In this document: positions 1 through 64,000 of the stretch, one piece after another
How positions within the stretch are numbered: the stretch's first letter is position 1
Layout: each line of letters opens with the position of its first letter
Made by a program: the position numbers and the translations under genes
DNA from: Sipunculus nudus
Lineage: Eukaryota; Annelida; Sipuncula; Golfingiida; Sipunculidae
NCBI GenBank assembly: GCA_026874595.1
Contig: CM049308.1
Location: 1,017,001-1,081,000 of the forward strand
Length of the DNA: 64,000 nt
Reading direction: 5' to 3'
Notes under the pieces: generated by a model
The model's database searches: none
Told to the model about the DNA's origin: nothing
What the model saw: only the letters and a program-made list of their open reading frames with translations

Positions 1-484
1 CTTGATTAAATAAAGTATATTCCTGAAAAAAAGTCTTCAGCTTCAGCAATTCTCATGTTAAGTGAGCAAATATATTTCCTGATTTTTAAAAAATTGCATT
101 ATATTTGGACCTATAACTTTAAAATAATACCCAATACTGACCTAATTTTTGGTATGTGCACAGAAAATGTATGGAAGAATATGAATACTAAATATGATCA
201 AAAACAGATCAGTGGTTTTGATATTAGGCAGACTTGAAGTGTAACAATTGCTTTTTTATGGAAAACGGAGGTTTTTCCTTAATATCTCGAAGGAAGGAAG
301 TTCTAATGACCCAATTTTCGGTATGGTAGGAGATTTTGGGGACATCTAATGGTATGCAGAATTTTGGATTCGTAGGTCCAACGGTTTTAAAACGTGCCCT
401 GTTAACGGCCGGCCGGCCGGCCGGACGGACGACGGACAAAGGACCACGACTATAGCTCAGATGACTTATAGTCAGCTGAGCTAA
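1..484 (+). mobile_element. Family A element, 3' part (5' end outside window)
   Basis: This is the 3' portion of the dispersed family A. It has the body block around 'gtggttttgatattaggcag' (215-234), a GC-rich GGCC/GGAC run at 408-440, and the family 3' terminus: a hairpin built from TAGCTCAG...CTGAGCTA, ending in CTAA at 481-484. The run of GGCCGG repeats differs from the (GGAC)n of other copies. There is no coding capacity. The 5' end (CAAGGGACC type) is not in the window. Confidence 0.75.
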
Positions 485-830
485 AAAATTAAGCAATACT
501 GACCTAATTTTTTGTATGTACAGAGTAAATGTATGGAAGAATATGCATACTAAATATGATCAAAAACAGATCAGTTGTTTTGATATTAGGCAGTCTTGAA
601 ATGTAACAATGGGTGTTTAATTGAAACCGGAGGTTTTTCCTTAATATCTTGAAAGAATGAATTCTTAGTGACCCAATTTTAAGTATTGCAGGAGATTTGG
701 GGGACATCTAACGATATGCACAATTTTGGATTCGTAGGACCAACAGTTGCAAAACGTGCCCTGTTAACGGACGGCTGGACGGACAGATGACTTGCAAAGG
801 ACCATGACTATAGCTCAGATGACTTATAGT
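485..830 (+). mobile_element. Family A 3' segment, second copy, truncated
   Basis: A second copy of the same 3' body follows directly on the first, so the two sit head to tail. It has the same 'gatattaggcagtcttgaa' block and the GGAC-type run before the end. It stops at 830 within 'gacttatagt', so the last half of the 3' hairpin is missing. It is probably a tandem duplication of the 3' part or a truncated older copy. Confidence 0.65.
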
Positions 831-1147
831 CTATCTGGTCACTACATACAGTGAAACCTGTCTAAAGCGGACAGTCAAGGGACTCAATCGTTTTGTCCTT
901 AATAGTGAGGTGTCCTTATCAGGCAGGTTGACCTTGGTTGATAACTGAGGGATTTTAAATAAAGACAACGAGCAGCTGCAAGAACGTGTTTATTGTATTA
1001 TATCAGGTTGTTTCATGTACATGTAAAACTGATCATGCACACATCATGCATTCAATAGTCATATACAAAATGTGATTATTTTTACTTATCTCAAGTAGTA
1101 AACAATATGAGAAGGGTCTATGAAATCATCCGTAAAAATAATGTTCA

Positions 1148-1231
1148 TAACTTTTCTGCAAGAGCGCGTACGCTCTTTTTCGCAGATTCACTCAGGCAAA
1201 TAAGCTCAACTTTTTCAGATAGTGTAAGCGC
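1148..1231 (-). pseudogene. Remnant of pogo/Tigger transposase N-terminal HTH
   Basis: The minus strand encodes ALTLSEKVELICLSESAKKS followed by VRALAEKL, then a stop. This matches the start of the CENP-B/pogo-type DNA-binding helix-turn-helix, where 'LTLxEKxxLI....G.S...LAxxF' is the recurring pattern. The frame is open on the 5' side but the preceding residues do not look like the usual basic start (MPPKRKR type), and no DDE catalytic region was found. It lies inside a transposon with pogo-like ends, which supports the call. It is a dead fragment and not a host gene. Confidence 0.6.
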
Positions 1232-2315
1232 CCATCTGAAGTATGCGTGGTGCCACCTGGCGGCATTGTCTAAATTTATTTGCTTTGATGTTGATGGCAC
1301 CTGAGATAAAACGAAACCTGAGGAGCTTGTGCACGGTGGCACGATACACGTAACTACGGAGCGAGCACATGGTTGACAATGAGCAGATCAGTTTGAGATA
1401 TATTGAGCAAAACTAATTAATTAATATCAAACAGCCTGCTACAACAAAGTGGCTAGTTTACAGTAAGATATTGCGTGGTGAAATCGGTAGCCGTTTAATC
1501 ATTTTAATGACCCCGCGGTCGAGCAAATAATATGCAGCTTCGCAACGTGTGAATGATCAACCGTAAAATAAAGTGACAGGATGTTTACCGCTTCACCCTT
1601 GCTGTGTTTATTCTATGAGCACATCACACCCTGACTCAAACACCAACACGCATAAAAGTAACAACTGGGGATTGCTCAATCCTTTGTGTTCCAGTCCTGG
1701 GAACAACAGTAACGGTGGCCTTTGATGTTGTCCCGGGCGAGTGATCAGTGTCCGTCGCAGATGACGTATCATGTCCGTATTTGTCAGGTTCATTTACTCT
1801 TAGAATGTTAGTTTGAGTTCAAATCTGCTGTCCGTTTTCTGTAGTAGTGTGGTGTCCGCCTTATTGAGGTTCCGCTTATACCGTTTTTATTCCAATTTGG
1901 CGATCCCTCTTATTTCTCGACCCCAAAAAATATTTTGAAAGCATAATTTCTAAAATGACTCTAATTTCTCGACTGCCGACGATGTTTTCTGTCGACGATG
2001 TTAAGGTGAAATGTCTCCGTCTCTCACAGGCAACGCAGTTTGTATCTGACTTGATTCTTATTACACTGGGCATCCACATCAAACTTGCTTCCAATAAAAT
2101 TTATGAAGATACAAAGATGCGTTTTTCATAAAATATAAACTTGATAAAGCGTTCAAGATCCAAATGGGTGTTCGTCACGAAGCAAACTCGTGTACCGTTC
2201 CTGGTATGCACGTGCATTGTGTGCAATTCATGTGGGATCTTCAGCAATAATATTTACAAAATACTGCAAAGCTTGCGTGGTGGAACAACTGTGACACAGG
2301 TGGAACTGTCATCTT

Positions 2316-2363
2316 AGTTAAGTTTAAACGACCCCGGTTAGTTTTTGGATGGGTGACCGCGCG
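2316..2363 (+). pseudogene. 5S rRNA-like fragment (internal promoter part)
   Basis: The segment has AGTTAAG, then CCCCGGTTAG, then TTGGATGGGTGACCGC, in the order and spacing of the middle of eukaryotic 5S rRNA (box A through intermediate element and box C). The flanks do not continue as 5S: there is no 5' stem sequence and the 3' part diverges after GACCGC. It could be a 5S pseudogene or the head of a 5S-derived SINE. A full 5S gene is excluded. Confidence 0.55.
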
Positions 2364-3544
2364 TACCAAACGGGGCTCGATCGAGGGCACGCGAAGTAGG
2401 ACCATTTCCGGTCATATATATTTTAACGCGCCTTTACTTTCCTATATTTATTACGTATTATGCAAATAAAAGTTATCTGATAATAGGCAGTTATTTTTTA
2501 TAAAGTCTTCTTCCAACTTGAGGCAGCTGCTTGTCCCTTTTCGGCCCGCCGGTATTGCCGCCTTGCGGGTTAACTTGAAACAACTGGTGGTTACATGAGT
2601 TGCCGTCTATGTCAAGTGATCGTACCTATACGCGAAGTAGTGATCATTTTGTAAAGTGATTGAGCTCAGTTTGATTAATCATTTGCGGACTGCGTATAAT
2701 TCATGTAACGGCTGGAAGCCCTTTGTAGAAAATACTGTTAAGATAACAAAACAAACTTATATACAACCAAATTATCACCCAATTCATATGACCGCTCGAG
2801 TGTCAGAGCAGCTCGATCTGCGTCTCTACGGAAGGTTATCAAACCGCATGCCTCTAATATCTCGACCACCGCAAATTCTGCATGAAGATAATTTTCAAAT
2901 ATCCTCCATTATCTCGACCTCTGAGAAAATTAATTATTTTTAAGTGGTCGCCAAATTAGTATAAATACGGTACATAACAAATAGGGAATTTTGAAGGGAC
3001 TTAACTATATTGTCCGTTATAGCCAGTTGTCCGCCTTAGTGAGGTGTCCGTTAGACCAGTTTTCACTGTATTTTATTAGCACTGCATGAGTTATCTTTCA
3101 TGTTCTTTTCAAACCCTGTCATAAAGCTACTTTAGTTTTCCATTCAGTACTTAACATTAATATTCATGTATGCCTGTCAGAGCTTAATTTTGTCAGTTCA
3201 TTTTTGCTGTTTCAGCACATAAACATGTGTACATGCAACATCAGTGCTTCAAAATACAGACAGAGAAAATGACCTTACTTAACAAAAAACATGAGAGAGG
3301 TCATGAGACTCAACATGAAAGCATGTCACAACATATGAAAATTACCCCAGGCCAGCAGTTACACATATGCAGCAAACATCCTCTAAATATTCAGTACAAC
3401 ACAGTGCCTGATAAAGCCCACTGAGTGGCACAGCAGTGATTGCTAGGAGGGAGACACAGGACAGGATGAAAACTCAGATGACAAATCATGTGACACAGTG
3501 ACACCCACAAATCATGTGACACAGCGATACCCATAACATGCAGG

Positions 3545-4490
3545 CAGACATGGCATGTAGGCCTATGTAAGCCACCTGATGTGAAACACAAATGTACAAA
3601 AGCAACACATGGCCCAGGCCGAGAATGATAGCTACCTCTGGTAAATTACAAGTGTACAAAGCAACTCATGGCCAAGGGCTAGAATGTTAGCTACCTCAGG
3701 TCAATCTCCAGTGAACAAAGCAACACATGGCCCAGGCCTAGAATGTTAGCTACCTCAATTCAATCACCAGTGTACAAAGCAACACATGACCCAGGCCTAG
3801 AATGTTAGCTACCTCAGGTTAATCACCAGTGTACAAAGCAACACATGGCCCAGGCCTAGAATGTTAGCTACCTCAGGTCAATCACCAGTGTACAAAGCAA
3901 CACATGGCCCAGGCCTAGAATGTTAGCTACCTCATGTCAATCACCAGTGTACAAAGCAACACATGGCCCAGGCCTAGAATGTTAGCTACCTCAGGTCAAT
4001 CACCAGTGTACAAAGCAACACATGGCCCAGGGCTAGAATGTTAGCTACCTCAGGTCAATCACCAGTGTACAAAGCAGCACATGGCCCAGGCCTAGAATGT
4101 TAGCTACCTCGGGTCAATCACCAGTGTACAAAGCAACACATGGCCCAGGCCTAGGATGTTAGCTACCTCAGGTCAATCACCAGTGTACAATGCAACACAT
4201 GGCCCAGGCCTAGAATGTTAGCTACCTCAGGTCAATCACCAGTGTACAAAGCAACACATGGCCCAGGCCTAGTATATTAGCTACCTCAGGTCAATCACCA
4301 GTGTACAAAGCAACACATGGCCCAGGCCTAGAATGTTAGCTACCTCAGGTCAATCACCAGGGTACAAAGCAACACATGGCCCAGGCCTAGAATGTTAGAT
4401 ACATCATTTGAAACACCAGTAAACAAAAGCAAACATGTGGCCCATGCTTAGAATGTAAGATACCGCAATTGAAACACAAAAGCAACACAA
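3545..4490. repeat. 59-bp minisatellite, about 15 copies
   Basis: The unit runs 'cacatggcccaggcctagaa ... ctcaggtcaatcaccagtg' with a strict 59-bp period (for example caacacatg at 3721, 3780 and 3839). Central copies are nearly identical. Edge copies (3545-3720 and 4390-4490) are diverged, as expected where unequal exchange homogenises the centre. There is no coding potential. Confidence 0.9.
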
Positions 4491-4545
4491 GATCCATGAT
4501 ATGAAGACATAACTGAGTTGCTTTAAATTTTTCTCTTAACTAAAA

Positions 4546-4790
4546 CAAGTGGCCTATGGGCCATGATGCTCAGCTGAATTTGACATGCATGTGACATGTA
4601 TTAATTATTGATGATATGATCTGATAAAAAATATTTGTTAAGGAACCTTGAACAATGGATACAGTGACTTCCAGAGTGCTATAAATCATGTTTTTTGTAA
4701 ATTGTCTTTACAATAAAAGGTAACATCAACCTTATTTAGGGTTTACAAGAAGATTTAAATAATAACTCAAGGACTCAAGCATAATAAATG
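4546..4790 (+). mobile_element. Family A-like 5' end fragment
   Basis: It begins CAAGTGGCCTATGGGCC and continues to GCTCAGCTGA, matching the 5' palindrome plus end motif of family A with compensating changes that keep the palindrome (GGCCTATGGGCC). It runs into the 63-bp minisatellite. That array could be the internal tandem part of this element, but no matching 3' end was seen before 6370. Confidence 0.5.
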
Positions 4791-6370
4791 AGATACATGA
4801 CAAGGACTCAAGCGTAACTAGAGTATCATGCAAAGGACTGGAGCATAATTAATGAGGTACAATTAATGAGATAGTACATGAATGATATATATGAAAAGGA
4901 CGAAAGCGTAATGAAGGAGATACAATTAATAAGATAGTACATGAATGAGATACATGAAAAGGATGAAAGCGTAATGAAGGAGATACAATTAATGAGATAG
5001 TACATGAATGAGATACATGAAAAGGACGAAAGCGTAATGAAGGAGATACAATTAATAAGATAGTACATGAATGAGATACATGAAAAGGATGAAAGCGTAA
5101 TGGAGGAGATACAATTAATAAGATAGTACATGAATGAGATACATGAAAAGGATGAAAGCGTAATGAAGGAGATACAATTGATAAGATAGTACATGAATGA
5201 GATACATGAAAAGGACGAAAGCGTAATTAAGGAGATACAATTAATGAGATAGTACATGAATGAAATACATGAAAAGGACGAAAGCGTAATGAAGGAGATA
5301 CAATTAATAAGATAGTACATGAATGAGATACATGAAAAGGATGAAAGCGTAATGGAGGAGATACAATTAATGAGATAGTACATGAATGAGACACATGAAA
5401 AGGACTAAAGTGTAATGAAGGAGATACAATTAATAAGATAGTACATGAATGAGATACATGAAAAGGATGAAAGCGTAATGGAGGAGATACAATTAATGAG
5501 ATAGTACATGAATGAGATACATGAAAAGGACGAAAGCGTAATGAAGGAGATACAATTGATAAGATGGTACATGAATGAGATACATGAAAAGGATGAAAGC
5601 GTAATGAAGGAGATACAATTAATGAGATAGTACATGAATGATATACATGAAAAGGACCAAAGTGAATGAACGAGATACAATTAATGAGATAGAACATGAA
5701 TGAGATACATGAAAAGGACGAAAGCGTAATAACAGATATATGACAAGGACTCATGCGTAACTAGAGTATCATGTGAAGGACTGAAGTGTAATGAATGAGA
5801 TACAGTTAATAAGATAGTACATGAAAGATATACATGACAAGGACGAAAGCGTAATGACGAGATACAATTAATGAGATATTACATGAACGATATACATGAA
5901 AAGGATGAAAGCGTAATGAATGAGATACAATTAATGAGATAGTAAATGAATGAGATACATGAAAAAGACAAAAGCAGAATAAACAAGATACAGGACAAAG
6001 ACTCATGCGTAACTAGAGTATCATGCGAAGGACTGAAGTGTAATGAATGAGATACAATTAATGAGTACATGAATGAGATACATGAAAAGGACTAAAGCAT
6101 AATGAATGAGATACATAACAAGGACTCAAGCGTAACTAATGAGATACATTACAAGGACTCAAGCGTAACTAATGAGATACATGACAAGGAGTAAAGCGTA
6201 AATAATGATATACATAACAAGGACTTGAGCATTACTAATGAAATACACAACAAGGGCTCAAACGTAACTAATGAGAATCATGCCAAGGACTCAAGCATAA
6301 TTAATGAGATACTTACAAGGACTCAAGCGTAACCAATGAGATACATGACAAGGACTTGATTGTTACTATA
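4790..6370. repeat. 63-bp minisatellite plus related ~33-bp units
   Basis: The main unit contains 'gatacaattaatgagatagt', 'acatgaatgagatacatgaa' and 'aaggacgaaagcgtaatgaa', with a 63-bp period from about 4850 to 5730. Shorter ~33-bp relatives ('gatacatgacaaggactcaa' type) flank it at 4790-4850 and 6090-6370. Because 63 is divisible by 3, several frames stay open for over 500 bp and give false repetitive peptides (MYYLINCIS type). A stray relative of the short unit occurs at about 12060-12105. Confidence 0.9.
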
Positions 6371-6540
6371 GTCTATTCCACCAAGGCGGCCATTAGTTTT
6401 TGGCATTATTTAATTACAAAGTAATTTTATTTTAAACAAAGCCATCGCACAGGTCTTATACGAACAAAAGGTATAATGCTTCCATGCTGGAACATTTCTT
6501 TTAAAGTTCTTGTATGACATATATATGTAAAATGCAAGTA

Positions 6541-6630
6541 CAGCAGAACCTGTCATGAGGGGACACCTGTGGGATATCGCCAAAGTGTCCCTACATTGCA
6601 GGTGTCCCTTCATGAGAGGTAGGGACAGAT
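6541..6630. repeat. Relic terminal sequence of a Tigger-like element
   Basis: The 'gtgtccctacattgcaggtg' block resembles 'gtgtccgtaaattgaaggtg' at 9566-9585 in the same orientation. Both resemble the TGTCCG-rich ends of the element at 849-3068. The two copies are direct repeats, so they do not bracket one element. They are likely ends of separate decayed copies. Confidence 0.35.
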
Positions 6631-6902
6631 GCAGGCCATGATAATGATTACTGTATGGAAATTCAATCAACAATTAAAACAAATGAATCACATATCTGTA
6701 AGTATATAAATTTAAAAAATATTTATATCAATTATATGTAAAATATATTAAATATAATTAAATATTTATATGGACATCTAACACAAGATTCTTTGATGTC
6801 ATGATTAAGTCTTTAAAGAGCTGGTTCATTTAAAAATAAAAAATTAAATAAATGGTGGATCATGAGTATAATTTCATAGAAATAGTTACTATTAACTATA
6901 AA

Positions 6903-8286
6903 CAAGGGACCTATGGGTCACTGTGCTCAGCTGACGTTAACCTTGAAGGTAAAAATCTAAAATAATATCTTATGGAGATAAAGTGTAAGAGGAAGAGGTA
7001 ATTAAGGCCATGGTTGGTTTATATGATTGGTTTGTATTGAAGAGCAAGAAATTGTTGCAAAAAATATTTTGTGACCTGACCATGTGTTTCCTAATGTTGA
7101 AACTAAAGCATGTGAGCAGTTTGTGAACAAATGATCTGTACTATTACCATGATCATTAGTTGGTTTTTCGATTAACTGTTGACATTTCAGTAGTTTACAC
7201 ATTTGTTCAATTGAATCTATTTTTTTGCATAATATATATTTTTAATTATATATGTATTTTTTTCATGAAATGTATACAGCTGAAATATAGCTAATTAACA
7301 ACATAAAACAGGGCAAACAAAGCCTGATCTCAAATTCTGCTGAGGCAGGAAAATAATGAACAAATGTTTTTATTAAATCCTGATTTTTTTATCACATCAA
7401 TTATTTTCTAATTTAAGTTTATATTTCTATACATTTCCAATTTAACATATATATCTGAATATAAAAGTTGATTCATAATTCTCAATTGCATCATCATAAA
7501 TCTCAATCTTGTCAGATAACACCACATCATGCATACAAATGTTTATTTATTTTTTACCACAAAAATATATCTTTTAAATCTGCAAAACAATAAATATCTA
7601 AAAATAATACTTGATTTAGATTTTACAATTTTTAATTGTGTCTTAATTTATCCATAATGTGCTTCATATTTTATAATAATTTAAGCATACTGATGGGTTC
7701 ATTTATATTTGTTAAAATCATTTAAAAGAAAATTGATTTCTTTAAAAATGCTACATTACACAACATTGCATCTTCTGGATTACACCTTAAATTATTTTTT
7801 CAAGGAAAGTTTTTGCATATCAGAGTGGAAACAGCATTACAATTAAGGAGATACAGTGAAAACAATAACAATTACTGCATAACACTTGGTGGGTTGGGTT
7901 AGCCGGGGGGGGGGGGGGGGGATGATTGGGGTGGTGATATGAGAATAATTCTGGCATGTACATAGGAACTATATAGAGGAATATTTATGGTAAATATGAG
8001 GAAAAACAGATGAGTGGTTTTGATATTAGGCAGTCCTGAAGTGTGAAAATAGGATTTCAATAAAAAATTGAGGTTTTTCTTTAATTTCTCAAAGGAACGA
8101 AGTCACAAAGACCCAGTTTTCGGCTTGGTAGGAGATCTTGGGGACATCTAACATTATGCTGAATTTTGGATTCCTAGGTCTTACGGTTTCAAAACGTGCC
8201 ACATCTACGGACGGACGGACAGACGGACGGACGACGGACAATGGACCACGACTATAGCTCAGATGACTTATAGTCAGCTGAGCTAA
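6903..8286 (+). mobile_element. Family A element, complete ends, internally deleted
   Basis: It starts CAAGGGACCTATGGGTC, has GCTCAGCTGA, and ends with the hairpin and CTAA (8283-8286). Its first ~1.0 kb matches 15642-16670 almost base for base, including a G-run (7905-7921, 17 G). It then skips about 490 bp present in that copy and rejoins at 'ttctggcatgtacatagg'. (GGAC)n precedes the 3' hairpin. There is no transposase; its open frames recur in the other copy and are not supported as genes. Confidence 0.8.
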
Positions 8287-9713
8287 AAACTTTATAAAAC
8301 CAATTTTTACTCAATAATATATGATATTTATATTTCTTAATTACATATTGTTTCTCAATAAATAAATAAATATGCATAAAGTCATCCCGCAAACTTCTGG
8401 TTTAGACATGAAAGGAGAATTTTTGGAATAAAAGATGAGGGTGTCATTAAGATATTCCATTTATTTCATTTTTTTATGAACAATTAAATTTATGCAACAT
8501 TCTTTCCACAGTGCTGAATAGTAAACTGATGTCTATCAAAAGAGTAAGTCTCTGAATGTCCCTTGTGTATGGTACACAGAAAATCATTAAAATCCAAACA
8601 CTTCAAACTCAGTATTGTAACAAATCAATTTTCAACAACAGAATTTTATCCCAACTTTGAAATTTTGACTGGATCCCTTAAATTCAGCGATGATTTTTTC
8701 AGATTAAAATTGCCCTAACAGGGCTTCACATCAGGCGGACAGTCAATTTGGCGGAAACGCTTGGGCAATCAGGGGTGTTCGGTGGCCTTCGGCAGCGGCC
8801 ACCGGCCGTTACTATTTGCAATCAAAATTGAACTATGTACGGTGATTTCATCCGCTGAAATCGATTCTAATACATTGACTTCAAACTCAATATTAGGACG
8901 GAAATTATTTTCAACAACGGAATTTCATCCTGACATTGAGATTATGACCGGATGTCTAAAATCCAGCAATGATGTTGTCAGATTTACAATGCCATGACCG
9001 GGCATCAAATGAGGCGGACATTCAATCTTGCGGAAACACTAGGGTCTTCTGGCGCTTTCTGGGGTGTTCGGCTGCTGTCATTTCTGGGTGCAACCACAAT
9101 CACATTTGGATTATTGCACAGGTCAAATTGTTCCTGTTAATCTACATTTTGACGTATGTAACAACTGTTATAATTATAATTATCATATGCTATTGTAATT
9201 AATTTTGCAGTATCGAAATAGTGACCAAAGTTTGCGGGCGCAAACCACTCGTCTGCCATGTTGATACAACGGAAAAGAAGACTCTGGTCAACTGATGTTG
9301 ATGCTCAGTGCTCGAGTCAGTCATGTGAGACGTGATTTAAACGAGATCAATAAATGAATCTAAATACATGCCATTCACGGCGTGCACGAAGCGTTCCGCT
9401 GAGCTGTTCAGCTGGTACACTCGCGCAGATATCTGATATCTCAGACTCAGATGTCTGTTCATGACAGGATTTTGGGCCAAACATGACTGTTGCTGTCCGC
9501 GTTTAGCAGGTGTCCGCTCATGACAGGTCAATTTTAATAGGAAATGGATCGGGACAATTGCTAAGTGTCCGTAAATTGAAGGTGTCTGCTCATTCCAGTG
9601 TCCCCCCACTGCGGGATCTGCTTTACTTAACATTTTGAACCTGAGTACAAGCACCAATTACACAAACTCCACTGGTCAAATACTAGCATTGGTGCACACA
9701 ACACAAAAATGAT
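8287..9713. other. No gene seen; decayed repeat sequence
   Basis: I see no convincing exon here. Two similar stretches (about 8580-8760 and 8860-9030) share 'ttcaacaac', 'gaattttatcc' and 'gcggacagtcaat'-like blocks and look like a diverged direct duplication of about 290 bp. A Tigger-like terminal relic lies at about 9495-9605. The stretch around 9240-9480 is less AT-rich but has no start, splice or family signal I can defend. Confidence 0.5.
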
Positions 9714-11623
9714 TGTAGGTGGTGCAACCAGTCTTGTGTACCAGAAAGCCACCGAGGATGTATGGACATGCAAAGTTTAAGATGACTACTTCAAACCACT
9801 TTTGGGCTTTGTGCACAGATACAAGAAAAAATTGTAGGTGGTGCCAAAAGTCTTGTATACAACAAAATTATCTGAGATGTATCAACATGTATTATCTCAG
9901 GCTTATTTGTCAAATCAATCCCGAGAAATAAGCAGGAACATACACTACAAGAATTATTGTAGTTGGAACCACCAGTTATGTATATGATAAAGCTATCCAA
10001 GATGTATAGATAAGCCCAAATTCAGGCTTATATTTCAAATCCATCCAGAGAAATAAGCAGGGATATACACTGTGCAATAGTCACTGTAGGTGGCGATGCC
10101 AGTTTTGTGTAGGAGAAAGCCATCAGAGATGCATGGACAAGTCAAAATGTCAGGCCAGTACATCTAATTTCACTTGAGTCAAGTGCACTGGACTGACCAA
10201 GCTCAGGTTAGGAAGGCAGTTGCCCCGGGTCCCCAGAACAAAGTGCCACCTGCATCTACTGCAATGAGTGAACTCTTGACCTGTTGCCTAATCTAATGCA
10301 GTTAGGGTTAGCTATAAAGCAAAAGCTATAAATAGATCCAGACTGACCTTTGGCCTGTTGCCAAATCTGAAATAGTTGGCAGTCTACCCAGCTATTTATG
10401 GATGCAGACACAATCTTTACCTGTTGGAAAATCTGTTTACACTTATTGAAAGTCTTTGGCTACAATGCTTTTTTTTAAAGCTGACATATTCATAAGATTT
10501 TTTATCAAAATTTATAGATTAATTAGGGATACAGTCCTTTCAGTGTTAAAAGTTCAATAATTCTGCCAAAAATAATTTATGTAACTTGAACAAAGGCCTC
10601 CTAAGATTCATATTTGTGCAACGTTATAAAAGTTGAAGAAGAAGACTATTACAGCCCTCAGTTTGAAAAGGCCTTACTAATGGCCACAAGACACACCAGC
10701 TTTCTATGACTCTACCAAAAATCAACCAACCCAATCTATTCTTATATAATTGAAAGAACCCTACCCTAGGATAATTCTTGTGAAAAACTTAAATGATTCA
10801 GCTCGAGAATTTCATCATTTCATCATTTCATCCTGTAACTCAGCCAAAATTCATTAAACCGAATCCATTTAATCATTAACAAACTTGAGACAGTTTGTCT
10901 CAGGGATCATTTTTGTGAAATATTGAAAAATTTGGCTGAATGATTTCAGAGAAAATTTTCAAAGTTTTTTTAGCTTTTCACTAGTTAAATCTAAGTTATA
11001 CAGGTGGTGCCACAAAAAGCTCAATACCACAACATTTGATATGTGACAGATTTCTGCATAAAATGTCGGGATGCTAGCTCCCACTATTCCTGAGAAATAA
11101 TGGGTTAATGTATTGATGACCAATGACCCCCATACAAAAAAGGTTGATGCAGGCAGCCCCACCAATACCTCATTTCCAAATATGAGTCATGTGACCAAAG
11201 TTTGCATAAAATAAGGTGATGATAGGTCTAGCTGTTTCTGATATTGTAATTTTAGTAACCTTTTAAAGTCAAATGACTTAGTTCAGCTTCGGCTTCCTTT
11301 AATTCAGCCAAGTTCACACAACAGGAAACATTCCAAACAACTTGAGAGAGATTGTTTAAGAGATTATTTCTGTGAAATATTTAACAATTTGGCTTGACAG
11401 ATTCAGAGAAAAAGATTTTTAAAGTTTTTTTTAGCTTTTACCCTATAAAATAAGTAAATGCAGATAGCAAAAAAATTAAACAAAATCTTATTGAGTTTTT
11501 TAAGTGACTAATTTTTGCAAAAAAAATTGGTGATGCTACCTCCTGCCGTTTTCCAGATAGTGTGGGTTAACATATGGATGTCAGAAGATGCCATACTATT
11601 GCATAAGCTCACCGGTTCACTAA
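9714..11623 (+). mobile_element. Family E element (3' end defined, 5' end uncertain)
   Basis: It opens with tandem ~120-bp units carrying 'gtaggtggtgcaaccagtct'-type blocks (9714-10130). Next come 'gagtgaactcttgacctgtt' (10266-10285), then an 'aactcagccaaaattcatta' region, and the end GCATAAGCTCACCGGTTCAC with CTAA at 11620-11623. The same order of blocks recurs in the interrupted copy at 38600-44071, which also ends GCATAAGCTCAC...GGCTAA. Ending in CTAA links it to family A. It has no coding capacity. Confidence 0.55.
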
Positions 11624-12257
11624 AAATTACCTGTTAGTAGATCAACTGGGCACTCAGGTAAGTATTTACAAGGAAACACCAACATTAGATGCAAAGGATA
11701 TGAGTAAAACAATTCCTTAAATATATGAGAAAACAGTGTATTCCTGTTATGACATACTGACTGCAGTGACAGGATCAAGGACACTTTTTGATGAACGTCG
11801 ACTGGATAATGGTAGTGCTTGTTACCATAAATATGATAAAATCCATAATCAGTTAAAAGACACCAACCTGCAGTATCACTTCACAAAGAAATGCTAGGAG
11901 AGTTGCAAAGTACACATTTAACAAGATAGACCAAAATCTTTCATTTTCTATTGCCAGAATGCACAGTTTTCTGCAATGAAACATAATGGATAAAAATATC
12001 AGTATGTCTTATTTATTGCCAAAAACCTCTTGGTGGGATGGACTATAATTAGATACCTGAAACAGACTCAAGTGTAACTAATGATAAACATGACAAGGAC
12101 TTGAGATGAGATAGTTTCTTTAATTTCACACTTTCATAAATAACAAATATGATCCTTCTTTGTTGGGTTAACAGCCAAACACCCAGTGGGAGGGTCTGAA
12201 TAAAAGTTTCCTGATCTTATTGATTTTGAAGTATGTTAACTGTGATAGAAAACTCAC
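11624..12257. other. ENT intron side, no further exon confirmed
   Basis: This is mostly non-repetitive DNA just downstream (minus strand) of the ENT exon. One 103-nt minus-strand stretch at 11868-11970 is bounded by AG and GT, but its phase does not fit the preceding ENT exon. A relative of the ~33-bp unit of the 4.8-6.4 kb array lies at 12060-12105. The next true ENT exon is not recognised here. Confidence 0.5.
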
Positions 12258-12339
12258 ATGTTTAGCGATGGTAAAAAAGTTCCATGGAAGCAGACATCCT
12301 ATGCCCAGCAAGTAAAAAATCAAGTACACGATCTTCAGC
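12258..12339 (-). CDS. Equilibrative nucleoside transporter, TM1 exon (partial gene)
   Basis: This 82-nt internal exon encodes LKIVYLIFYLLGIG followed by CLLPWNFFTIAKH. The YLLGIGxLLPWNFF signature is the first transmembrane helix of the ENT/SLC29 family (Pfam Nucleoside_tran), which moves nucleosides across membranes by facilitated diffusion; PWN is its hallmark. On the minus strand the exon is preceded by a pyrimidine tract and AG (ctctttttcag) and followed by GTGAGT. It starts with one base that completes an AGG codon with the upstream exon at 45526-45833 and ends in phase 0. That phase match, plus the natural protein join PADR-LKIVY, supports one gene. Later exons (TM2-TM11) are not found in 1-12257 and may lie beyond the window. 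Which ENT paralogue this is cannot be decided from TM1 alone. Confidence 0.9.
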
Positions 12340-13460
12340 CTGAAAAAGAGGAACAGAACACACTCAGCACAGCTACACCAACATTATAAAGTAGACCGAG
12401 CATCATACACTTAATAGCTAACACCACTTCAAAGGAAACATCCTCACTTTCACTGTTATTCTTTATTAATAATAATTCCTGATGCCTCCCCATGATAAAA
12501 GGAATATTTTTATCTCGTACACTTTTTGTTTCACAAAGGAAGTAACAACCAATACAAGCACACAAGCCCACACTTCTGTGAGTTGGTTTGATTATTGCTT
12601 AATTATTAACCAAGTAATCCTCCACTGATTAGTAAAATGGCCATGAGATCCCCCCTCATGATTTCATGCAAGTTATATTTGATAACAAAAAGGTCCTCAA
12701 TTAGGACGGCACTATGGCTGGTTCCTGTGAAAGGAATTCCAAGATCGACAACTGGCAGCCATATTGTGTTATGGACTCTAGTACAACTAGAGGACCAGAG
12801 GACAACAAACCCCTGGACAAGCACCCCCACACCTCCACTAAGCCAACTATCCCTCCCAGGAAAATTACCCCTCAGACAAACCCCCCCCTCCCCCCGCTCA
12901 CGGGACAGTTATATTTATAAAAGAATTATATGTTTGATACTTTCAGACCCAGCTGATATGGAGAAAATACCCTTAGCCAGGCTTTTATAAACATACCCTG
13001 TTTCTACATGTGTTCCATATATAACCATCAACTGTTTCTATGTGCTCCATATATAAACATCAACTGTTTCTATATACTCCAAATATAAACACAGACTATC
13101 CATTTTATATATCATGCTTCGATCAAGCACTTATTTAAATCAATAAAGAACAATGTTATTTTGTCAGTAGTTTTGAGGAACGGCTGTAGTAATGTTATAT
13201 GTTGGCTTCACTGACCTGTAAACTTTGTTACTGATTTCAATCCCGGACAATGATATCAATGTTATTATCATGTGACAGTTTATTATTATACTAACATTTG
13301 TTTCCTGTAGTGCTTATCATTTCCTGATCTCTTTATTTGACAACAATAACTGGCATCCAGCGTATCCATAAACCACCTCATAATAAACCCTTGAGTGTTA
13401 CCTGATACCTTGGTACATTCTGACATGAAAAGTTCTCATAGACTTAACAATATCTGAACA
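12340..13460. other. ENT intron, no gene seen
   Basis: This is the 3' end of the long ENT intron on the minus strand. Open frames at 12606-12990 on both strands have no family resemblance, unbiased composition and no splice support. The stretch includes C-rich patches (around 12880-12900) but no recognisable repeat end. Confidence 0.5.
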
Positions 13461-13640
13461 TTTCCTTCCAGTCCGTTCCTACTATTCCCACCCAAATCAT
13501 GCTCATTTCCGTGAAAATACTGTTATATTATCGCAAAAATGAAAAAAACTAATTCAAAGGAAGTCTGATACAGAGCAACCTTATTTTTGGTTATAAATAT
13601 ATAAATATATACAGTGGAGTGCTGTTTATCCAAATACTGT
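13461..13640. repeat. Duplicated single-copy block (empty-site reference)
   Basis: The sequence from 'tttccttccagtccgttcct' to 'ataaatatatacagtggagt' is present again, split, at 15560-15641 and 17540-17615. The second copy is interrupted exactly by the A element at 15642-17539. This uninterrupted copy has A7 at the junction ('atg' + A7 + 'ct') and so acts as the pre-insertion allele. The ~2.1-kb block of flank plus minisatellite was evidently duplicated before the transposon arrived. Confidence 0.85.
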
Positions 13641-14414
13641 TCACCCAGAAAAACCTTTCATGAGGAGTGCTGTTAATCCAAACATGGTTCAACAAGAAAA
13701 ACATCTGATGTGAAGTGCAGTTTATCCAACCTTTGTTAACCCAGAAAAAAACTTTTTTTAATAGTTTTATTTTGAAAGTAATTGCATGACAACAACATTC
13801 ACAGTTTCAAATAGACATACATCAATATATCCATACTTTCCATATTTTTCTTGAACTTACATTATTCTATATAAATATCAGTTTCTAACCTGTATTTCAG
13901 GTCCTGTAAGTTTTCTAAAAAGAATAAACATTTTCCTGAATATATCCAGAAAAACCTTTATGTGGTGTGCTGTTTATCCAAACATTAAGCACCCAGAAAA
14001 ACCTTTCTTGTGGAATGCTGTTTATCCAAAAATTGTTCATCCAGAAAAAAATTTGATGTGGTGTGCTGTTTATCAAAACATTGTTCACCCAGAAAAACAT
14101 TTGATGTGAAGTGCTGTTTATCCAAACATTGTTCACTAAGAAAAACCTTTGATGTGGAGTGCTGTTTATCCAAACATTGTTCACCCAGAAAAACCTTAAA
14201 TGTGGAGTGCTGTTAATCCAAACATTGTTAACCAAGAAAACATTTGATGTGGTGTGCTGTTTATCCAAACATTGTTTACCCAGACAAACATTTGATGTGG
14301 AGTGCTGTTTATCCAAACATTGTTCACCCAGAAAAATCTTTCTTGTGGAGTGCTGTTTATCCGAACATTGTTTTCCCAGAAAAAACCTAAGTTGCGGAGT
14401 GCTGTTTATCCTAA
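13612..14414. repeat. 48-bp minisatellite, left block
   Basis: The unit is 'gtggagtgctgtttatccaa' + 'acattgttcacccagaaaaa' + 'cctttgat', 48 bp. Copies are clean from 13945 to 14414 and scattered at 13612-13750. Further blocks lie at 15118-15560 and 17605-17765. Because 48 is a multiple of 3, long false frames result (WINSTPH.. and ..CCLSKHC.. peptides). The first copy begins CAGTGGAGTGCTGTTTATCC after TATA, which recalls a pogo/Tigger terminal repeat, so the array may have grown from a transposon end. Confidence 0.9.
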
Positions 14415-15113
14415 TATCACCAGTGTGATAATTTTATGATAATTCAAATCATTATATTTTACCAATTTTCATTAGATATTATAAGGTGACCACTCCTATG
14501 GAATGAAACAGGTATTTAGTAGACTTCTGTGCAGTATAACTTTCTAATTACATTTCAGTTTATTATTTAACTGCCAGCCCTTTGATAAGTGTTCACAGAG
14601 AATTCATTAATAAGCACATTCATACATTAGACTGGGTTTACTCTTAAAGTGACAGGCACAGATTAAACTAATTAATTCACAGTTTAGACTGAGGTGTTCA
14701 CAGGAGGGCAAGAAAGGTGTTGAATGTATTACATAATATGTCTTGTATTAATGCTGTAAGAAATTCCTTAATTGCAATTATTATTTTGGGCAAATGTATA
14801 AATAGAGATACTGGTTACTGAACCAGACAGTGAAGGTCAGAGCTAAAGAAAGTAGAGTCGAAGAGTTAGAGAGCTAAGAGACAGAGAAGAGACAGGAATA
14901 AGAACAAGAGTTAATACAGAAAGAGAGAGACAGAGAACAGAATCAGTTAAGTGGAAAATAGGGCAAACTATCAGAATATATATTTTGGACATTTGTTATT
15001 GTTAACTTTGATTGAATAAACTTGGAAGTAAATTACATCTGGATTAAAGAATTCTTCTATCTGAGAAATCAGTAACCTGTGAACAAAAGCACGTAAACAA
15101 CTGGACGGTTATA
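14415..15113. mobile_element. 0.7-kb insertion with LTR-like features in the minisatellite
   Basis: The minisatellite unit is cut at CTAA (14411-14414) and resumes at CTAA (15114-15117). An intact counterpart, identical for over 30 bp on the left, is at about 15412-15465. This gives a 4-bp target duplication (5 with one mismatch). The insert has a TATA-like TATAAATAG (about 14799) and AATAAA (about 15015) in the order expected of a retrotransposon LTR. Its ends (TATCACC.../...GGTTATA) are imperfect inverted repeats and not the usual TG...CA. It may be a solo LTR or a small DNA element; there is no coding sequence. Confidence 0.6.
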
Positions 15114-15117
15114 CTAA

Positions 15118-15560
15118 CATTGTTCAGCAAGAAAAACCTTACTTGTGGAGTGCTGTTTATCCAAACATTGTTCACCCAGACAACATTTGATGTGGAGTGC
15201 TGTTTATCCAAACATTGTTCACCCAGAAAAACCTTTCTTGTGGAGTGCTGTTAATCCAAATTGTCAACCAAGAAAACATTTGATGTGGTGTGCTGTTTAT
15301 CCAAACATTGTTCACCCAGACAAACATTTGATGTGGAGTGCTGTTTATCCAAACATTGTTCACCCAGAAAAACCTTTCTTGTGGAGTGCTGATTATCCGA
15401 ACATTGTTCACCCAGAAAAAACCTAAGTTGCGGAGTGCTGTTTATCCTAACATTGTTCAGCCAGAAAAACCTTTCTTGTGGAGTGCTGTTTATCCAAATA
15501 TTGTTCACCCAGAAAAACCTTAAATGTGGAGTGCTGTTAATCAAAACATTGTTAACATTT
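15118..15560. repeat. 48-bp minisatellite, middle block
   Basis: Nine or so copies of the 48-bp unit described for 13612-14414. Its internal order of variant units, including 'aacctaagttgcggagtgct' (15420-15439 and again at about 14386-14405), repeats that of the left block, showing that multi-unit segments were duplicated together. Confidence 0.88.
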
Positions 15561-15641
15561 CTTTCCAGTCCGTTCCTACTATTCCCACCCAAATCATGCT
15601 CATTTCCGTGAAAATACTGTTATATTATCGCAAAAATGAAA

Positions 15642-17539
15642 CAAGGGACCTATGGGTCACTGTGCTCAGCTGACGTTAACCTTGAAGGTAAAAATCTAAA
15701 ATAATATCAAATGGAGATAAAGTATAAGAGGAAGAGGTAATAAAGGCCATGGTTGGTTTATATGATTGGTTTGTATTGATGAGCAAGAAATTGTTGCAAA
15801 AAATATTTTGTGACCTGACCATGTATTTCCTAATGTTGAAACTAAAGCATGTGAGCAGTTTGTGAACAAATGATCTGTACTATTACCATGATCATTAGTT
15901 GGTTTTTGATTAACTGTTGACATTTCAGTAGTTTACACATTTGTTCAATTGAATCTATTTTTTTGTATAATATATATTATTAAATATATATGTATTTTTT
16001 TATGAAATGTATACAGTTGAAATATAGCTAATTAACAACATAAAACAGGGCAAACAAAGCCTGATCTCAAATTCTGCTGAGGCAGGAAAATAATGAACAA
16101 ATGTTTGTATTAAATCCTGATTTTTTAATCACATCAATTATTTTCTAATTTAAGTTTATATTTCTATACATTTCCAATTTAACATATATATCTGAATATA
16201 AAAGTTGATTCATAATTCTCAATTGAATCATCATAAATCTCAATCTTGTCAGATAACACCACATCATGCATACAAATGTTTATTTATTTTTTACCACAAA
16301 AATATATCTTTTAAATCTGCAAAACAATAAATATCTAAAAATAATACTTGATTTAGATTTCACAATTTTTAATTGTGTCTTTATTTATCCATATTGTGCT
16401 TCATATTTTATAATAGTTTAAGCATACTGATGGGTTCAATTATATTTGTTAAAATCATTTAAAAGAAAATTGATTTCTTTAAAAATGCTACATTACACAA
16501 CATTGCATCTTCTGGATTACACCTTGAAAATTTTTTCAAGGAAAGTTTTTGCATATCGGAGTGGAAACAGCATTACAATTAAGGAGATACAGTGAAAACA
16601 ATAACAATTACTGCATAACACTTTGGGTTGGGTTTGCGGGGGGGGGGGGGGGGGGGGGGGGGTGATTGGGGTGGTGATATGAGAAAAACTGTACACCTGT
16701 CACAGCAGGGGATCTCCCCCAGTGACTGTAACAAATCAGAAACCCTGGCATAGCTGACTTCCAGTGACCTGGAGTGGAACCCTGCATCTGTAATCAAAGC
16801 AAGTGACTACAGAAAAAAAATCAATAATTAGCTTAATTTTCAAGCTTTTATTTTCAGATTTCAGATTTAGACAAACTAAATATTTATGTTTACATGCTGT
16901 GAAAATTAAATCAATGGTGCTAACAGGAAATAAACGTGCCATGGTCAAAGTTGGGCAAAATTTAAGGTACTGATTTTTTTTTATGCTAATAACTTAAAAA
17001 ATTTACAAAATTCAGATCTAATTTTGGGTAAACAATTGAATCTTAATTAAAAATAGTTATATACTTGAGAAAATAAACTCTAGTTTCAAAATTGTTCATG
17101 TTAAGTGAGTTATTATTTTTCCTGATTTTTTACAAAGTCCATTTTGTTTGGGCCCATAACTTAAAGAATTTATACTTTACAGACTTAATTTCTGGCATGT
17201 ATATAGGAACTATATAGAGGAATATTTATGGTAAATATGAGGAAAAACAGATGAGTGGTTTTGATATTAGGCAGTCCTGAAGTGTGAAAATAGGATTTTA
17301 ATAAAAAATTGAGGTTTTTCCTTAATTTCTCAAAGGAACGAAGTCGCAAAGACCCAGTTTTCGGTTTGGTAGGAGATCTTGGGGACATCTAACATTATGC
17401 TGAATTTTGGATTCCTAGGTCTTACGGTTTCAAAACGTGCCACATCTACAGACGGACGGACGGACGGACGGACAGACGGACGGACGACGGACAATGGACC
17501 ACGACTATAGCTCAGATGACTTATAGTCAGCTGAGCTAA
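15642..17539 (+). mobile_element. Family A element with exact boundaries (1,898 bp)
   Basis: It starts CAAGGGACCTATGGGTC and ends CTAA at 17536-17539. The flanks ('atgAAA' left, 'AAAActaattc' right) rejoin to give exactly the A7 of the uninterrupted copy at 13531-13560, so there is no target duplication. Inside: a G-run of 25 (16638-16662), the 'gatattaggcagtcctgaag' block, (GGAC)n at about 17450-17490, and a 3' hairpin whose outer stem reuses the inverse of the 5' motif GCTCAGCTG. These traits fit a non-autonomous Helitron/Helentron-type element. No Rep/helicase is encoded. Confidence 0.85.
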
Positions 17540-18206
17540 AAAACTAATTCAAAGGAAGTCTGATACAGAGCAACCTTATTTTTGGTTATAAATATATAAA
17601 TATATACAGTGGAGTGCTGTTTATCCAAACATTGTTCACCCAGAAAAACCTTAAATGTGGAGTGCTGTTAATCAAAACATTGTTAACCCAGAAAACATTT
17701 GATGTGGAGTGCTGTTAATCCAAACACTGTTCACCCAGAAAAAAACCCTTGGATGTGGAGTGATGATTATCCAAACTTTATTTACCTGGAATATCCTTTG
17801 AGTTGAATTTTAAATCTGAGGACTTAAATTATGACAGTTTATCCAAACTTTTCACAAAAGTAAAGTTGTTGACCTGAAGTTAACAGTTTTTGAGCATATC
17901 CTCACATTTACTTTCCATCCTGACATATTAGTGTATGATATTAGGCAACTGAAATTCTCATTTTTCACAGGATAACTGAGAATTTCAGTCTCTCTGGGAG
18001 AGGACTGAGATTTCTCATTTTACCCAGGAGAGACTGGAATTTTGATTTTTTACACTCAGTGACACCTCAAATTTTGTCATGTGCCTGTTTCTGTATAAGG
18101 TACTAATTTACAAGGTGTCATTAATGCTGTGGGTTAAGCTGTATAGAAGCAGTTTTTTTTTTTAGAGACTTTTTCGACAGGCATGCACTTTCATTACAAA
18201 CATTGT
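17540..18206. other. Minisatellite tail and non-coding sequence
   Basis: 17540-17615 is the right half of the duplicated flank. 17605-17765 holds three to four 48-bp units. Beyond that, 17930-18060 has short repeats of 'gagaatttcagtctctc' type. No exon is seen. Confidence 0.6.
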
Positions 18207-18300
18207 AACTAGATATTTCTTGGCATCGCAGGTGCCATAGTATCCCCAGACAATTTATCCCCCCCCCCCCCCCCCAATCTACAGTAGCATATATTGAGCC
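18207..18300 (+). mobile_element. Family D element, 5' end only
   Basis: CTAGATATTTCTTGGCATCG with the palindrome GGCATCGCAGGTGCC, then GTATCCCCAGAC, a C-run (about 18260-18276) and 'agtagcatatattgagcccc'. These match the first ~90 bp of the complete D copy at 39476. The rest of the element is absent. Confidence 0.65.
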
Positions 18301-19210
18301 CCGTTTGTTCCGTTTTATAAATAATTCTTTTCTGTTTTCATCAATTCAAAATTCTGAAATTTTCCGTTTTATCTTTATATTTTATGTAATATAATTGCTA
18401 CATACTTTGATGAGTAAAATCTTGAACAATCAGGATCATAAAATGGATTTTGTGTTCAATAAGCTGTTTTTAATTTAAATACTGCTACCACTGATGCCAT
18501 AGTTACTTATTTATATTTAAAATTTTACTTGGTCCTTCACATAAATGGTTCCTAGTCAGGCCCACACATAAGTAATCCAGCACGTGTGTTCACTAAATCG
18601 GCAAGACAGTTGGTCTTCATCTGCAAACAAATCTGAGTAAGGACCTGTTCTGTCTGCGTTTTACCGCCAATCATTTCAGTCATTTGAAACAAGTGTGGTA
18701 ATATGATATTCTAAGCTATTTTGCCTCAGGGATGTTATCACATGCGGTAGGATCAGTCTTTCCCCTTATAAGATTTTGATCTGTTTGATTCTTTATATGG
18801 TTATGTGAGACAACAGCTGGAACTCCTACACCCAAAAGAAGTTAACATCGTTGGTCAGCAATTATGTCCTTTAACATTTATAAAACGTTTTTTTAATGGA
18901 ACGAAGAAGTGAATCTGGAATAATTCTGATTTGGTTCGGCTGATAACCACCGCACAGTGAAACCACAATATTGTCACATAATGGCAGTATAAGTGTTTCA
19001 GGCATGTTCGTTAATAATCGTCACATCAAAGCTTGGTGCCTACTGCAATGGTTGTGAGCTGAAATTGGCAGACCTTGCTTGTTATGTAGACAGCTGGCGC
19101 AGTTTGAAAGATTTTTTAACAAGATATTTGCTAAGGATTTCCTTTTTTGCAGTTTAGATCTGCTCTATTTTATGACTTTAAGACATATACCGTGCATTTA
19201 ACATAAATTC
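18301..19210. other. No gene seen
   Basis: This is a less repetitive stretch inside the ENT intron. I found no exon with paired splice sites and no repeat termini. Confidence 0.45.
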
Positions 19211-19435
19211 GTTTTCCTGTTCCTTATAAAATATGATGCTCTGTTCCTTATAAAATATGATGCTCTGTTCCTTATAAAATATGATGCTCTGTTCCTTATA
19301 AAATATGATGCTCTGTTCCTTATATAATATGATGCTCTGTTCCTTATAAAATATGATGCTCTGTTCCTTATAAAATATGATGCTCTGTTCCTTATATAAT
19401 ATGATGCTCTGTTCCTTATAAAATATGATACTACA
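19211..19435. repeat. 24-bp minisatellite, about 9-10 copies
   Basis: The unit is 'tccttataaaatatgatgct' + 'ctgt' (24 bp), nearly perfect, with two copies carrying 'tatataat'. A partial palindromic relative ('acatattttataaggaacag' style, opposite strand) follows at 19445-19500. The false peptide IIFYKEQS repeats every 8 residues. Confidence 0.9.
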
Positions 19436-19529
19436 TAAAGAGCAGAGCAACATATTTTATTAGGCATAGAGCAACATATTTTATGAGGAACAGAGCAAAG
19501 TATTTTTGTATGATGGCAAACAATCACAA

Positions 19530-22113
19530 CAAGGGACCTATGGGTCACAACGCTCAGCTGTTATATATGATAAAAAAATATTATTTAGAAATGAGGCACA
19601 TGCTGGTTTTGTGTGGTAATAAATATAAGCTGTATTATGAGTTGTTGTTGTTTAGCTTATGTATGATTTTGATAGTACCTTTGGAGACAGGGAAGAGGAT
19701 TGATTTAATTTATTTTACTAACACATGGAGTACTACTGTCACACAGATTTTGACTTGGCCATATAACTTATAAGCAGAACATATAATATAAGAGTTTAAC
19801 TATTTATTAAAAAAATTACAAATATTGTCCCAAATATAATTTTTATTAAAAATAATAAGAGAATCATATGATTTTTTAAAATGAAATATAACTGATATGA
19901 TTATTAAAATAATATTAAAGAATATATTCATGAATGCATTCATGAATACATTTCGAAAGTATTTGCACGAGTATTCATATACTTTCATTTTTACCTGAAT
20001 TCCCATTCTTTATGCAAGAAATTTTATAATGGAGTACATAATCATATTGGTATTTAAATACAATTACAAAGTATTCGCACCATGTCTGGTATTTATTCAG
20101 TTTTCACCAAACAATGAAGTTGAGAATCCAGAATATACAAAATTCACACATTTAAATAATGATCATAAGTACCTGGTTTTATGGCTTTTATTTATATTAA
20201 AAAATAACTGTAAAAAATTCATTTTGGACTAATTTCACATCAATGTACACACTAGACACAGTAGGAATCTAGATTAATATTATCAACTGCATCTTTGTCT
20301 ATCATTAATTTCCTTCATATAATCCTTAATGATTAGTAATGAATAATATGATTTACTTCTTTATCATTAAAAATGAACTGAAAAATGCCATAGGTGACTG
20401 CATGGTATTATTTGGAATATGTGACATTCTACCCATCGATACAAGATTCTTATAGCATCAGTAACTGCAAGTTAATTTCCTGTTATTATAAACTAACAAA
20501 TTCCTTTTCTATTTTTCTTTAATTTGTTATTAAAAACCAATAAAAATTTATTAATTTATTGTTTATTGTTATGTTGTTAGTTAAAACTACTAGATGAGTT
20601 GGGTTGAACACCTGGATCAACTGTGGCTGGCCATAAGCTGCCTGGATTCTCCCCTCAAGCGTGCATAATTTGATGAAAGGTCAACAAGGTCAACATACAG
20701 GTGACTCAAGAGGGGCTGGAGAGAGCCAAAGTCTGACAGGGTCTCATAAAAAACATTAATAAAAGCTACAATATTTGGCAAATTTCTTTCAGCTTTCTAA
20801 ACTAAAAAGCTGAAATCCTTATGTGTGCATGATATGAAAATTATATCAACAGTGCTAACGGGAAACAAACGTGCCATGGTCACAGTTGGGCAAAATTTAA
20901 GGTACTAATTTTATATTTATACTAATAACTTATAAAATTTGAAAAATTCAGAACTAATTTTGGGTATTCAATTGAATCTTGATTAAATAATGTTACATCC
21001 CTGACAAAAAAGATCTCTAGCTTCAGCAATGCCCTTGTTAAGGGAGTAAATATATTTCTTGATTTTTTACAAAGTGCATTATGTTTGGGCCCATAACTTA
21101 AAACAATTACGCAATACTGACATCATTCTGGCATGTGCATAGAGAATGTATAGAAAAATATGTATATTATATATGATCGAAGTCAGATCAGTGGTTTTGA
21201 TATTAGGCAGTCTTAAAGTGTAACATTGGGTCTTTAATGGAAAAATGAAGTTTTTCATTGATATCTCGAAGGAATTAAGTCCTAGTGACCAAATTCTTGG
21301 CATGGTAGGGGATTTTGGAGAAATCTAACTGTATGCCAAATTTAAGGAACTTAGAGCTGAAGCTCGGGAGCTGAGCTCTAGCAAACTGCATAACACTAGC
21401 AATATGTGACATGGTGCTTGAAAACTTGAATAAAATCTACAGTTTTTGATCAACTGGTTTCAAATTTTTGGTGTTAACAGTTGAAATGCTAACAAAAACA
21501 TGCTGTGGAAATTAAATCCACAGCAGTTACAGCAAAAAAATGTGCCATGGTCAAAGTTGGGCAAAATTTAAGGTACCAATTTTTTATTTTTGCTAATATT
21601 TTTAAAAATTTAAAAGATTTTGATCTAATTTTGGGTATACAATTTAATTTTGATTAATAAAAGTAATATTACTGGAAAAAAAGTGCTAAGCTTTAACAAG
21701 TTTTGTGTTAAGTGATAAAATTTCTTTCTTGATTATTTACAAAATGCATTATGTTTGGGCCCATAACTTTTTTAAATTAAATAATACAGACCTAATTTCT
21801 GGCATGTACATAGGAATTATATAGAGGATTATTTATAGTAAATATGAGGAAAAACAGATGAGTGGTTTTGATATTAGGCAGTCTTAAAGTGTGAAAATAG
21901 GTTTTTAATAAAAATTGAGGTTTTTCCTTAATTTCTCAAAGGAATGAAGTCGCAAAGACCCAGTTTTCGGCTTGGTAGGAGATCTTGGGGACATCTAACA
22001 TTATGCTGAATTTTGGATTCCTAGGTCTTACGGTTTCAAAACGTGCCACATCTACGGACGGACGGATGGACGACGGACAATGGACCACGACCATAGCTCA
22101 GATGACTTATAGT
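19530..22113 (+). mobile_element. Family A element, long form, 3' end truncated
   Basis: This long subfamily (about 2.6 kb) begins CAAGGGACCTATGGGTC. It shares its whole body with 35108-37741 and 57844-60447. It lacks the last part of the 3' hairpin: it stops at 'gacttatagt' (22113) next to a T-rich stretch and a SINE. A short frame (61-77 codons ending ILTWPYNL) recurs in at least five copies but has no known domain. There is no helicase or endonuclease. Confidence 0.8.
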
Positions 22114-22129
22114 TTGTTTTTTTTACATG

Positions 22130-22350
22130 TATTGGACAACTAGTTATAACTAATGCTAAGCAGTCTCCATGGTTCAGATGGTTGGGTTCAGTAGTCTTTG
22201 GGGTTGAAGGAAACCAGAGAACCCTGAGAAAACCACCAACCTTGGAACGACAACTACAACCAATTCTCATAGCTACACCAGGGATCCAGCCCAGGTCACC
22301 AGCAGAGAGGGCTGAGCATTTTACCACTTGACTGTCCAGGCGACCCATCA
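22130..22350 (-). mobile_element. tRNA-derived SINE with conserved central block
   Basis: On the minus strand, a tRNA-like head has box A-like AGTCAAGTGG (near 22334) and box B-like GGCTGGATCCC (about 22281-22291). It is followed by GGTGGTTTTCTCAGGGTTC and TCTGGTTTCCTTCAACCCC. The latter resembles the 'GGTTTCCTCCGGGT.CTCCGGTTTCC' core found in several animal SINE families. I cannot name the family without comparison. It lies directly against the broken 3' end of the A element at 19530-22113. Confidence 0.6.
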
Positions 22351-24178
22351 TATTGTAGGGGCAAAGACATAATAGCACACCTGCTAAACTACACCTACAT
22401 TTTTCTGCATATATTTGTACCTCCTGAACAATATGGAGTCAGTATAATGTTTACAATATAAGTACATGACCAGCAACAAGCTCAGGAAACAAGTGACCCT
22501 GAGTTCTTGACGCTCGATCAGCTGATCTGTGACAAGGAGATATTAGATAACTGTCATTTTTACAATTTGAAATTGTCTACATCAGTTATGAAGCACTTTA
22601 TTGAAAATTTTCCTGAAAGCAGTACTGTTCTATTAATGTATATTGCAGAAGCGGATCGGAGGGGGTCCTGACCCCCCTCCCCCCTTTTTTCATCAGAAGC
22701 AATGTTTTTTAAGGGCTTCAGACTAGATTTTGCGGCCTGGACCCCCCCCCCCTTTCCAGACCTGGGGACCTTTTTTTAGGGGTTTCATTAGTCCTTCTGG
22801 GTTGAACCTCACCTTTTTCTAAATTCCTAGATCTGCCCCTGTATTTGAATATTATTCATATTGTGTGTTATAAATAAATTGTTCTATTTACTATTCTGTC
22901 CTGTGACTTTTGCCCATGGATGATTTTTTTGGATACTCTGAGGCGTACTGGACTGGGGACCAGGGATCCTATAGAGATGAGGTTATACAAACATGTCCTC
23001 AGATTAGACCCCCTGATTCTGTCTACTTTATCACATGAAAGATCACATGTTGATTTGACCCACAGAGACCTGGACACAGGGGTCACATGGCCAGGGATAT
23101 GGCAGGTCACGAGGTCAAGGATGGAGTTACATAATGAAACCACACATATAAGTTCTTATCACAGCAAGTCTCCTACAATATAGAGGTCAATGGGGGTGAA
23201 AACAGCTACCGTCAGTGTACATGTGTCCTGGATATCTAAGGCTTCAACCATCAGATCCTGATGTATTACTTACAACCAATACAAAGATTTCAGCTGGTGA
23301 AAGTGCTCTTGTGAATCCAACATATCAGAGTTTATTTATCCCAATATTTATATAGATAACAGTTTTAACTAGCTTACCCGCTCTTCACCCCACCCCAACC
23401 CCCTCCCATTTGGTCAGGCTTTGGGGTAGACTGATTATAGAATATTTTGTTAACTGGAACACTGACAGGTCAGGAAGGGCCCATAAAAGGCCCATAGCCT
23501 TCCAGTGTGATGATTCTTGAAAATATATGATAAAGGACCTGATTACATGTAGAGGCAGGGAAATGACTCAAAACAGTGTTAATGTTTAAATAATTGAACC
23601 AAGATTTAACAGTCCGGCATGAAGATGTACTAGTGATGTTTTTCTAGCAACATAGGCAAACTCACATCTGACGTATTTAACTATAAGCATGGTCAGCATG
23701 TTAATTAATTTGATGGTCCTGTGACATTCACCTTTGACCTTTTTATGCCAAAATCTACATGTTTATTCCCTAATTGTTGGGTGAGCAATACATGAAAGAT
23801 GGAAGGTTGGGGGTGAAAACTTAAAATGTGTCAACATGTTTCTTAAAAAGGTGTGTTGTGTGACCTTGGCCTTTCACCTAACAGGCTAAAACTTAAAAGT
23901 ACTCTGATCTCATTGATAGAGCTGTGGAAGATGGAAAGTTTGTGATAAAAAGTGTGACCTTCACCTTTGACTTCATGAACCCCAAAAAAAGATTTTGGAT
24001 CAATCACAATGGCTCATCTGTTGATGAGTGTAAATTTTATACATATACGTTTACTAATTTTAAAAACTAAATTTTCACCAATCAAATTTAAATCTTAGTT
24101 ACAGCAATAACCTTTGAGGGGCCTATTCCAATATTTCTGATGCTTCAAACAAAGATGAGCTCTTGCACCTTTTAAAAA
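22351..24178. other. No gene seen; scattered repeat fragments
   Basis: C-rich runs (22675-22690, 22741-22752) and short TGACCT-type motifs occur (about 23730 'cacctttgacctttttatgc', 23950-23975), like those in family D. The open frames near 22870-23180 on both strands lack family signals and splice support. The stretch lies inside the ENT intron. Confidence 0.45.
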
Positions 24179-24679
24179 CAAGTGACCCATGGGTCATGAC
24201 ACTCAGCTGACTGGGCAGAGATTCGCCAAGGAAATTTTATCATCTGAATGGTAGTATATACCCATTCAGCTGAAGCATCAAACAGATTTACCAACAGGCC
24301 AAGATTGTGACTGTATTTATATATCTCAAAAATAGAGAAAAAATGCGTAACTTTTAAAAAAAATACAGGTGGTTCCACCAGTCTGCAGAAACTAATAAAA
24401 CACTTACTGGTCAATATCCATGCAAAGAATCATGGTGATCTCTGCATAAGTTGCTCAGATACTTCAGCTTTTGTATCAAATTTTCCATTATTCTGAGAGA
24501 TACTTAGGAGTCCTATAGCTTGAAGGATATGGGTAACAGAGACCCAATTTCAGGTTTCCATGGAGACTTTTGATAGGTCTCCCAGTGTGTCATGAATGAA
24601 GATTCTAGGTCCAGTTGTTATGATTTGTGCCCTGTTAACAGATGTTCATATCTTTAAAGGTCTCAAAAATAGAGAAAAA

Positions 24680-26552
24680 CTAGATGTGTCGGAACGACAC
24701 GAATGCCCCCGCCTGGGGCAAATTAGAAACATTTGTTAAATTTTGAAAAAATTTTAAGTTCAGGAATCATATGGTCAAGCAAAATGCAAACTCAATCTGT
24801 TACGGGTCATTATCAAGCAAAACACCAAAAATTATGCCAGTATCTGCAGGGACTGTGAAAAAAAGTCCATACATGTGCATTTTCCAGAAAAATTTCTGTC
24901 TTTCATGAAATTTTCTATGTTTAGGAGCCGTAAAACAATCAAAAGTAGGTCAACCGGGACCAAACGCGAACTCGATCTGTAACTGTCATTATCTGCCCAC
25001 ACATAAAAAATCAGGCCCGTATCTGCAGGCATTGCGGAAAAAAGTCCGTACAAGTGCACTTTTTTATGAAATTTTGTTAGAGCACCATAAAACGGTCAAA
25101 AGTAGGTAAACTGGGACAAAAAATGAACTCGATCTGTAACTGGTCATTATCTGCCCACACACCAAAAATCAGGCCAATATCTTCAGGTATTGCAAAATAG
25201 AGGTCAGTACATGTGTATATGTCATGAAAATTTATATTTTTCATGAAATTTTCTATGTTCAGGAGCCATAAAATGGTCAAAAGTAAGTCAACTGGGACAA
25301 AACGCGAACTTGATCTGTAACTGGTCAATATCTGCCCACACACCAAAAATCATGCCAATATTTGCAGGCATTGCGAAAAAAAAGTCTGTACATGAGTATT
25401 TGCCATGAAAATTTATATTTTTCTTGAAATTTTCTAAGTTAAGGAGCCGTAAAACGTACAAAAGTAGGTCAACTGGGACGAAACATAAACTTGATCTGTA
25501 ACTGGTCATTTTCTGCCCACACACCAAAAATTAGGCCAATATCTGGAGGCATTGCAAAAAAAAGTCCGTACATATGTATTTGTCATGAAAATTTATATTT
25601 TTCATGAAATTTTCTAAGTTAAGGAGCCGTAAAACGGTTAAAAGTGGGTCAACTGGGACGAAATGTGAACTCGATCTGTAACTGGTCATTATCTGCCCAC
25701 ACACCAAAAATCAGGCCAATATCTGCAGGCATTGCAAAAAAAAGTCTGTACATATGTATTTGTCATGAAAATTAATATTTTTCATGTAATTTTCTATGTT
25801 AAGGAGCCGTAAAACGGTCAAAAGTAGGTCAACTGGGACGAAACACAAACTCGATCTGAAACTGGTTATTATCTGCCTACACACCAAAAATCAGGCCAAT
25901 ATCTGCAGGCATTGGGAAAAAAAGTCTGTACATCTGTATTTGTCATGAAAAGTTCTATTTTTTCATGAAATTTTCTAAGTTAAGGAGCTTTAAAACGGTC
26001 AAAAGTAGGTCAACTGGGACAAAACGCAAACTCGATCTGTAACCGGTCATTATCTGCCCACACACAAAAAATCAGGCCAATATCTGCAGGCATTGCGAAA
26101 AAAAGTCCGTACATATGTATTTGTCATGAAAATTAATATTTTTCATGTAATTTTCTATGTTAAGGAGCCGTAAAACGGTCAAAAGTAGGTCAACTGGGAC
26201 GAAACACAAACTTGATCTGTAACTGGTTATTATCTGCCTACACACCAAAAATCAGGCCAATATCTGCAGGCATTGGGAAAAAAAGTCCGTACATGTGTAT
26301 TTGTCATGAAAAGTTCTATTTTTTCATGAAATTTTCTAAGTTAAGGAGCTTTAAAACGGTCAAAAGTAGGTCAACCGGGACAAAATGCAAACTCGATCTG
26401 TAACTATTCATTATCTGCCCACACACCAAAAATCAGGCCAATATCTGCAGGCATTGCGAAAAAATGTCCATACAACTGTTTTATTTCGGAAGGACAGAAG
26501 GACGGACATGGGTAAAACTATATGCCCCGGCCACTTTGTGGCGGGGGCATAA
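24680..26552 (+). mobile_element. Family C element C1, nested in B0
   Basis: The 5' end CTAGATGTGTCGGAACGACA contains a small palindrome and leads to ATGCCCCCGCC. The 3' end is a hairpin, TGCCCCGGCCACTTTGTGG then CGGGGGCAT followed by AA, which contains the inverse motif GGCGGGGGCAT. The middle holds about eight ~190-bp tandem units ('aactcgatctgtaactggtc', 'atctgcccacacaccaaaaa'). It sits in an A-tract of B0 ('agagAAAAA' / 'AAAttgtaaa'). Confidence 0.75.
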
Positions 26553-26562
26553 AAATTGTAAA

Positions 26563-29500
26563 CAAGTGACCCATGGGTCATGACGCTCAGCTGACTGGGA
26601 AGAGATTCGCAAAAGGAAATTTTATCACCAGAATGGTAGTATATACCCATTCAACTGAAGCATCAAACAGATTAACCAACAGGCCAAGATTTAGTCTGTA
26701 TTTATATATCTCAAAAATAGAGAAAAATGTGTAAACTTTTAAAACTAGAATACGGGTAACCGACAAGTGACTACATGTATCTGCCAAAATCGAATAGTGA
26801 GGCATGGATTGAGTGGCAAGGGGAAATAAAGTGAGGTATGTTGCATATTAGCATGGATGTCTGCAGCCTAAATGTGTATGTAGGTTGTGCCACCTACCAC
26901 AAATCCAGAAAGCTGTCCAAGTTGTATACACCTGCAAAATTTTAGGCAGAAAAGTCAAACCACTACATGTATATGAGCGATTTTTGCCCATGGCAGACAA
27001 ACAGACAAACACTGTGCAAAAATCTTTGCAGGTAACCCCTCCAGTTTTGTGTATGATAAAGACCTATGTGAGATCTAAACACATGCACAATTTTGGCCCA
27101 ATCGGTCAAATGGTTCCTGAGATATGAGCTTGGATGTGTCCAGCGTTAACTAGAATGTAGGTGGCGCCACCTGTCATAAAATCAAGAAAGCTGTCCACGA
27201 TGTATAAACCTGCAAAATTTTAGGCAGTTATGTCGAACCACTACAGAGAAATGAGTAATTTTAGGCCACGGCAGACTAACAGACAGACGCTGTGCAAACA
27301 TTGTTACAGGTGGCGCCACCATTTTTTGTGTATGTTACAGAGCTATCAAAGGGCTACATTTGAATAAATTTTATTTCCTGATCGGTCAAACGGTTCCCGA
27401 GATATAAGCTTGGATGTCATCAGCGTGAACGTGAACGTAGGTGGCGCCACCTGTCATAAAATCAAGAAAGCTATCCTGGATGTATACACATGACGAATTT
27501 CAGGTGAATTAGTCAATTCACTGCAGAGATATGAGTGATTTTAACCCAAGGCAGATGAACAGATGGACACTGTGCAAACATGGTTACAGGTGGCGCCACC
27601 ATTTTTTGTGTATGTTATAAAGCAATCCAAGGGCTACATTTGTATCAATTTTATTTCCTGATCGGTCAAACGGTTCCCGAGATATGAGGGTTTATGAGTG
27701 GATACAAACCCACAAATGGACACTGGATAGAGAGGAAAGGTCAGAGGTCAATGCAAATTGGTTAGGCACAAGTTCACATGTGACCCGATAATAGGTGTAA
27801 GTTTGGGAAAAATCGGTCCATTAGTCTCCGAGGAGCTCTCTGGAAACGAACGCCGCCGCGGCGGAGGAACTCGGTCAAAAACATAGTATCCGCAAAACTT
27901 CGTTTTGGCGGATACAAAAATACAGGTGGCTCCACCAGTCTGCAGAAACTAATAAAAACACTTAATGGTCAATATCCATGCAAAAAATCATGGTGATCTC
28001 TGCATTAGTTGTTCAGATACTTCAGTTTTTGTATCAAATTGTCCATTATTCTGAGGGATACTTCGGAGTCCTAAAGGATATGGGTAACAGAGACCTAATT
28101 TCAAGTTTCCACAGGCACCTTTCATGGGCCTCCTTGCATGACAAGAATGAAGATTCTAGGTCCAGTTGTTGCGATTTGTACCCTGTTGACAGATAACCAC
28201 ATCTTTAAAGGTCTCAAAAAAAAGAAAAAAATTTGTAAAAATTTAAAAAATAAATAGAGGGGGCACACCCAGTCTGCAGAAACTGATGGAACAGCTCATG
28301 ATCAATATGTATGCCGAAAATCATGACCATCAGTGTTGTAGTTATTGAAATACTGCAGTTTTTGTATCAAATTTTCCATTATTCTGGGGGGGGGGGGGGT
28401 ATTTTGGACCCATACAGCTTAAAGAATATGGGTAACAGAGACCTAATTTCAAGTTTCCATGGAGACTTTTCATGGGTCTCCCTGTGTGTCAAGAATAAAG
28501 ATTCTTGGTCCAGTTTTTATGATTTGTGCCCTGTTAACAGATGTTCATATCTTTAAAGGTCTCAAAAATACAGAAAAATTTCGTAAAAAAAACCGAACAA
28601 ATACAGGTGGTGCCACCAGTCTGCAGAAACTTATGAAACACTCCATGATCAATATCCATGCAAACAATTATGGTTATCTCTGCATTAGTTGTTCAGATAC
28701 TTTAGCTTTTGTATCAAATTTTCCATTATTCTGATCTGTACTTTGGAGTGCCATAGCTCAAAGGATATGGGTAACAGAGACCAAATTTCAGGTTTCCATG
28801 GAGACTTATTATGGGTCTCCCTGTGTGTCAAGAACGAAGATTCTAGGTCCAGTCGTTACGATTTGTACCCTGTTGACAGATAACTACATCCTTAAAGGTC
28901 TCAAAAATGGAGAACACAATTCGTGAACATTGAAAAATACAGGTGGCGCCACCAGTCTGCACAAACTGATGAAACATCTCATGATCAATATGTATGTCGA
29001 AAATCATGACCATCAGTGATGTAGTTAATGAGATATTGAAGTTTTTGTATGAAATTTTTGACTATTCTGGGGGGTAATTTTGGGCCCCATAGCTCAAAGG
29101 ATATGGGTAACAGAGACCTAATTTCTGGTTTCCATGGAGATTTTTCATAGGTCTCTCAGTGTGTCGAAAATGAAGATTCTAGGTCTAGTCGTTACGATTT
29201 GTGCCACGCTAACAGATGACAGCATCCTCAAAGGTCTCAAAAATAGAGGAAAAAATCGTAAAAAATCAAACAGTACAGGTGGCGCCACCAGTCTGCAGGA
29301 ACTGATCGAACATCTCATGATCAATATATATGCCAAAAATGAAGACCATCAGTGATGTAGTTATTGAGATATTGAAGTTTTTGTATGAAATTTTTTACTA
29401 TTCTGGGGGGTACTTTGGGGCCCCATAGCTCAAAGGATATGGGTAACAGAGACCTAATTTCTGGTTTCCAAGGAGATTTTTCATGGACCTCTCAGTGTGT

Positions 29501-29964
29501 CAAGAATTAAGATTCTAAGTCCAGTCTTTATGATTTGTGCCTTGTTAACAGATTTTCACATTTTTAAAGGTCTCAAAAATAGAGAAAAAAATTCGTAAAA
29601 AATCGAAAAATACACGTGGCGCCACCAGTCTGCAGGAAGTGATGTAACATCTCATGATCAATATGTATGCCAAAAATCATTACCATCAGTCAAGTAGTTA
29701 ATGAGATATTGAAGTTTTTGTATGAAATTTTTGACTTTTCTGGGGGGTACTTTGGGGCCACATAGCTCGAAGGATATGGGTAACAGAGACCTAATTTCTG
29801 GTTTCCAAGGAGATTTTTTATGGACCTCTCAGAATCCCAAGTTACAAGGTTCTAGGTCCAGCGGTTACGATTTGTGCCTGGTTAACGGACGGACAGACGG
29901 ACAGACGGACGACGGACAAAGAGTGATCGCTATAGCTCAGATGACTTTCAGTCAGCTGAGCTAA
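26563..29964 (+). mobile_element. Family B element B1, nested in B0
   Basis: It starts CAAGTGACCCATGGGTC and ends CTAA at 29961-29964 after a short (GGAC)n run. It is a same-family insertion at 'ttgtaaa' of B0: the right flank 'aagacctgaacaaatacagg' joined to that left flank resembles the intact unit at about 28584-28606. It carries several ~340-bp units and is itself interrupted by a G element (26745-27917). Confidence 0.6.
26745..27917 (+). mobile_element. Family G element G1, nested in B1
   Basis: The 5' end CTAGAATACGGGTAACCGAC leads to a TATCTGCC motif. The 3' end is the hairpin GTATCCGCAAAACTTCGTTT + TGGCGGATAC. It is preceded by a GCC/GCG trinucleotide patch (27850-27866). The body has paired units with GGTGGCGCCACC at 27160, 27309, 27440 and 27589. 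The flanks ('cttttAAAA' and 'AAAtacagg') rejoin to the B unit seen intact at about 24345, with no target duplication. Confidence 0.72.
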
Positions 29965-31518
29965 AAGACCTGAACAAATACAGGTAGTGCCACCAGTCTG
30001 CAGAAACTGATGAAAAAACTCCATGATCAATATCCATGCAAACAATTATGGTGATCTCTGCATTAGTTGCTCAGATACTTCAGCTTTTGTATCAATTTTT
30101 CCATTATTCTCAGCTGTACTTTGGAGTGCCATAGCTCAAAGGATATGGGTAACAGAGACCTAATTTCAGGTTTCCATGGAGACTTTTCATGGGTCTCCCT
30201 GTGTATTAAGAATGAAGATTCTAGGTCCAGTCATTACGATTTGTACCCTGTTGACAGATAACTACATCCTTAAAGGTCTCAAAAATAGGGAAAAAAATTG
30301 TAAAAATTTTAAAAAATACAGGTGGCACCACCAGTCTGCAGGAACTGATGGAACACCTTTTGATCAATATGTATGCCAAAAATCATGACCATCCATGTTG
30401 TAGTTATTGAGATGTTGCAGTTTGTTTTTATCAAATTTTCCATTATTCTGGGGGGTAATTGGGAGCCCCACAGCTCAAAGGATATGGGGTAACAGAGACC
30501 TTATTTCAGGTTTCCATGGAGACTTTTCAGAGGTCTCTCACTGTGTGGGGAATGAAGATTCTAGGTCCAGTCTTTACAATTTGTGCCCTGTTGACAGATG
30601 TTCACATTTTTAAAGGTCTCAAAAATAGAGAAAACAATTTGTAAACAAGGGACCCATGGATCACATCGCTCAGCTGAATTTTAGAAAATATTAGTACTGC
30701 AAAATATTTTGATTTCTTTTGGTTTTTCATGTATATTATCATTAGAAAAGCTATGAGAAAGTGGCCCTGCTAAAATGAAACTCTGTAAATTATAGAATAA
30801 TGGACATGAGCTAAACCATTTAGTGATGCACCAAGGGAACAAATAGGCCAATGGTAAGTGTTATATAAAAGTAACATTTTATAAACAAATAATGTGTGAA
30901 GGTAATTAAGTTTTCAAAAGTTAAAAATATGGCCTAATTTTAATACTAAGTTAACAATGATATTCACAACTAGGCCCCGCCAACTTTAAGAGATATTAAT
31001 AAAATGCTATAAAGTATTTATATCTTCTTTAAACTTGTCAGTTAGCACTTACATTAGATCCTTATATTTTATCACATTTGAATATTAGAATTAAATTCCT
31101 GAATTTAAAAAAAAAATCAAAATTGTCCAAGTCTCATCAAAAAGAATTTATTTTACATTAAAATTATAAGATTCATCTTGTTTAATAGTCCTGTGTATTG
31201 AAGGGGTGGAGGGGGGGGAGGGGTCTCCTATGTTACTGCTCGTTGCTGGTAAAAATGTTAATTTTAAGATTCATCTAGTTCATAGTAGAGGTCTGTCAAC
31301 AGAATGGGGTGGGGGGGGGGGGAGAGAAAAAGGCTCCCTGTGGTATGGTATTAACTGCAGAGAGCCTGATCAAGCTCAACTCAGTGGAGAGAGGGCTTGC
31401 CCTAGTGTAGGATTGCATAACATTATGCCTGGGGAGCATAGAGAGCTGCACTGAATGACCTACAGTGCCCAAAGTGGACTGCTTGACAATGTAAGGGAAT
31501 ACAACAAGAGCCTCCAAA

Positions 31519-34500
31519 CAAGGGACCCACGGGTCACGGCGCTCAGCTGTTATATATGATAAAAAAATATGATTTTGAAATGAGGCAAATGCTGGTTTTG
31601 TGTGGAAATAAATATAAGCTGTATTATGAGTTGTTGGTGTTTAGCTTATGTATGATTTTGATAGTTTCTTTGGAGACAGGGAAGAGATTGATTTCATTTA
31701 TCTTATTAACAAATGGAGTGCTAGTGTCATACAGATTTTGACTTGGCCATATAACTGATAAGCAGCACATATAAGATAAGAGTTTAACTATTAATTAAAA
31801 TTTAATAAAAAATATTGTGGCAAATATAATTTTTATTAAAAATAAAAAGAGAATCATATGATTTTTTTTTTTATAAAATATAACTGAAATGATTATTAAA
31901 ATAATATTATAGAATATATTAATGAATGCATTCATGAATAAATTTTGAAAGTATTTGCACTGGTATTCAAATACTTTCATTTTTACCTGAATTCCCATTC
32001 TTATGCATGAAATTTTATAATGGAGTACATATTCATATTTGTATTCAAATACATTTGCAAAGTATTCGCACCATGTGTGGTATTTATTCAGTTTTAGCCA
32101 AACAATGATGTTGAGAATCCAGAATATAAACAAAGGACCCATGGGTCACTGCCCCAGCTTAAGTTTGAAATTTTTGCAAATACAAAATATGAAAAATATT
32201 CTATTGTAATGTTTTTCATTTATATAAGCATATGAGAAGAGAAAAGGGGCCCTCCTACTTGGTTATAGTTAAGTTCTAAATATGTGATTGCAAACTAACC
32301 CTCTGACAAGACTGTCATGAAGAACAAGGGACCTATGGGTCACAACGCTCAGCTGTTAAATATGATAAAAAAATAAAAAAATATTTTTTAGAAATGAGGC
32401 ACATGCTGGTTTTGTGTGGTAATAAATATAAGCTGTATTATGAGTTGTGGGTGTTTAGATTATGTATGATTTTGATAGTATCTTTGGAGACAGGGAAGAG
32501 GATTGATTTCATTTATTTTATTAACAAATGGAGTGCTATTGTCACACAGATTTTGACTTGGCCATATAACTTATAAGCAGAACATATAATATAAGAGTTT
32601 AACTATTTATTAAAAAAATTACAAATATTGTCCCAAATATAATTTCAGTTTTCACCAAACAATGATTTTGAGAATCCAGAATATACAAAATTCACATATT
32701 TAAATAATGATCATAAGTACCTGGTTTTATGGCTTTTATTTATATTAAAAAATAACTGTAAAAAATTCATTTTGGACTAATTTCACATCAATGTACACAC
32801 TAGACACAGTAGGAATCTAGATTAATATTATCAAATGCATCTTTGTCTATCATTAATTTCCTTCATATAATCCCTAATGATTAGTAATGAATAATATGAT
32901 TTACTTCTTTATCATTAAAAATGAACTGAAAAATGTCATAGGTGACTGCATGGTGTTATTTGGAATATGTGACATTCTACCTATCGATACAAGATTCTTA
33001 TATCATCAGTAACTGCAAGTAAATTTCCTGTTATTATAAACTAACAAATTCCTTTTCTATTTTTCTTTAATTTGTTATTAAAAACCAAGAAAAATTTATT
33101 AATTTCTTGTTTATTGTTATGTTGTTGGTTAAAACTACTAGATGAGTTGGGTTGGACACCTGGATCAACTGTGGCTGGCCATAAGCTGCCTGGATTCTCG
33201 CCTCAAGCGTGCATAATTTGATGAAAGGTCAACAAGGTCAACATACAGGTGACTCAAGAGGGGCTGGAGAGAGCCAAAGTCTGACAGGGTCTCATAAAAA
33301 ACATTAATAAAAGCTACAATATTTGGCCAATTTCTTTCAGCTTTCTAAACTAAAAAGCTGAAATCCTTATGTGTGCATGATATGAAAATTATATCAACAG
33401 TGCTCTCAGGAAACAAACATGCCATGGTCACAGTTGGGCAAAATTTAAGGTACTAATTTTATATTTATACTAATAACTTATAAAATTTGAAAAATTCAGA
33501 ACTAATTTTGGGTATTCAATTGAATCTTGATTAAATAATGTTACATCTCTGACAATAAAATCTCTAGCTTCAGCAATGCCCTTGTTAAGGGAGTAAATAT
33601 TTTTCTTGATTTTTTACAAAGTGCATTATGTTTGGGCCCATAACTTAAAAAAAATACACAATACTGACATCATTTCTGGCATGTGCATAGCGAATGTATA
33701 GAAAAATATGTATATTATATATGATCAAAGTCAGATCAGTGGTTTTGATATTAGGCAGTCTTAAAGTGTAACAATGGGTTTTTCATGGAAAAATGAAGTT
33801 TTTCATTGATATCTCGAAGGAATTAAGTCCTAGTGACCAAATTCTTGGCATGGTAGGGGATTTTGGGGAAATCTAACTGTATGCCAAATTTAAGGAACTT
33901 AGAGCTGAAGCTCAGGAGCTGAGCTCTAGCAAACTGCATAACACTAGCAATATGTGACATGGTGCTTGAAAACTTGAATAAAATCTACAGTTTTTGATCA
34001 ACTGGTTTCAAATTTTTGATGTTAACAGTTGAAATGCTAACAAAAACATGCTGTGAAAATTAAATCCACAGCAGTTACAGCAAAAAAACGTGCCATGGTC
34101 AAAGTTGGGCAAAATTTAAGGTACCAATTTTTTATTTTTGCTAATATTTTAAAAAATTTAAAAGATTTTGATCTAATTTTGGGTATACAATTTAATTTTG
34201 ATTAATAAAAGTAATATTACTGGAAAAAAAGTGCTTAGCTTTAACAAGTTTTGTGTTAAGTGATAAAATTTCTTTCCTGATTATTTACAAAATGCATTAT
34301 GTTTGGGCCCATAACTTTTTTAAATTATATAATATAGACCTAATTTCTGGCATGTACATAGGAATTATATAGAGGATTATTTATAGGAAATATGAGGAAA
34401 AACAGATGAGTGGTTTTGATATTAGGCAGTCCTGAAGTGTGAAAATAGGTTTTTAATAAAAAATTGAGGTTTTTCCTTAATTTCTAAAAGGAACAAAGTC

Positions 34501-34630
34501 GCAAAGACCCAGTTTTCGGCTTGGTAGGAGATCTTTGGGACATCTAACATTATGCTGAATTTTGTATTCCTAGGTCTTTCGGTTTCGAAACATGCCACAT
34601 CTACGGACGGACGGACGGACAGATGGACGG
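31519..34630 (+). mobile_element. Cluster of A elements inside the A host
   Basis: Three family-A 5' ends occur in series: CAAGGGACCCACGGGTC at 31519, CAAAGGACCCATGGGTC at 32131 and CAAGGGACCTATGGGTC at 32325. None of the first two has its own 3' end here. The third runs to (GGAC)n and breaks off at about 34630, before the hairpin, with an internal deletion near 32645. The cluster is bracketed by a ~42-bp direct repeat of host sequence (31472-31513 and 34635-34676), so its origin is more complex than simple insertion. Confidence 0.6.
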
Positions 34631-35107
34631 ACCTAAGTGGACTGCTTGACAATGTAAGGGAATACAACAAGAGCCTAAAAAAAATCAATAACTAGCCTAA
34701 TTTTGCAGCTTTTACTTTCAAATTTCAGAATTTAACAGATTAAATCATTATGTGTACATGCTGTGAAAATTAAATCCACAGTACTTACAGGAAAAAAAGT
34801 GCCTTGGCTAAAGTTGGGCAAAATTTAAGGTACCAATTTTTTATTTTTAATAATATTTTTAAAAATTTAAAATATTTTGATCTAATTTTGTGTATACAAT
34901 TTAATTTTGATTAATTAAAGTTATATAACTGGAAACAAGTCCTTAGTTTTCACAAGTTTTGTGTAAATGGATCAAATATCTTTCCTGATTTTTTACAAAA
35001 TACATTATGTTTGAGCCCAAAACTTTATTAATTTATATAATACAGACCTTATTTCTGGTATTTACATAGGAACTATACAGAGGAATATTTATGGTAAATA
35101 TGAGGAA

Positions 35108-37741
35108 CAAGGGACCTATGGGTCACGACGCTCAGCTGTTATATGTGATAAAAAAATATTATTTAGAAATGAGGCACATGCTGGTTTTGGGTGGTAATAA
35201 ATATAAGCTGTATTATGAGTTGTTGTTGTTTAGCTTATGTATGATTTTGATAGTACCTTTGGAGACAGGGAAGAGGATTGATTTCATTTATTTTATTAAC
35301 AAATGGAGTACTTTTGTCACACAGATTTTGACTTGGCCATATAACTTATAAGCAGAACATATAATATAAGAGTTTAACTATTTATTAAAAAAAATTACAA
35401 AAATTGTCCCAAATATAATTTTTATAAAAAATAATAAGAGAATCATATGATTTTCTTAAATGAAATATAACTGATATGATTATTAAAATAATATTAAAGA
35501 ATATATTCATGAATGCATTCATGAATACATTTTGAAAGTATTTGCACGAGTATTCATATACTTTCATTTTTACCTGAATTCCTATTCTTTATGCAAGAAA
35601 TTTTATAATGGAGTACATAATCATATTCGTATTTAAATACAATTACAAAGTATTCGCACCATGTCTGGTATTTATTCAGTTTCACCAACCAATGATGTTG
35701 AGAATCCAGAATATACAAAATTCACACATTTAAATAATGATCATAAGTACCTGGTTTTATGGCTTTTATTTATATTAAAAAATAACTGTAAAAAATTCAT
35801 TTTGGAATAATTTCACTTCTATGTACACACTAGACACAGTAGGAATCTAGATTAATATTAACAACTGCATCTTTGTCTTTCATTAATTTCCTTCATAATA
35901 TCCCTAATGATAAGTAATGAATAATATGATTTACTTCTTTATCATTAAAATTGAACTGAAAAATGCCGTAGGTGACTGCATGGTGTTATTTTGAATATGT
36001 GACATTCTACCCATCGATACAAGATTCTTATATCATCAGTAACTGCAAGTTAATTTCCTGTTATTATAAACTAACAAATTCCTTTTCTATTTTTCTTTAA
36101 TTTGTTATTAAAAACCAATAAAAATTTATTAATTTATTGTTTATTGTTATGTTGTTGGTTAAAACTACTAGATGAGTTGGGTTGGACACCTGGATCAACT
36201 GTGGCTGGCCATAAGCTGCCTGGATTCCTGTATGCCTCGCCTCAAGCGTGCATAATTTGATGAAAGGTCAACAAGGTCAACATACAGGTGACTCAAGAGG
36301 GGCTGGAGAGAGCCAAAGTCTGACAGAGTCTCATAAAAAACATTAATAAAAGCTACAATTTTTGGCCAATTTCTTTCAGCTTTCTAAACTAAAAAGCTGA
36401 AATCCAAATGTGTGCATGATATGAAAATTATATCAACAGTGCTCACAGGACACAAACGTGCCATGGTCACATTTGGGCAAAATTTAAGGTACTAATTTTA
36501 TATTTATACTAATAACTTATAAAATTTGAAAAATTCAGAACTAATTTTGGGGTATTCAATTGAATCTTGATTAAATAATGTTACATCCCTGACAAAAAAA
36601 TCTCTAGCTTCAGCAATGCCCTTGTTAAGGGAGTAAATATATTTCTTGATATTTTACAAAGTGCATTATGTTTGGGCCCACAACTTAAAACAATTACGCA
36701 ATACTGACATCATTCTGGCATGTGCATAGAGAATGAAAAATATGTATATTATTTATGATTAAAGTCAGATCAGTGGTTTTGATATTAGGCAGTCTTGAAG
36801 TGTAACAATGGGTTTTTAATGGAAAAATGAAGTTTTTCATTAATATCTCGAAGGTATTAAGTCCTAGTGACCAAATTCTTGGCATGGTAGGGGATTTTGG
36901 AGACATCTATCTGTATGCCAAATTTAAGGAACTAAGAGTTGAAGCTGGGGAGCTGAGCTCTTGCAAACTGCATAACACTAGCTTGATGTAAACAATATGT
37001 TACATGGTGCTTGAAAACTTATTAAAATCTACAGTTTTTGATCAACTGGTTTCAAACTTTTGGTGTTAACAGTTGAAATGCTAACAAAAACATGCTGTGA
37101 AAATTAAATCCACAGTACTTACAGGAAAAAAACGTGCAATGGTCAAAGTTGGGCAAAATTTAAGGTACCAATTTTTATTTTTATTAATATTTTAGAAAAT
37201 TTAAAAGATTTTCATCTAATTTTGGGTATACAATTTAATTTTTATTTATTAAAGTTATATTACTGGAAAAAAGGTCGATAGCTTTAACATTTTTTGTGTT
37301 AAGTGATCAAATATCTTTCCTGATTTTTTACAAAATGCATTATGTTTGGGCCCATAACTTTTTTAAATTAAATAATACAGACATAATTTCTGGCATGTAC
37401 ATAGGAACTATATAGAGGAATATTTATGGTAAATATGAGGAAAAACAGATGAGTGGTTTTGATATTAGGCAGTCCTGAAGTGTGAAAATAGGTTTTTAAT
37501 AAAAAATTGAGGTTTTTCCTTGATTTCTCAAAGGAACGAAGTTGCAAAGACCCAGTTTTCGGCTTGGTAGGAGATCTTGGGGACATCTAACATTATGCCG
37601 AATTTTGGATTCCTAGGTCTCACGGTTTCAAAACGTGCCACATCTACGGACGGACGGACGGACGGACGGACGGACAGACGGACGGACGACGGACAATGGA
37701 CCACGACTATAGCTCAGATGACTTATAGTCAGCTGAGCTAA
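35108..37741 (+). mobile_element. Family A element, complete long form (2,634 bp)
   Basis: It starts CAAGGGACCTATGGGTC and ends CTAA (37738-37741). It is inserted in another A copy: 'tgaggAA' on the left and 'AAAcagatgagtgg' on the right rejoin to the five-A junction 'gaggaaaaacagatgag' seen intact at about 17238-17256. The exact fit confirms the ends and the absence of a target duplication. (GGAC)n at 37648-37690 precedes the hairpin. Confidence 0.85.
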
Positions 37742-39475
37742 AAACAGATGAGTGGTTTTGATATTAGGCAGTTTTGAAGTGTGAAAATAGGTTTTTAATA
37801 TAAAATTGAGGTTTTTCCTTAATTTCTCAAAGGAACCAAGTCGCAAAGACCCAGTTTTCAGCTTGGTAGGAGGTCTTGGAGACATCTAACATTATGCCGA
37901 ATTTTGGATTCCTAGGTCTTATGGTTTCAAAATGTGCCACATCTACGGACGGATGGACGGACAGACGGACGGATGACAGACAATGGACCACGACTATAGC
38001 TCATATGACTTATAGTCAGCTGAGCTAAAAATGGAAAAATACATCTGTCACCACCAGTCTGCAGACACTGATGAAACATCTCATGATCAATATGTACGCA
38101 AAAAATAATGACCATCAGTGATGTAGTTAATGAGATATTGAAGTTTTTGTATGAAATTTTTTACTATTCTGGGGGGTACTTTGGGGCCCTATAGCTCGAA
38201 GGATATGGGTAACAGAGACCTAATTTCTAGTTTACATAAAGACTTTTCATAGGTCTCTCAGTGTGTCAAGAATTAAGTTTCTAGGTCCAGTCTTTACAAT
38301 TTGTGCCCTGTTAACAGACAGACCGACGACGGACAAAGAGTGATCGCTATAGCTCAGATGACTTACAGTCAGCTGAGCTAAAAATAAGCTATAAAGCCTA
38401 GATCCAACAGTGCATAAACTGTCCTTTTTGTTTATATAAACACTTGTTTATCATATTGAAACAAACGTGTAAAAATAAAAGAAGGACAAATTTTTTTTTA
38501 TGACAGGATGTGCTCCATCAAAATTGTACCTGATCATAATGAAAGCAGGTCCAGCAGCAAAGTCTAGAGGCTAATCAGATGAACCAGATGGTGCTGCTCA
38601 CAGTGAGTCACACAAACATAGGTTCTGTGTAATTAACCACCTCCAGTCAGCTACCCAATATGTATAAACATGCCCAATTTTAGGCTGATGTATCAAATTC
38701 CTCTGTAAAAATAAGCAGGCGCATACACTGCAAGTCAATGTAGGTGGCACCACCTGACTTGTAAATTAAAATACAATCAAAGACACATAGACAGGTCAAA
38801 ATATCAGTCCAATACATCAAACTTCCCCAGAGTTTGATGCACTGGGCTGACAAGGCTTAGGTGAGTAGTGCAGTTGCCCCCGAGTGACCTGTGACAAATT
38901 GCTGCCTCAAGCTACTACACTGAGTGAACTCTTGACCTGCACCTGGCTAGACTAAGTGAACTTTTGACCTGTACCTGGCTGCACTGAGTGAACTCTTCAC
39001 CTGTTGCATAATCTGACACAGTTGGCAGTCTGCCAAAGCTATAAATAGATTCAGGCTGAACTTTGATGTCAAATCTGATGCAGTGAGCAGTCTGCCCAAG
39101 CTATAAATAGAATGCAGCTACTGCACTGAGTGAACTCTTGACCTATACCTGGCTGCAATTCTTCCAATCCTGGCACTGTGCCAAAACTATTTATAGAGCT
39201 GACATCATCTTGGCTAATGGCCAACATCAAGGCACTGGCAATCTGCCAATGGTAAACCAAGTGCAGTGCTGCCTTCTGTACACAAAAGTGGTCCCTACTT
39301 GATATAACTTTGAAATTTATTTTCCCAAAACAAAATGCTTTTCAGCTGACTTTTTAGAAAAAAGAAATCAGGAATATAAGTAAAATTAATACGGATGCAT
39401 ACTGAATGCAAAATTAAAATACAGATATATCTCATTGATGGCAAATTAAGTTGAGAAGGGATACCAATAATTTAA

Positions 39476-41702
39476 CTAAACATTTCTTGGCACCGCAGGT
39501 GCCAGAGTATCCCCAGACATAGTAGCCCCCCCCCCCCTTTAAGAACAGACCCCCAATTTTGGCAGCATATACTGACACTTGGCATATTTATTGTTTCTTC
39601 CATCTAACAATCCACAATCTTGTTGAAGTTGTTGGTCCTGTGACCTTGATTGTTTTAAAGATGTGTCCTGTGACCTTGACCTTTGACCTCATGACCCCAA
39701 AATCAATTTGGGTCTCGCTTTTCCAATGGGACATATGCAAGTCAAGTTTGAAATCTATACATCAATAAAGCAGGAATTATCATCCAGAAACTAATTTTTT
39801 TTGACAGGTGGCTCCTGTGACCTTCACCTTTGACCTTGTGACCTCACTGACCTTGACCTTTGACCTCATGACCCCAAAATCAATTTTGGTCTTGCTTTTC
39901 CAATGGGACATATACAAGTCAAGTTTGAAAACCACACATCAATAAAAACAGGAATTATCATCCAGAAACTAATTTTTGGACAGATGGCTCCTGTGACCTT
40001 CACCTTTGACCTTGTGACCTCAAAATTGATAGGGTTCTTCCTCTCTTGGCAGGTGAACTATATGTGCAAGATGAAAGATCTGATCTGAAATGTTTGGCTG
40101 AAAATGCATCCACATCTTTTTAAAGATGTGTCCTGTGAACTTGACCTTTGACCTCATGACCCCAAAATCAATTCGGGTCTTGCTTTTCCAATGGGTCAAA
40201 TACAAGTCAAGTTTGAAATCCATACATCAATAAAAGCAGGAATTATCATCCAGAAACTAATTTTTGGACAGGTGGCTCCTGTGACCTTCACCTTTGACCT
40301 TGTGACCTCAAAATTGATAGGGGTCTTCCACTCTTGGCAGGTGAACTGTATGTGCAAGATGAAAGATCTCAGATGAATTCTTTGGCTGAAATTGCATCCA
40401 CAACCTTTTTAAAGATGTGTCCTGTGACCTTGACCTTTGACCTCATGACCCCAAAATCAATTCAGGTCTTGCTTTTCCAATGGGTCAAATACAAGTCAAG
40501 TTTGAAATCCATACATCAATAAAAGCAGGAATTATCATCCAGAAACTAATTTTTGGACAGATGGCTCCTGTGACCTTCACCTTTGACCTTTTGACCTCAC
40601 AATTGATAGGGGTCTTCCACTCTTGGCAGGTGAACTATATGTGCAAGATGAAAGATCTCAGATGAATTTTTTGGCTGAAATTGCATCCACAGCCTTTTTA
40701 AAGAGGTTTCCTGTGACCTTGACCTTTGACCTCATGACCCCAAAATCAATTCAGGTCTTGCTTTTCTAATGGGTCAAATACAAATCAAGTTTGAAATCCA
40801 TACATCAATAAAAGAAGGAATTATCATCCAGAAACTAATTTTTGGACAGATAGCTCCTGTGGCCTTGACCTTTGACCTTGTGACCCCAAAATTTACATGG
40901 ATCATCCACTATTGGCAAGTGAGCTATATATTCAAGATGGAAGACCTGGGATGAAAGTTTGGCTTAAAATGCATCCACAGTATATTTTAAAATGCCAGTC
41001 CAGTGACCTTGACCTTTGACCTCATGACCCTAGAACCTATAGGGTTCTTACTTTAGTGGTGGGCCATACATAAGTCATGTTTGAAATCTATACGGCTATC
41101 AACACTGGAGATATCATAAGAGGAGTGTGATTTTCACCATATATGGCAATATTCAAGGTCAAGGCCACTAACATAGGAAAGGTCATGACCCCAATTTAAA
41201 TAACCATCATCCAATAACCCATACCTATGTATATGCATAATATAAAAGAAATCTGTCCATTAGTTTTTGACTTATAATGCTCACAGTACTGTAAGGTGGC
41301 AATTTTGGGAGTATTAAACGGCATGAAAACAAGTAAAGAATAATAGGTGGCACCACCAGTTTCTGGAACATGACAACCCTATCCATGATCTTCCATTAAC
41401 TTGATTTTAGGATAAACCTATGCAAGATTTCTTGAGATATTAAAGAATTTGTGTGATTTTCCCCAAAATTGGACCTATTCAAGGTCAAGGACACTCTCCT
41501 AGTAAAGGTCATGACCTCATTTTAAATAGGCGTCATCCTCTTACCCATATCTATACATATACCAAGTTTGGTAAAGTTCCGTGTAATATTTTTTGGGTTA
41601 TCGCGCCAACAAGATTTATATGCGGCGGCGGCGGCAGTGGCGGCGGCGGCGGCGGGACCGGTATGAAAACATAGTATCCCCCGACTTTGTCTGGGGGTAC
41701 AA
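39476..41702 (+). mobile_element. Family D element D1, complete
   Basis: The 5' end CTAAACATTTCTTGGCACCG contains the palindrome TTGGCACCGCAGGTGCCA and leads to GTATCCCCAGAC. The 3' hairpin is GTATCCCCCGACTTTGTC + TGGGGGTAC, preceded by (GGC)n at about 41622-41656. The middle is a tandem array of ~289-bp units, each with TGACCTTGACCTTTGACC (39671, 39848, 40136 variant, 40424, 40714, 41004). The element is non-coding. Confidence 0.75.
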
Positions 41703-42800
41703 TAATCCATGTACAGTTGTCTTTATATAGCCACAGAGAGCTGAATATCCATGATTGTAACATTGTCTGGTATGATGAATAACTTAAATAAAAGCTTTTA
41801 AAAGATTTTCTTGTCAATATTAACCAAAGATAACCTGAAATCTAAATGTCTAGTGGCATGATGTAATAGATGCTGATAAACTGGTGCCAGGCTAGATGTA
41901 ACAGCATAACACAGCTAACATATATGGTAAAATGACTCAATTCAATCTCCATAATTCAGCCAAAAATCATTCATGTGGAACCACTAATGACAATTATTAT
42001 AAAAATTATTGTACAGATTATTCTTGTAAAATATTTAACAAACTGGCTTCAGTGGCATCAGTCAAAAAACGTTTCGCAGGTTTATAACTCATGTAGGAAG
42101 ATACAGCAAACTGGCAAAGTTTAGCTTCCCGTAACTCAGCCAAAAAGCACTGGGCCAAAACCATTTGAACAAAATTGAATTATCAACACCTGAGGATAAT
42201 TAATGTGTGAAGTTAAGAATTTGGCCCAGTGGTTTTTGAGAAGAAGATCTTTGTAGCCACAGAGCTAAAATGGGCTGTTATGGCATATGACTAAATTCAG
42301 CTTCCCATAACTTAGCCAAAAGTCACTGAAAAGAGACCATTAGAACAAACTTCAGAAAGCACTACCCTATGATCATTTCTGTGCGATATTAAACATTTTG
42401 GCCATTTGGTTTCAGAGAAGAAGTTTTTTGTAGCCCTCAGTGTGATACAGGCACTGTTGATCCCATACAAAAAAGGCCGATGCAGGTGGCGCCACAAATA
42501 CCTCAATTTCAGATATGACCTATGTGACCAACATTGGCATAAAATTTGGTGATGATAGCTCCAGCCGTTTCTGAGATTTAAATTTTAATATGCTTTTTAG
42601 CACAGTTAACAAAGTTCAACCTGCTGTAACTCGGCCAATAATCTCTGAACTGGAACCATTCGAACAAACTTGAGAAAGATTGTTCCAGGGATCATTACTG
42701 TGAAATATTGGACAATTTGGCTGGACAGTTTCAGAGAAGAAGATTTTTGAAAGCTTTTTAAGCTTTTTCCCTATAAAATCTAAGAAAATGCAGTTGGAAA

Positions 42801-43986
42801 CTAGATGTGTCGGAACGACACAAATGCCCTGCCTTGGGCAAATTAGAAACATTTGTAAAATTTGGAAAATTTTTTAAGTTCAGGAGGTGTCGTATCGTCA
42901 AGTAGGTCAACAAGGGCAAATTGCAAACTCGATCTGTAACGGGTCATTATCAAGCAACACACCAAAAATCATGCCAGTATATGCAGGCATTGTGAAAAAA
43001 AGTCCATACATGTGCATTTTCCATAAAAATTTCTGTCTTTCATGAAATTTTCTATGTTTAGGAGCCGTAAAACAATCAAAAGTAGGTCAACCGGGATGTA
43101 ACGCAAACTCGATCTGTAACTGTCATTATCTGCCCACACACAAAAAATCAGGGTGGTATCTGCAGGCATTGAGGAAAAAAAGTCAGTACATATGCATTTG
43201 TTATGAAAATTTATATTTTTCATGAAACTTTCTATGTTCAGGAGCCGTAAAACGGTCAAAAGTAGGTCAACTGGGACGAAACGCGAACTCGATCTGTAAC
43301 TGGTCATTATCTGCCTACACACCAAAAATCAGGCCTGTATCTGCAGGCACTGCGAAAAAAAGTCCATACATGTGCACCTTTTTATGAAATTTTCTATGTT
43401 AGAGCACCGTCAAACTGTCAAAAATAGGTCAACTGGGACGAAATGTGAACTTGATCTGTAACTGGTCATTATCTGCCCACACACCAAAAATCAGGCCAAT
43501 ATCTGCAGGTATTGTGAAGAAAAGTCTGTACAAGTGTATTTGTCATGAAAATATATATTTTACATGAAATTTTCTCTGTTCAGGAGCCTTAAAACAGTCA
43601 AAAGTAGGTCAACCGGGACGAAATGCAAACTCCATCTGTAACTGGTCAATATCTGCCCACACACCAAAAATCAGGCCAATATCTGCAGGCACTGTGAAAA
43701 AAAGTCCTTACATGTGTATTTGTCATGAAATTTCATATTTTTCATGAAATTTTCTATGTTCAGGAGCCGTAAAACGGTCAAAAGTAGGTCAACTGGGACG
43801 AAACGCGAACTCGATCTGTAACTGGTCTATATCTGCCCACACACCAAAAATCAGGCCAATATCTGCAGGCATTGCGAAAAAAAGTCCGTACAACTGTTTG
43901 ATTTCGGAAGGACGTAAGGACAGAAGGACAGAATGACGGACATGGGTAAAACTATATGCCCCGGCCACTTTGTGGCGGGGGCATAA
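42801..43986 (+). mobile_element. Family C element C2, nested in E2
   Basis: The same ends as C1: CTAGATGTGTCGGAACGACA at the left, and the GCCCCGGCCACTTTGTGGC-GGGGGCAT hairpin plus AA at the right. Four to five ~190-bp units lie between. A-tracts flank both sides ('ttggAAA' / 'AAAAtaaac'), and rejoined they resemble the E sequence at about 11448-11470. Confidence 0.75.
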
Positions 43987-44071
43987 AAAATAAACATGTG
44001 TATGTGGTTAACATACACATGACGCACGACGGACGACAACGCACTATCGCATAAGCTCACAGGTTGGCTAA

Positions 44072-45256
44072 AAAATAATACTTGATTCAGATTTTACAAT
44101 TTTAAATTGGGCCTTTAATTATCCATAATTTGCTTCATTTTTATAAATTTATGCATACTGATGGGTTTAATTATATCTTAATTTGTTAAAATCATTTAAA
44201 AGAAAATTGATTTCTTTAAAAATGCTACATTAACACAACATGGCATCTTCTGGGTTACACCTTGAATTACTTTTTCAAGGAAAGTTTTGTATATTGTAGT
44301 GGAAACAGCATTACAATTAAGGAGATACAGTGAATACAATAACAATTACTGCATAACACTTGGTTGATTTGCGGGGAGGGTGGGGGGGACAGTATGGGGT
44401 GGTTTAACTGTATGCCTGTCACACCAGGGGATCTACCCCAGTGACTGTATCAAATTAGGAACCTTGGCATAGCTGACTTCCAGTGACCAGGAGTGGCCAA
44501 CCTGCATGTTGACAAAGCAAGTGACTGCAATAGAGCCTCAAGAAAAAATCCAATAACTAGACTAATTTCCAAGCTTTTATTTTCAAATTTCAGATTTCAA
44601 CAGATTAAATACTTATGTTTACATGCTGTGAAAATTTAATCAACAGTACTCACAGGAAAAAAATGTGCCAAGGTCAAAGTTGGGCAAAATTTAAGGTACT
44701 GATTTTATTTTTATGCTAAAAACTTTAAAAAATTTACAAAATTTAGATCTAATTTTTGGTAAACTATTGAATATTAATTAAAAAAAGTTATATACTTGGG
44801 AAAAAAAGTCTCTAGTTTCAAAATTTTTCATGTTTAGTGAGTAAATATTTTTCCTGATTTTTTACAAAGTCCATTATGTTCGGGCCCATAACTTAAAGAA
44901 ATTACATTTAATAGACATAATTTCTGGCATGTATATAGGAAATATAAAGGAGAATAATTCTGGAAAATATTAAGAAAAACAGTTAAGTGGTTTTGATATT
45001 AGGCAGTCCTGAAGTGTGATAATAGGTTCTTAATTGAAATTTTAGGTTTTTCTATATCTCAAAGGAACAAAGTCATATGGAACCAATTTTCGGTATGATA
45101 GGAGATTTTAGGGACATCTGATTTTGGATTCTTAGGTCTAACGGTTTCAAAACATGCCAGTCTAACAGACAGACAGACAGATGGATGGACAAACGGACGT
45201 AGGACGGACAATGGCCCACTACTATAGCTCAGATGACTAACAGTCAGCTTAGCTAA
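44072..45256 (+). mobile_element. Family A element, 3' two-thirds
   Basis: It begins mid-element ('ataatacttgattcagattt', matching 7600 and 16340 in other A copies), directly after the CTAA of E2. It runs through the G-rich patch (44373-44390), the 'gatattaggcagtcctgaag' block and a GACA/GGAC run to the hairpin and CTAA (45253-45256). E2 seems to have inserted at 'ctaaaa|ataatac'. The matching 5' third was not found upstream. Confidence 0.65.
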
Positions 45257-45525
45257 AAGTCAAATATTTTCAATCCATCTATTGAAATTTTGCAGTTTCG
45301 AATTGTTAAAGTAAAGAAAAATTATGATTTATTTCCGAAATTACTGTTTCCAAACTGATTCAGTTTCTGAATTGATTAAGAATGTTCAGTTTATATATAT
45401 ATTTATAAACTGAGAGGCTCTTTCGATAATATATTAAGATATATCATCACTTGGTCCAGTGAGCCTGTATTAAAATTATGAATATTAATACCTTTACTTC
45501 ACATAATAAACCTGTGTGTACAGAC

Positions 45526-45833
45526 CTGTCAGCTGGGCCGGGGTCCTCTGATCGTAGGACAGGCTGTTTATTTTCATCTCTTGGTATGAGGTGATCCCGC
45601 TCAGTAATTTGATCCATTTCTGTGTCCTTGATATCTGCCTGCTCTGGTTCTTCCAGTAGATCATTGAGGTCCTCAGGGTTTATATCCTTTACTTGTTGGT
45701 TATCAAATTCAGATTCATGAATCCCAGGTTGATGACCAGAGCAGTCCTGTATATCCCAAAAGTGTGTGATATGTGAGTTGTCTGTTGCTGGCTTAACTCC
45801 GGCCTGCATGGGCTCCTCAGTCACATGCTTGTC
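45526..45833 (-). CDS. Equilibrative nucleoside transporter, N-terminal exon (partial gene)
   Basis: This 308-nt exon encodes the acidic, cytosolic N-terminal region before TM1. The minus-strand acceptor is TTTGTAG at 45834-45840 and the donor is GACAG|GTCTGT at 45526/45525. The exon ends two bases into AGG, which the exon at 12258-12339 completes, giving ...EDPGPADR-LKIVYLIF, the spacing ENT proteins show before TM1. An in-frame TAG directly upstream rules out read-through, so either an upstream coding exon ends in phase 0 or translation starts at Met9 (45807-45809). About 103 residues would precede TM1, longer than ENT1 and closer to ENT3/ENT4. Two acidic dileucine motifs, DLNDLL (55-60) and ERDHLI (78-83), suggest endolysosomal sorting as in ENT3. 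That is inference. Confidence 0.82.
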
Positions 45834-46729
45834 CTACAAATGTTAAAATTCATATCTCAGAAATGTGTACAATTTTTACTTCTGAAAGTACAAGATACCA
45901 TGTCAGAATACCATGACAAAGTGCACCACAGCGGTAGAATATAAAGATAGAGGGCTTAAGGATGAAGAATTCTTTCAAACTAAGATCACTTTTGATCTGA
46001 CTGAAAATAATTTTTCAAGTGAGAAAACATTTCCCGATAAAAACAGGATATAAATTTAATGTACTGCATGCAACCCTTTTTGTCCATCCAGTGTTGTAGT
46101 CCTAGCATTTAAATAGACATTTTGTATCAACATCTGCTATAACATACACATACCAATGACCATGTTTACCATTTCATCCTGAAAAATCAAAGTTCTGAAA
46201 ATATACTTTCACAGGCACATTGTCAAGCACAAGACGATAAAACTACAAATGAATACACACATACCCCTCTCGCTCATCATGGTCAAGCACAAGATGATAA
46301 AACTACAAATGAATACACACATACCCCTCTGGGTCATCATTTGCCACTGAAAGGTATCAGATTTCATCTGTCTCTATATGTGACAAGCTCCATATCAGTT
46401 CAACCAAATGACCAAGTAAAGAGAAGGTCATATCAAAGTTCAAACTCTAATCCTGCAGCATGCAAACTCAAAGATTTGACTCATACAGTAACATTTCATT
46501 TTATTATCACATTATTAAAAGATAAACAACAATAAAGAAAACCACAAAGCATAAATAGGCTCTGTTTTAATTTCACTATACAGAAAAAAAAATTTAGTAA
46601 AAAAATTATGCTATATTGGGGCATATTTGAGTCCAAGACTGCAGGCATGTGGCAATTACCGGAACATTAGATTTTTGTTGATGGCTACATTGAGTCCTTG
46701 CAATCCACCTCCACTGATTCATTTGAAAA
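45834..46729. other. ENT upstream intron or 5' flank; short tandem duplication
   Basis: A 60-bp unit ('tcaagcacaagatgataaaa' to 'ctctgggtcatcat') is present twice at 46221-46340 with three to four differences. No exon or repeat end was recognised elsewhere in this stretch. Confidence 0.6.
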
Positions 46730-48115
46730 CAGACATTTCTTGGCACCACAGGTGCCATAGTATCCCCAGACAATTAACCCTACACCCTCCTCCAAAAAAT
46801 CGGCCCCCTATGTTCAGCAGCATATATACTGACACTTGGCAAGCGACTATGGTTTCTTCCATCTATCAACTTGAGAAACAATATTTTTCACCAAATATTT
46901 TTTTTTATATATTACATTATTACTAAAAAAATGGTTAGGTATGTGGTGCCACCTGTCTGGTTTACAAGAAAATTTTCCAAGAGGGACAGACATGCCAAAT
47001 TAAAGACCAATACCTTGAACCCGGCCAGAGATAATTTTCAACCAAAGCACATGTAGAGATGGATGCCACTGCAAAATGATTGCAGATGGCACCACCAGTC
47101 TTGAGTACAAGATGGAGGAGTCCAAGATCTATGGATATGCAAAATTTCCGGCCAATAGGGCAAATCATTCCTGAGAAAAGGGCATCAATTTATTCTACAA
47201 AAACAGGAAGGTAGGTGGTGCCACCTGTCTGGTTTATGAGAAAATTTTCCAAGATGGATGGAAATGCCAAATTTCAGACCAATACCTTCAACAAATCCAG
47301 AGATATGAGCAATTTTCACCAACAGCAAACGTACAGATGGTCGCCACACAATAATGATTGTAGATGGTGCCACCAGTCTTGATTATAAGATGGAGGTATC
47401 CAAGATCAATGGACATGCAAAATTCCAGCATAATCCATCCATTATTTTTAGAGTTATAATGCTCACAGTACTGTTAAGTGACAATAATGCCCAGGGTATA
47501 AAAAGGCATGCAAACAAGAAAGGAACAGAACGTGGCAAAACCTGTCTTTCCAAGAAGACAAGCTATCCAAGATCTTCAGTAAATTTGATTTTTGGACCAA
47601 TCCATGCATCCCTTATTGAAATATTTATAACTTTTTGTGATTTTCACCATATGTGGCAATATTCAAGGTCAAGGCCACTCTCATAGGAAAGGTCATGACC
47701 CCAATTTAAATATACATCATCCCATAACCAATGTCTATGTATATGCATAATATGAAAGAAATCTGTCCATTAGTTTTTTACTTATAAAGCTCACAGTCCT
47801 GTTAAGTGGCACTGATGGGGGAAAACAAATAAAGGATAATAGGTGGTGCCAGCAGTTTCTGGTACATGACAACACTATGCAAGATCTTTGGTCAAGTTGA
47901 CTTTTAGATCAATTCATGCAAGATTTCTTGAGATATTTAATAATTTGTGTGCTTTTCTCCCAAAATGGACCAATTCAAGGTCAAGGTCACTCTCCTAATA
48001 AAGGTCATGACCCCATTTTAAAATAGGCTTCATCCTCTTACCCATATCTATGCCTTTGTCAAGTTTGGTAAAGATCCATGAAATATTTTTTGAGTTGTCA
48101 CGTCAAAAAGAAATC
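46730..48115 (+). mobile_element. Family D element D2, 3' end decayed
   Basis: CAGACATTTCTTGGCACCAC with GGCACCACAGGTGCC, then GTATCCCCAGAC, matches the D1 5' end. The body has paired 'gtaggtggtgccacctgtct' units (46942, 47212), then the 'tgtggcaatattcaaggtca' block shared with D1 (41143-41162). The expected 3' hairpin is not visible near 48110-48160, where only 'ctgcggctgcaacgc' recalls the trinucleotide patch. Confidence 0.6.
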
Positions 48116-49179
48116 TCTGCGGCTGCAACGCAACCATGCTTTAACCTGTTTTTGACTGGGGACTTAATCAAGTTCAAATCAGAGTCAATATAAACCTCCT
48201 AATCAAAAGAAATTTAAAAGGCAAATTTAGGATTATCATGTTTATTTTTATATTAGTTTACACGTTTTATACTTGAATATTTAATTACAATTAGCTCCCA
48301 TTGCATAGCTAATGGTTTACAGATACTGCCGTTTTATATAATTTAATTGAATATTCAATTATATTCAGCTCCTGATGCAGAGCTTTCTCCTTTCTTTACA
48401 ATATTCTCTCAGAAGCTCACACTTCTTTTTATATTCTATGATACAGCTTTTTCTCCTTTACTTTAAGCTTTTATAACTACTTTATACTTTTTAAAAACCC
48501 TTTATAATTGCTCAACACCAACTGATAATTTGCATTTTTTGACCTTTAATAAATGTTCAATGAAGCAGGAGAAGAGTCAGAAAATTATGCTTCCACATAT
48601 AATATGCACCAAGGTGAAAAATGGTGAAAAAATGTATATTCATTCTTTTTAGTCCCCCGTCTTATGACCCCTGCTGCTTTCTTCAAATTTGACAGACTTA
48701 CTCGGAACATGAATGACATATGATAATAACCTGCATGTTGGGCCATCTCTGTTTAGCAACTTTCAGCGTTCCAAAATGAGTTTTTTCACTCCCCTTCAGA
48801 TAAGTCAGTATATACGAACCACTAGCCTTCACAACATGTGCAATGATTACTTGGAGCAAACAAATTTCATTCAAAGGGACATAATCAGGAGCGATTTATG
48901 AGTGTTTTTTTCACACTATCAGTTCAGTTTTGCTTTATACAAAAGTTTCCCAGCAAAACCATCCCAACATAGTCTCAGTAGCTTGCATACAGCTGTTTAA
49001 CACCTTGTGTTTGTAAATACAGTCCAAGTGTGTCTGTTTGCCATAAAAAGGCCCCATGACCAGAGGTCCGATTGTGAGCTCCAACGCACAAAGTTTCATT
49101 TACATGTAATACATTTTTGGAACCAAGTTAGTCAGGGCATCTCGTCATTGGCAGGTGTTGTGGAGCTCAGCAATGCTCA
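48116..49179. other. No gene seen
   Basis: AT-rich sequence with two diverged 'ttaattgaatattcaattatattcagctcctgatgcagagc'-type stretches (about 48275-48310 and 48340-48385). No splice-supported exon was found. Confidence 0.45.
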
Positions 49180-49390
49180 GAGTCCAATGCACTGTGTTTA
49201 TGTTAACACTTTTAATCGCGCCCGGTCCACTTATTTAAACACCCGTTTACAGGAGTAACCAAATGGTTTAAGGGCAATGTCTTGGCAGGTATAGACTTAT
49301 TTTAAAGGGATAAAGATATTTTTCGTGTTAATTCAACATCCTTTATATGTGACTGGGCTCCTTTAACACTATACTGAATAGAATCATTTT
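49180..49390. repeat. Dispersed repeat shared with 62850-63020
   Basis: 'cggtccact...ttacaggagtaa', then 'aagggcaat...ttggcag', then 'attttaaaggg', and 'gtgactgggctcctttaa' here, match 'ctggtccactg...ttacaggagtaag' through 'gtgattgggtcccttaa' at about 62862-63005 in the same orientation. It is a diverged family of unknown class. The 62.8-kb copy lies directly beside a MITE. Confidence 0.5.
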
Positions 49391-49794
49391 CAGACTGACG
49401 TTTCCACAGGACTTTTGCTGATCATAAAATTTTCTGATTTAACATGTTTGTACGGTATATATGGTACAATGTACAAAATCTGTTATCTTTCATTTCATGA
49501 ACACTTGTCCAATCAGTACCAAATCTTTAACACATGTTCAATCATTTCACTGCCATGGGATTTTTGCCTGCAGATGGCGCTACCTGTGGTAGCTTTCTCT
49601 CTGTCAGGAGAAATGGTATTTTCTGCTTATTCCTCAGTTAGTCAGAAATGTTTAAATTTTAGCTTTCCTATCATGGTCAACTGTAACTTTGAGACCAAGG
49701 GGAATTAAATGTGTGTAACTTGAATGGTTTATTTTCAGATAGAAAGCAGAAAAGAGAGCTGAGGCAGCAGGTAAAACATTGTAACAAATATGTC

Positions 49795-50220
49795 CCAGTG
49801 GGAGCAAAATGATAACATTTGTATTTGTATTTGAACTAAATATTTGATGTATTTGATCAAATACTGTACAAATACATATAAATAAACAAATATTCTAATT
49901 CTTATTCCAGAATAAAGATGTCTTTCAGTCAGTAGGTTTGAGGAATTTATGTTCCTTTGTTGCAAATGAACAGGAATTTGTTTTAAACTAATCTCTATAA
50001 GTACACAAGGAGTATCGGTACAAGTAGACATTATGAATAGTTATGGTTCTGAAAATTAATAAATAATTTGTATAACCTACATTTGAGTTTTTGTATTTTA
50101 TGTTCTTTATTTGTATTTATCTTCACTCACTCATATTTGTTTTTGTATAAATTAGGAATAGACCAGCTTTCATACTTATATTTGTATTTGTCACACTGTA
50201 TTTGACCCCAACCAGGGTTA
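49795..50220. repeat. ATTTGTATTTG-rich repeat ending in GACCCCAACC
   Basis: Irregular short runs of 'tttgtatttg' and 'aaatacaaat' lead to 'tatttgaccccaaccaggg' (50200-50218). A related stretch at 62085-62206 ends 'catttgaccccaaccctg'. It is probably one dispersed AT-rich family with a fixed CCCCAACC terminus. The long frames here (49735-50444, minus) are repeat artefacts. Confidence 0.45.
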
Positions 50221-50796
50221 TTAATTTCCCAGGGCATATTTCCCAGGGCAGTGGGAATTCCTGAGAATTCCCAGGAAATACTGGGAAATAAAGGGATTAT
50301 AGGAATTGAGTCACATATGTCTAAATTGTATTTTGTGTTAGCTTGTTTTTGCTGAGATATATCATATATATTCATATAGTAAGCAGGAGAGGAGACCAAG
50401 GAAACAAAAGACACCTGTTTTCTGAATTTGTTTTTCATCAACAATCCAACTGTAACCTTGTAATTATGTCATAAGAAACCACAAGGACTCATATATGTAA
50501 GCAGTAACTGAGTACTACTGAGCCACTCTGAGGTCTCAAAAACCCCTCATAATGGGGGGGGGGAGTACAAACTAATGATGTAACTTTTGTTATTTACCCT
50601 GCCTGCTTTGATTATCATCAAGCTGTTTTGTCTTTGATGGCGTGGGTTGGAGCTAACATAAAACCAGTGATATCATGCATGACTGGATATAACTGGGCAG
50701 CTACATAATAAAGGTATATAAAGTGAAACAGTTAAACATATAGATCAGTTACAACATCAGTGTGGCACTGTGTAGAATAGGGTTAATTATGATAAA

Positions 50797-51597
50797 ATGA
50801 TTGAATGTTTCTCATCTGAATGGGTATCCATTCTTAGACAAGGATGCGTCTCTGGGTTAAAGTTAATCTATGTAACTGATCTCGGTAAGGATAAATATAT
50901 TGGATCAGAAAATTTCACTAATAAGTTACTATACAATCATTTGATACATAGGGATACTGTTCCAAGTTGTATCGACAGGTGGAATAAGGTTTTTAATAGT
51001 AACTTACAAGTAAAACATGTGTTTTATAAATGTTATCACAAGCTAAATGATGTTTCGGATTTAATCATAAATGGCAGGAGCTTTCTGAAAACTGTATTTT
51101 ATTGCTGGATTTTGTCTTGATTAGTGCTAAATATGTTTTATGGTGTAATAGGAACAAATGTATTATATCATGACCATTAGAGCCAGTATGTTTTCTTAAG
51201 AATATTATTATTAACAGAATAAAGCAAGAACATTTTTCAAGTAAAACTAAAGGTCAACAGGGGATACAGGATTTTAAAAAGATTTAGTGTTTAAACAATG
51301 CACTCTGTAAAGTAGATAATGATTTTAATCTCACCATTTTGGTTTAGTCTATTTCTAATTTCGTTTTAGGGGGAGGGTAGGCCCTCTTTCAGATTTTGAA
51401 TAGGTTTGTTTTGAATGTGCAACTGTTTAGATGTTTTATTAGAGACCAGATTTTGTATCTATAGGTACGATTTGTTTTTATAATCATAGTTTGGTTTGTT
51501 CTGGATTTTGAATAATAAGCACTCGTATATGATATGTATCAATTTATATATGTTTGTAAATATTTTGATTTTAATAAACAATATAATAAAAAAAAAA
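50797..51597 (+). pseudogene. Non-LTR retrotransposon (L1-like) 3' remnant
   Basis: A 107-codon frame (50797-51120) ends with CIDRWNKVFNSNLQVKHVFY...SDLIINGRSFL. A +1 shifted frame continues with ISAKYVLWCNRNK. These W/K-rich blocks followed by 'AKxxLW..R' resemble the region downstream of reverse transcriptase in L1-type LINEs. The 3' end has AATAAA (51573-51578 and 51585-51590) and an A10 tail (51588-51597). The frame is broken by shifts and stops, and no reverse transcriptase core is left. An A element starts exactly at the end of the A tail. Confidence 0.6.
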
Positions 51598-54500
51598 CAA
51601 GGGACCCATGGGTCACGGTGCTCAGCTGTTATATATGATAAAAAAAATATGATTTGGGAAAGAGGCACATGCTTGTTTTGTGTGGTAATAAATATAAGCT
51701 TTATAATGAGTTGTTGGTGTTTAGCTTATGTATGATTTTGATAGTATCTTTGGAGACAGGGAAGAGGATTGATTTCATTTATTTTATTAACAAATGGAGT
51801 ACTACTGTCACACAGATTTTGACTTGGCCATATAACTTATAAGCAGCACATATAATAAAAGAGTTTAACTATTTATTAAAATTTAATAACAAATATTGTG
51901 CCAATATAATTTTTATTTTAAAACAAGGGACCCATGGGTCACAGCGCTCAGCTGATCGTGATTGGACCATAAATGTTTCTCCACTGTGATACTATATCGA
52001 GTCGATAAAGCTTATGAATATCATGGACATGTTGGGCTATTATAAAGGAATGTAATGTAATATGTGAGTAAATGATAAATGAAATAACCTGACTGATGGA
52101 TTAATAGAGTCATATATAGTGGTTTATTTTTTATTTATTAAAGAGGTGTAGAAAATTGTGATATATTTGAGCAAATATGAATGCAATGACAGCAGTAATA
52201 AGCAGTAGTAGAATGATGATAAGGCTATTTGTTGAAGGATCTAAAGTGTATGGTAGTCTGCAAGCTTTCAATTTGACAGATATGATGTTGTGATTAACTA
52301 TGCTGATGAAGTGATTTATGAATATGTGACTGTATGACACAATATCTCTTTAGTCTTGACAAGGTACATTATTGTGATGCCCACTATCTCACATATTACA
52401 CAATATTGACTTAATTTCTGGCATGTACATAGGTACCTATGGACAAATAGTTATACAAAATATTAAAGTATGAATATATCTGATTCATCTTGTTCTTGCT
52501 TACTGAGGCTGACTTTGGGATGGGGTTCGGAGAAGGGAAAAGTGAGGGCAGCACGAAGGTGGATGTAGAAATATTCTATTGTAATGTTTTTCATTTATAT
52601 AAGAATATGAAAAGCTAAAAGGAAAGGGGCCCTCCTACTTGGTTATAGTAAAGTTCGAAATATATGATTGCAAACTAATACTCTGACAAGACTGTCATGA
52701 AGAAAAACAGTAAAAGTTTTGAGATACTGTAATGTATGAAAATTTACAGATGGAAAATTTACAGATGGACAGGCAAGTGGACAGAATGGACTAATACCTT
52801 TATTTCACTTTCAAGGGAATAATGCATTTAAGTTTATATATAAGCCTATTTTTTTTAAGCATATCCACTTTTTCCATTAAGAAGTTTTTATCTGAATCAT
52901 TTTTTTTATTTACAGGTTTTATAAATTTTAAATGAAAAAACCTGAAAATATAAGTTAAAATATTAGAATTGTTGCAAAAGTTGCAATCATTATATATACA
53001 GAGTAAAAAACTGAAACTATAAGTTAAAATATTAGAATTGTTGCAAAAGTTGCAATCATCATATATCCAGAGTGTAGCTCATATTGGGTCATATTATGCA
53101 TACACATATATTTTATTATTTTTAAATCATAAATGTTAAAACTGAATTTAAAAGAAAATAATGCCACAACATGGCATCTACAAGAATATTCCTTGAATGA
53201 CTATTAAAAAGTTTTGCACATTGGAGTTTTCAGTACCTGCTTAATTTTATTCACCAAAATAAAATAAAAGATTCAGTAAATTTGATAAAATAAAAACATC
53301 TTTTCAAATAAAGTATACACACTGTTGGTTGAATGAGAAACAAACAATATCATTGTGTTAATTACTATCCAAGTTTTAATTAATTACTGAAATTAATAGT
53401 CAATTTCACACCTGGTGAAGTTTTTACTCCTCTGAAGTAAGGAATTACTTATCTCATGAACATCCACACTTTCATAGCAATACACCACTTTGTGGACACA
53501 ATTAAATGTACACTTTAATCATTGTAACCCTGGTGGTACAATACAAAATCTAAAATGTAGCATAGCCTAGAATAAGAATGAATCACATACAGAAAATAAT
53601 AACATTCATCTAGTTTATGCACCATCTGGGGGGGGGGGGGGGAGTGCAGAGCAGAGGGGAAGCCTGCTGGTAGCAGCCAAGCTGATCCAAGGCAAGCTGC
53701 CTGGGGTGGTTTACATAATGCAAGTGAAGGCTGTACTACTAGGTGGGCTAGATGTAAACAACACTTGACATGGTGTATGAAAACATGAATAAAAGCTATT
53801 CTTTCCAATCAATTTATTTGAAATTTCAGATTTTAAAAGATTAAATCCTTATGTATATATGCTGTGAAAATTAAATCAACAGTGCCAAAGTTGGACAAAA
53901 TTTAAGGTATTGATTTTTTATTTATGCTAATAACTTGAAAAATTTGCAAAATTCAGATCTAATTTTGGGTAAACAATTGAATCTTGATTAAATAAAGTTA
54001 TATTCCTGAAAAAAAGTCTAGGTTCAGCAATTCTCATGTGAGTAAATATATTTCCTGATTTTTTAACAAATTGCATTATGTTTTTGGCCCATAACTTCAA
54101 AATAATACCCAATACTAACCTAATTTTTGGTATGTTCATAGAAAATGTATTAAAGAATGTGAATCCTAAATACGATCAAAAACAGATCAGTGGTTTTGAT
54201 ATTAGGCAGCCCTGAAGTGTAACAATGGCTTTTTTTATGGAAAACGGAGTTTTTTTTCCCTTAATATCTCGAAGTCCTGAACAAAGTCCTAATGACCTAA
54301 TTTTCCGTATGGTAGGAGATTTTGGGGACATCTAAAATTATGTCAACAGCCTGGGGAGCATAGAGATGTGCACTGAATGACCTACAGTCATCAAAGTGGA
54401 CTGCTTGACAATGTAAGGGAATACAACAAGAGCCTCCAAAAAAATCCAATAACTAGCCTAATTTTGCAGCTTTTATTTTCAAATTTCAGATTTTAATAGA

Positions 54501-55122
54501 TTAAATCCTTATGTATACATGGTGTGAAAATTAAATCCACAGTACTTACAAGAAAAAAACGTGCCATGGCCAAAGTTGGGCAAAATTTAAGGTACCAATT
54601 TTATATTTTTGCCAATATTTAAAAAATTTAACAAATTTTGATCTAATTTTTGGTATACAATTAAATTTTGATTAATATAAGTTGTATTACTGGAAAAAAG
54701 TCCCTATCTTTAACACTTTTGGTCTTAAGTGACCAAATATCTTCCTGATTTTTTTACAAAGTCCATTATGTTTGGGCCCATAACTTTTTTAAATTATATA
54801 ATACTGACTTAATATCTGGCATGTACATAGGAACTATATAGAGGAATATTTATGGTAAATATGAAGAAAACCAGATGAGTGGTTTTGATTTTAGGCAGTC
54901 CTGAAGTGTGAAAATAGATTTTTAATAAAAAATTGAGGTTTTTCCTTAATATCTCAGGGGAACGAAGTCCTATTGACCCAATTTTTGGCATGGTAGGAGA
55001 TTATGGGGACATCTAACTGTATGCCGAAATTCAGATTCGTAGGTCCAACGGTGTCGAAACGTGCCAGTCTTACGGACGGACATCCAGACAGACGGACAAC
55101 GACTTATAGTCAGCTGAGCTAA
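51598..55122 (+). mobile_element. Cluster of family A sequences (51598, 51924 starts)
   Basis: Two 5' ends, both CAAGGGACCCATGGGTC, lie at 51598 and 51924, the second cutting the first after 326 bp. The remainder is a patchwork of A bodies: 52565-52705 matches 32186-32324, and 53820-54350 and 54430-55122 each hold the block before the 3' end. The final copy ends CTAA (55119-55122). A 69-bp unit is duplicated at about 52935-53072 and a G-run (16) lies near 53627-53642. Individual limits inside the cluster are unresolved. Confidence 0.6.
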
Positions 55123-55314
55123 AAACTGTGTAGAACAGCCTCCAAACTCTCAACCTTGCCTGCCAGCTCAGCATCAGTTAATCACAATTTCTCAAACTTT
55201 GAAGTTGTACAGAAGAAACTGAGAAACAGGCTTGGCATAGACAAAGCCACTAAACTTGTGATTGTTATAGGCATTTGAGAGGAAAAGAAGAAGTAGACTG
55301 GGAGATATAAATAA

Positions 55315-57294
55315 CTAGAATACGGGTAGTCGACGAGCGACTACTTGTATCCGCCTAAATCAGAGTGGAACGGGTGAAGTGTTGCATATTAGCATGGATG
55401 TCTGCAGCCAAATTGTGTATGTAGGTTGCGCTACCTACCAAAAAATCCAGAAAGCGGTCCAAGTTGTATACATATGCAAAATTTAAGGCAGATAAGTCAA
55501 ACCACTACATGTATATGAGTGATTTTTGCCCTTGGCAGACAAACAGATGGACGCTGTGCAAAAAAGGGTTGCAGGTGGCGCCACCAGTTTAGCGTATGAT
55601 AAAGAGCTATGTGAGAACTATACACATGCAAAACTTTGGCCCAATCGGTCAAACAGTTCCCAAGATATGAGCTTGGATATCTGCTGCATAAACTAGAATG
55701 CAGATGGCGCCACCTGTCATAAAATCAAGAGAGCTGTCGGGGATGTATAAACTTGCAAAATTTTAGGCAGATATGTCAAACCACTGCCGAGATATGAGTG
55801 ATTTTATCCCATGGCAGACAAACAGACGGGAGCTGTGCAAACATGGCTGCAGGTGGCGCCACCAGTTTTGCGTATGATAAAGAGCTTTGTGAGATTTATA
55901 CACACGCAAAATTTTGGCCCAATCGGTCAAACGGTTCCCTAGATATGAGCTTGGATGTCTGCAGCGTAAACTTGATTGTAGGTGGCGCCACCTGTCATAA
56001 AATCAGAAAAGCTAACCAGGATGTATAAGCATGCCAAATTTCAGGTGAATTAGTCAAACCACTGCAGAGATATGAGTGATTTTAACCCAAGGCAGACGAA
56101 CAGATGGACACTGTGCAAACATGGTTGCAGGTGGCGCCACCATTTTTTGTGTATGTTATAAAGCTCTCCAAGGGCTCCATTTGTGCAAAAAAATTTTCCT
56201 GATTGGTCAAACGGTTCCTGAGATATGAGCTTGGATGTCTGCAGCGTAAACATGATTGTAGGTGGCGCCACCTGTCTTAAATCAGAAAAGCTATCCAGGA
56301 TGTATACGCATGCCAAATTTCAGGTGAATTAGTCAAGTCACTGCAGAGATATGAGTGATTTTAACCCAAGGCAGACAAACAGATGGACACTGTGCAAACA
56401 TGGTTGCAGGTAGCGCGACCATTTTTGGTGTATGTTATAAAGCTCTCCAAGGGCTACATTTGTGCAAAAGAATTTTCCTGATCCGTCAAACGGTTCCCGA
56501 GATATGAGCTTGGATGTCTGCAGCATAAACGTGAATGTAGGTGGCGCCACCTGTCATAAAATCAGAAAAGCTATCCAGGATGTATACACATGCCTAATTT
56601 CAGGTGAATTAGTCAAGTCACTGCAGAGATGCGAGTGATTTTAACCCAAGGCAGACAAACAGATGGACACTGTGCAAACATGGTTGCAGGTGGCGCCACC
56701 ATTTTTGGTGTATGTTATAAAGCTCTCCAAGGGCTACATTTGTGCAAAAGAATTTTCCTGATCGGTCAAACGGTTCCCGAGATATGAGCTTGGATGTCTG
56801 CAGCGTAAACGTGAATGTAGGTGGCGCCACCTGTCATAAAATCAGAAAAGCTATCCAGGATGTTTACGCATGCCTAATTTCAGGTGAATTAGTCAAGTGA
56901 CTGCAGAGATATGAGTGATTTTAACCCAAGGCAGACGAACAGATGGACACTGTGCAAACATGGTTGCAGGTGGCGCCACCATTTTTGGTGTATGTTATAA
57001 AGCTCTCCGAGGGCTACATTTGTGCAAAAAAATTTTCCTGATCGGTCAAACGGTTCCCGAGATATGTGGGTTTATGTGTGGAAACAGACGCACAAACGGA
57101 CGCAGAGCGCAGAGGAAAGGTCAGAGGTCAAAACAAAATCGGGGCGCAGCAGTTCACATGTGACCCGAACATAATCCCGGGTTTCGGAAAATTCCACCCA
57201 GCGGTTACGGAGGAGTTCTCCGGACACCTACGCGGCGGCGGCGGCGTGCAGCTGAAAACATAGTATCCGCAAAACTCTGTTTTGGCAGATACAA
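55315..57294 (+). mobile_element. Family G element G2, complete (1,980 bp)
   Basis: The 5' end CTAGAATACGGGTAGTCGAC + GAGCGACTAC forms a palindrome and leads to GTATCCGCC. The 3' hairpin GTATCCGCAAAACTCTGTTT + TGGCAGATAC mirrors it and is preceded by (GGC)n (57231-57246). The body is about five ~280-bp units, each with two GGTGGCGCCACC palindromes spaced alternately ~131 and ~149 bp. G1 is a shorter copy with about two units. It is non-coding; open frames through the array are artefacts. Confidence 0.78.
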
Positions 57295-57843
57295 TAAAGG
57301 TTTGATTTTGTAAACACAGGACTGAAAAGAACGCAGCATGCCATGTTTAAAAATTACCTGTTGGGTGGTTGTACAAATTTTTTTGTAATATTTATGGCAT
57401 AAATATTCATGATGTCTGCTCATGTACTACTTAAGGTCTAAGCATCGTCAAACAACCTTGGTTTAATTTAGCTTTAGAATTCATATTAATAATTATTTTA
57501 GACACAGTGATGTATATATATTTAGAATCCTTAGTATATTCTCTATCAGATGAGATATATTTAAAAAGTGTAACAGTGTCCACTTTGAAAATTTAAAACT
57601 TGAAATGATTTAAAATTTTTGTTTTTAATTGGATATATCTCAAAATTGGCATAGGGTATGTATGTGGAAATAGTATCATTTGAAACTACATACAAATATC
57701 TCCAGGCGTTTTTTTGTTATATATTTATTGTCTTTTTTTCATAATGAATTTTAAATTAAAAAAAAATGTGTGATGTTAACAATATTTATTTTGTTTAAAT
57801 AACGTATTTCTACTACACTAAAAAACGATATAGGAAAAGAAAA
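57295..57843. other. No gene seen
   Basis: Very AT-rich sequence between the G2 and A elements with no exon or repeat terminus recognised. The A-rich left edge ('gaaaagaaaa', ending 57843) served as the insertion point for the next A element. Confidence 0.5.
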
Positions 57844-60447
57844 CAAGGGACCTATGGGTCACGACGCTCAGCTGTTATATATGATAAAAAAATATTATTT
57901 AGAAATGAGGCACATGCTGGTTTTGTGTGGTAATAAATATAAGCTGTATTATGAGTTGTTGTTGTTTAGCTTATGTATGATTTTGATAGTACCTTTGGAG
58001 ACAGGGAAGAGGATTGATTTCATTTATTTTATTAACAAATGGAGTACTATTGTCACACAGATTTTGACTTGGCCATATAACTTATAAGCAGAACATATAA
58101 TATAAGAGTTTAACTATTTATTAAAAAAAATACAAATATTGTCCCAAATATAATTTTTATTAAAAATAATAAGAGAATCATATGATTTTTTAAAATGAAA
58201 TATAACTGATATGATTATTAAAATAATATTAAAGAATATATTCATGAATGCATTCATGAATACATTTTGAAAGTATTTGCACGAGTATTCATATATTTTC
58301 ATTTTTACCTGAATTCCCATTCTTTATGCAAGAAATTTTATAATGGAGTACAAAATCATATTCGTATTTAAATACAATTACAAAGTATTTGCACCATGTC
58401 TGGAATTTATTCAGTTTTCACCAAACAATGATGTTGAGAATCCAGAATATACAAAATTCACACATTTAAATAATGATCATAAGTACCTGGTTTTATGGCT
58501 TTTATTTATATTAAAAAATAACTGTAAAAAATTCATTTTGGACTAATTTCACATCAATGTACACACTAGACACAGCAGGAATCTAGATTAATATTATCAA
58601 CTGCATCTTTGTCTAATTTCCTTCATATGATCCCTAATGATTAGTAATGAATAATATGATTTACTTCTTTATCATTAAAATTGAACTGAAAAATGCCATA
58701 GGTGACTGCATGGTGTTATTTGGAATATGTGACATTCTACCCATCGATACAAGATTCTTATATCATCAGTAACTGCAAGTTAATTTCCTGTTATTATAAA
58801 CTAACAAATTCCTTTTCTATTTTTCTTTAATTTGTTATTAAAAACCAATAAAAATTTATTAATTTATTGTTTTTTGTTATGTTCTCGGTTAAAACTACTA
58901 GATGAGTTGGGTTGGACACCTGGATCAACTGTGGCTTGCCATAAGCTGCCTGGATTCCATGTATGCCTCGCCTCAAGCGTGCATAATTTGATGAAAGGTC
59001 AACAAGGTCAACATACAGGTGACTCAAGAGGGGCTGGAGAGAGCCAAAGTCTGACAGGGTCTCATAAAAAACATTAATAAAAGCTACAATTTTTGGCCAA
59101 TTTCTTTCAGCTTTCTAAACTAAAAAGCTGAAATGCTTATGTGTGCATGATATGAAAATTATATCACCAGTGCTCACAGGAAACAAACGTGCCATGGTCA
59201 CAGTTGGGCAAAATTTAAGGTACTAATTTTATATTTATACTAAATAAAATTTGAAAAATTCAGAACTAATTTTGGGTATTCAATTGAATCTTGATTAAAT
59301 AATGTTACATCCCTGACAAAAAAATCTCTAGCTTCAGCAATGCTCTTGTTAAGGGAGTAAATATATTTCTTAATTTTTTACAAAGTGCATTATGTTTGGG
59401 CCCATAACTTAAAACAATTACACAATACTGACATCATTCTGGCATGTGCATAGAGAATGAAAAATATGTATATTATTTATGATTAAAGTCAGATCAGTGG
59501 TTTTGATATTAGGCAGTCTTGAAGTGTAACAATGGGTTTTTAATGGAAAAATGAAGTTTTTCATTAATATCTCGAATGTCCTAGTGACCAAATTCTTGGC
59601 ATGGTAGGGCATTTTGGAGACATCTAACTGTATGCCGAATTTAAGGAACTTAGAGCTGAAGCTGGGGAGCTGAGCTCTTGCAAACTGCATAACACTAGCT
59701 TGATGTAAACAATATGTTACATGGTGCTTGAAAACTTGATTAAAATCTACAGTTTTTGATCAACTGGTTTCAAATTTTTGGTGTTAACAGTTGAAATGCT
59801 AACAAAAACATGCTGTGAAAATTAAATCCACAGTACTTACAGGAAAAAAACGTGCCATGGTCAAAGTTGGGCAAAATTTAAGGTACCAATTTTTTATTTT
59901 TATTAATATTTTAAAAAATTTAAAAGATTTTCATCTGATTTTGGGTATAGAATTTAATTTTGTTTAATTAATGTTATATTACTGGAAAAAAGGTCCATAG
60001 CATTAACATTTTTTGTGTTAAGTGATCAAATATCTTTTCTGATTTTTTACAAAATGCATTATGTTTGGGCCCATAACTTTTTTAAATTAAATAATACAGA
60101 CATAATTTCTGGCATGTACATAGGAACTATATAGAGGAATATTTATGGTAAATATGAGGTAAAACAGATGAGTGGTTTGGATATAGGCAGTCCTGAAGTG
60201 TGAAAATTGGTTTTTAATAAAAAATTGAGGTTTTTCCTTAATTTCTCATAGGAACGAAGTTGCAAACACCCAGTTTTTGGCTTGGTAGGAGATCTTGGGG
60301 ACATCTAACATTATGCCGAATTTTGGATTCCTAGGTCTTACGGTTTCAAAACGTGCCACATCTACGGACGGACGGACGGACAGACAGACGGACGACGGAC
60401 AATGGACCACGACTATAGCTCAGATGACTTATAGTCAGCTGAGCTAA
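57844..60447 (+). mobile_element. Family A element, complete long form (2,604 bp)
   Basis: It starts CAAGGGACCTATGGGTC and ends CTAA (60444-60447). It is collinear with 35108-37741 throughout and carries (GGAC)n at 60365-60390. It shares a variant insertion ('tggattcc' + 'tgtatgcctcgcctc' type, near 58950) with 35108-37741 that the 19530 copy lacks, so these two are closer relatives. No protein domain was recognised. Confidence 0.85.
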
Positions 60448-62204
60448 AAAGCATTTTAGAATACTTGTTGATTTACCTATATGCAAAATTTGAAGACTCT
60501 ATATTGGATGGTTTTTGAGAAATATCGCTCTGAAGACCGTACAGTCTCTTGAAATACTGTTTTGAGAAAACGGCCAAAAACTGTTTGGGAAGAGAAATTT
60601 CGTGGAAAACAGGGATATAAGCGCAAGTGACAGTTGCATTTTTTCACTAAATGTTCCGATGAGAATCGGTTTCAATGTATAAATTATAAAATTTAATGGT
60701 TAATCAATGTTAAAAAAGGGATTTTATTGGGCATCATGACAACTGGAAAACTGTCAAACTAAAGTAGGCGGAGAGTACTGGTCCCAGGGGTCAGTCATCA
60801 GGATAAGGTCATGGGCTACCGCGCCGGGGCACGCGTCAGGTGTGAAGTGACTGATTTGAACGATCACTCTGTTTACTCTGCGCTCTCATTCAGACCACCA
60901 TACACCCTAATCCAATTAACAGCTTGTCTCTCCCTCTCACAATTATATATGAGACACTACATAGCTAGCAGCAACACATATCTCTCTCTCTCATTAGATT
61001 TATTTACACCAGTCATAAATGCGCATAATCGTGCTGCGGCCGTTCTACCTTTACCGAACGCTCTCATAGAGCTCTAAGACTCCTGCGCAGTTCACTTCGC
61101 AAAATTTGTTAGCAGGCGACGTGGTGGTGTAACTTGGTGCCGCGTTCCTCTCACAAAATTCATTCGTGCAACGCATTCTCCCATACTGCTGCACCACCCT
61201 CGACGTTTATCTACATCCTCCACTAACCACACAGGAACCTTGTGATCAGCAGTATGTGACTGTCTCTCATTCAAATAGCGAATTTTATCTTCGCTCATTC
61301 TACTCTATTTTCTTCGACCCATGATGTTCAGTTTGAAGATAGTGAATATTTTAGAAGAAGGAACGATGTATTCGGTAATGGTTCTGGCGATGTAATGATG
61401 GAACCTGGGAGAAAATGTTATAGTGTATAACAGGGTCAATATTACAGAAATAACAATCGGTAAATTCCTATTTCTGGGTATATTCTTGGTGCCAGGACCA
61501 TTACTGGGTGACACTAACATATATTAGGGCAGTGACATAGACATTATTCGGTGACTGGAGGAATACAATGTACAGTTTACATCTGGGTTAGGCGTATAGG
61601 GGAACGTGTTTGTATTAATTAGTGCCAATTAGTAAGTGCCGGTAATAAAGATAAGCTCTTTCCCGGCTGACTGACCGCATCTTCCCCACGCCTGTGAACC
61701 AACCATTTGCCTAATACCGCGAGTGCATGGTTAACCAATAAGCAGCTTACACGCTGCTAACTCTGGCCGAGCTGACAGTTGGTCCTGTTTGCACCCCACG
61801 TGGTGTTGACATCTGAATTAAAATACTTACATTTCTAATTGATACAATATAACCCCAGGAACGTGTTTTTGTGAAAAGATAGATATTGCAAACATCTATA
61901 AAACCAGATGTTTTTCAGAAAAATGTAATTTTCATGATTTTTGATGATGATTAAGTATAAGTATATCTAGAGATCAGTTCTTCTTTATTCTACAAAGTCT
62001 AAATAAATTCTCTGTTGCAATGCAGGACCATAATGTTCATAAGTTCCTCAAATCTAAAATTATGGCACATATGAATATGTATTTATACATATATATTTGT
62101 ACAGAATATGATCAAATACAAATATTATCATTTTGCACAAAACAAATACAAATATAAATACATACTTTGACTGTATTTAAATACAAATACTCATTTGACC
62201 CCAA
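60448..62204. other. Largely non-repetitive region; candidate ENT 5' sequence
   Basis: 60780-61800 has a more even base composition than its surroundings. A minus-strand frame from 61298 (ATG in good context, A at -3) encodes MSEDKIRYLNERQSHTADHK and continues to GTGAGA in phase 0 at about 61155, compatible with the phase-0 start of the ENT exon at 45833. Around 61660-61810 are CACGTG and CCAAT-like (aaccaata) motifs. None of this proves a first exon. 62085-62204 is AT-rich repeat ending in CCCCAACC. Confidence 0.3.
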
Positions 62205-62852
62205 CCCTGTCTGTGGGATACCAGTCGATTCGTCACCACAGTCATTTCGTCACCAATTTACATGCGGTACCAAATGGTCAATTCGTCACCAATATTTTGT
62301 ATGATAAAATGTTATCTATTACAATTAAAATTAAAACACACAATGATACCTATACTGAAAAGTTTGGTTGTTGATTCTTTTAATTAACGGCTCAGGATAC
62401 ACCATGCAAGGAGTGGATTACATATATGTGATCGCCGCCATTGGTATTCAGGGCTATTTACGTCAATGCTCACCGCAAACCGGCGGATTCCCTCACGGCA
62501 GCCGGCTTGAAATGTTCTTTTATTTCACACACTCAGGTGTTTTCGTTAAATAAAATCCACGTCCACAATTGACACAGAGAAACAAGTCACCAAAAGAACT
62601 TTCTAAAATCTTAAACGGCCTTTGCAGAGTATAAAAGTTTTTTTTTTTTGCAGTAACTATTTTCCCAGCCATATTTCATTCTTCTGTCAATCAATATTCT
62701 GTTCTTTTGTCATTCCCTATGCATTTGAATTGCTGATTTTAAGAACGTGCCCGGCCAAGTCCAGCCTGTTGCATTTTGACGGTCACTTCGTCACCAATTT
62801 CCTTTGGTGACGAAATGACTGTGGTGACGAAACGACTGGTTCCCTGTCTGTG
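62205..62852. mobile_element. MULE-type MITE with 11-bp target duplication
   Basis: CCCTGTCTGTG is present on both sides (62205-62215 and 62842-62852), bracketing 626 bp. The left end reads GGATACCAGTCGATTCGTCA and the right end, reversed, AACCAGTCGTTTCGTCACCA. Both continue with CACAGTCATTTCGTCACCAA, giving ~40-bp inverted repeats that themselves contain repeated TTCGTCACCA. A 9-11 bp duplication with long inverted ends points to Mutator-like elements. No transposase is encoded inside. Confidence 0.82.
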
Positions 62853-63020
62853 ATAGCACCTGGTCCACTGTTTTTAACTCTCTTTTACAGGAGTAAGAAA
62901 ATAGTCAAAGGGCAATATTTTGGCAGTTACAAATAAATTTTAAAGGGTAGAAGCCTTTTTTGCATGTTCAACATGCTATATAATTACAGGTGATTGGGTC
63001 CCTTAATAGTTTTATATTTC
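62853..63020. repeat. Dispersed repeat, second copy
   Basis: The partner of 49180-49390 (shared 'ttacaggagtaa', 'aagggcaat', 'gattgggtcccttaa'). The MITE at 62216-62841 landed at its left edge. Confidence 0.45.
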
Positions 63021-63461
63021 ATGCTTTTCATTTAAAATAAAACATAAACAGCAAAATCAAAATAAGCACATTTTCATCAAAACCATAACTGCACAATTTT
63101 CTTAAAATTTTATTTTTACCTTTCACTTTTTTTATTAAATATTTTAAAAAATATTAAAAATTTAAATAACAAACAAGTTAAAAAAATTGCTTTGGGTGGC
63201 CAGACTGGGTATACTATGTTCAGAGGTAATTTCCTGTGTTTTTCGTGTGAAACGGCTGTGTCGAATCACATAGATAGTAGTCACACAGTTACACTAACAA
63301 GTTTACATACACACAGTGCAGCGCATCAATTCACATATAGGACACAACAGTCAACACGTCAGGTTGACCGCGCCGATAACCGTATTAATTCATTTTAGTG
63401 TAATGTTTTTCATATTTGTGATCGAGCTTCATACTGATAAATAAGTTAATCGTATACTTAC

Positions 63462-63600
63462 AGAAACAGAGATCTTAATTTTCCATGCCAGTCATATGAT
63501 CGGGCAACCCACACAATCAAAATGACTCACATTCACAGATACTTGCTAAGTTCGAAACCATTCATGTTGTTAGGTACAGCGGGCGTCGTTTTTCATTATT
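63462..63600 (-). promoter_or_regulatory. Possible minus-strand 5' UTR exon opposite WDR43
   Basis: On the minus strand, TCTGTTTCT|GTAAGTATA at 63462/63461 is a near-perfect donor just upstream of, and divergent from, WDR43. The sequence before it holds only very short frames (ATG GAA AAT TAA), so it would be non-coding. It could be the first exon of the ENT gene, another transcript, or a chance match. No transcript evidence is available here. Confidence 0.22.
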
Positions 63601-63607
63601 TCAAAGG

Positions 63608-63680
63608 GTGTCGGAAGTAGCCCTCAACTGTGTCAATGCGCCTGCGCAGTCTGCCCCACGTGCCCTGGAATATGGCGCTG
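63608..63680 (+). promoter_or_regulatory. WDR43 core promoter motifs
   Basis: Within 70 bp of the start codon lie an ETS-like CGGAAGT (63612-63618), a canonical NRF1 palindrome TGCGCCTGCGCA (63637-63648), a Myc/Max-type E-box CACGTG (63657-63662), and a YY1-like AATATGGCGCTG that includes the ATG (about 63669-63680). There is no TATA box. This set is typical of TATA-less promoters of housekeeping and ribosome-biogenesis genes in animals. Function here is inferred from motif identity only. Confidence 0.55.
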
Positions 63681-63854
63681 GTAGTGCCTTTAGGTTTTTC
63701 ATCCGACGGTGAATATTTTGCTTGTTCAAGTGCAGATGGGACGCTCAAAATCTGGGACACTGCTACGGGGAAACTTCGACAAGAGTATACACCCAGCTCA
63801 CACCTGTCCGCGACATGTACTTGTCTGTCATGGGCACCAAAGCGGCGGGCCTCC
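63672..63854 (+). CDS. WDR43: WDR43 / UTP5 homologue, exon 1 (partial gene)
   Basis: The exon encodes 61 residues: [20 protein letters not shown], then [10 protein letters not shown], and [20 protein letters not shown]. The last block is a hallmark of animal WDR43, where it reads [20 protein letters not shown] in human. The first WD repeat has the expected S-DG-LKIWD strand. WDR43 (yeast Utp5) belongs to the t-UTP subcomplex of the small-subunit processome and links rDNA transcription to early 18S processing in the nucleolus. The exon ends with a GTAAGT donor at 63855 in phase 0. The start at 63672 was chosen because homologues have a short N-terminus; an in-frame ATG at 63636 would add 12 residues but overlaps the NRF1 site. 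Later exons lie beyond the window. Confidence 0.92.
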
Positions 63855-64000
63855 GTAAGTATCGCCCAGCCACGAAGTTACACCACCGCCAGAACCACCA
63901 AAAATTCAAGCCTGGTCTTAATGGTACATTAATGAGACTAGAACCATCATTATTTGCCTCCTAGAAACCGACAAGTCCATCCCATAGACCACCAAATAAT

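Follow-up and report, generated by a model that had tools for sequence, protein, structure and literature searches.

The 64,000-nucleotide stretch of Sipunculus nudus DNA analysed here (the window) contains tandem-repeat elements of several families, A/B, C, G and D, which are unrelated in sequence and end in the same manner. This raises the question of what kind of element they are and which proteins move them. A preliminary description of the locus, which assigned each family a 5' palindrome, a tandem core and a 3' hairpin, had regarded them as non-autonomous derivatives of Helentrons served by related machinery.

Repeat families in the window

The motifs quoted in that description for A/B, C, G and D were all recovered at the positions given, and the observation is confirmed. 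Within the window, GACCCATGGGTC was matched five times (0.00 expected from dinucleotide shuffles), the C motif twice (0.00), the G motif twice (0.09) and the D palindrome three times (0.02). Exact matches across the genome numbered 12,767 for the A/B motif, 4,404 for G, 2,555 for C and 2,366 for D, with 0 for the reversed-pattern control in each case. A/B is a super-family whose copies reach well beyond the coordinates first reported. The orientation originally proposed is ruled out, since the Rep ORFs of the coding parents described below run the opposite way; the elements therefore lie on the minus strand, the supposed 5' palindrome being the true 3' end and the supposed 3' hairpin the true 5' end. 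The start of the D element, formerly placed at its palindrome, was moved to 39476. The elements identified are as follows, in window coordinates.

6903-8285, minus strand: A/B-type element, 3' end at 6903 and 5' hairpin at 8257-8285, the ends probably paired as judged from order and spacing
15642-17538, minus strand: A/B-type element of the same kind as 6903-8285, ends probably paired
18209-18251, minus strand: D-type 3' end with CTAG terminus, palindrome and subterminal inverted repeat (subTIR)
24179-24679, minus strand: A fragment with 3' terminal CTTG, palindrome GACCCATGGGTC, 3' subTIR and the start of the tandem units, interrupted by the C element
24680-26550, minus strand: C element of 181-bp tandem units; 3' end ...GGCGGGGGCAT-TCG-TGTCGTTCCGACA-CATCTAG, 5' hairpin ATGCCCCCGCCACAAAGTGGCCGGGGCAT; empty site at 30579-30677
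26563-29962, minus strand: A element built of 336-bp-type tandem units and broken by a G element nested in it; 3' end CAAG at 26563 (reverse CTTG)-palindrome-subTIR, 5' hairpin of subTIR and inverted repeat at 29935-29962; both ends common to an autonomous Helentron
26745-27915, minus strand: G element of 280-bp units, lying inside an A element; 3' end GGCGGATAC-palindrome-CCGTATTCTAG, 5' hairpin GTATCCGCC...GCGGATAC; empty sites in many A units
35108-37740, minus strand: A/B-type element of a 2.6 kb subfamily, with 3' end at 35108, GAATACATTCAT repeat, ACGG microsatellite and 5' hairpin, ends probably paired
39476-41700, minus strand: D element of TGACCTTGACC 146/289-bp units; 3' end GTCTGGGGATAC-TCT-GGCACCTGCGGTGCC-AAGAAATGTTTAG, 5' hairpin GTACCCCCAGACAAAGTCGGGGGATAC; empty site in locus L040
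42801-43984, minus strand: second C element, 3' subterminal repeat damaged
46729-46771, minus strand: D-type 3' end
51598-51957, minus strand: two A/B-type 3' ends (51598 and 51924)
55315-57292, minus strand: second G element
57844-60446, minus strand: second copy of the 2.6 kb A/B-type subfamily, ends probably paired

The tandem cores are satellite-like, as they would be if the arrays were ordinary satellite DNA with incidental ends. This has a negligible probability given the thousands of dispersed copies with defined ends and the occurrence of the same ends on coding elements, and it is already contradicted by the nested insertions with empty sites.

End structure and insertion sites

In Helentron orientation, each family consists of a 5' subterminal repeat held in a hairpin, the tandem-repeat core, an inverted copy of the repeat, a palindrome and the 3' terminus. 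In all four families the 5' subTIR is accompanied by an inverted repeat, and the 3' subTIR precedes a palindrome close to the 3' end. The arrangement is asymmetric, with the subTIR at the 5' tip versus about 20-35 bp inside the 3' tip.

The claim that the subterminal motif is the inverse of one hairpin arm holds for A and C, where the pairing is perfect over 11-13 bp (0 of 1000 terminus shuffles as good), and for D, where it is perfect over 9 bp (12 of 13 when one mismatch is allowed; equalled by 10 of 1000 shuffles). In the two G copies of the window, each with one mutated base, the pairing is degenerate and does not exceed shuffles; the G pairing GTATCCGCC...GGCGGATAC is intact in L082. When the termini were folded, the 5' hairpins of all four families were better than shuffles (z -5.9, -4.9, -5.3 and -2.8). 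Of the 3' palindromes, those of C, G and D were weakly better (z -2.7 to -2.2) and that of A was not (z -0.5). Between A and C the 5' hairpins are identical in dot-bracket geometry (8-1-5, loop 3), nearly matched by G, and almost no compensatory changes were seen in the 5' hairpins within families (the pair indices for A and C being off by one). One geometry kept by unrelated end sequences makes recognition of the ends by structure testable.

Empty sites of C, G and D showed T-rich targets and no target duplication, and the flanks of four parent copies indicate the same for A/B. The insertion point is T-T (A-A on the opposite strand), as against A-T in canonical Helitrons. The 3' termini are CT(A/T)G or CTAA, and a CTRR-like end occurs in C, G and D only. 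A CTAG terminus is more familiar in canonical Helitrons and proto-Helentrons, which counts against a Helentron origin. That the families are canonical Helitrons (Helitron1) is nevertheless very improbable: the CTAG and CTAA termini do match CTRR and the palindrome is close to the 3' end, but 5' TC is absent, the canonical combination of 5' TC, 3' CTRR and A-T insertion was not found, subTIRs are present at both ends, and the parents have an endonuclease and the RGSPH signature.

Coding elements with the same ends

For A/B, a parent with both A/B ends and A-type repeats was found as a ~14.9 kb element on contig C17. Its 5' part comprises an A-type hairpin (TTTTTA-GCTCAGCTGACT...), a CCGT microsatellite and repeats of A type that match the window array at 73-80%, and a 2,342-aa ORF is followed by TCAGCTGAGC-atcat-GACCCATGGGTC-ACTTG-TTT. 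Across four copies identity is 98.6-99.0% as far as ACTTGTT, beyond which they are unrelated; at the 5' end all four begin with one common TTTTTA, and the flanks before it are unrelated. The ORF has the layout DUF6570-Rep-PIF1-endonuclease, with matches of its protein (P0001) to DUF6570, Helitron_like_N (PF14214, 7.4e-28) and PIF1 (PF05970, 5.2e-23). Its endonuclease match (Exo_endo_phos, PF03372, 3.6e-4) reaches 20.8 bits, under the Pfam gathering score of 24.5 bits; it shares one ORF with Rep and PIF1 and has a GDFNID motif, and the final motif appears disrupted. Near this parent no RPA gene came to light, the scanned 4 kb stretch upstream of the C17 element having no ORF >120 aa. RPA genes are frequent, not obligatory, in Helentron parents. 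The A/B 3' end also occurs behind other Rep ORFs (L071, L072, L074 and L076).

The parent of C was reached through C1:46022505 (L089), which retains an endonuclease remnant. Two loci of this parent, L090 and L091, follow PF14214 Rep matches (Rep in L092/L093) at a distance of about 4 kb, encode an endonuclease above cut-off (PF14529, 1.3e-8) and end in GCGGGGGCATTCGTGTCGTTCCGACACATCTAG-TTT, exactly as in C; they are 98.7% identical up to this point, with unrelated flanks. The end identity covers the 3' end, and the parts read are Rep and endonuclease; a ATGCCCCCGCC hairpin is expected at the 5' end. The signature RGSPH of Helentrons, in which an S separates G from P in Rep motif 2, is present in the C17-type, T2 (L036, L038) and C-type Reps.

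Searches with patterns excluding the interior, which miss unrelated interiors in 44-68% of cases per search for C and 44-76% for G, returned mostly variant HINEs (non-autonomous Helentrons); for G, no match lay near any Rep. Coding elements with matching ends, at both ends in A/B and at the 3' end in C, support the preliminary proposal of related machinery; no such partner came to light for G or D. The locus L036 was rejected as a C-ended Helentron: the C hairpin just before its homology to L038 comes from a C element that inserted upstream, the empty site being L038. T1, the Rep type found most often (L012, L020 and others), was also rejected as a partner: 14 kb around L020 were without A, C, G or D ends, nor did ends of its own turn up.

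Derivation from cut-and-paste (DDE) transposons as MITE-like copies would explain inverted repeats near both ends of short, gene-less and numerous copies. No DDE-type partner was met among the loci read. Such a derivation is extremely improbable, as the repeats are asymmetric and subterminal rather than terminal, the empty sites lack target duplication, and for A/B and C it is already contradicted by ends that sit on Rep-endonuclease elements. These elements, with the T-rich sites lacking duplication, support the Helentron-derived class originally suggested. We conclude that A/B, C, G and D are very probably HINEs that lost the coding part and kept the ends of their own Helentron lineage; G and D are putative members, assigned from architecture, insertion site and ends.

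Rep domains of the A/B and C types are about 40% identical, and judged by these sequences the two parents are related but distinct Helentron lineages. Alternatively, the families could be one lineage with fast-diverged or exchanged ends and cores, in which one Rep may move several families. The shared hairpin geometry of A and C, and nearly of G, would fit this, as would the A/B end type on several Rep subtypes (C17, L034 and L038, whose Rep regions are about 69-85% identical); we consider it unlikely, as A-type and C-type ends lie on distinct Rep lineages, each with its own ends. By analogy with studied Helitrons, G and D would use further Helentron lineages. In one animal genome, two HINE families that are abundant and carry satellite repeats are hereby tied to coding Helentron parents, that of A/B by four copies with both ends defined.

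Proposed transposition and comparison with known elements

Helentron proteins encoded elsewhere (HUH Rep nuclease, PIF1 helicase and AP-type endonuclease) would recognise the HINE ends, nick at the 5' end and displace one strand until stopped by the 3' palindrome; the single strand would then be joined to a T-rich target without target duplication. Deletion of the coding part would usually leave the satellite-like tandem core. Nicking, the rolling-circle steps and the palindrome as terminator are proposed by analogy with studied Helitrons; the end architecture, the end identity of A/B (both) and C (3') and the T-rich sites without duplication are observed.

The shared end plan is real and of an already known kind, that of HINEs in oyster and Drosophila. 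Cg_HINE of the Pacific oyster likewise includes several sequence-unrelated families with one plan, namely a 5' subTIR with complementary inverted repeat, a satellite-like core, a 3' subTIR followed by a palindrome, a GTCY-type microsatellite and T-rich sites without duplication (Vojvoda Zeljko et al. 2020, PMC7492417). As far as its description is drawn on here, no autonomous partner of Cg_HINE is mentioned, (PMC7492417), whereas the present set includes a parent with both A/B ends and one with the C 3' end. DINE-1/HINE families <70% identical have near-identical subTIRs (Thomas, Vadnagara and Pritham 2014, PMC4067079), and these elements and Helentrons share with the present set a Rep/helicase/endonuclease parent, RGSPH, subTIRs, a 3' palindrome, T-rich insertion and, in some copies, tandem repeats. 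They differ in hosts, sequences and 3' termini, which are T runs rather than CTAG/CTTG/CTAA, and in the RPA ORF, not seen in the 4 kb scanned upstream of the C17 element (PMC4067079). FoHeli, the Helitron2 of Fusarium oxysporum, resembles the present set in asymmetric terminal inverted repeats and, in some groups, hairpins at both ends, but is without endonuclease and has another insertion site (PMC5148889). Canonical Helitrons such as Helraiser share the 3' palindrome near a CTAG end and the Rep-helicase core; unlike the present set, they have 5' TC and A-T insertion and lack endonuclease and subTIRs (PMC4778049).

Orientation domains

On one chromosome arm, between-family pairs of A, C, G and D had the same orientation in 93% of cases when 2-10 kb apart and in 51% when >1 Mb apart. 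Orientation domains of this kind are not described for Cg_HINE in the account used here, which reports integration in both orientations (PMC7492417), and co-orientation of all four families over long chromosome stretches appears to be new. No telomere was found within the first 150 bases at the C1 and C3 contig starts. The local co-orientation suggests that Helentron-type insertion is strand-specific, perhaps tied to replication-fork direction as in IS200/IS605, elements with an HUH nuclease and single-strand transposition whose copies are oriented by chromosomal position (PMC5371812). The likeness concerns the orientation pattern only, IS200/IS605 being unrelated to Helentrons, whose connection with replication direction is hypothetical. 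It is possible, if somewhat doubtful, that insertions follow a large-scale chromosomal polarity, most simply fork direction, with the transferred strand entering T-rich lagging-strand template. Thousands of HINEs would then record the fork polarity of an animal genome as a fossil map; co-orientation that was genome-wide and replication-linked would reveal where rolling-circle transposons of eukaryotes insert and provide a sequence-only readout of replication polarity.

Repeat families and element boundaries

The motifs quoted in the preliminary description were all located in the window (C3:1017001-1081000), where their counts far exceed those in shuffled sequence. In the genome (1.43 Gb, 153 contigs), exact matches to the bipartite end patterns numbered 12,767 for family A/B, 4,404 for G, 2,555 for C and 2,366 for D, and the same patterns read backwards gave 0 matches. 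Between the ends lie tandem cores with the following unit sizes:

A, ~336 bp
C, ~181 bp
G, ~280 bp
D, ~146/289 bp

The flanks were joined across three copies:

24680-26550, C copy
26745-27915, G copy
39476-41700, D copy

In each case an unbroken relative of the joined flanks occurs elsewhere, either in the window or among the genomic loci retrieved, and the boundaries hold up. Loci L036 and L038 form a further filled/empty pair for C. C and G are inserted in A runs (T runs on the opposite strand) and D in AT-rich DNA, with no target duplication visible at the reconstructed sites. Other tandem arrays in the window, not placed in any of the four families (3565-4464, 4827-6115, 13616-15553 and 19217-19429) have units of 59, 63, 48 and 24 bp, respectively.

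Order of parts and structure of the ends

Read as the reverse complement, the elements have on the 5' side a subterminal repeat that folds onto its inverted partner, followed in A and C by a CCGT-type microsatellite and then by the tandem core. On the 3' side of the core are an inverted copy of the subterminal repeat, a palindrome, the terminus (CTAG in C and G, CTAG or CTAA in D, CTTG in A/B) and T-rich DNA. The same order is published for DINE-1/HINE (Helentron-associated non-autonomous element; PMC4067079) and for Cg_HINE of oyster (PMC7492417). The orientation first proposed was therefore wrong, and its 5' palindrome is the 3' palindrome.

Folding of the termini, also proposed earlier, placed the 5' hairpins well below shuffled sequence in all families (z of -5.9 for A, -4.9 for C, -5.3 for G and -2.8 for D). 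A and C fold identically, into 8 bp and 5 bp separated by one mismatch and closed by a loop of 3; in G a one-base bulge takes the place of the mismatch, and D is close to these. Hairpins of unrelated sequence are thus alike in geometry. Inverted agreement of the two ends covers 12-13 bp for A, 11 bp for C and a perfect 9 bp for D (12/13 with one mismatch). Intact G copies such as L082 have 9 bp, but both window copies of G are damaged here. In L068 (reverse), two A-type 3' ends are stacked 45 bp apart at 596 and 641, as if one element had landed on another's end or a pair of ends had been captured.

Rep proteins and coding partners

A PF14214 profile search of the genome gave 143 Rep matches, several within ORFs of 2,200-2,400 aa. 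Legible Rep motifs were RGSPH, the Helentron form, except RGWPH (L035) and RGLPH (degenerate L010). The commonest Rep type, T1 (L059+L060, a Helentron with a 2,426-aa ORF), carries none of the A, C, G or D ends; part of its long 3' region, which has internal repeats, recurs at C153:35897-55276 with a regular spacing of ~4,750 bp and at many dispersed places.

The A/B parent on contig C17 (L083, L065, L064 and L063, in reverse) is ~14.9 kb. It starts with TTTTTAGCTCAGCTGACTGAAAGTCAACTGAGC, runs on through CCGT repeats and tandem units of A type to an ORF of 2,342 aa with DUF6570, Helitron_like_N, PIF1 and Exo_endo_phos, and ends in TCAGCTGAGC-atcat-GACCCATGGGTC-ACTTG-TTT. Copies on contigs C10, C5 and C1 are 98.6-99.0% identical as far as the last T and unrelated beyond; on the 5' side, 4/4 copies share the start point and have unrelated flanks. 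The same 3' end also lies behind other Rep subtypes (L071, L072, L074 and L076). At least three of the four copies contain the parent's own 5' end a second time, internally in the tandem-repeat region, as a possible source of shorter elements:

L083 (reverse), 3097 and 3820
L084 and L086, internal copy also present

Also present in the 5' region of the C17 parent, at ~0.15-1.02 kb of fragment L064 (reverse), is a G element that occupies the same position in the other copies and so probably travelled with the parent during transposition.

For family C, the variant copy L089 keeps an endonuclease remnant before the C-type end. Two relatives of this copy, C3:41766555 and C5:20312583, are placed ~4 kb behind PF14214 matches and retain an endonuclease (PF14529, 1.3e-8). 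Both terminate in GCGGGGGCATTCGTGTCGTTCCGACACATCTAG-TTT, up to which they are 98.7% identical and beyond which they are unrelated. The Rep of this partner is Helentron-type and only ~40% identical to that of A/B, so that A/B and C have separate, related machinery. The search for autonomous Rep/helicase elements with the same ends, proposed earlier, thus succeeded for A/B and C, and the idea of related machinery is borne out for these two; for G and D no coding partner was found. With the HINE order of parts, clean insertion and parents for two of the four families, the assignment as Helentron-derived non-autonomous elements is correct, and A/B, C, G and D are new HINE families within a known kind.

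Beyond the observed ends, coding partners and clean insertion, the steps of transposition may be envisaged by analogy with Helraiser, which moves via circular intermediates and in which the 3' hairpin is the transposition terminator (PMC4778049). Transposition would begin with a nick made by the cognate protein at the 5' end; one strand would then be displaced until halted at the 3' palindrome, and the single strand would be inserted into a target.

Orientation domains

Every A, C, G and D end found in the window has one orientation. On contig C1 (0-35 Mb), copies of the four families point the same way across stretches of tens to hundreds of kilobases and switch at common points. Between different families, agreement counted for pairs >2 kb apart in the first part of C1 falls to chance beyond ~1 Mb:

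Between-family orientation agreement by distance
2-10 kb, 26/28
10-30 kb, 83/96
30-100 kb, 228/307
100-300 kb, 481/732
0.3-1 Mb, 1239/2097
1-3 Mb, 2780/5447

At 2-100 kb the observed agreement was 0.78, against a mean of 0.52 when strand labels were rotated along each family (0/1000 as high). The first 6.55 Mb of C1 holds 143 elements in 24 orientation runs, compared with at least 40 in 20,000 shuffles; the first run spans 1.09 Mb and takes in 43 elements from all four families. In these 6.55 Mb, the strand of an element was predicted by the majority of its neighbours from other families within 20 kb in 60/60 cases, and further along in only 25/36 (6.5-21 Mb) and 9/11 (21-35 Mb).

Agreement reaching tens of kilobases cannot be explained by nested insertion. 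Such domains could be produced by inversions or local duplications, or by gene-strand or composition effects. Replication polarity could also do so, for which IS200/IS605 elements, oriented by replication (PMC5371812), offer a precedent. No report of orientation domains for Helitrons or Helentrons was found in the open-access literature searched. Flanking base skew flips sign with orientation (AT +0.07 vs -0.05, GC +0.035 vs -0.08), as measured with only four minus-oriented loci and repeats unmasked.
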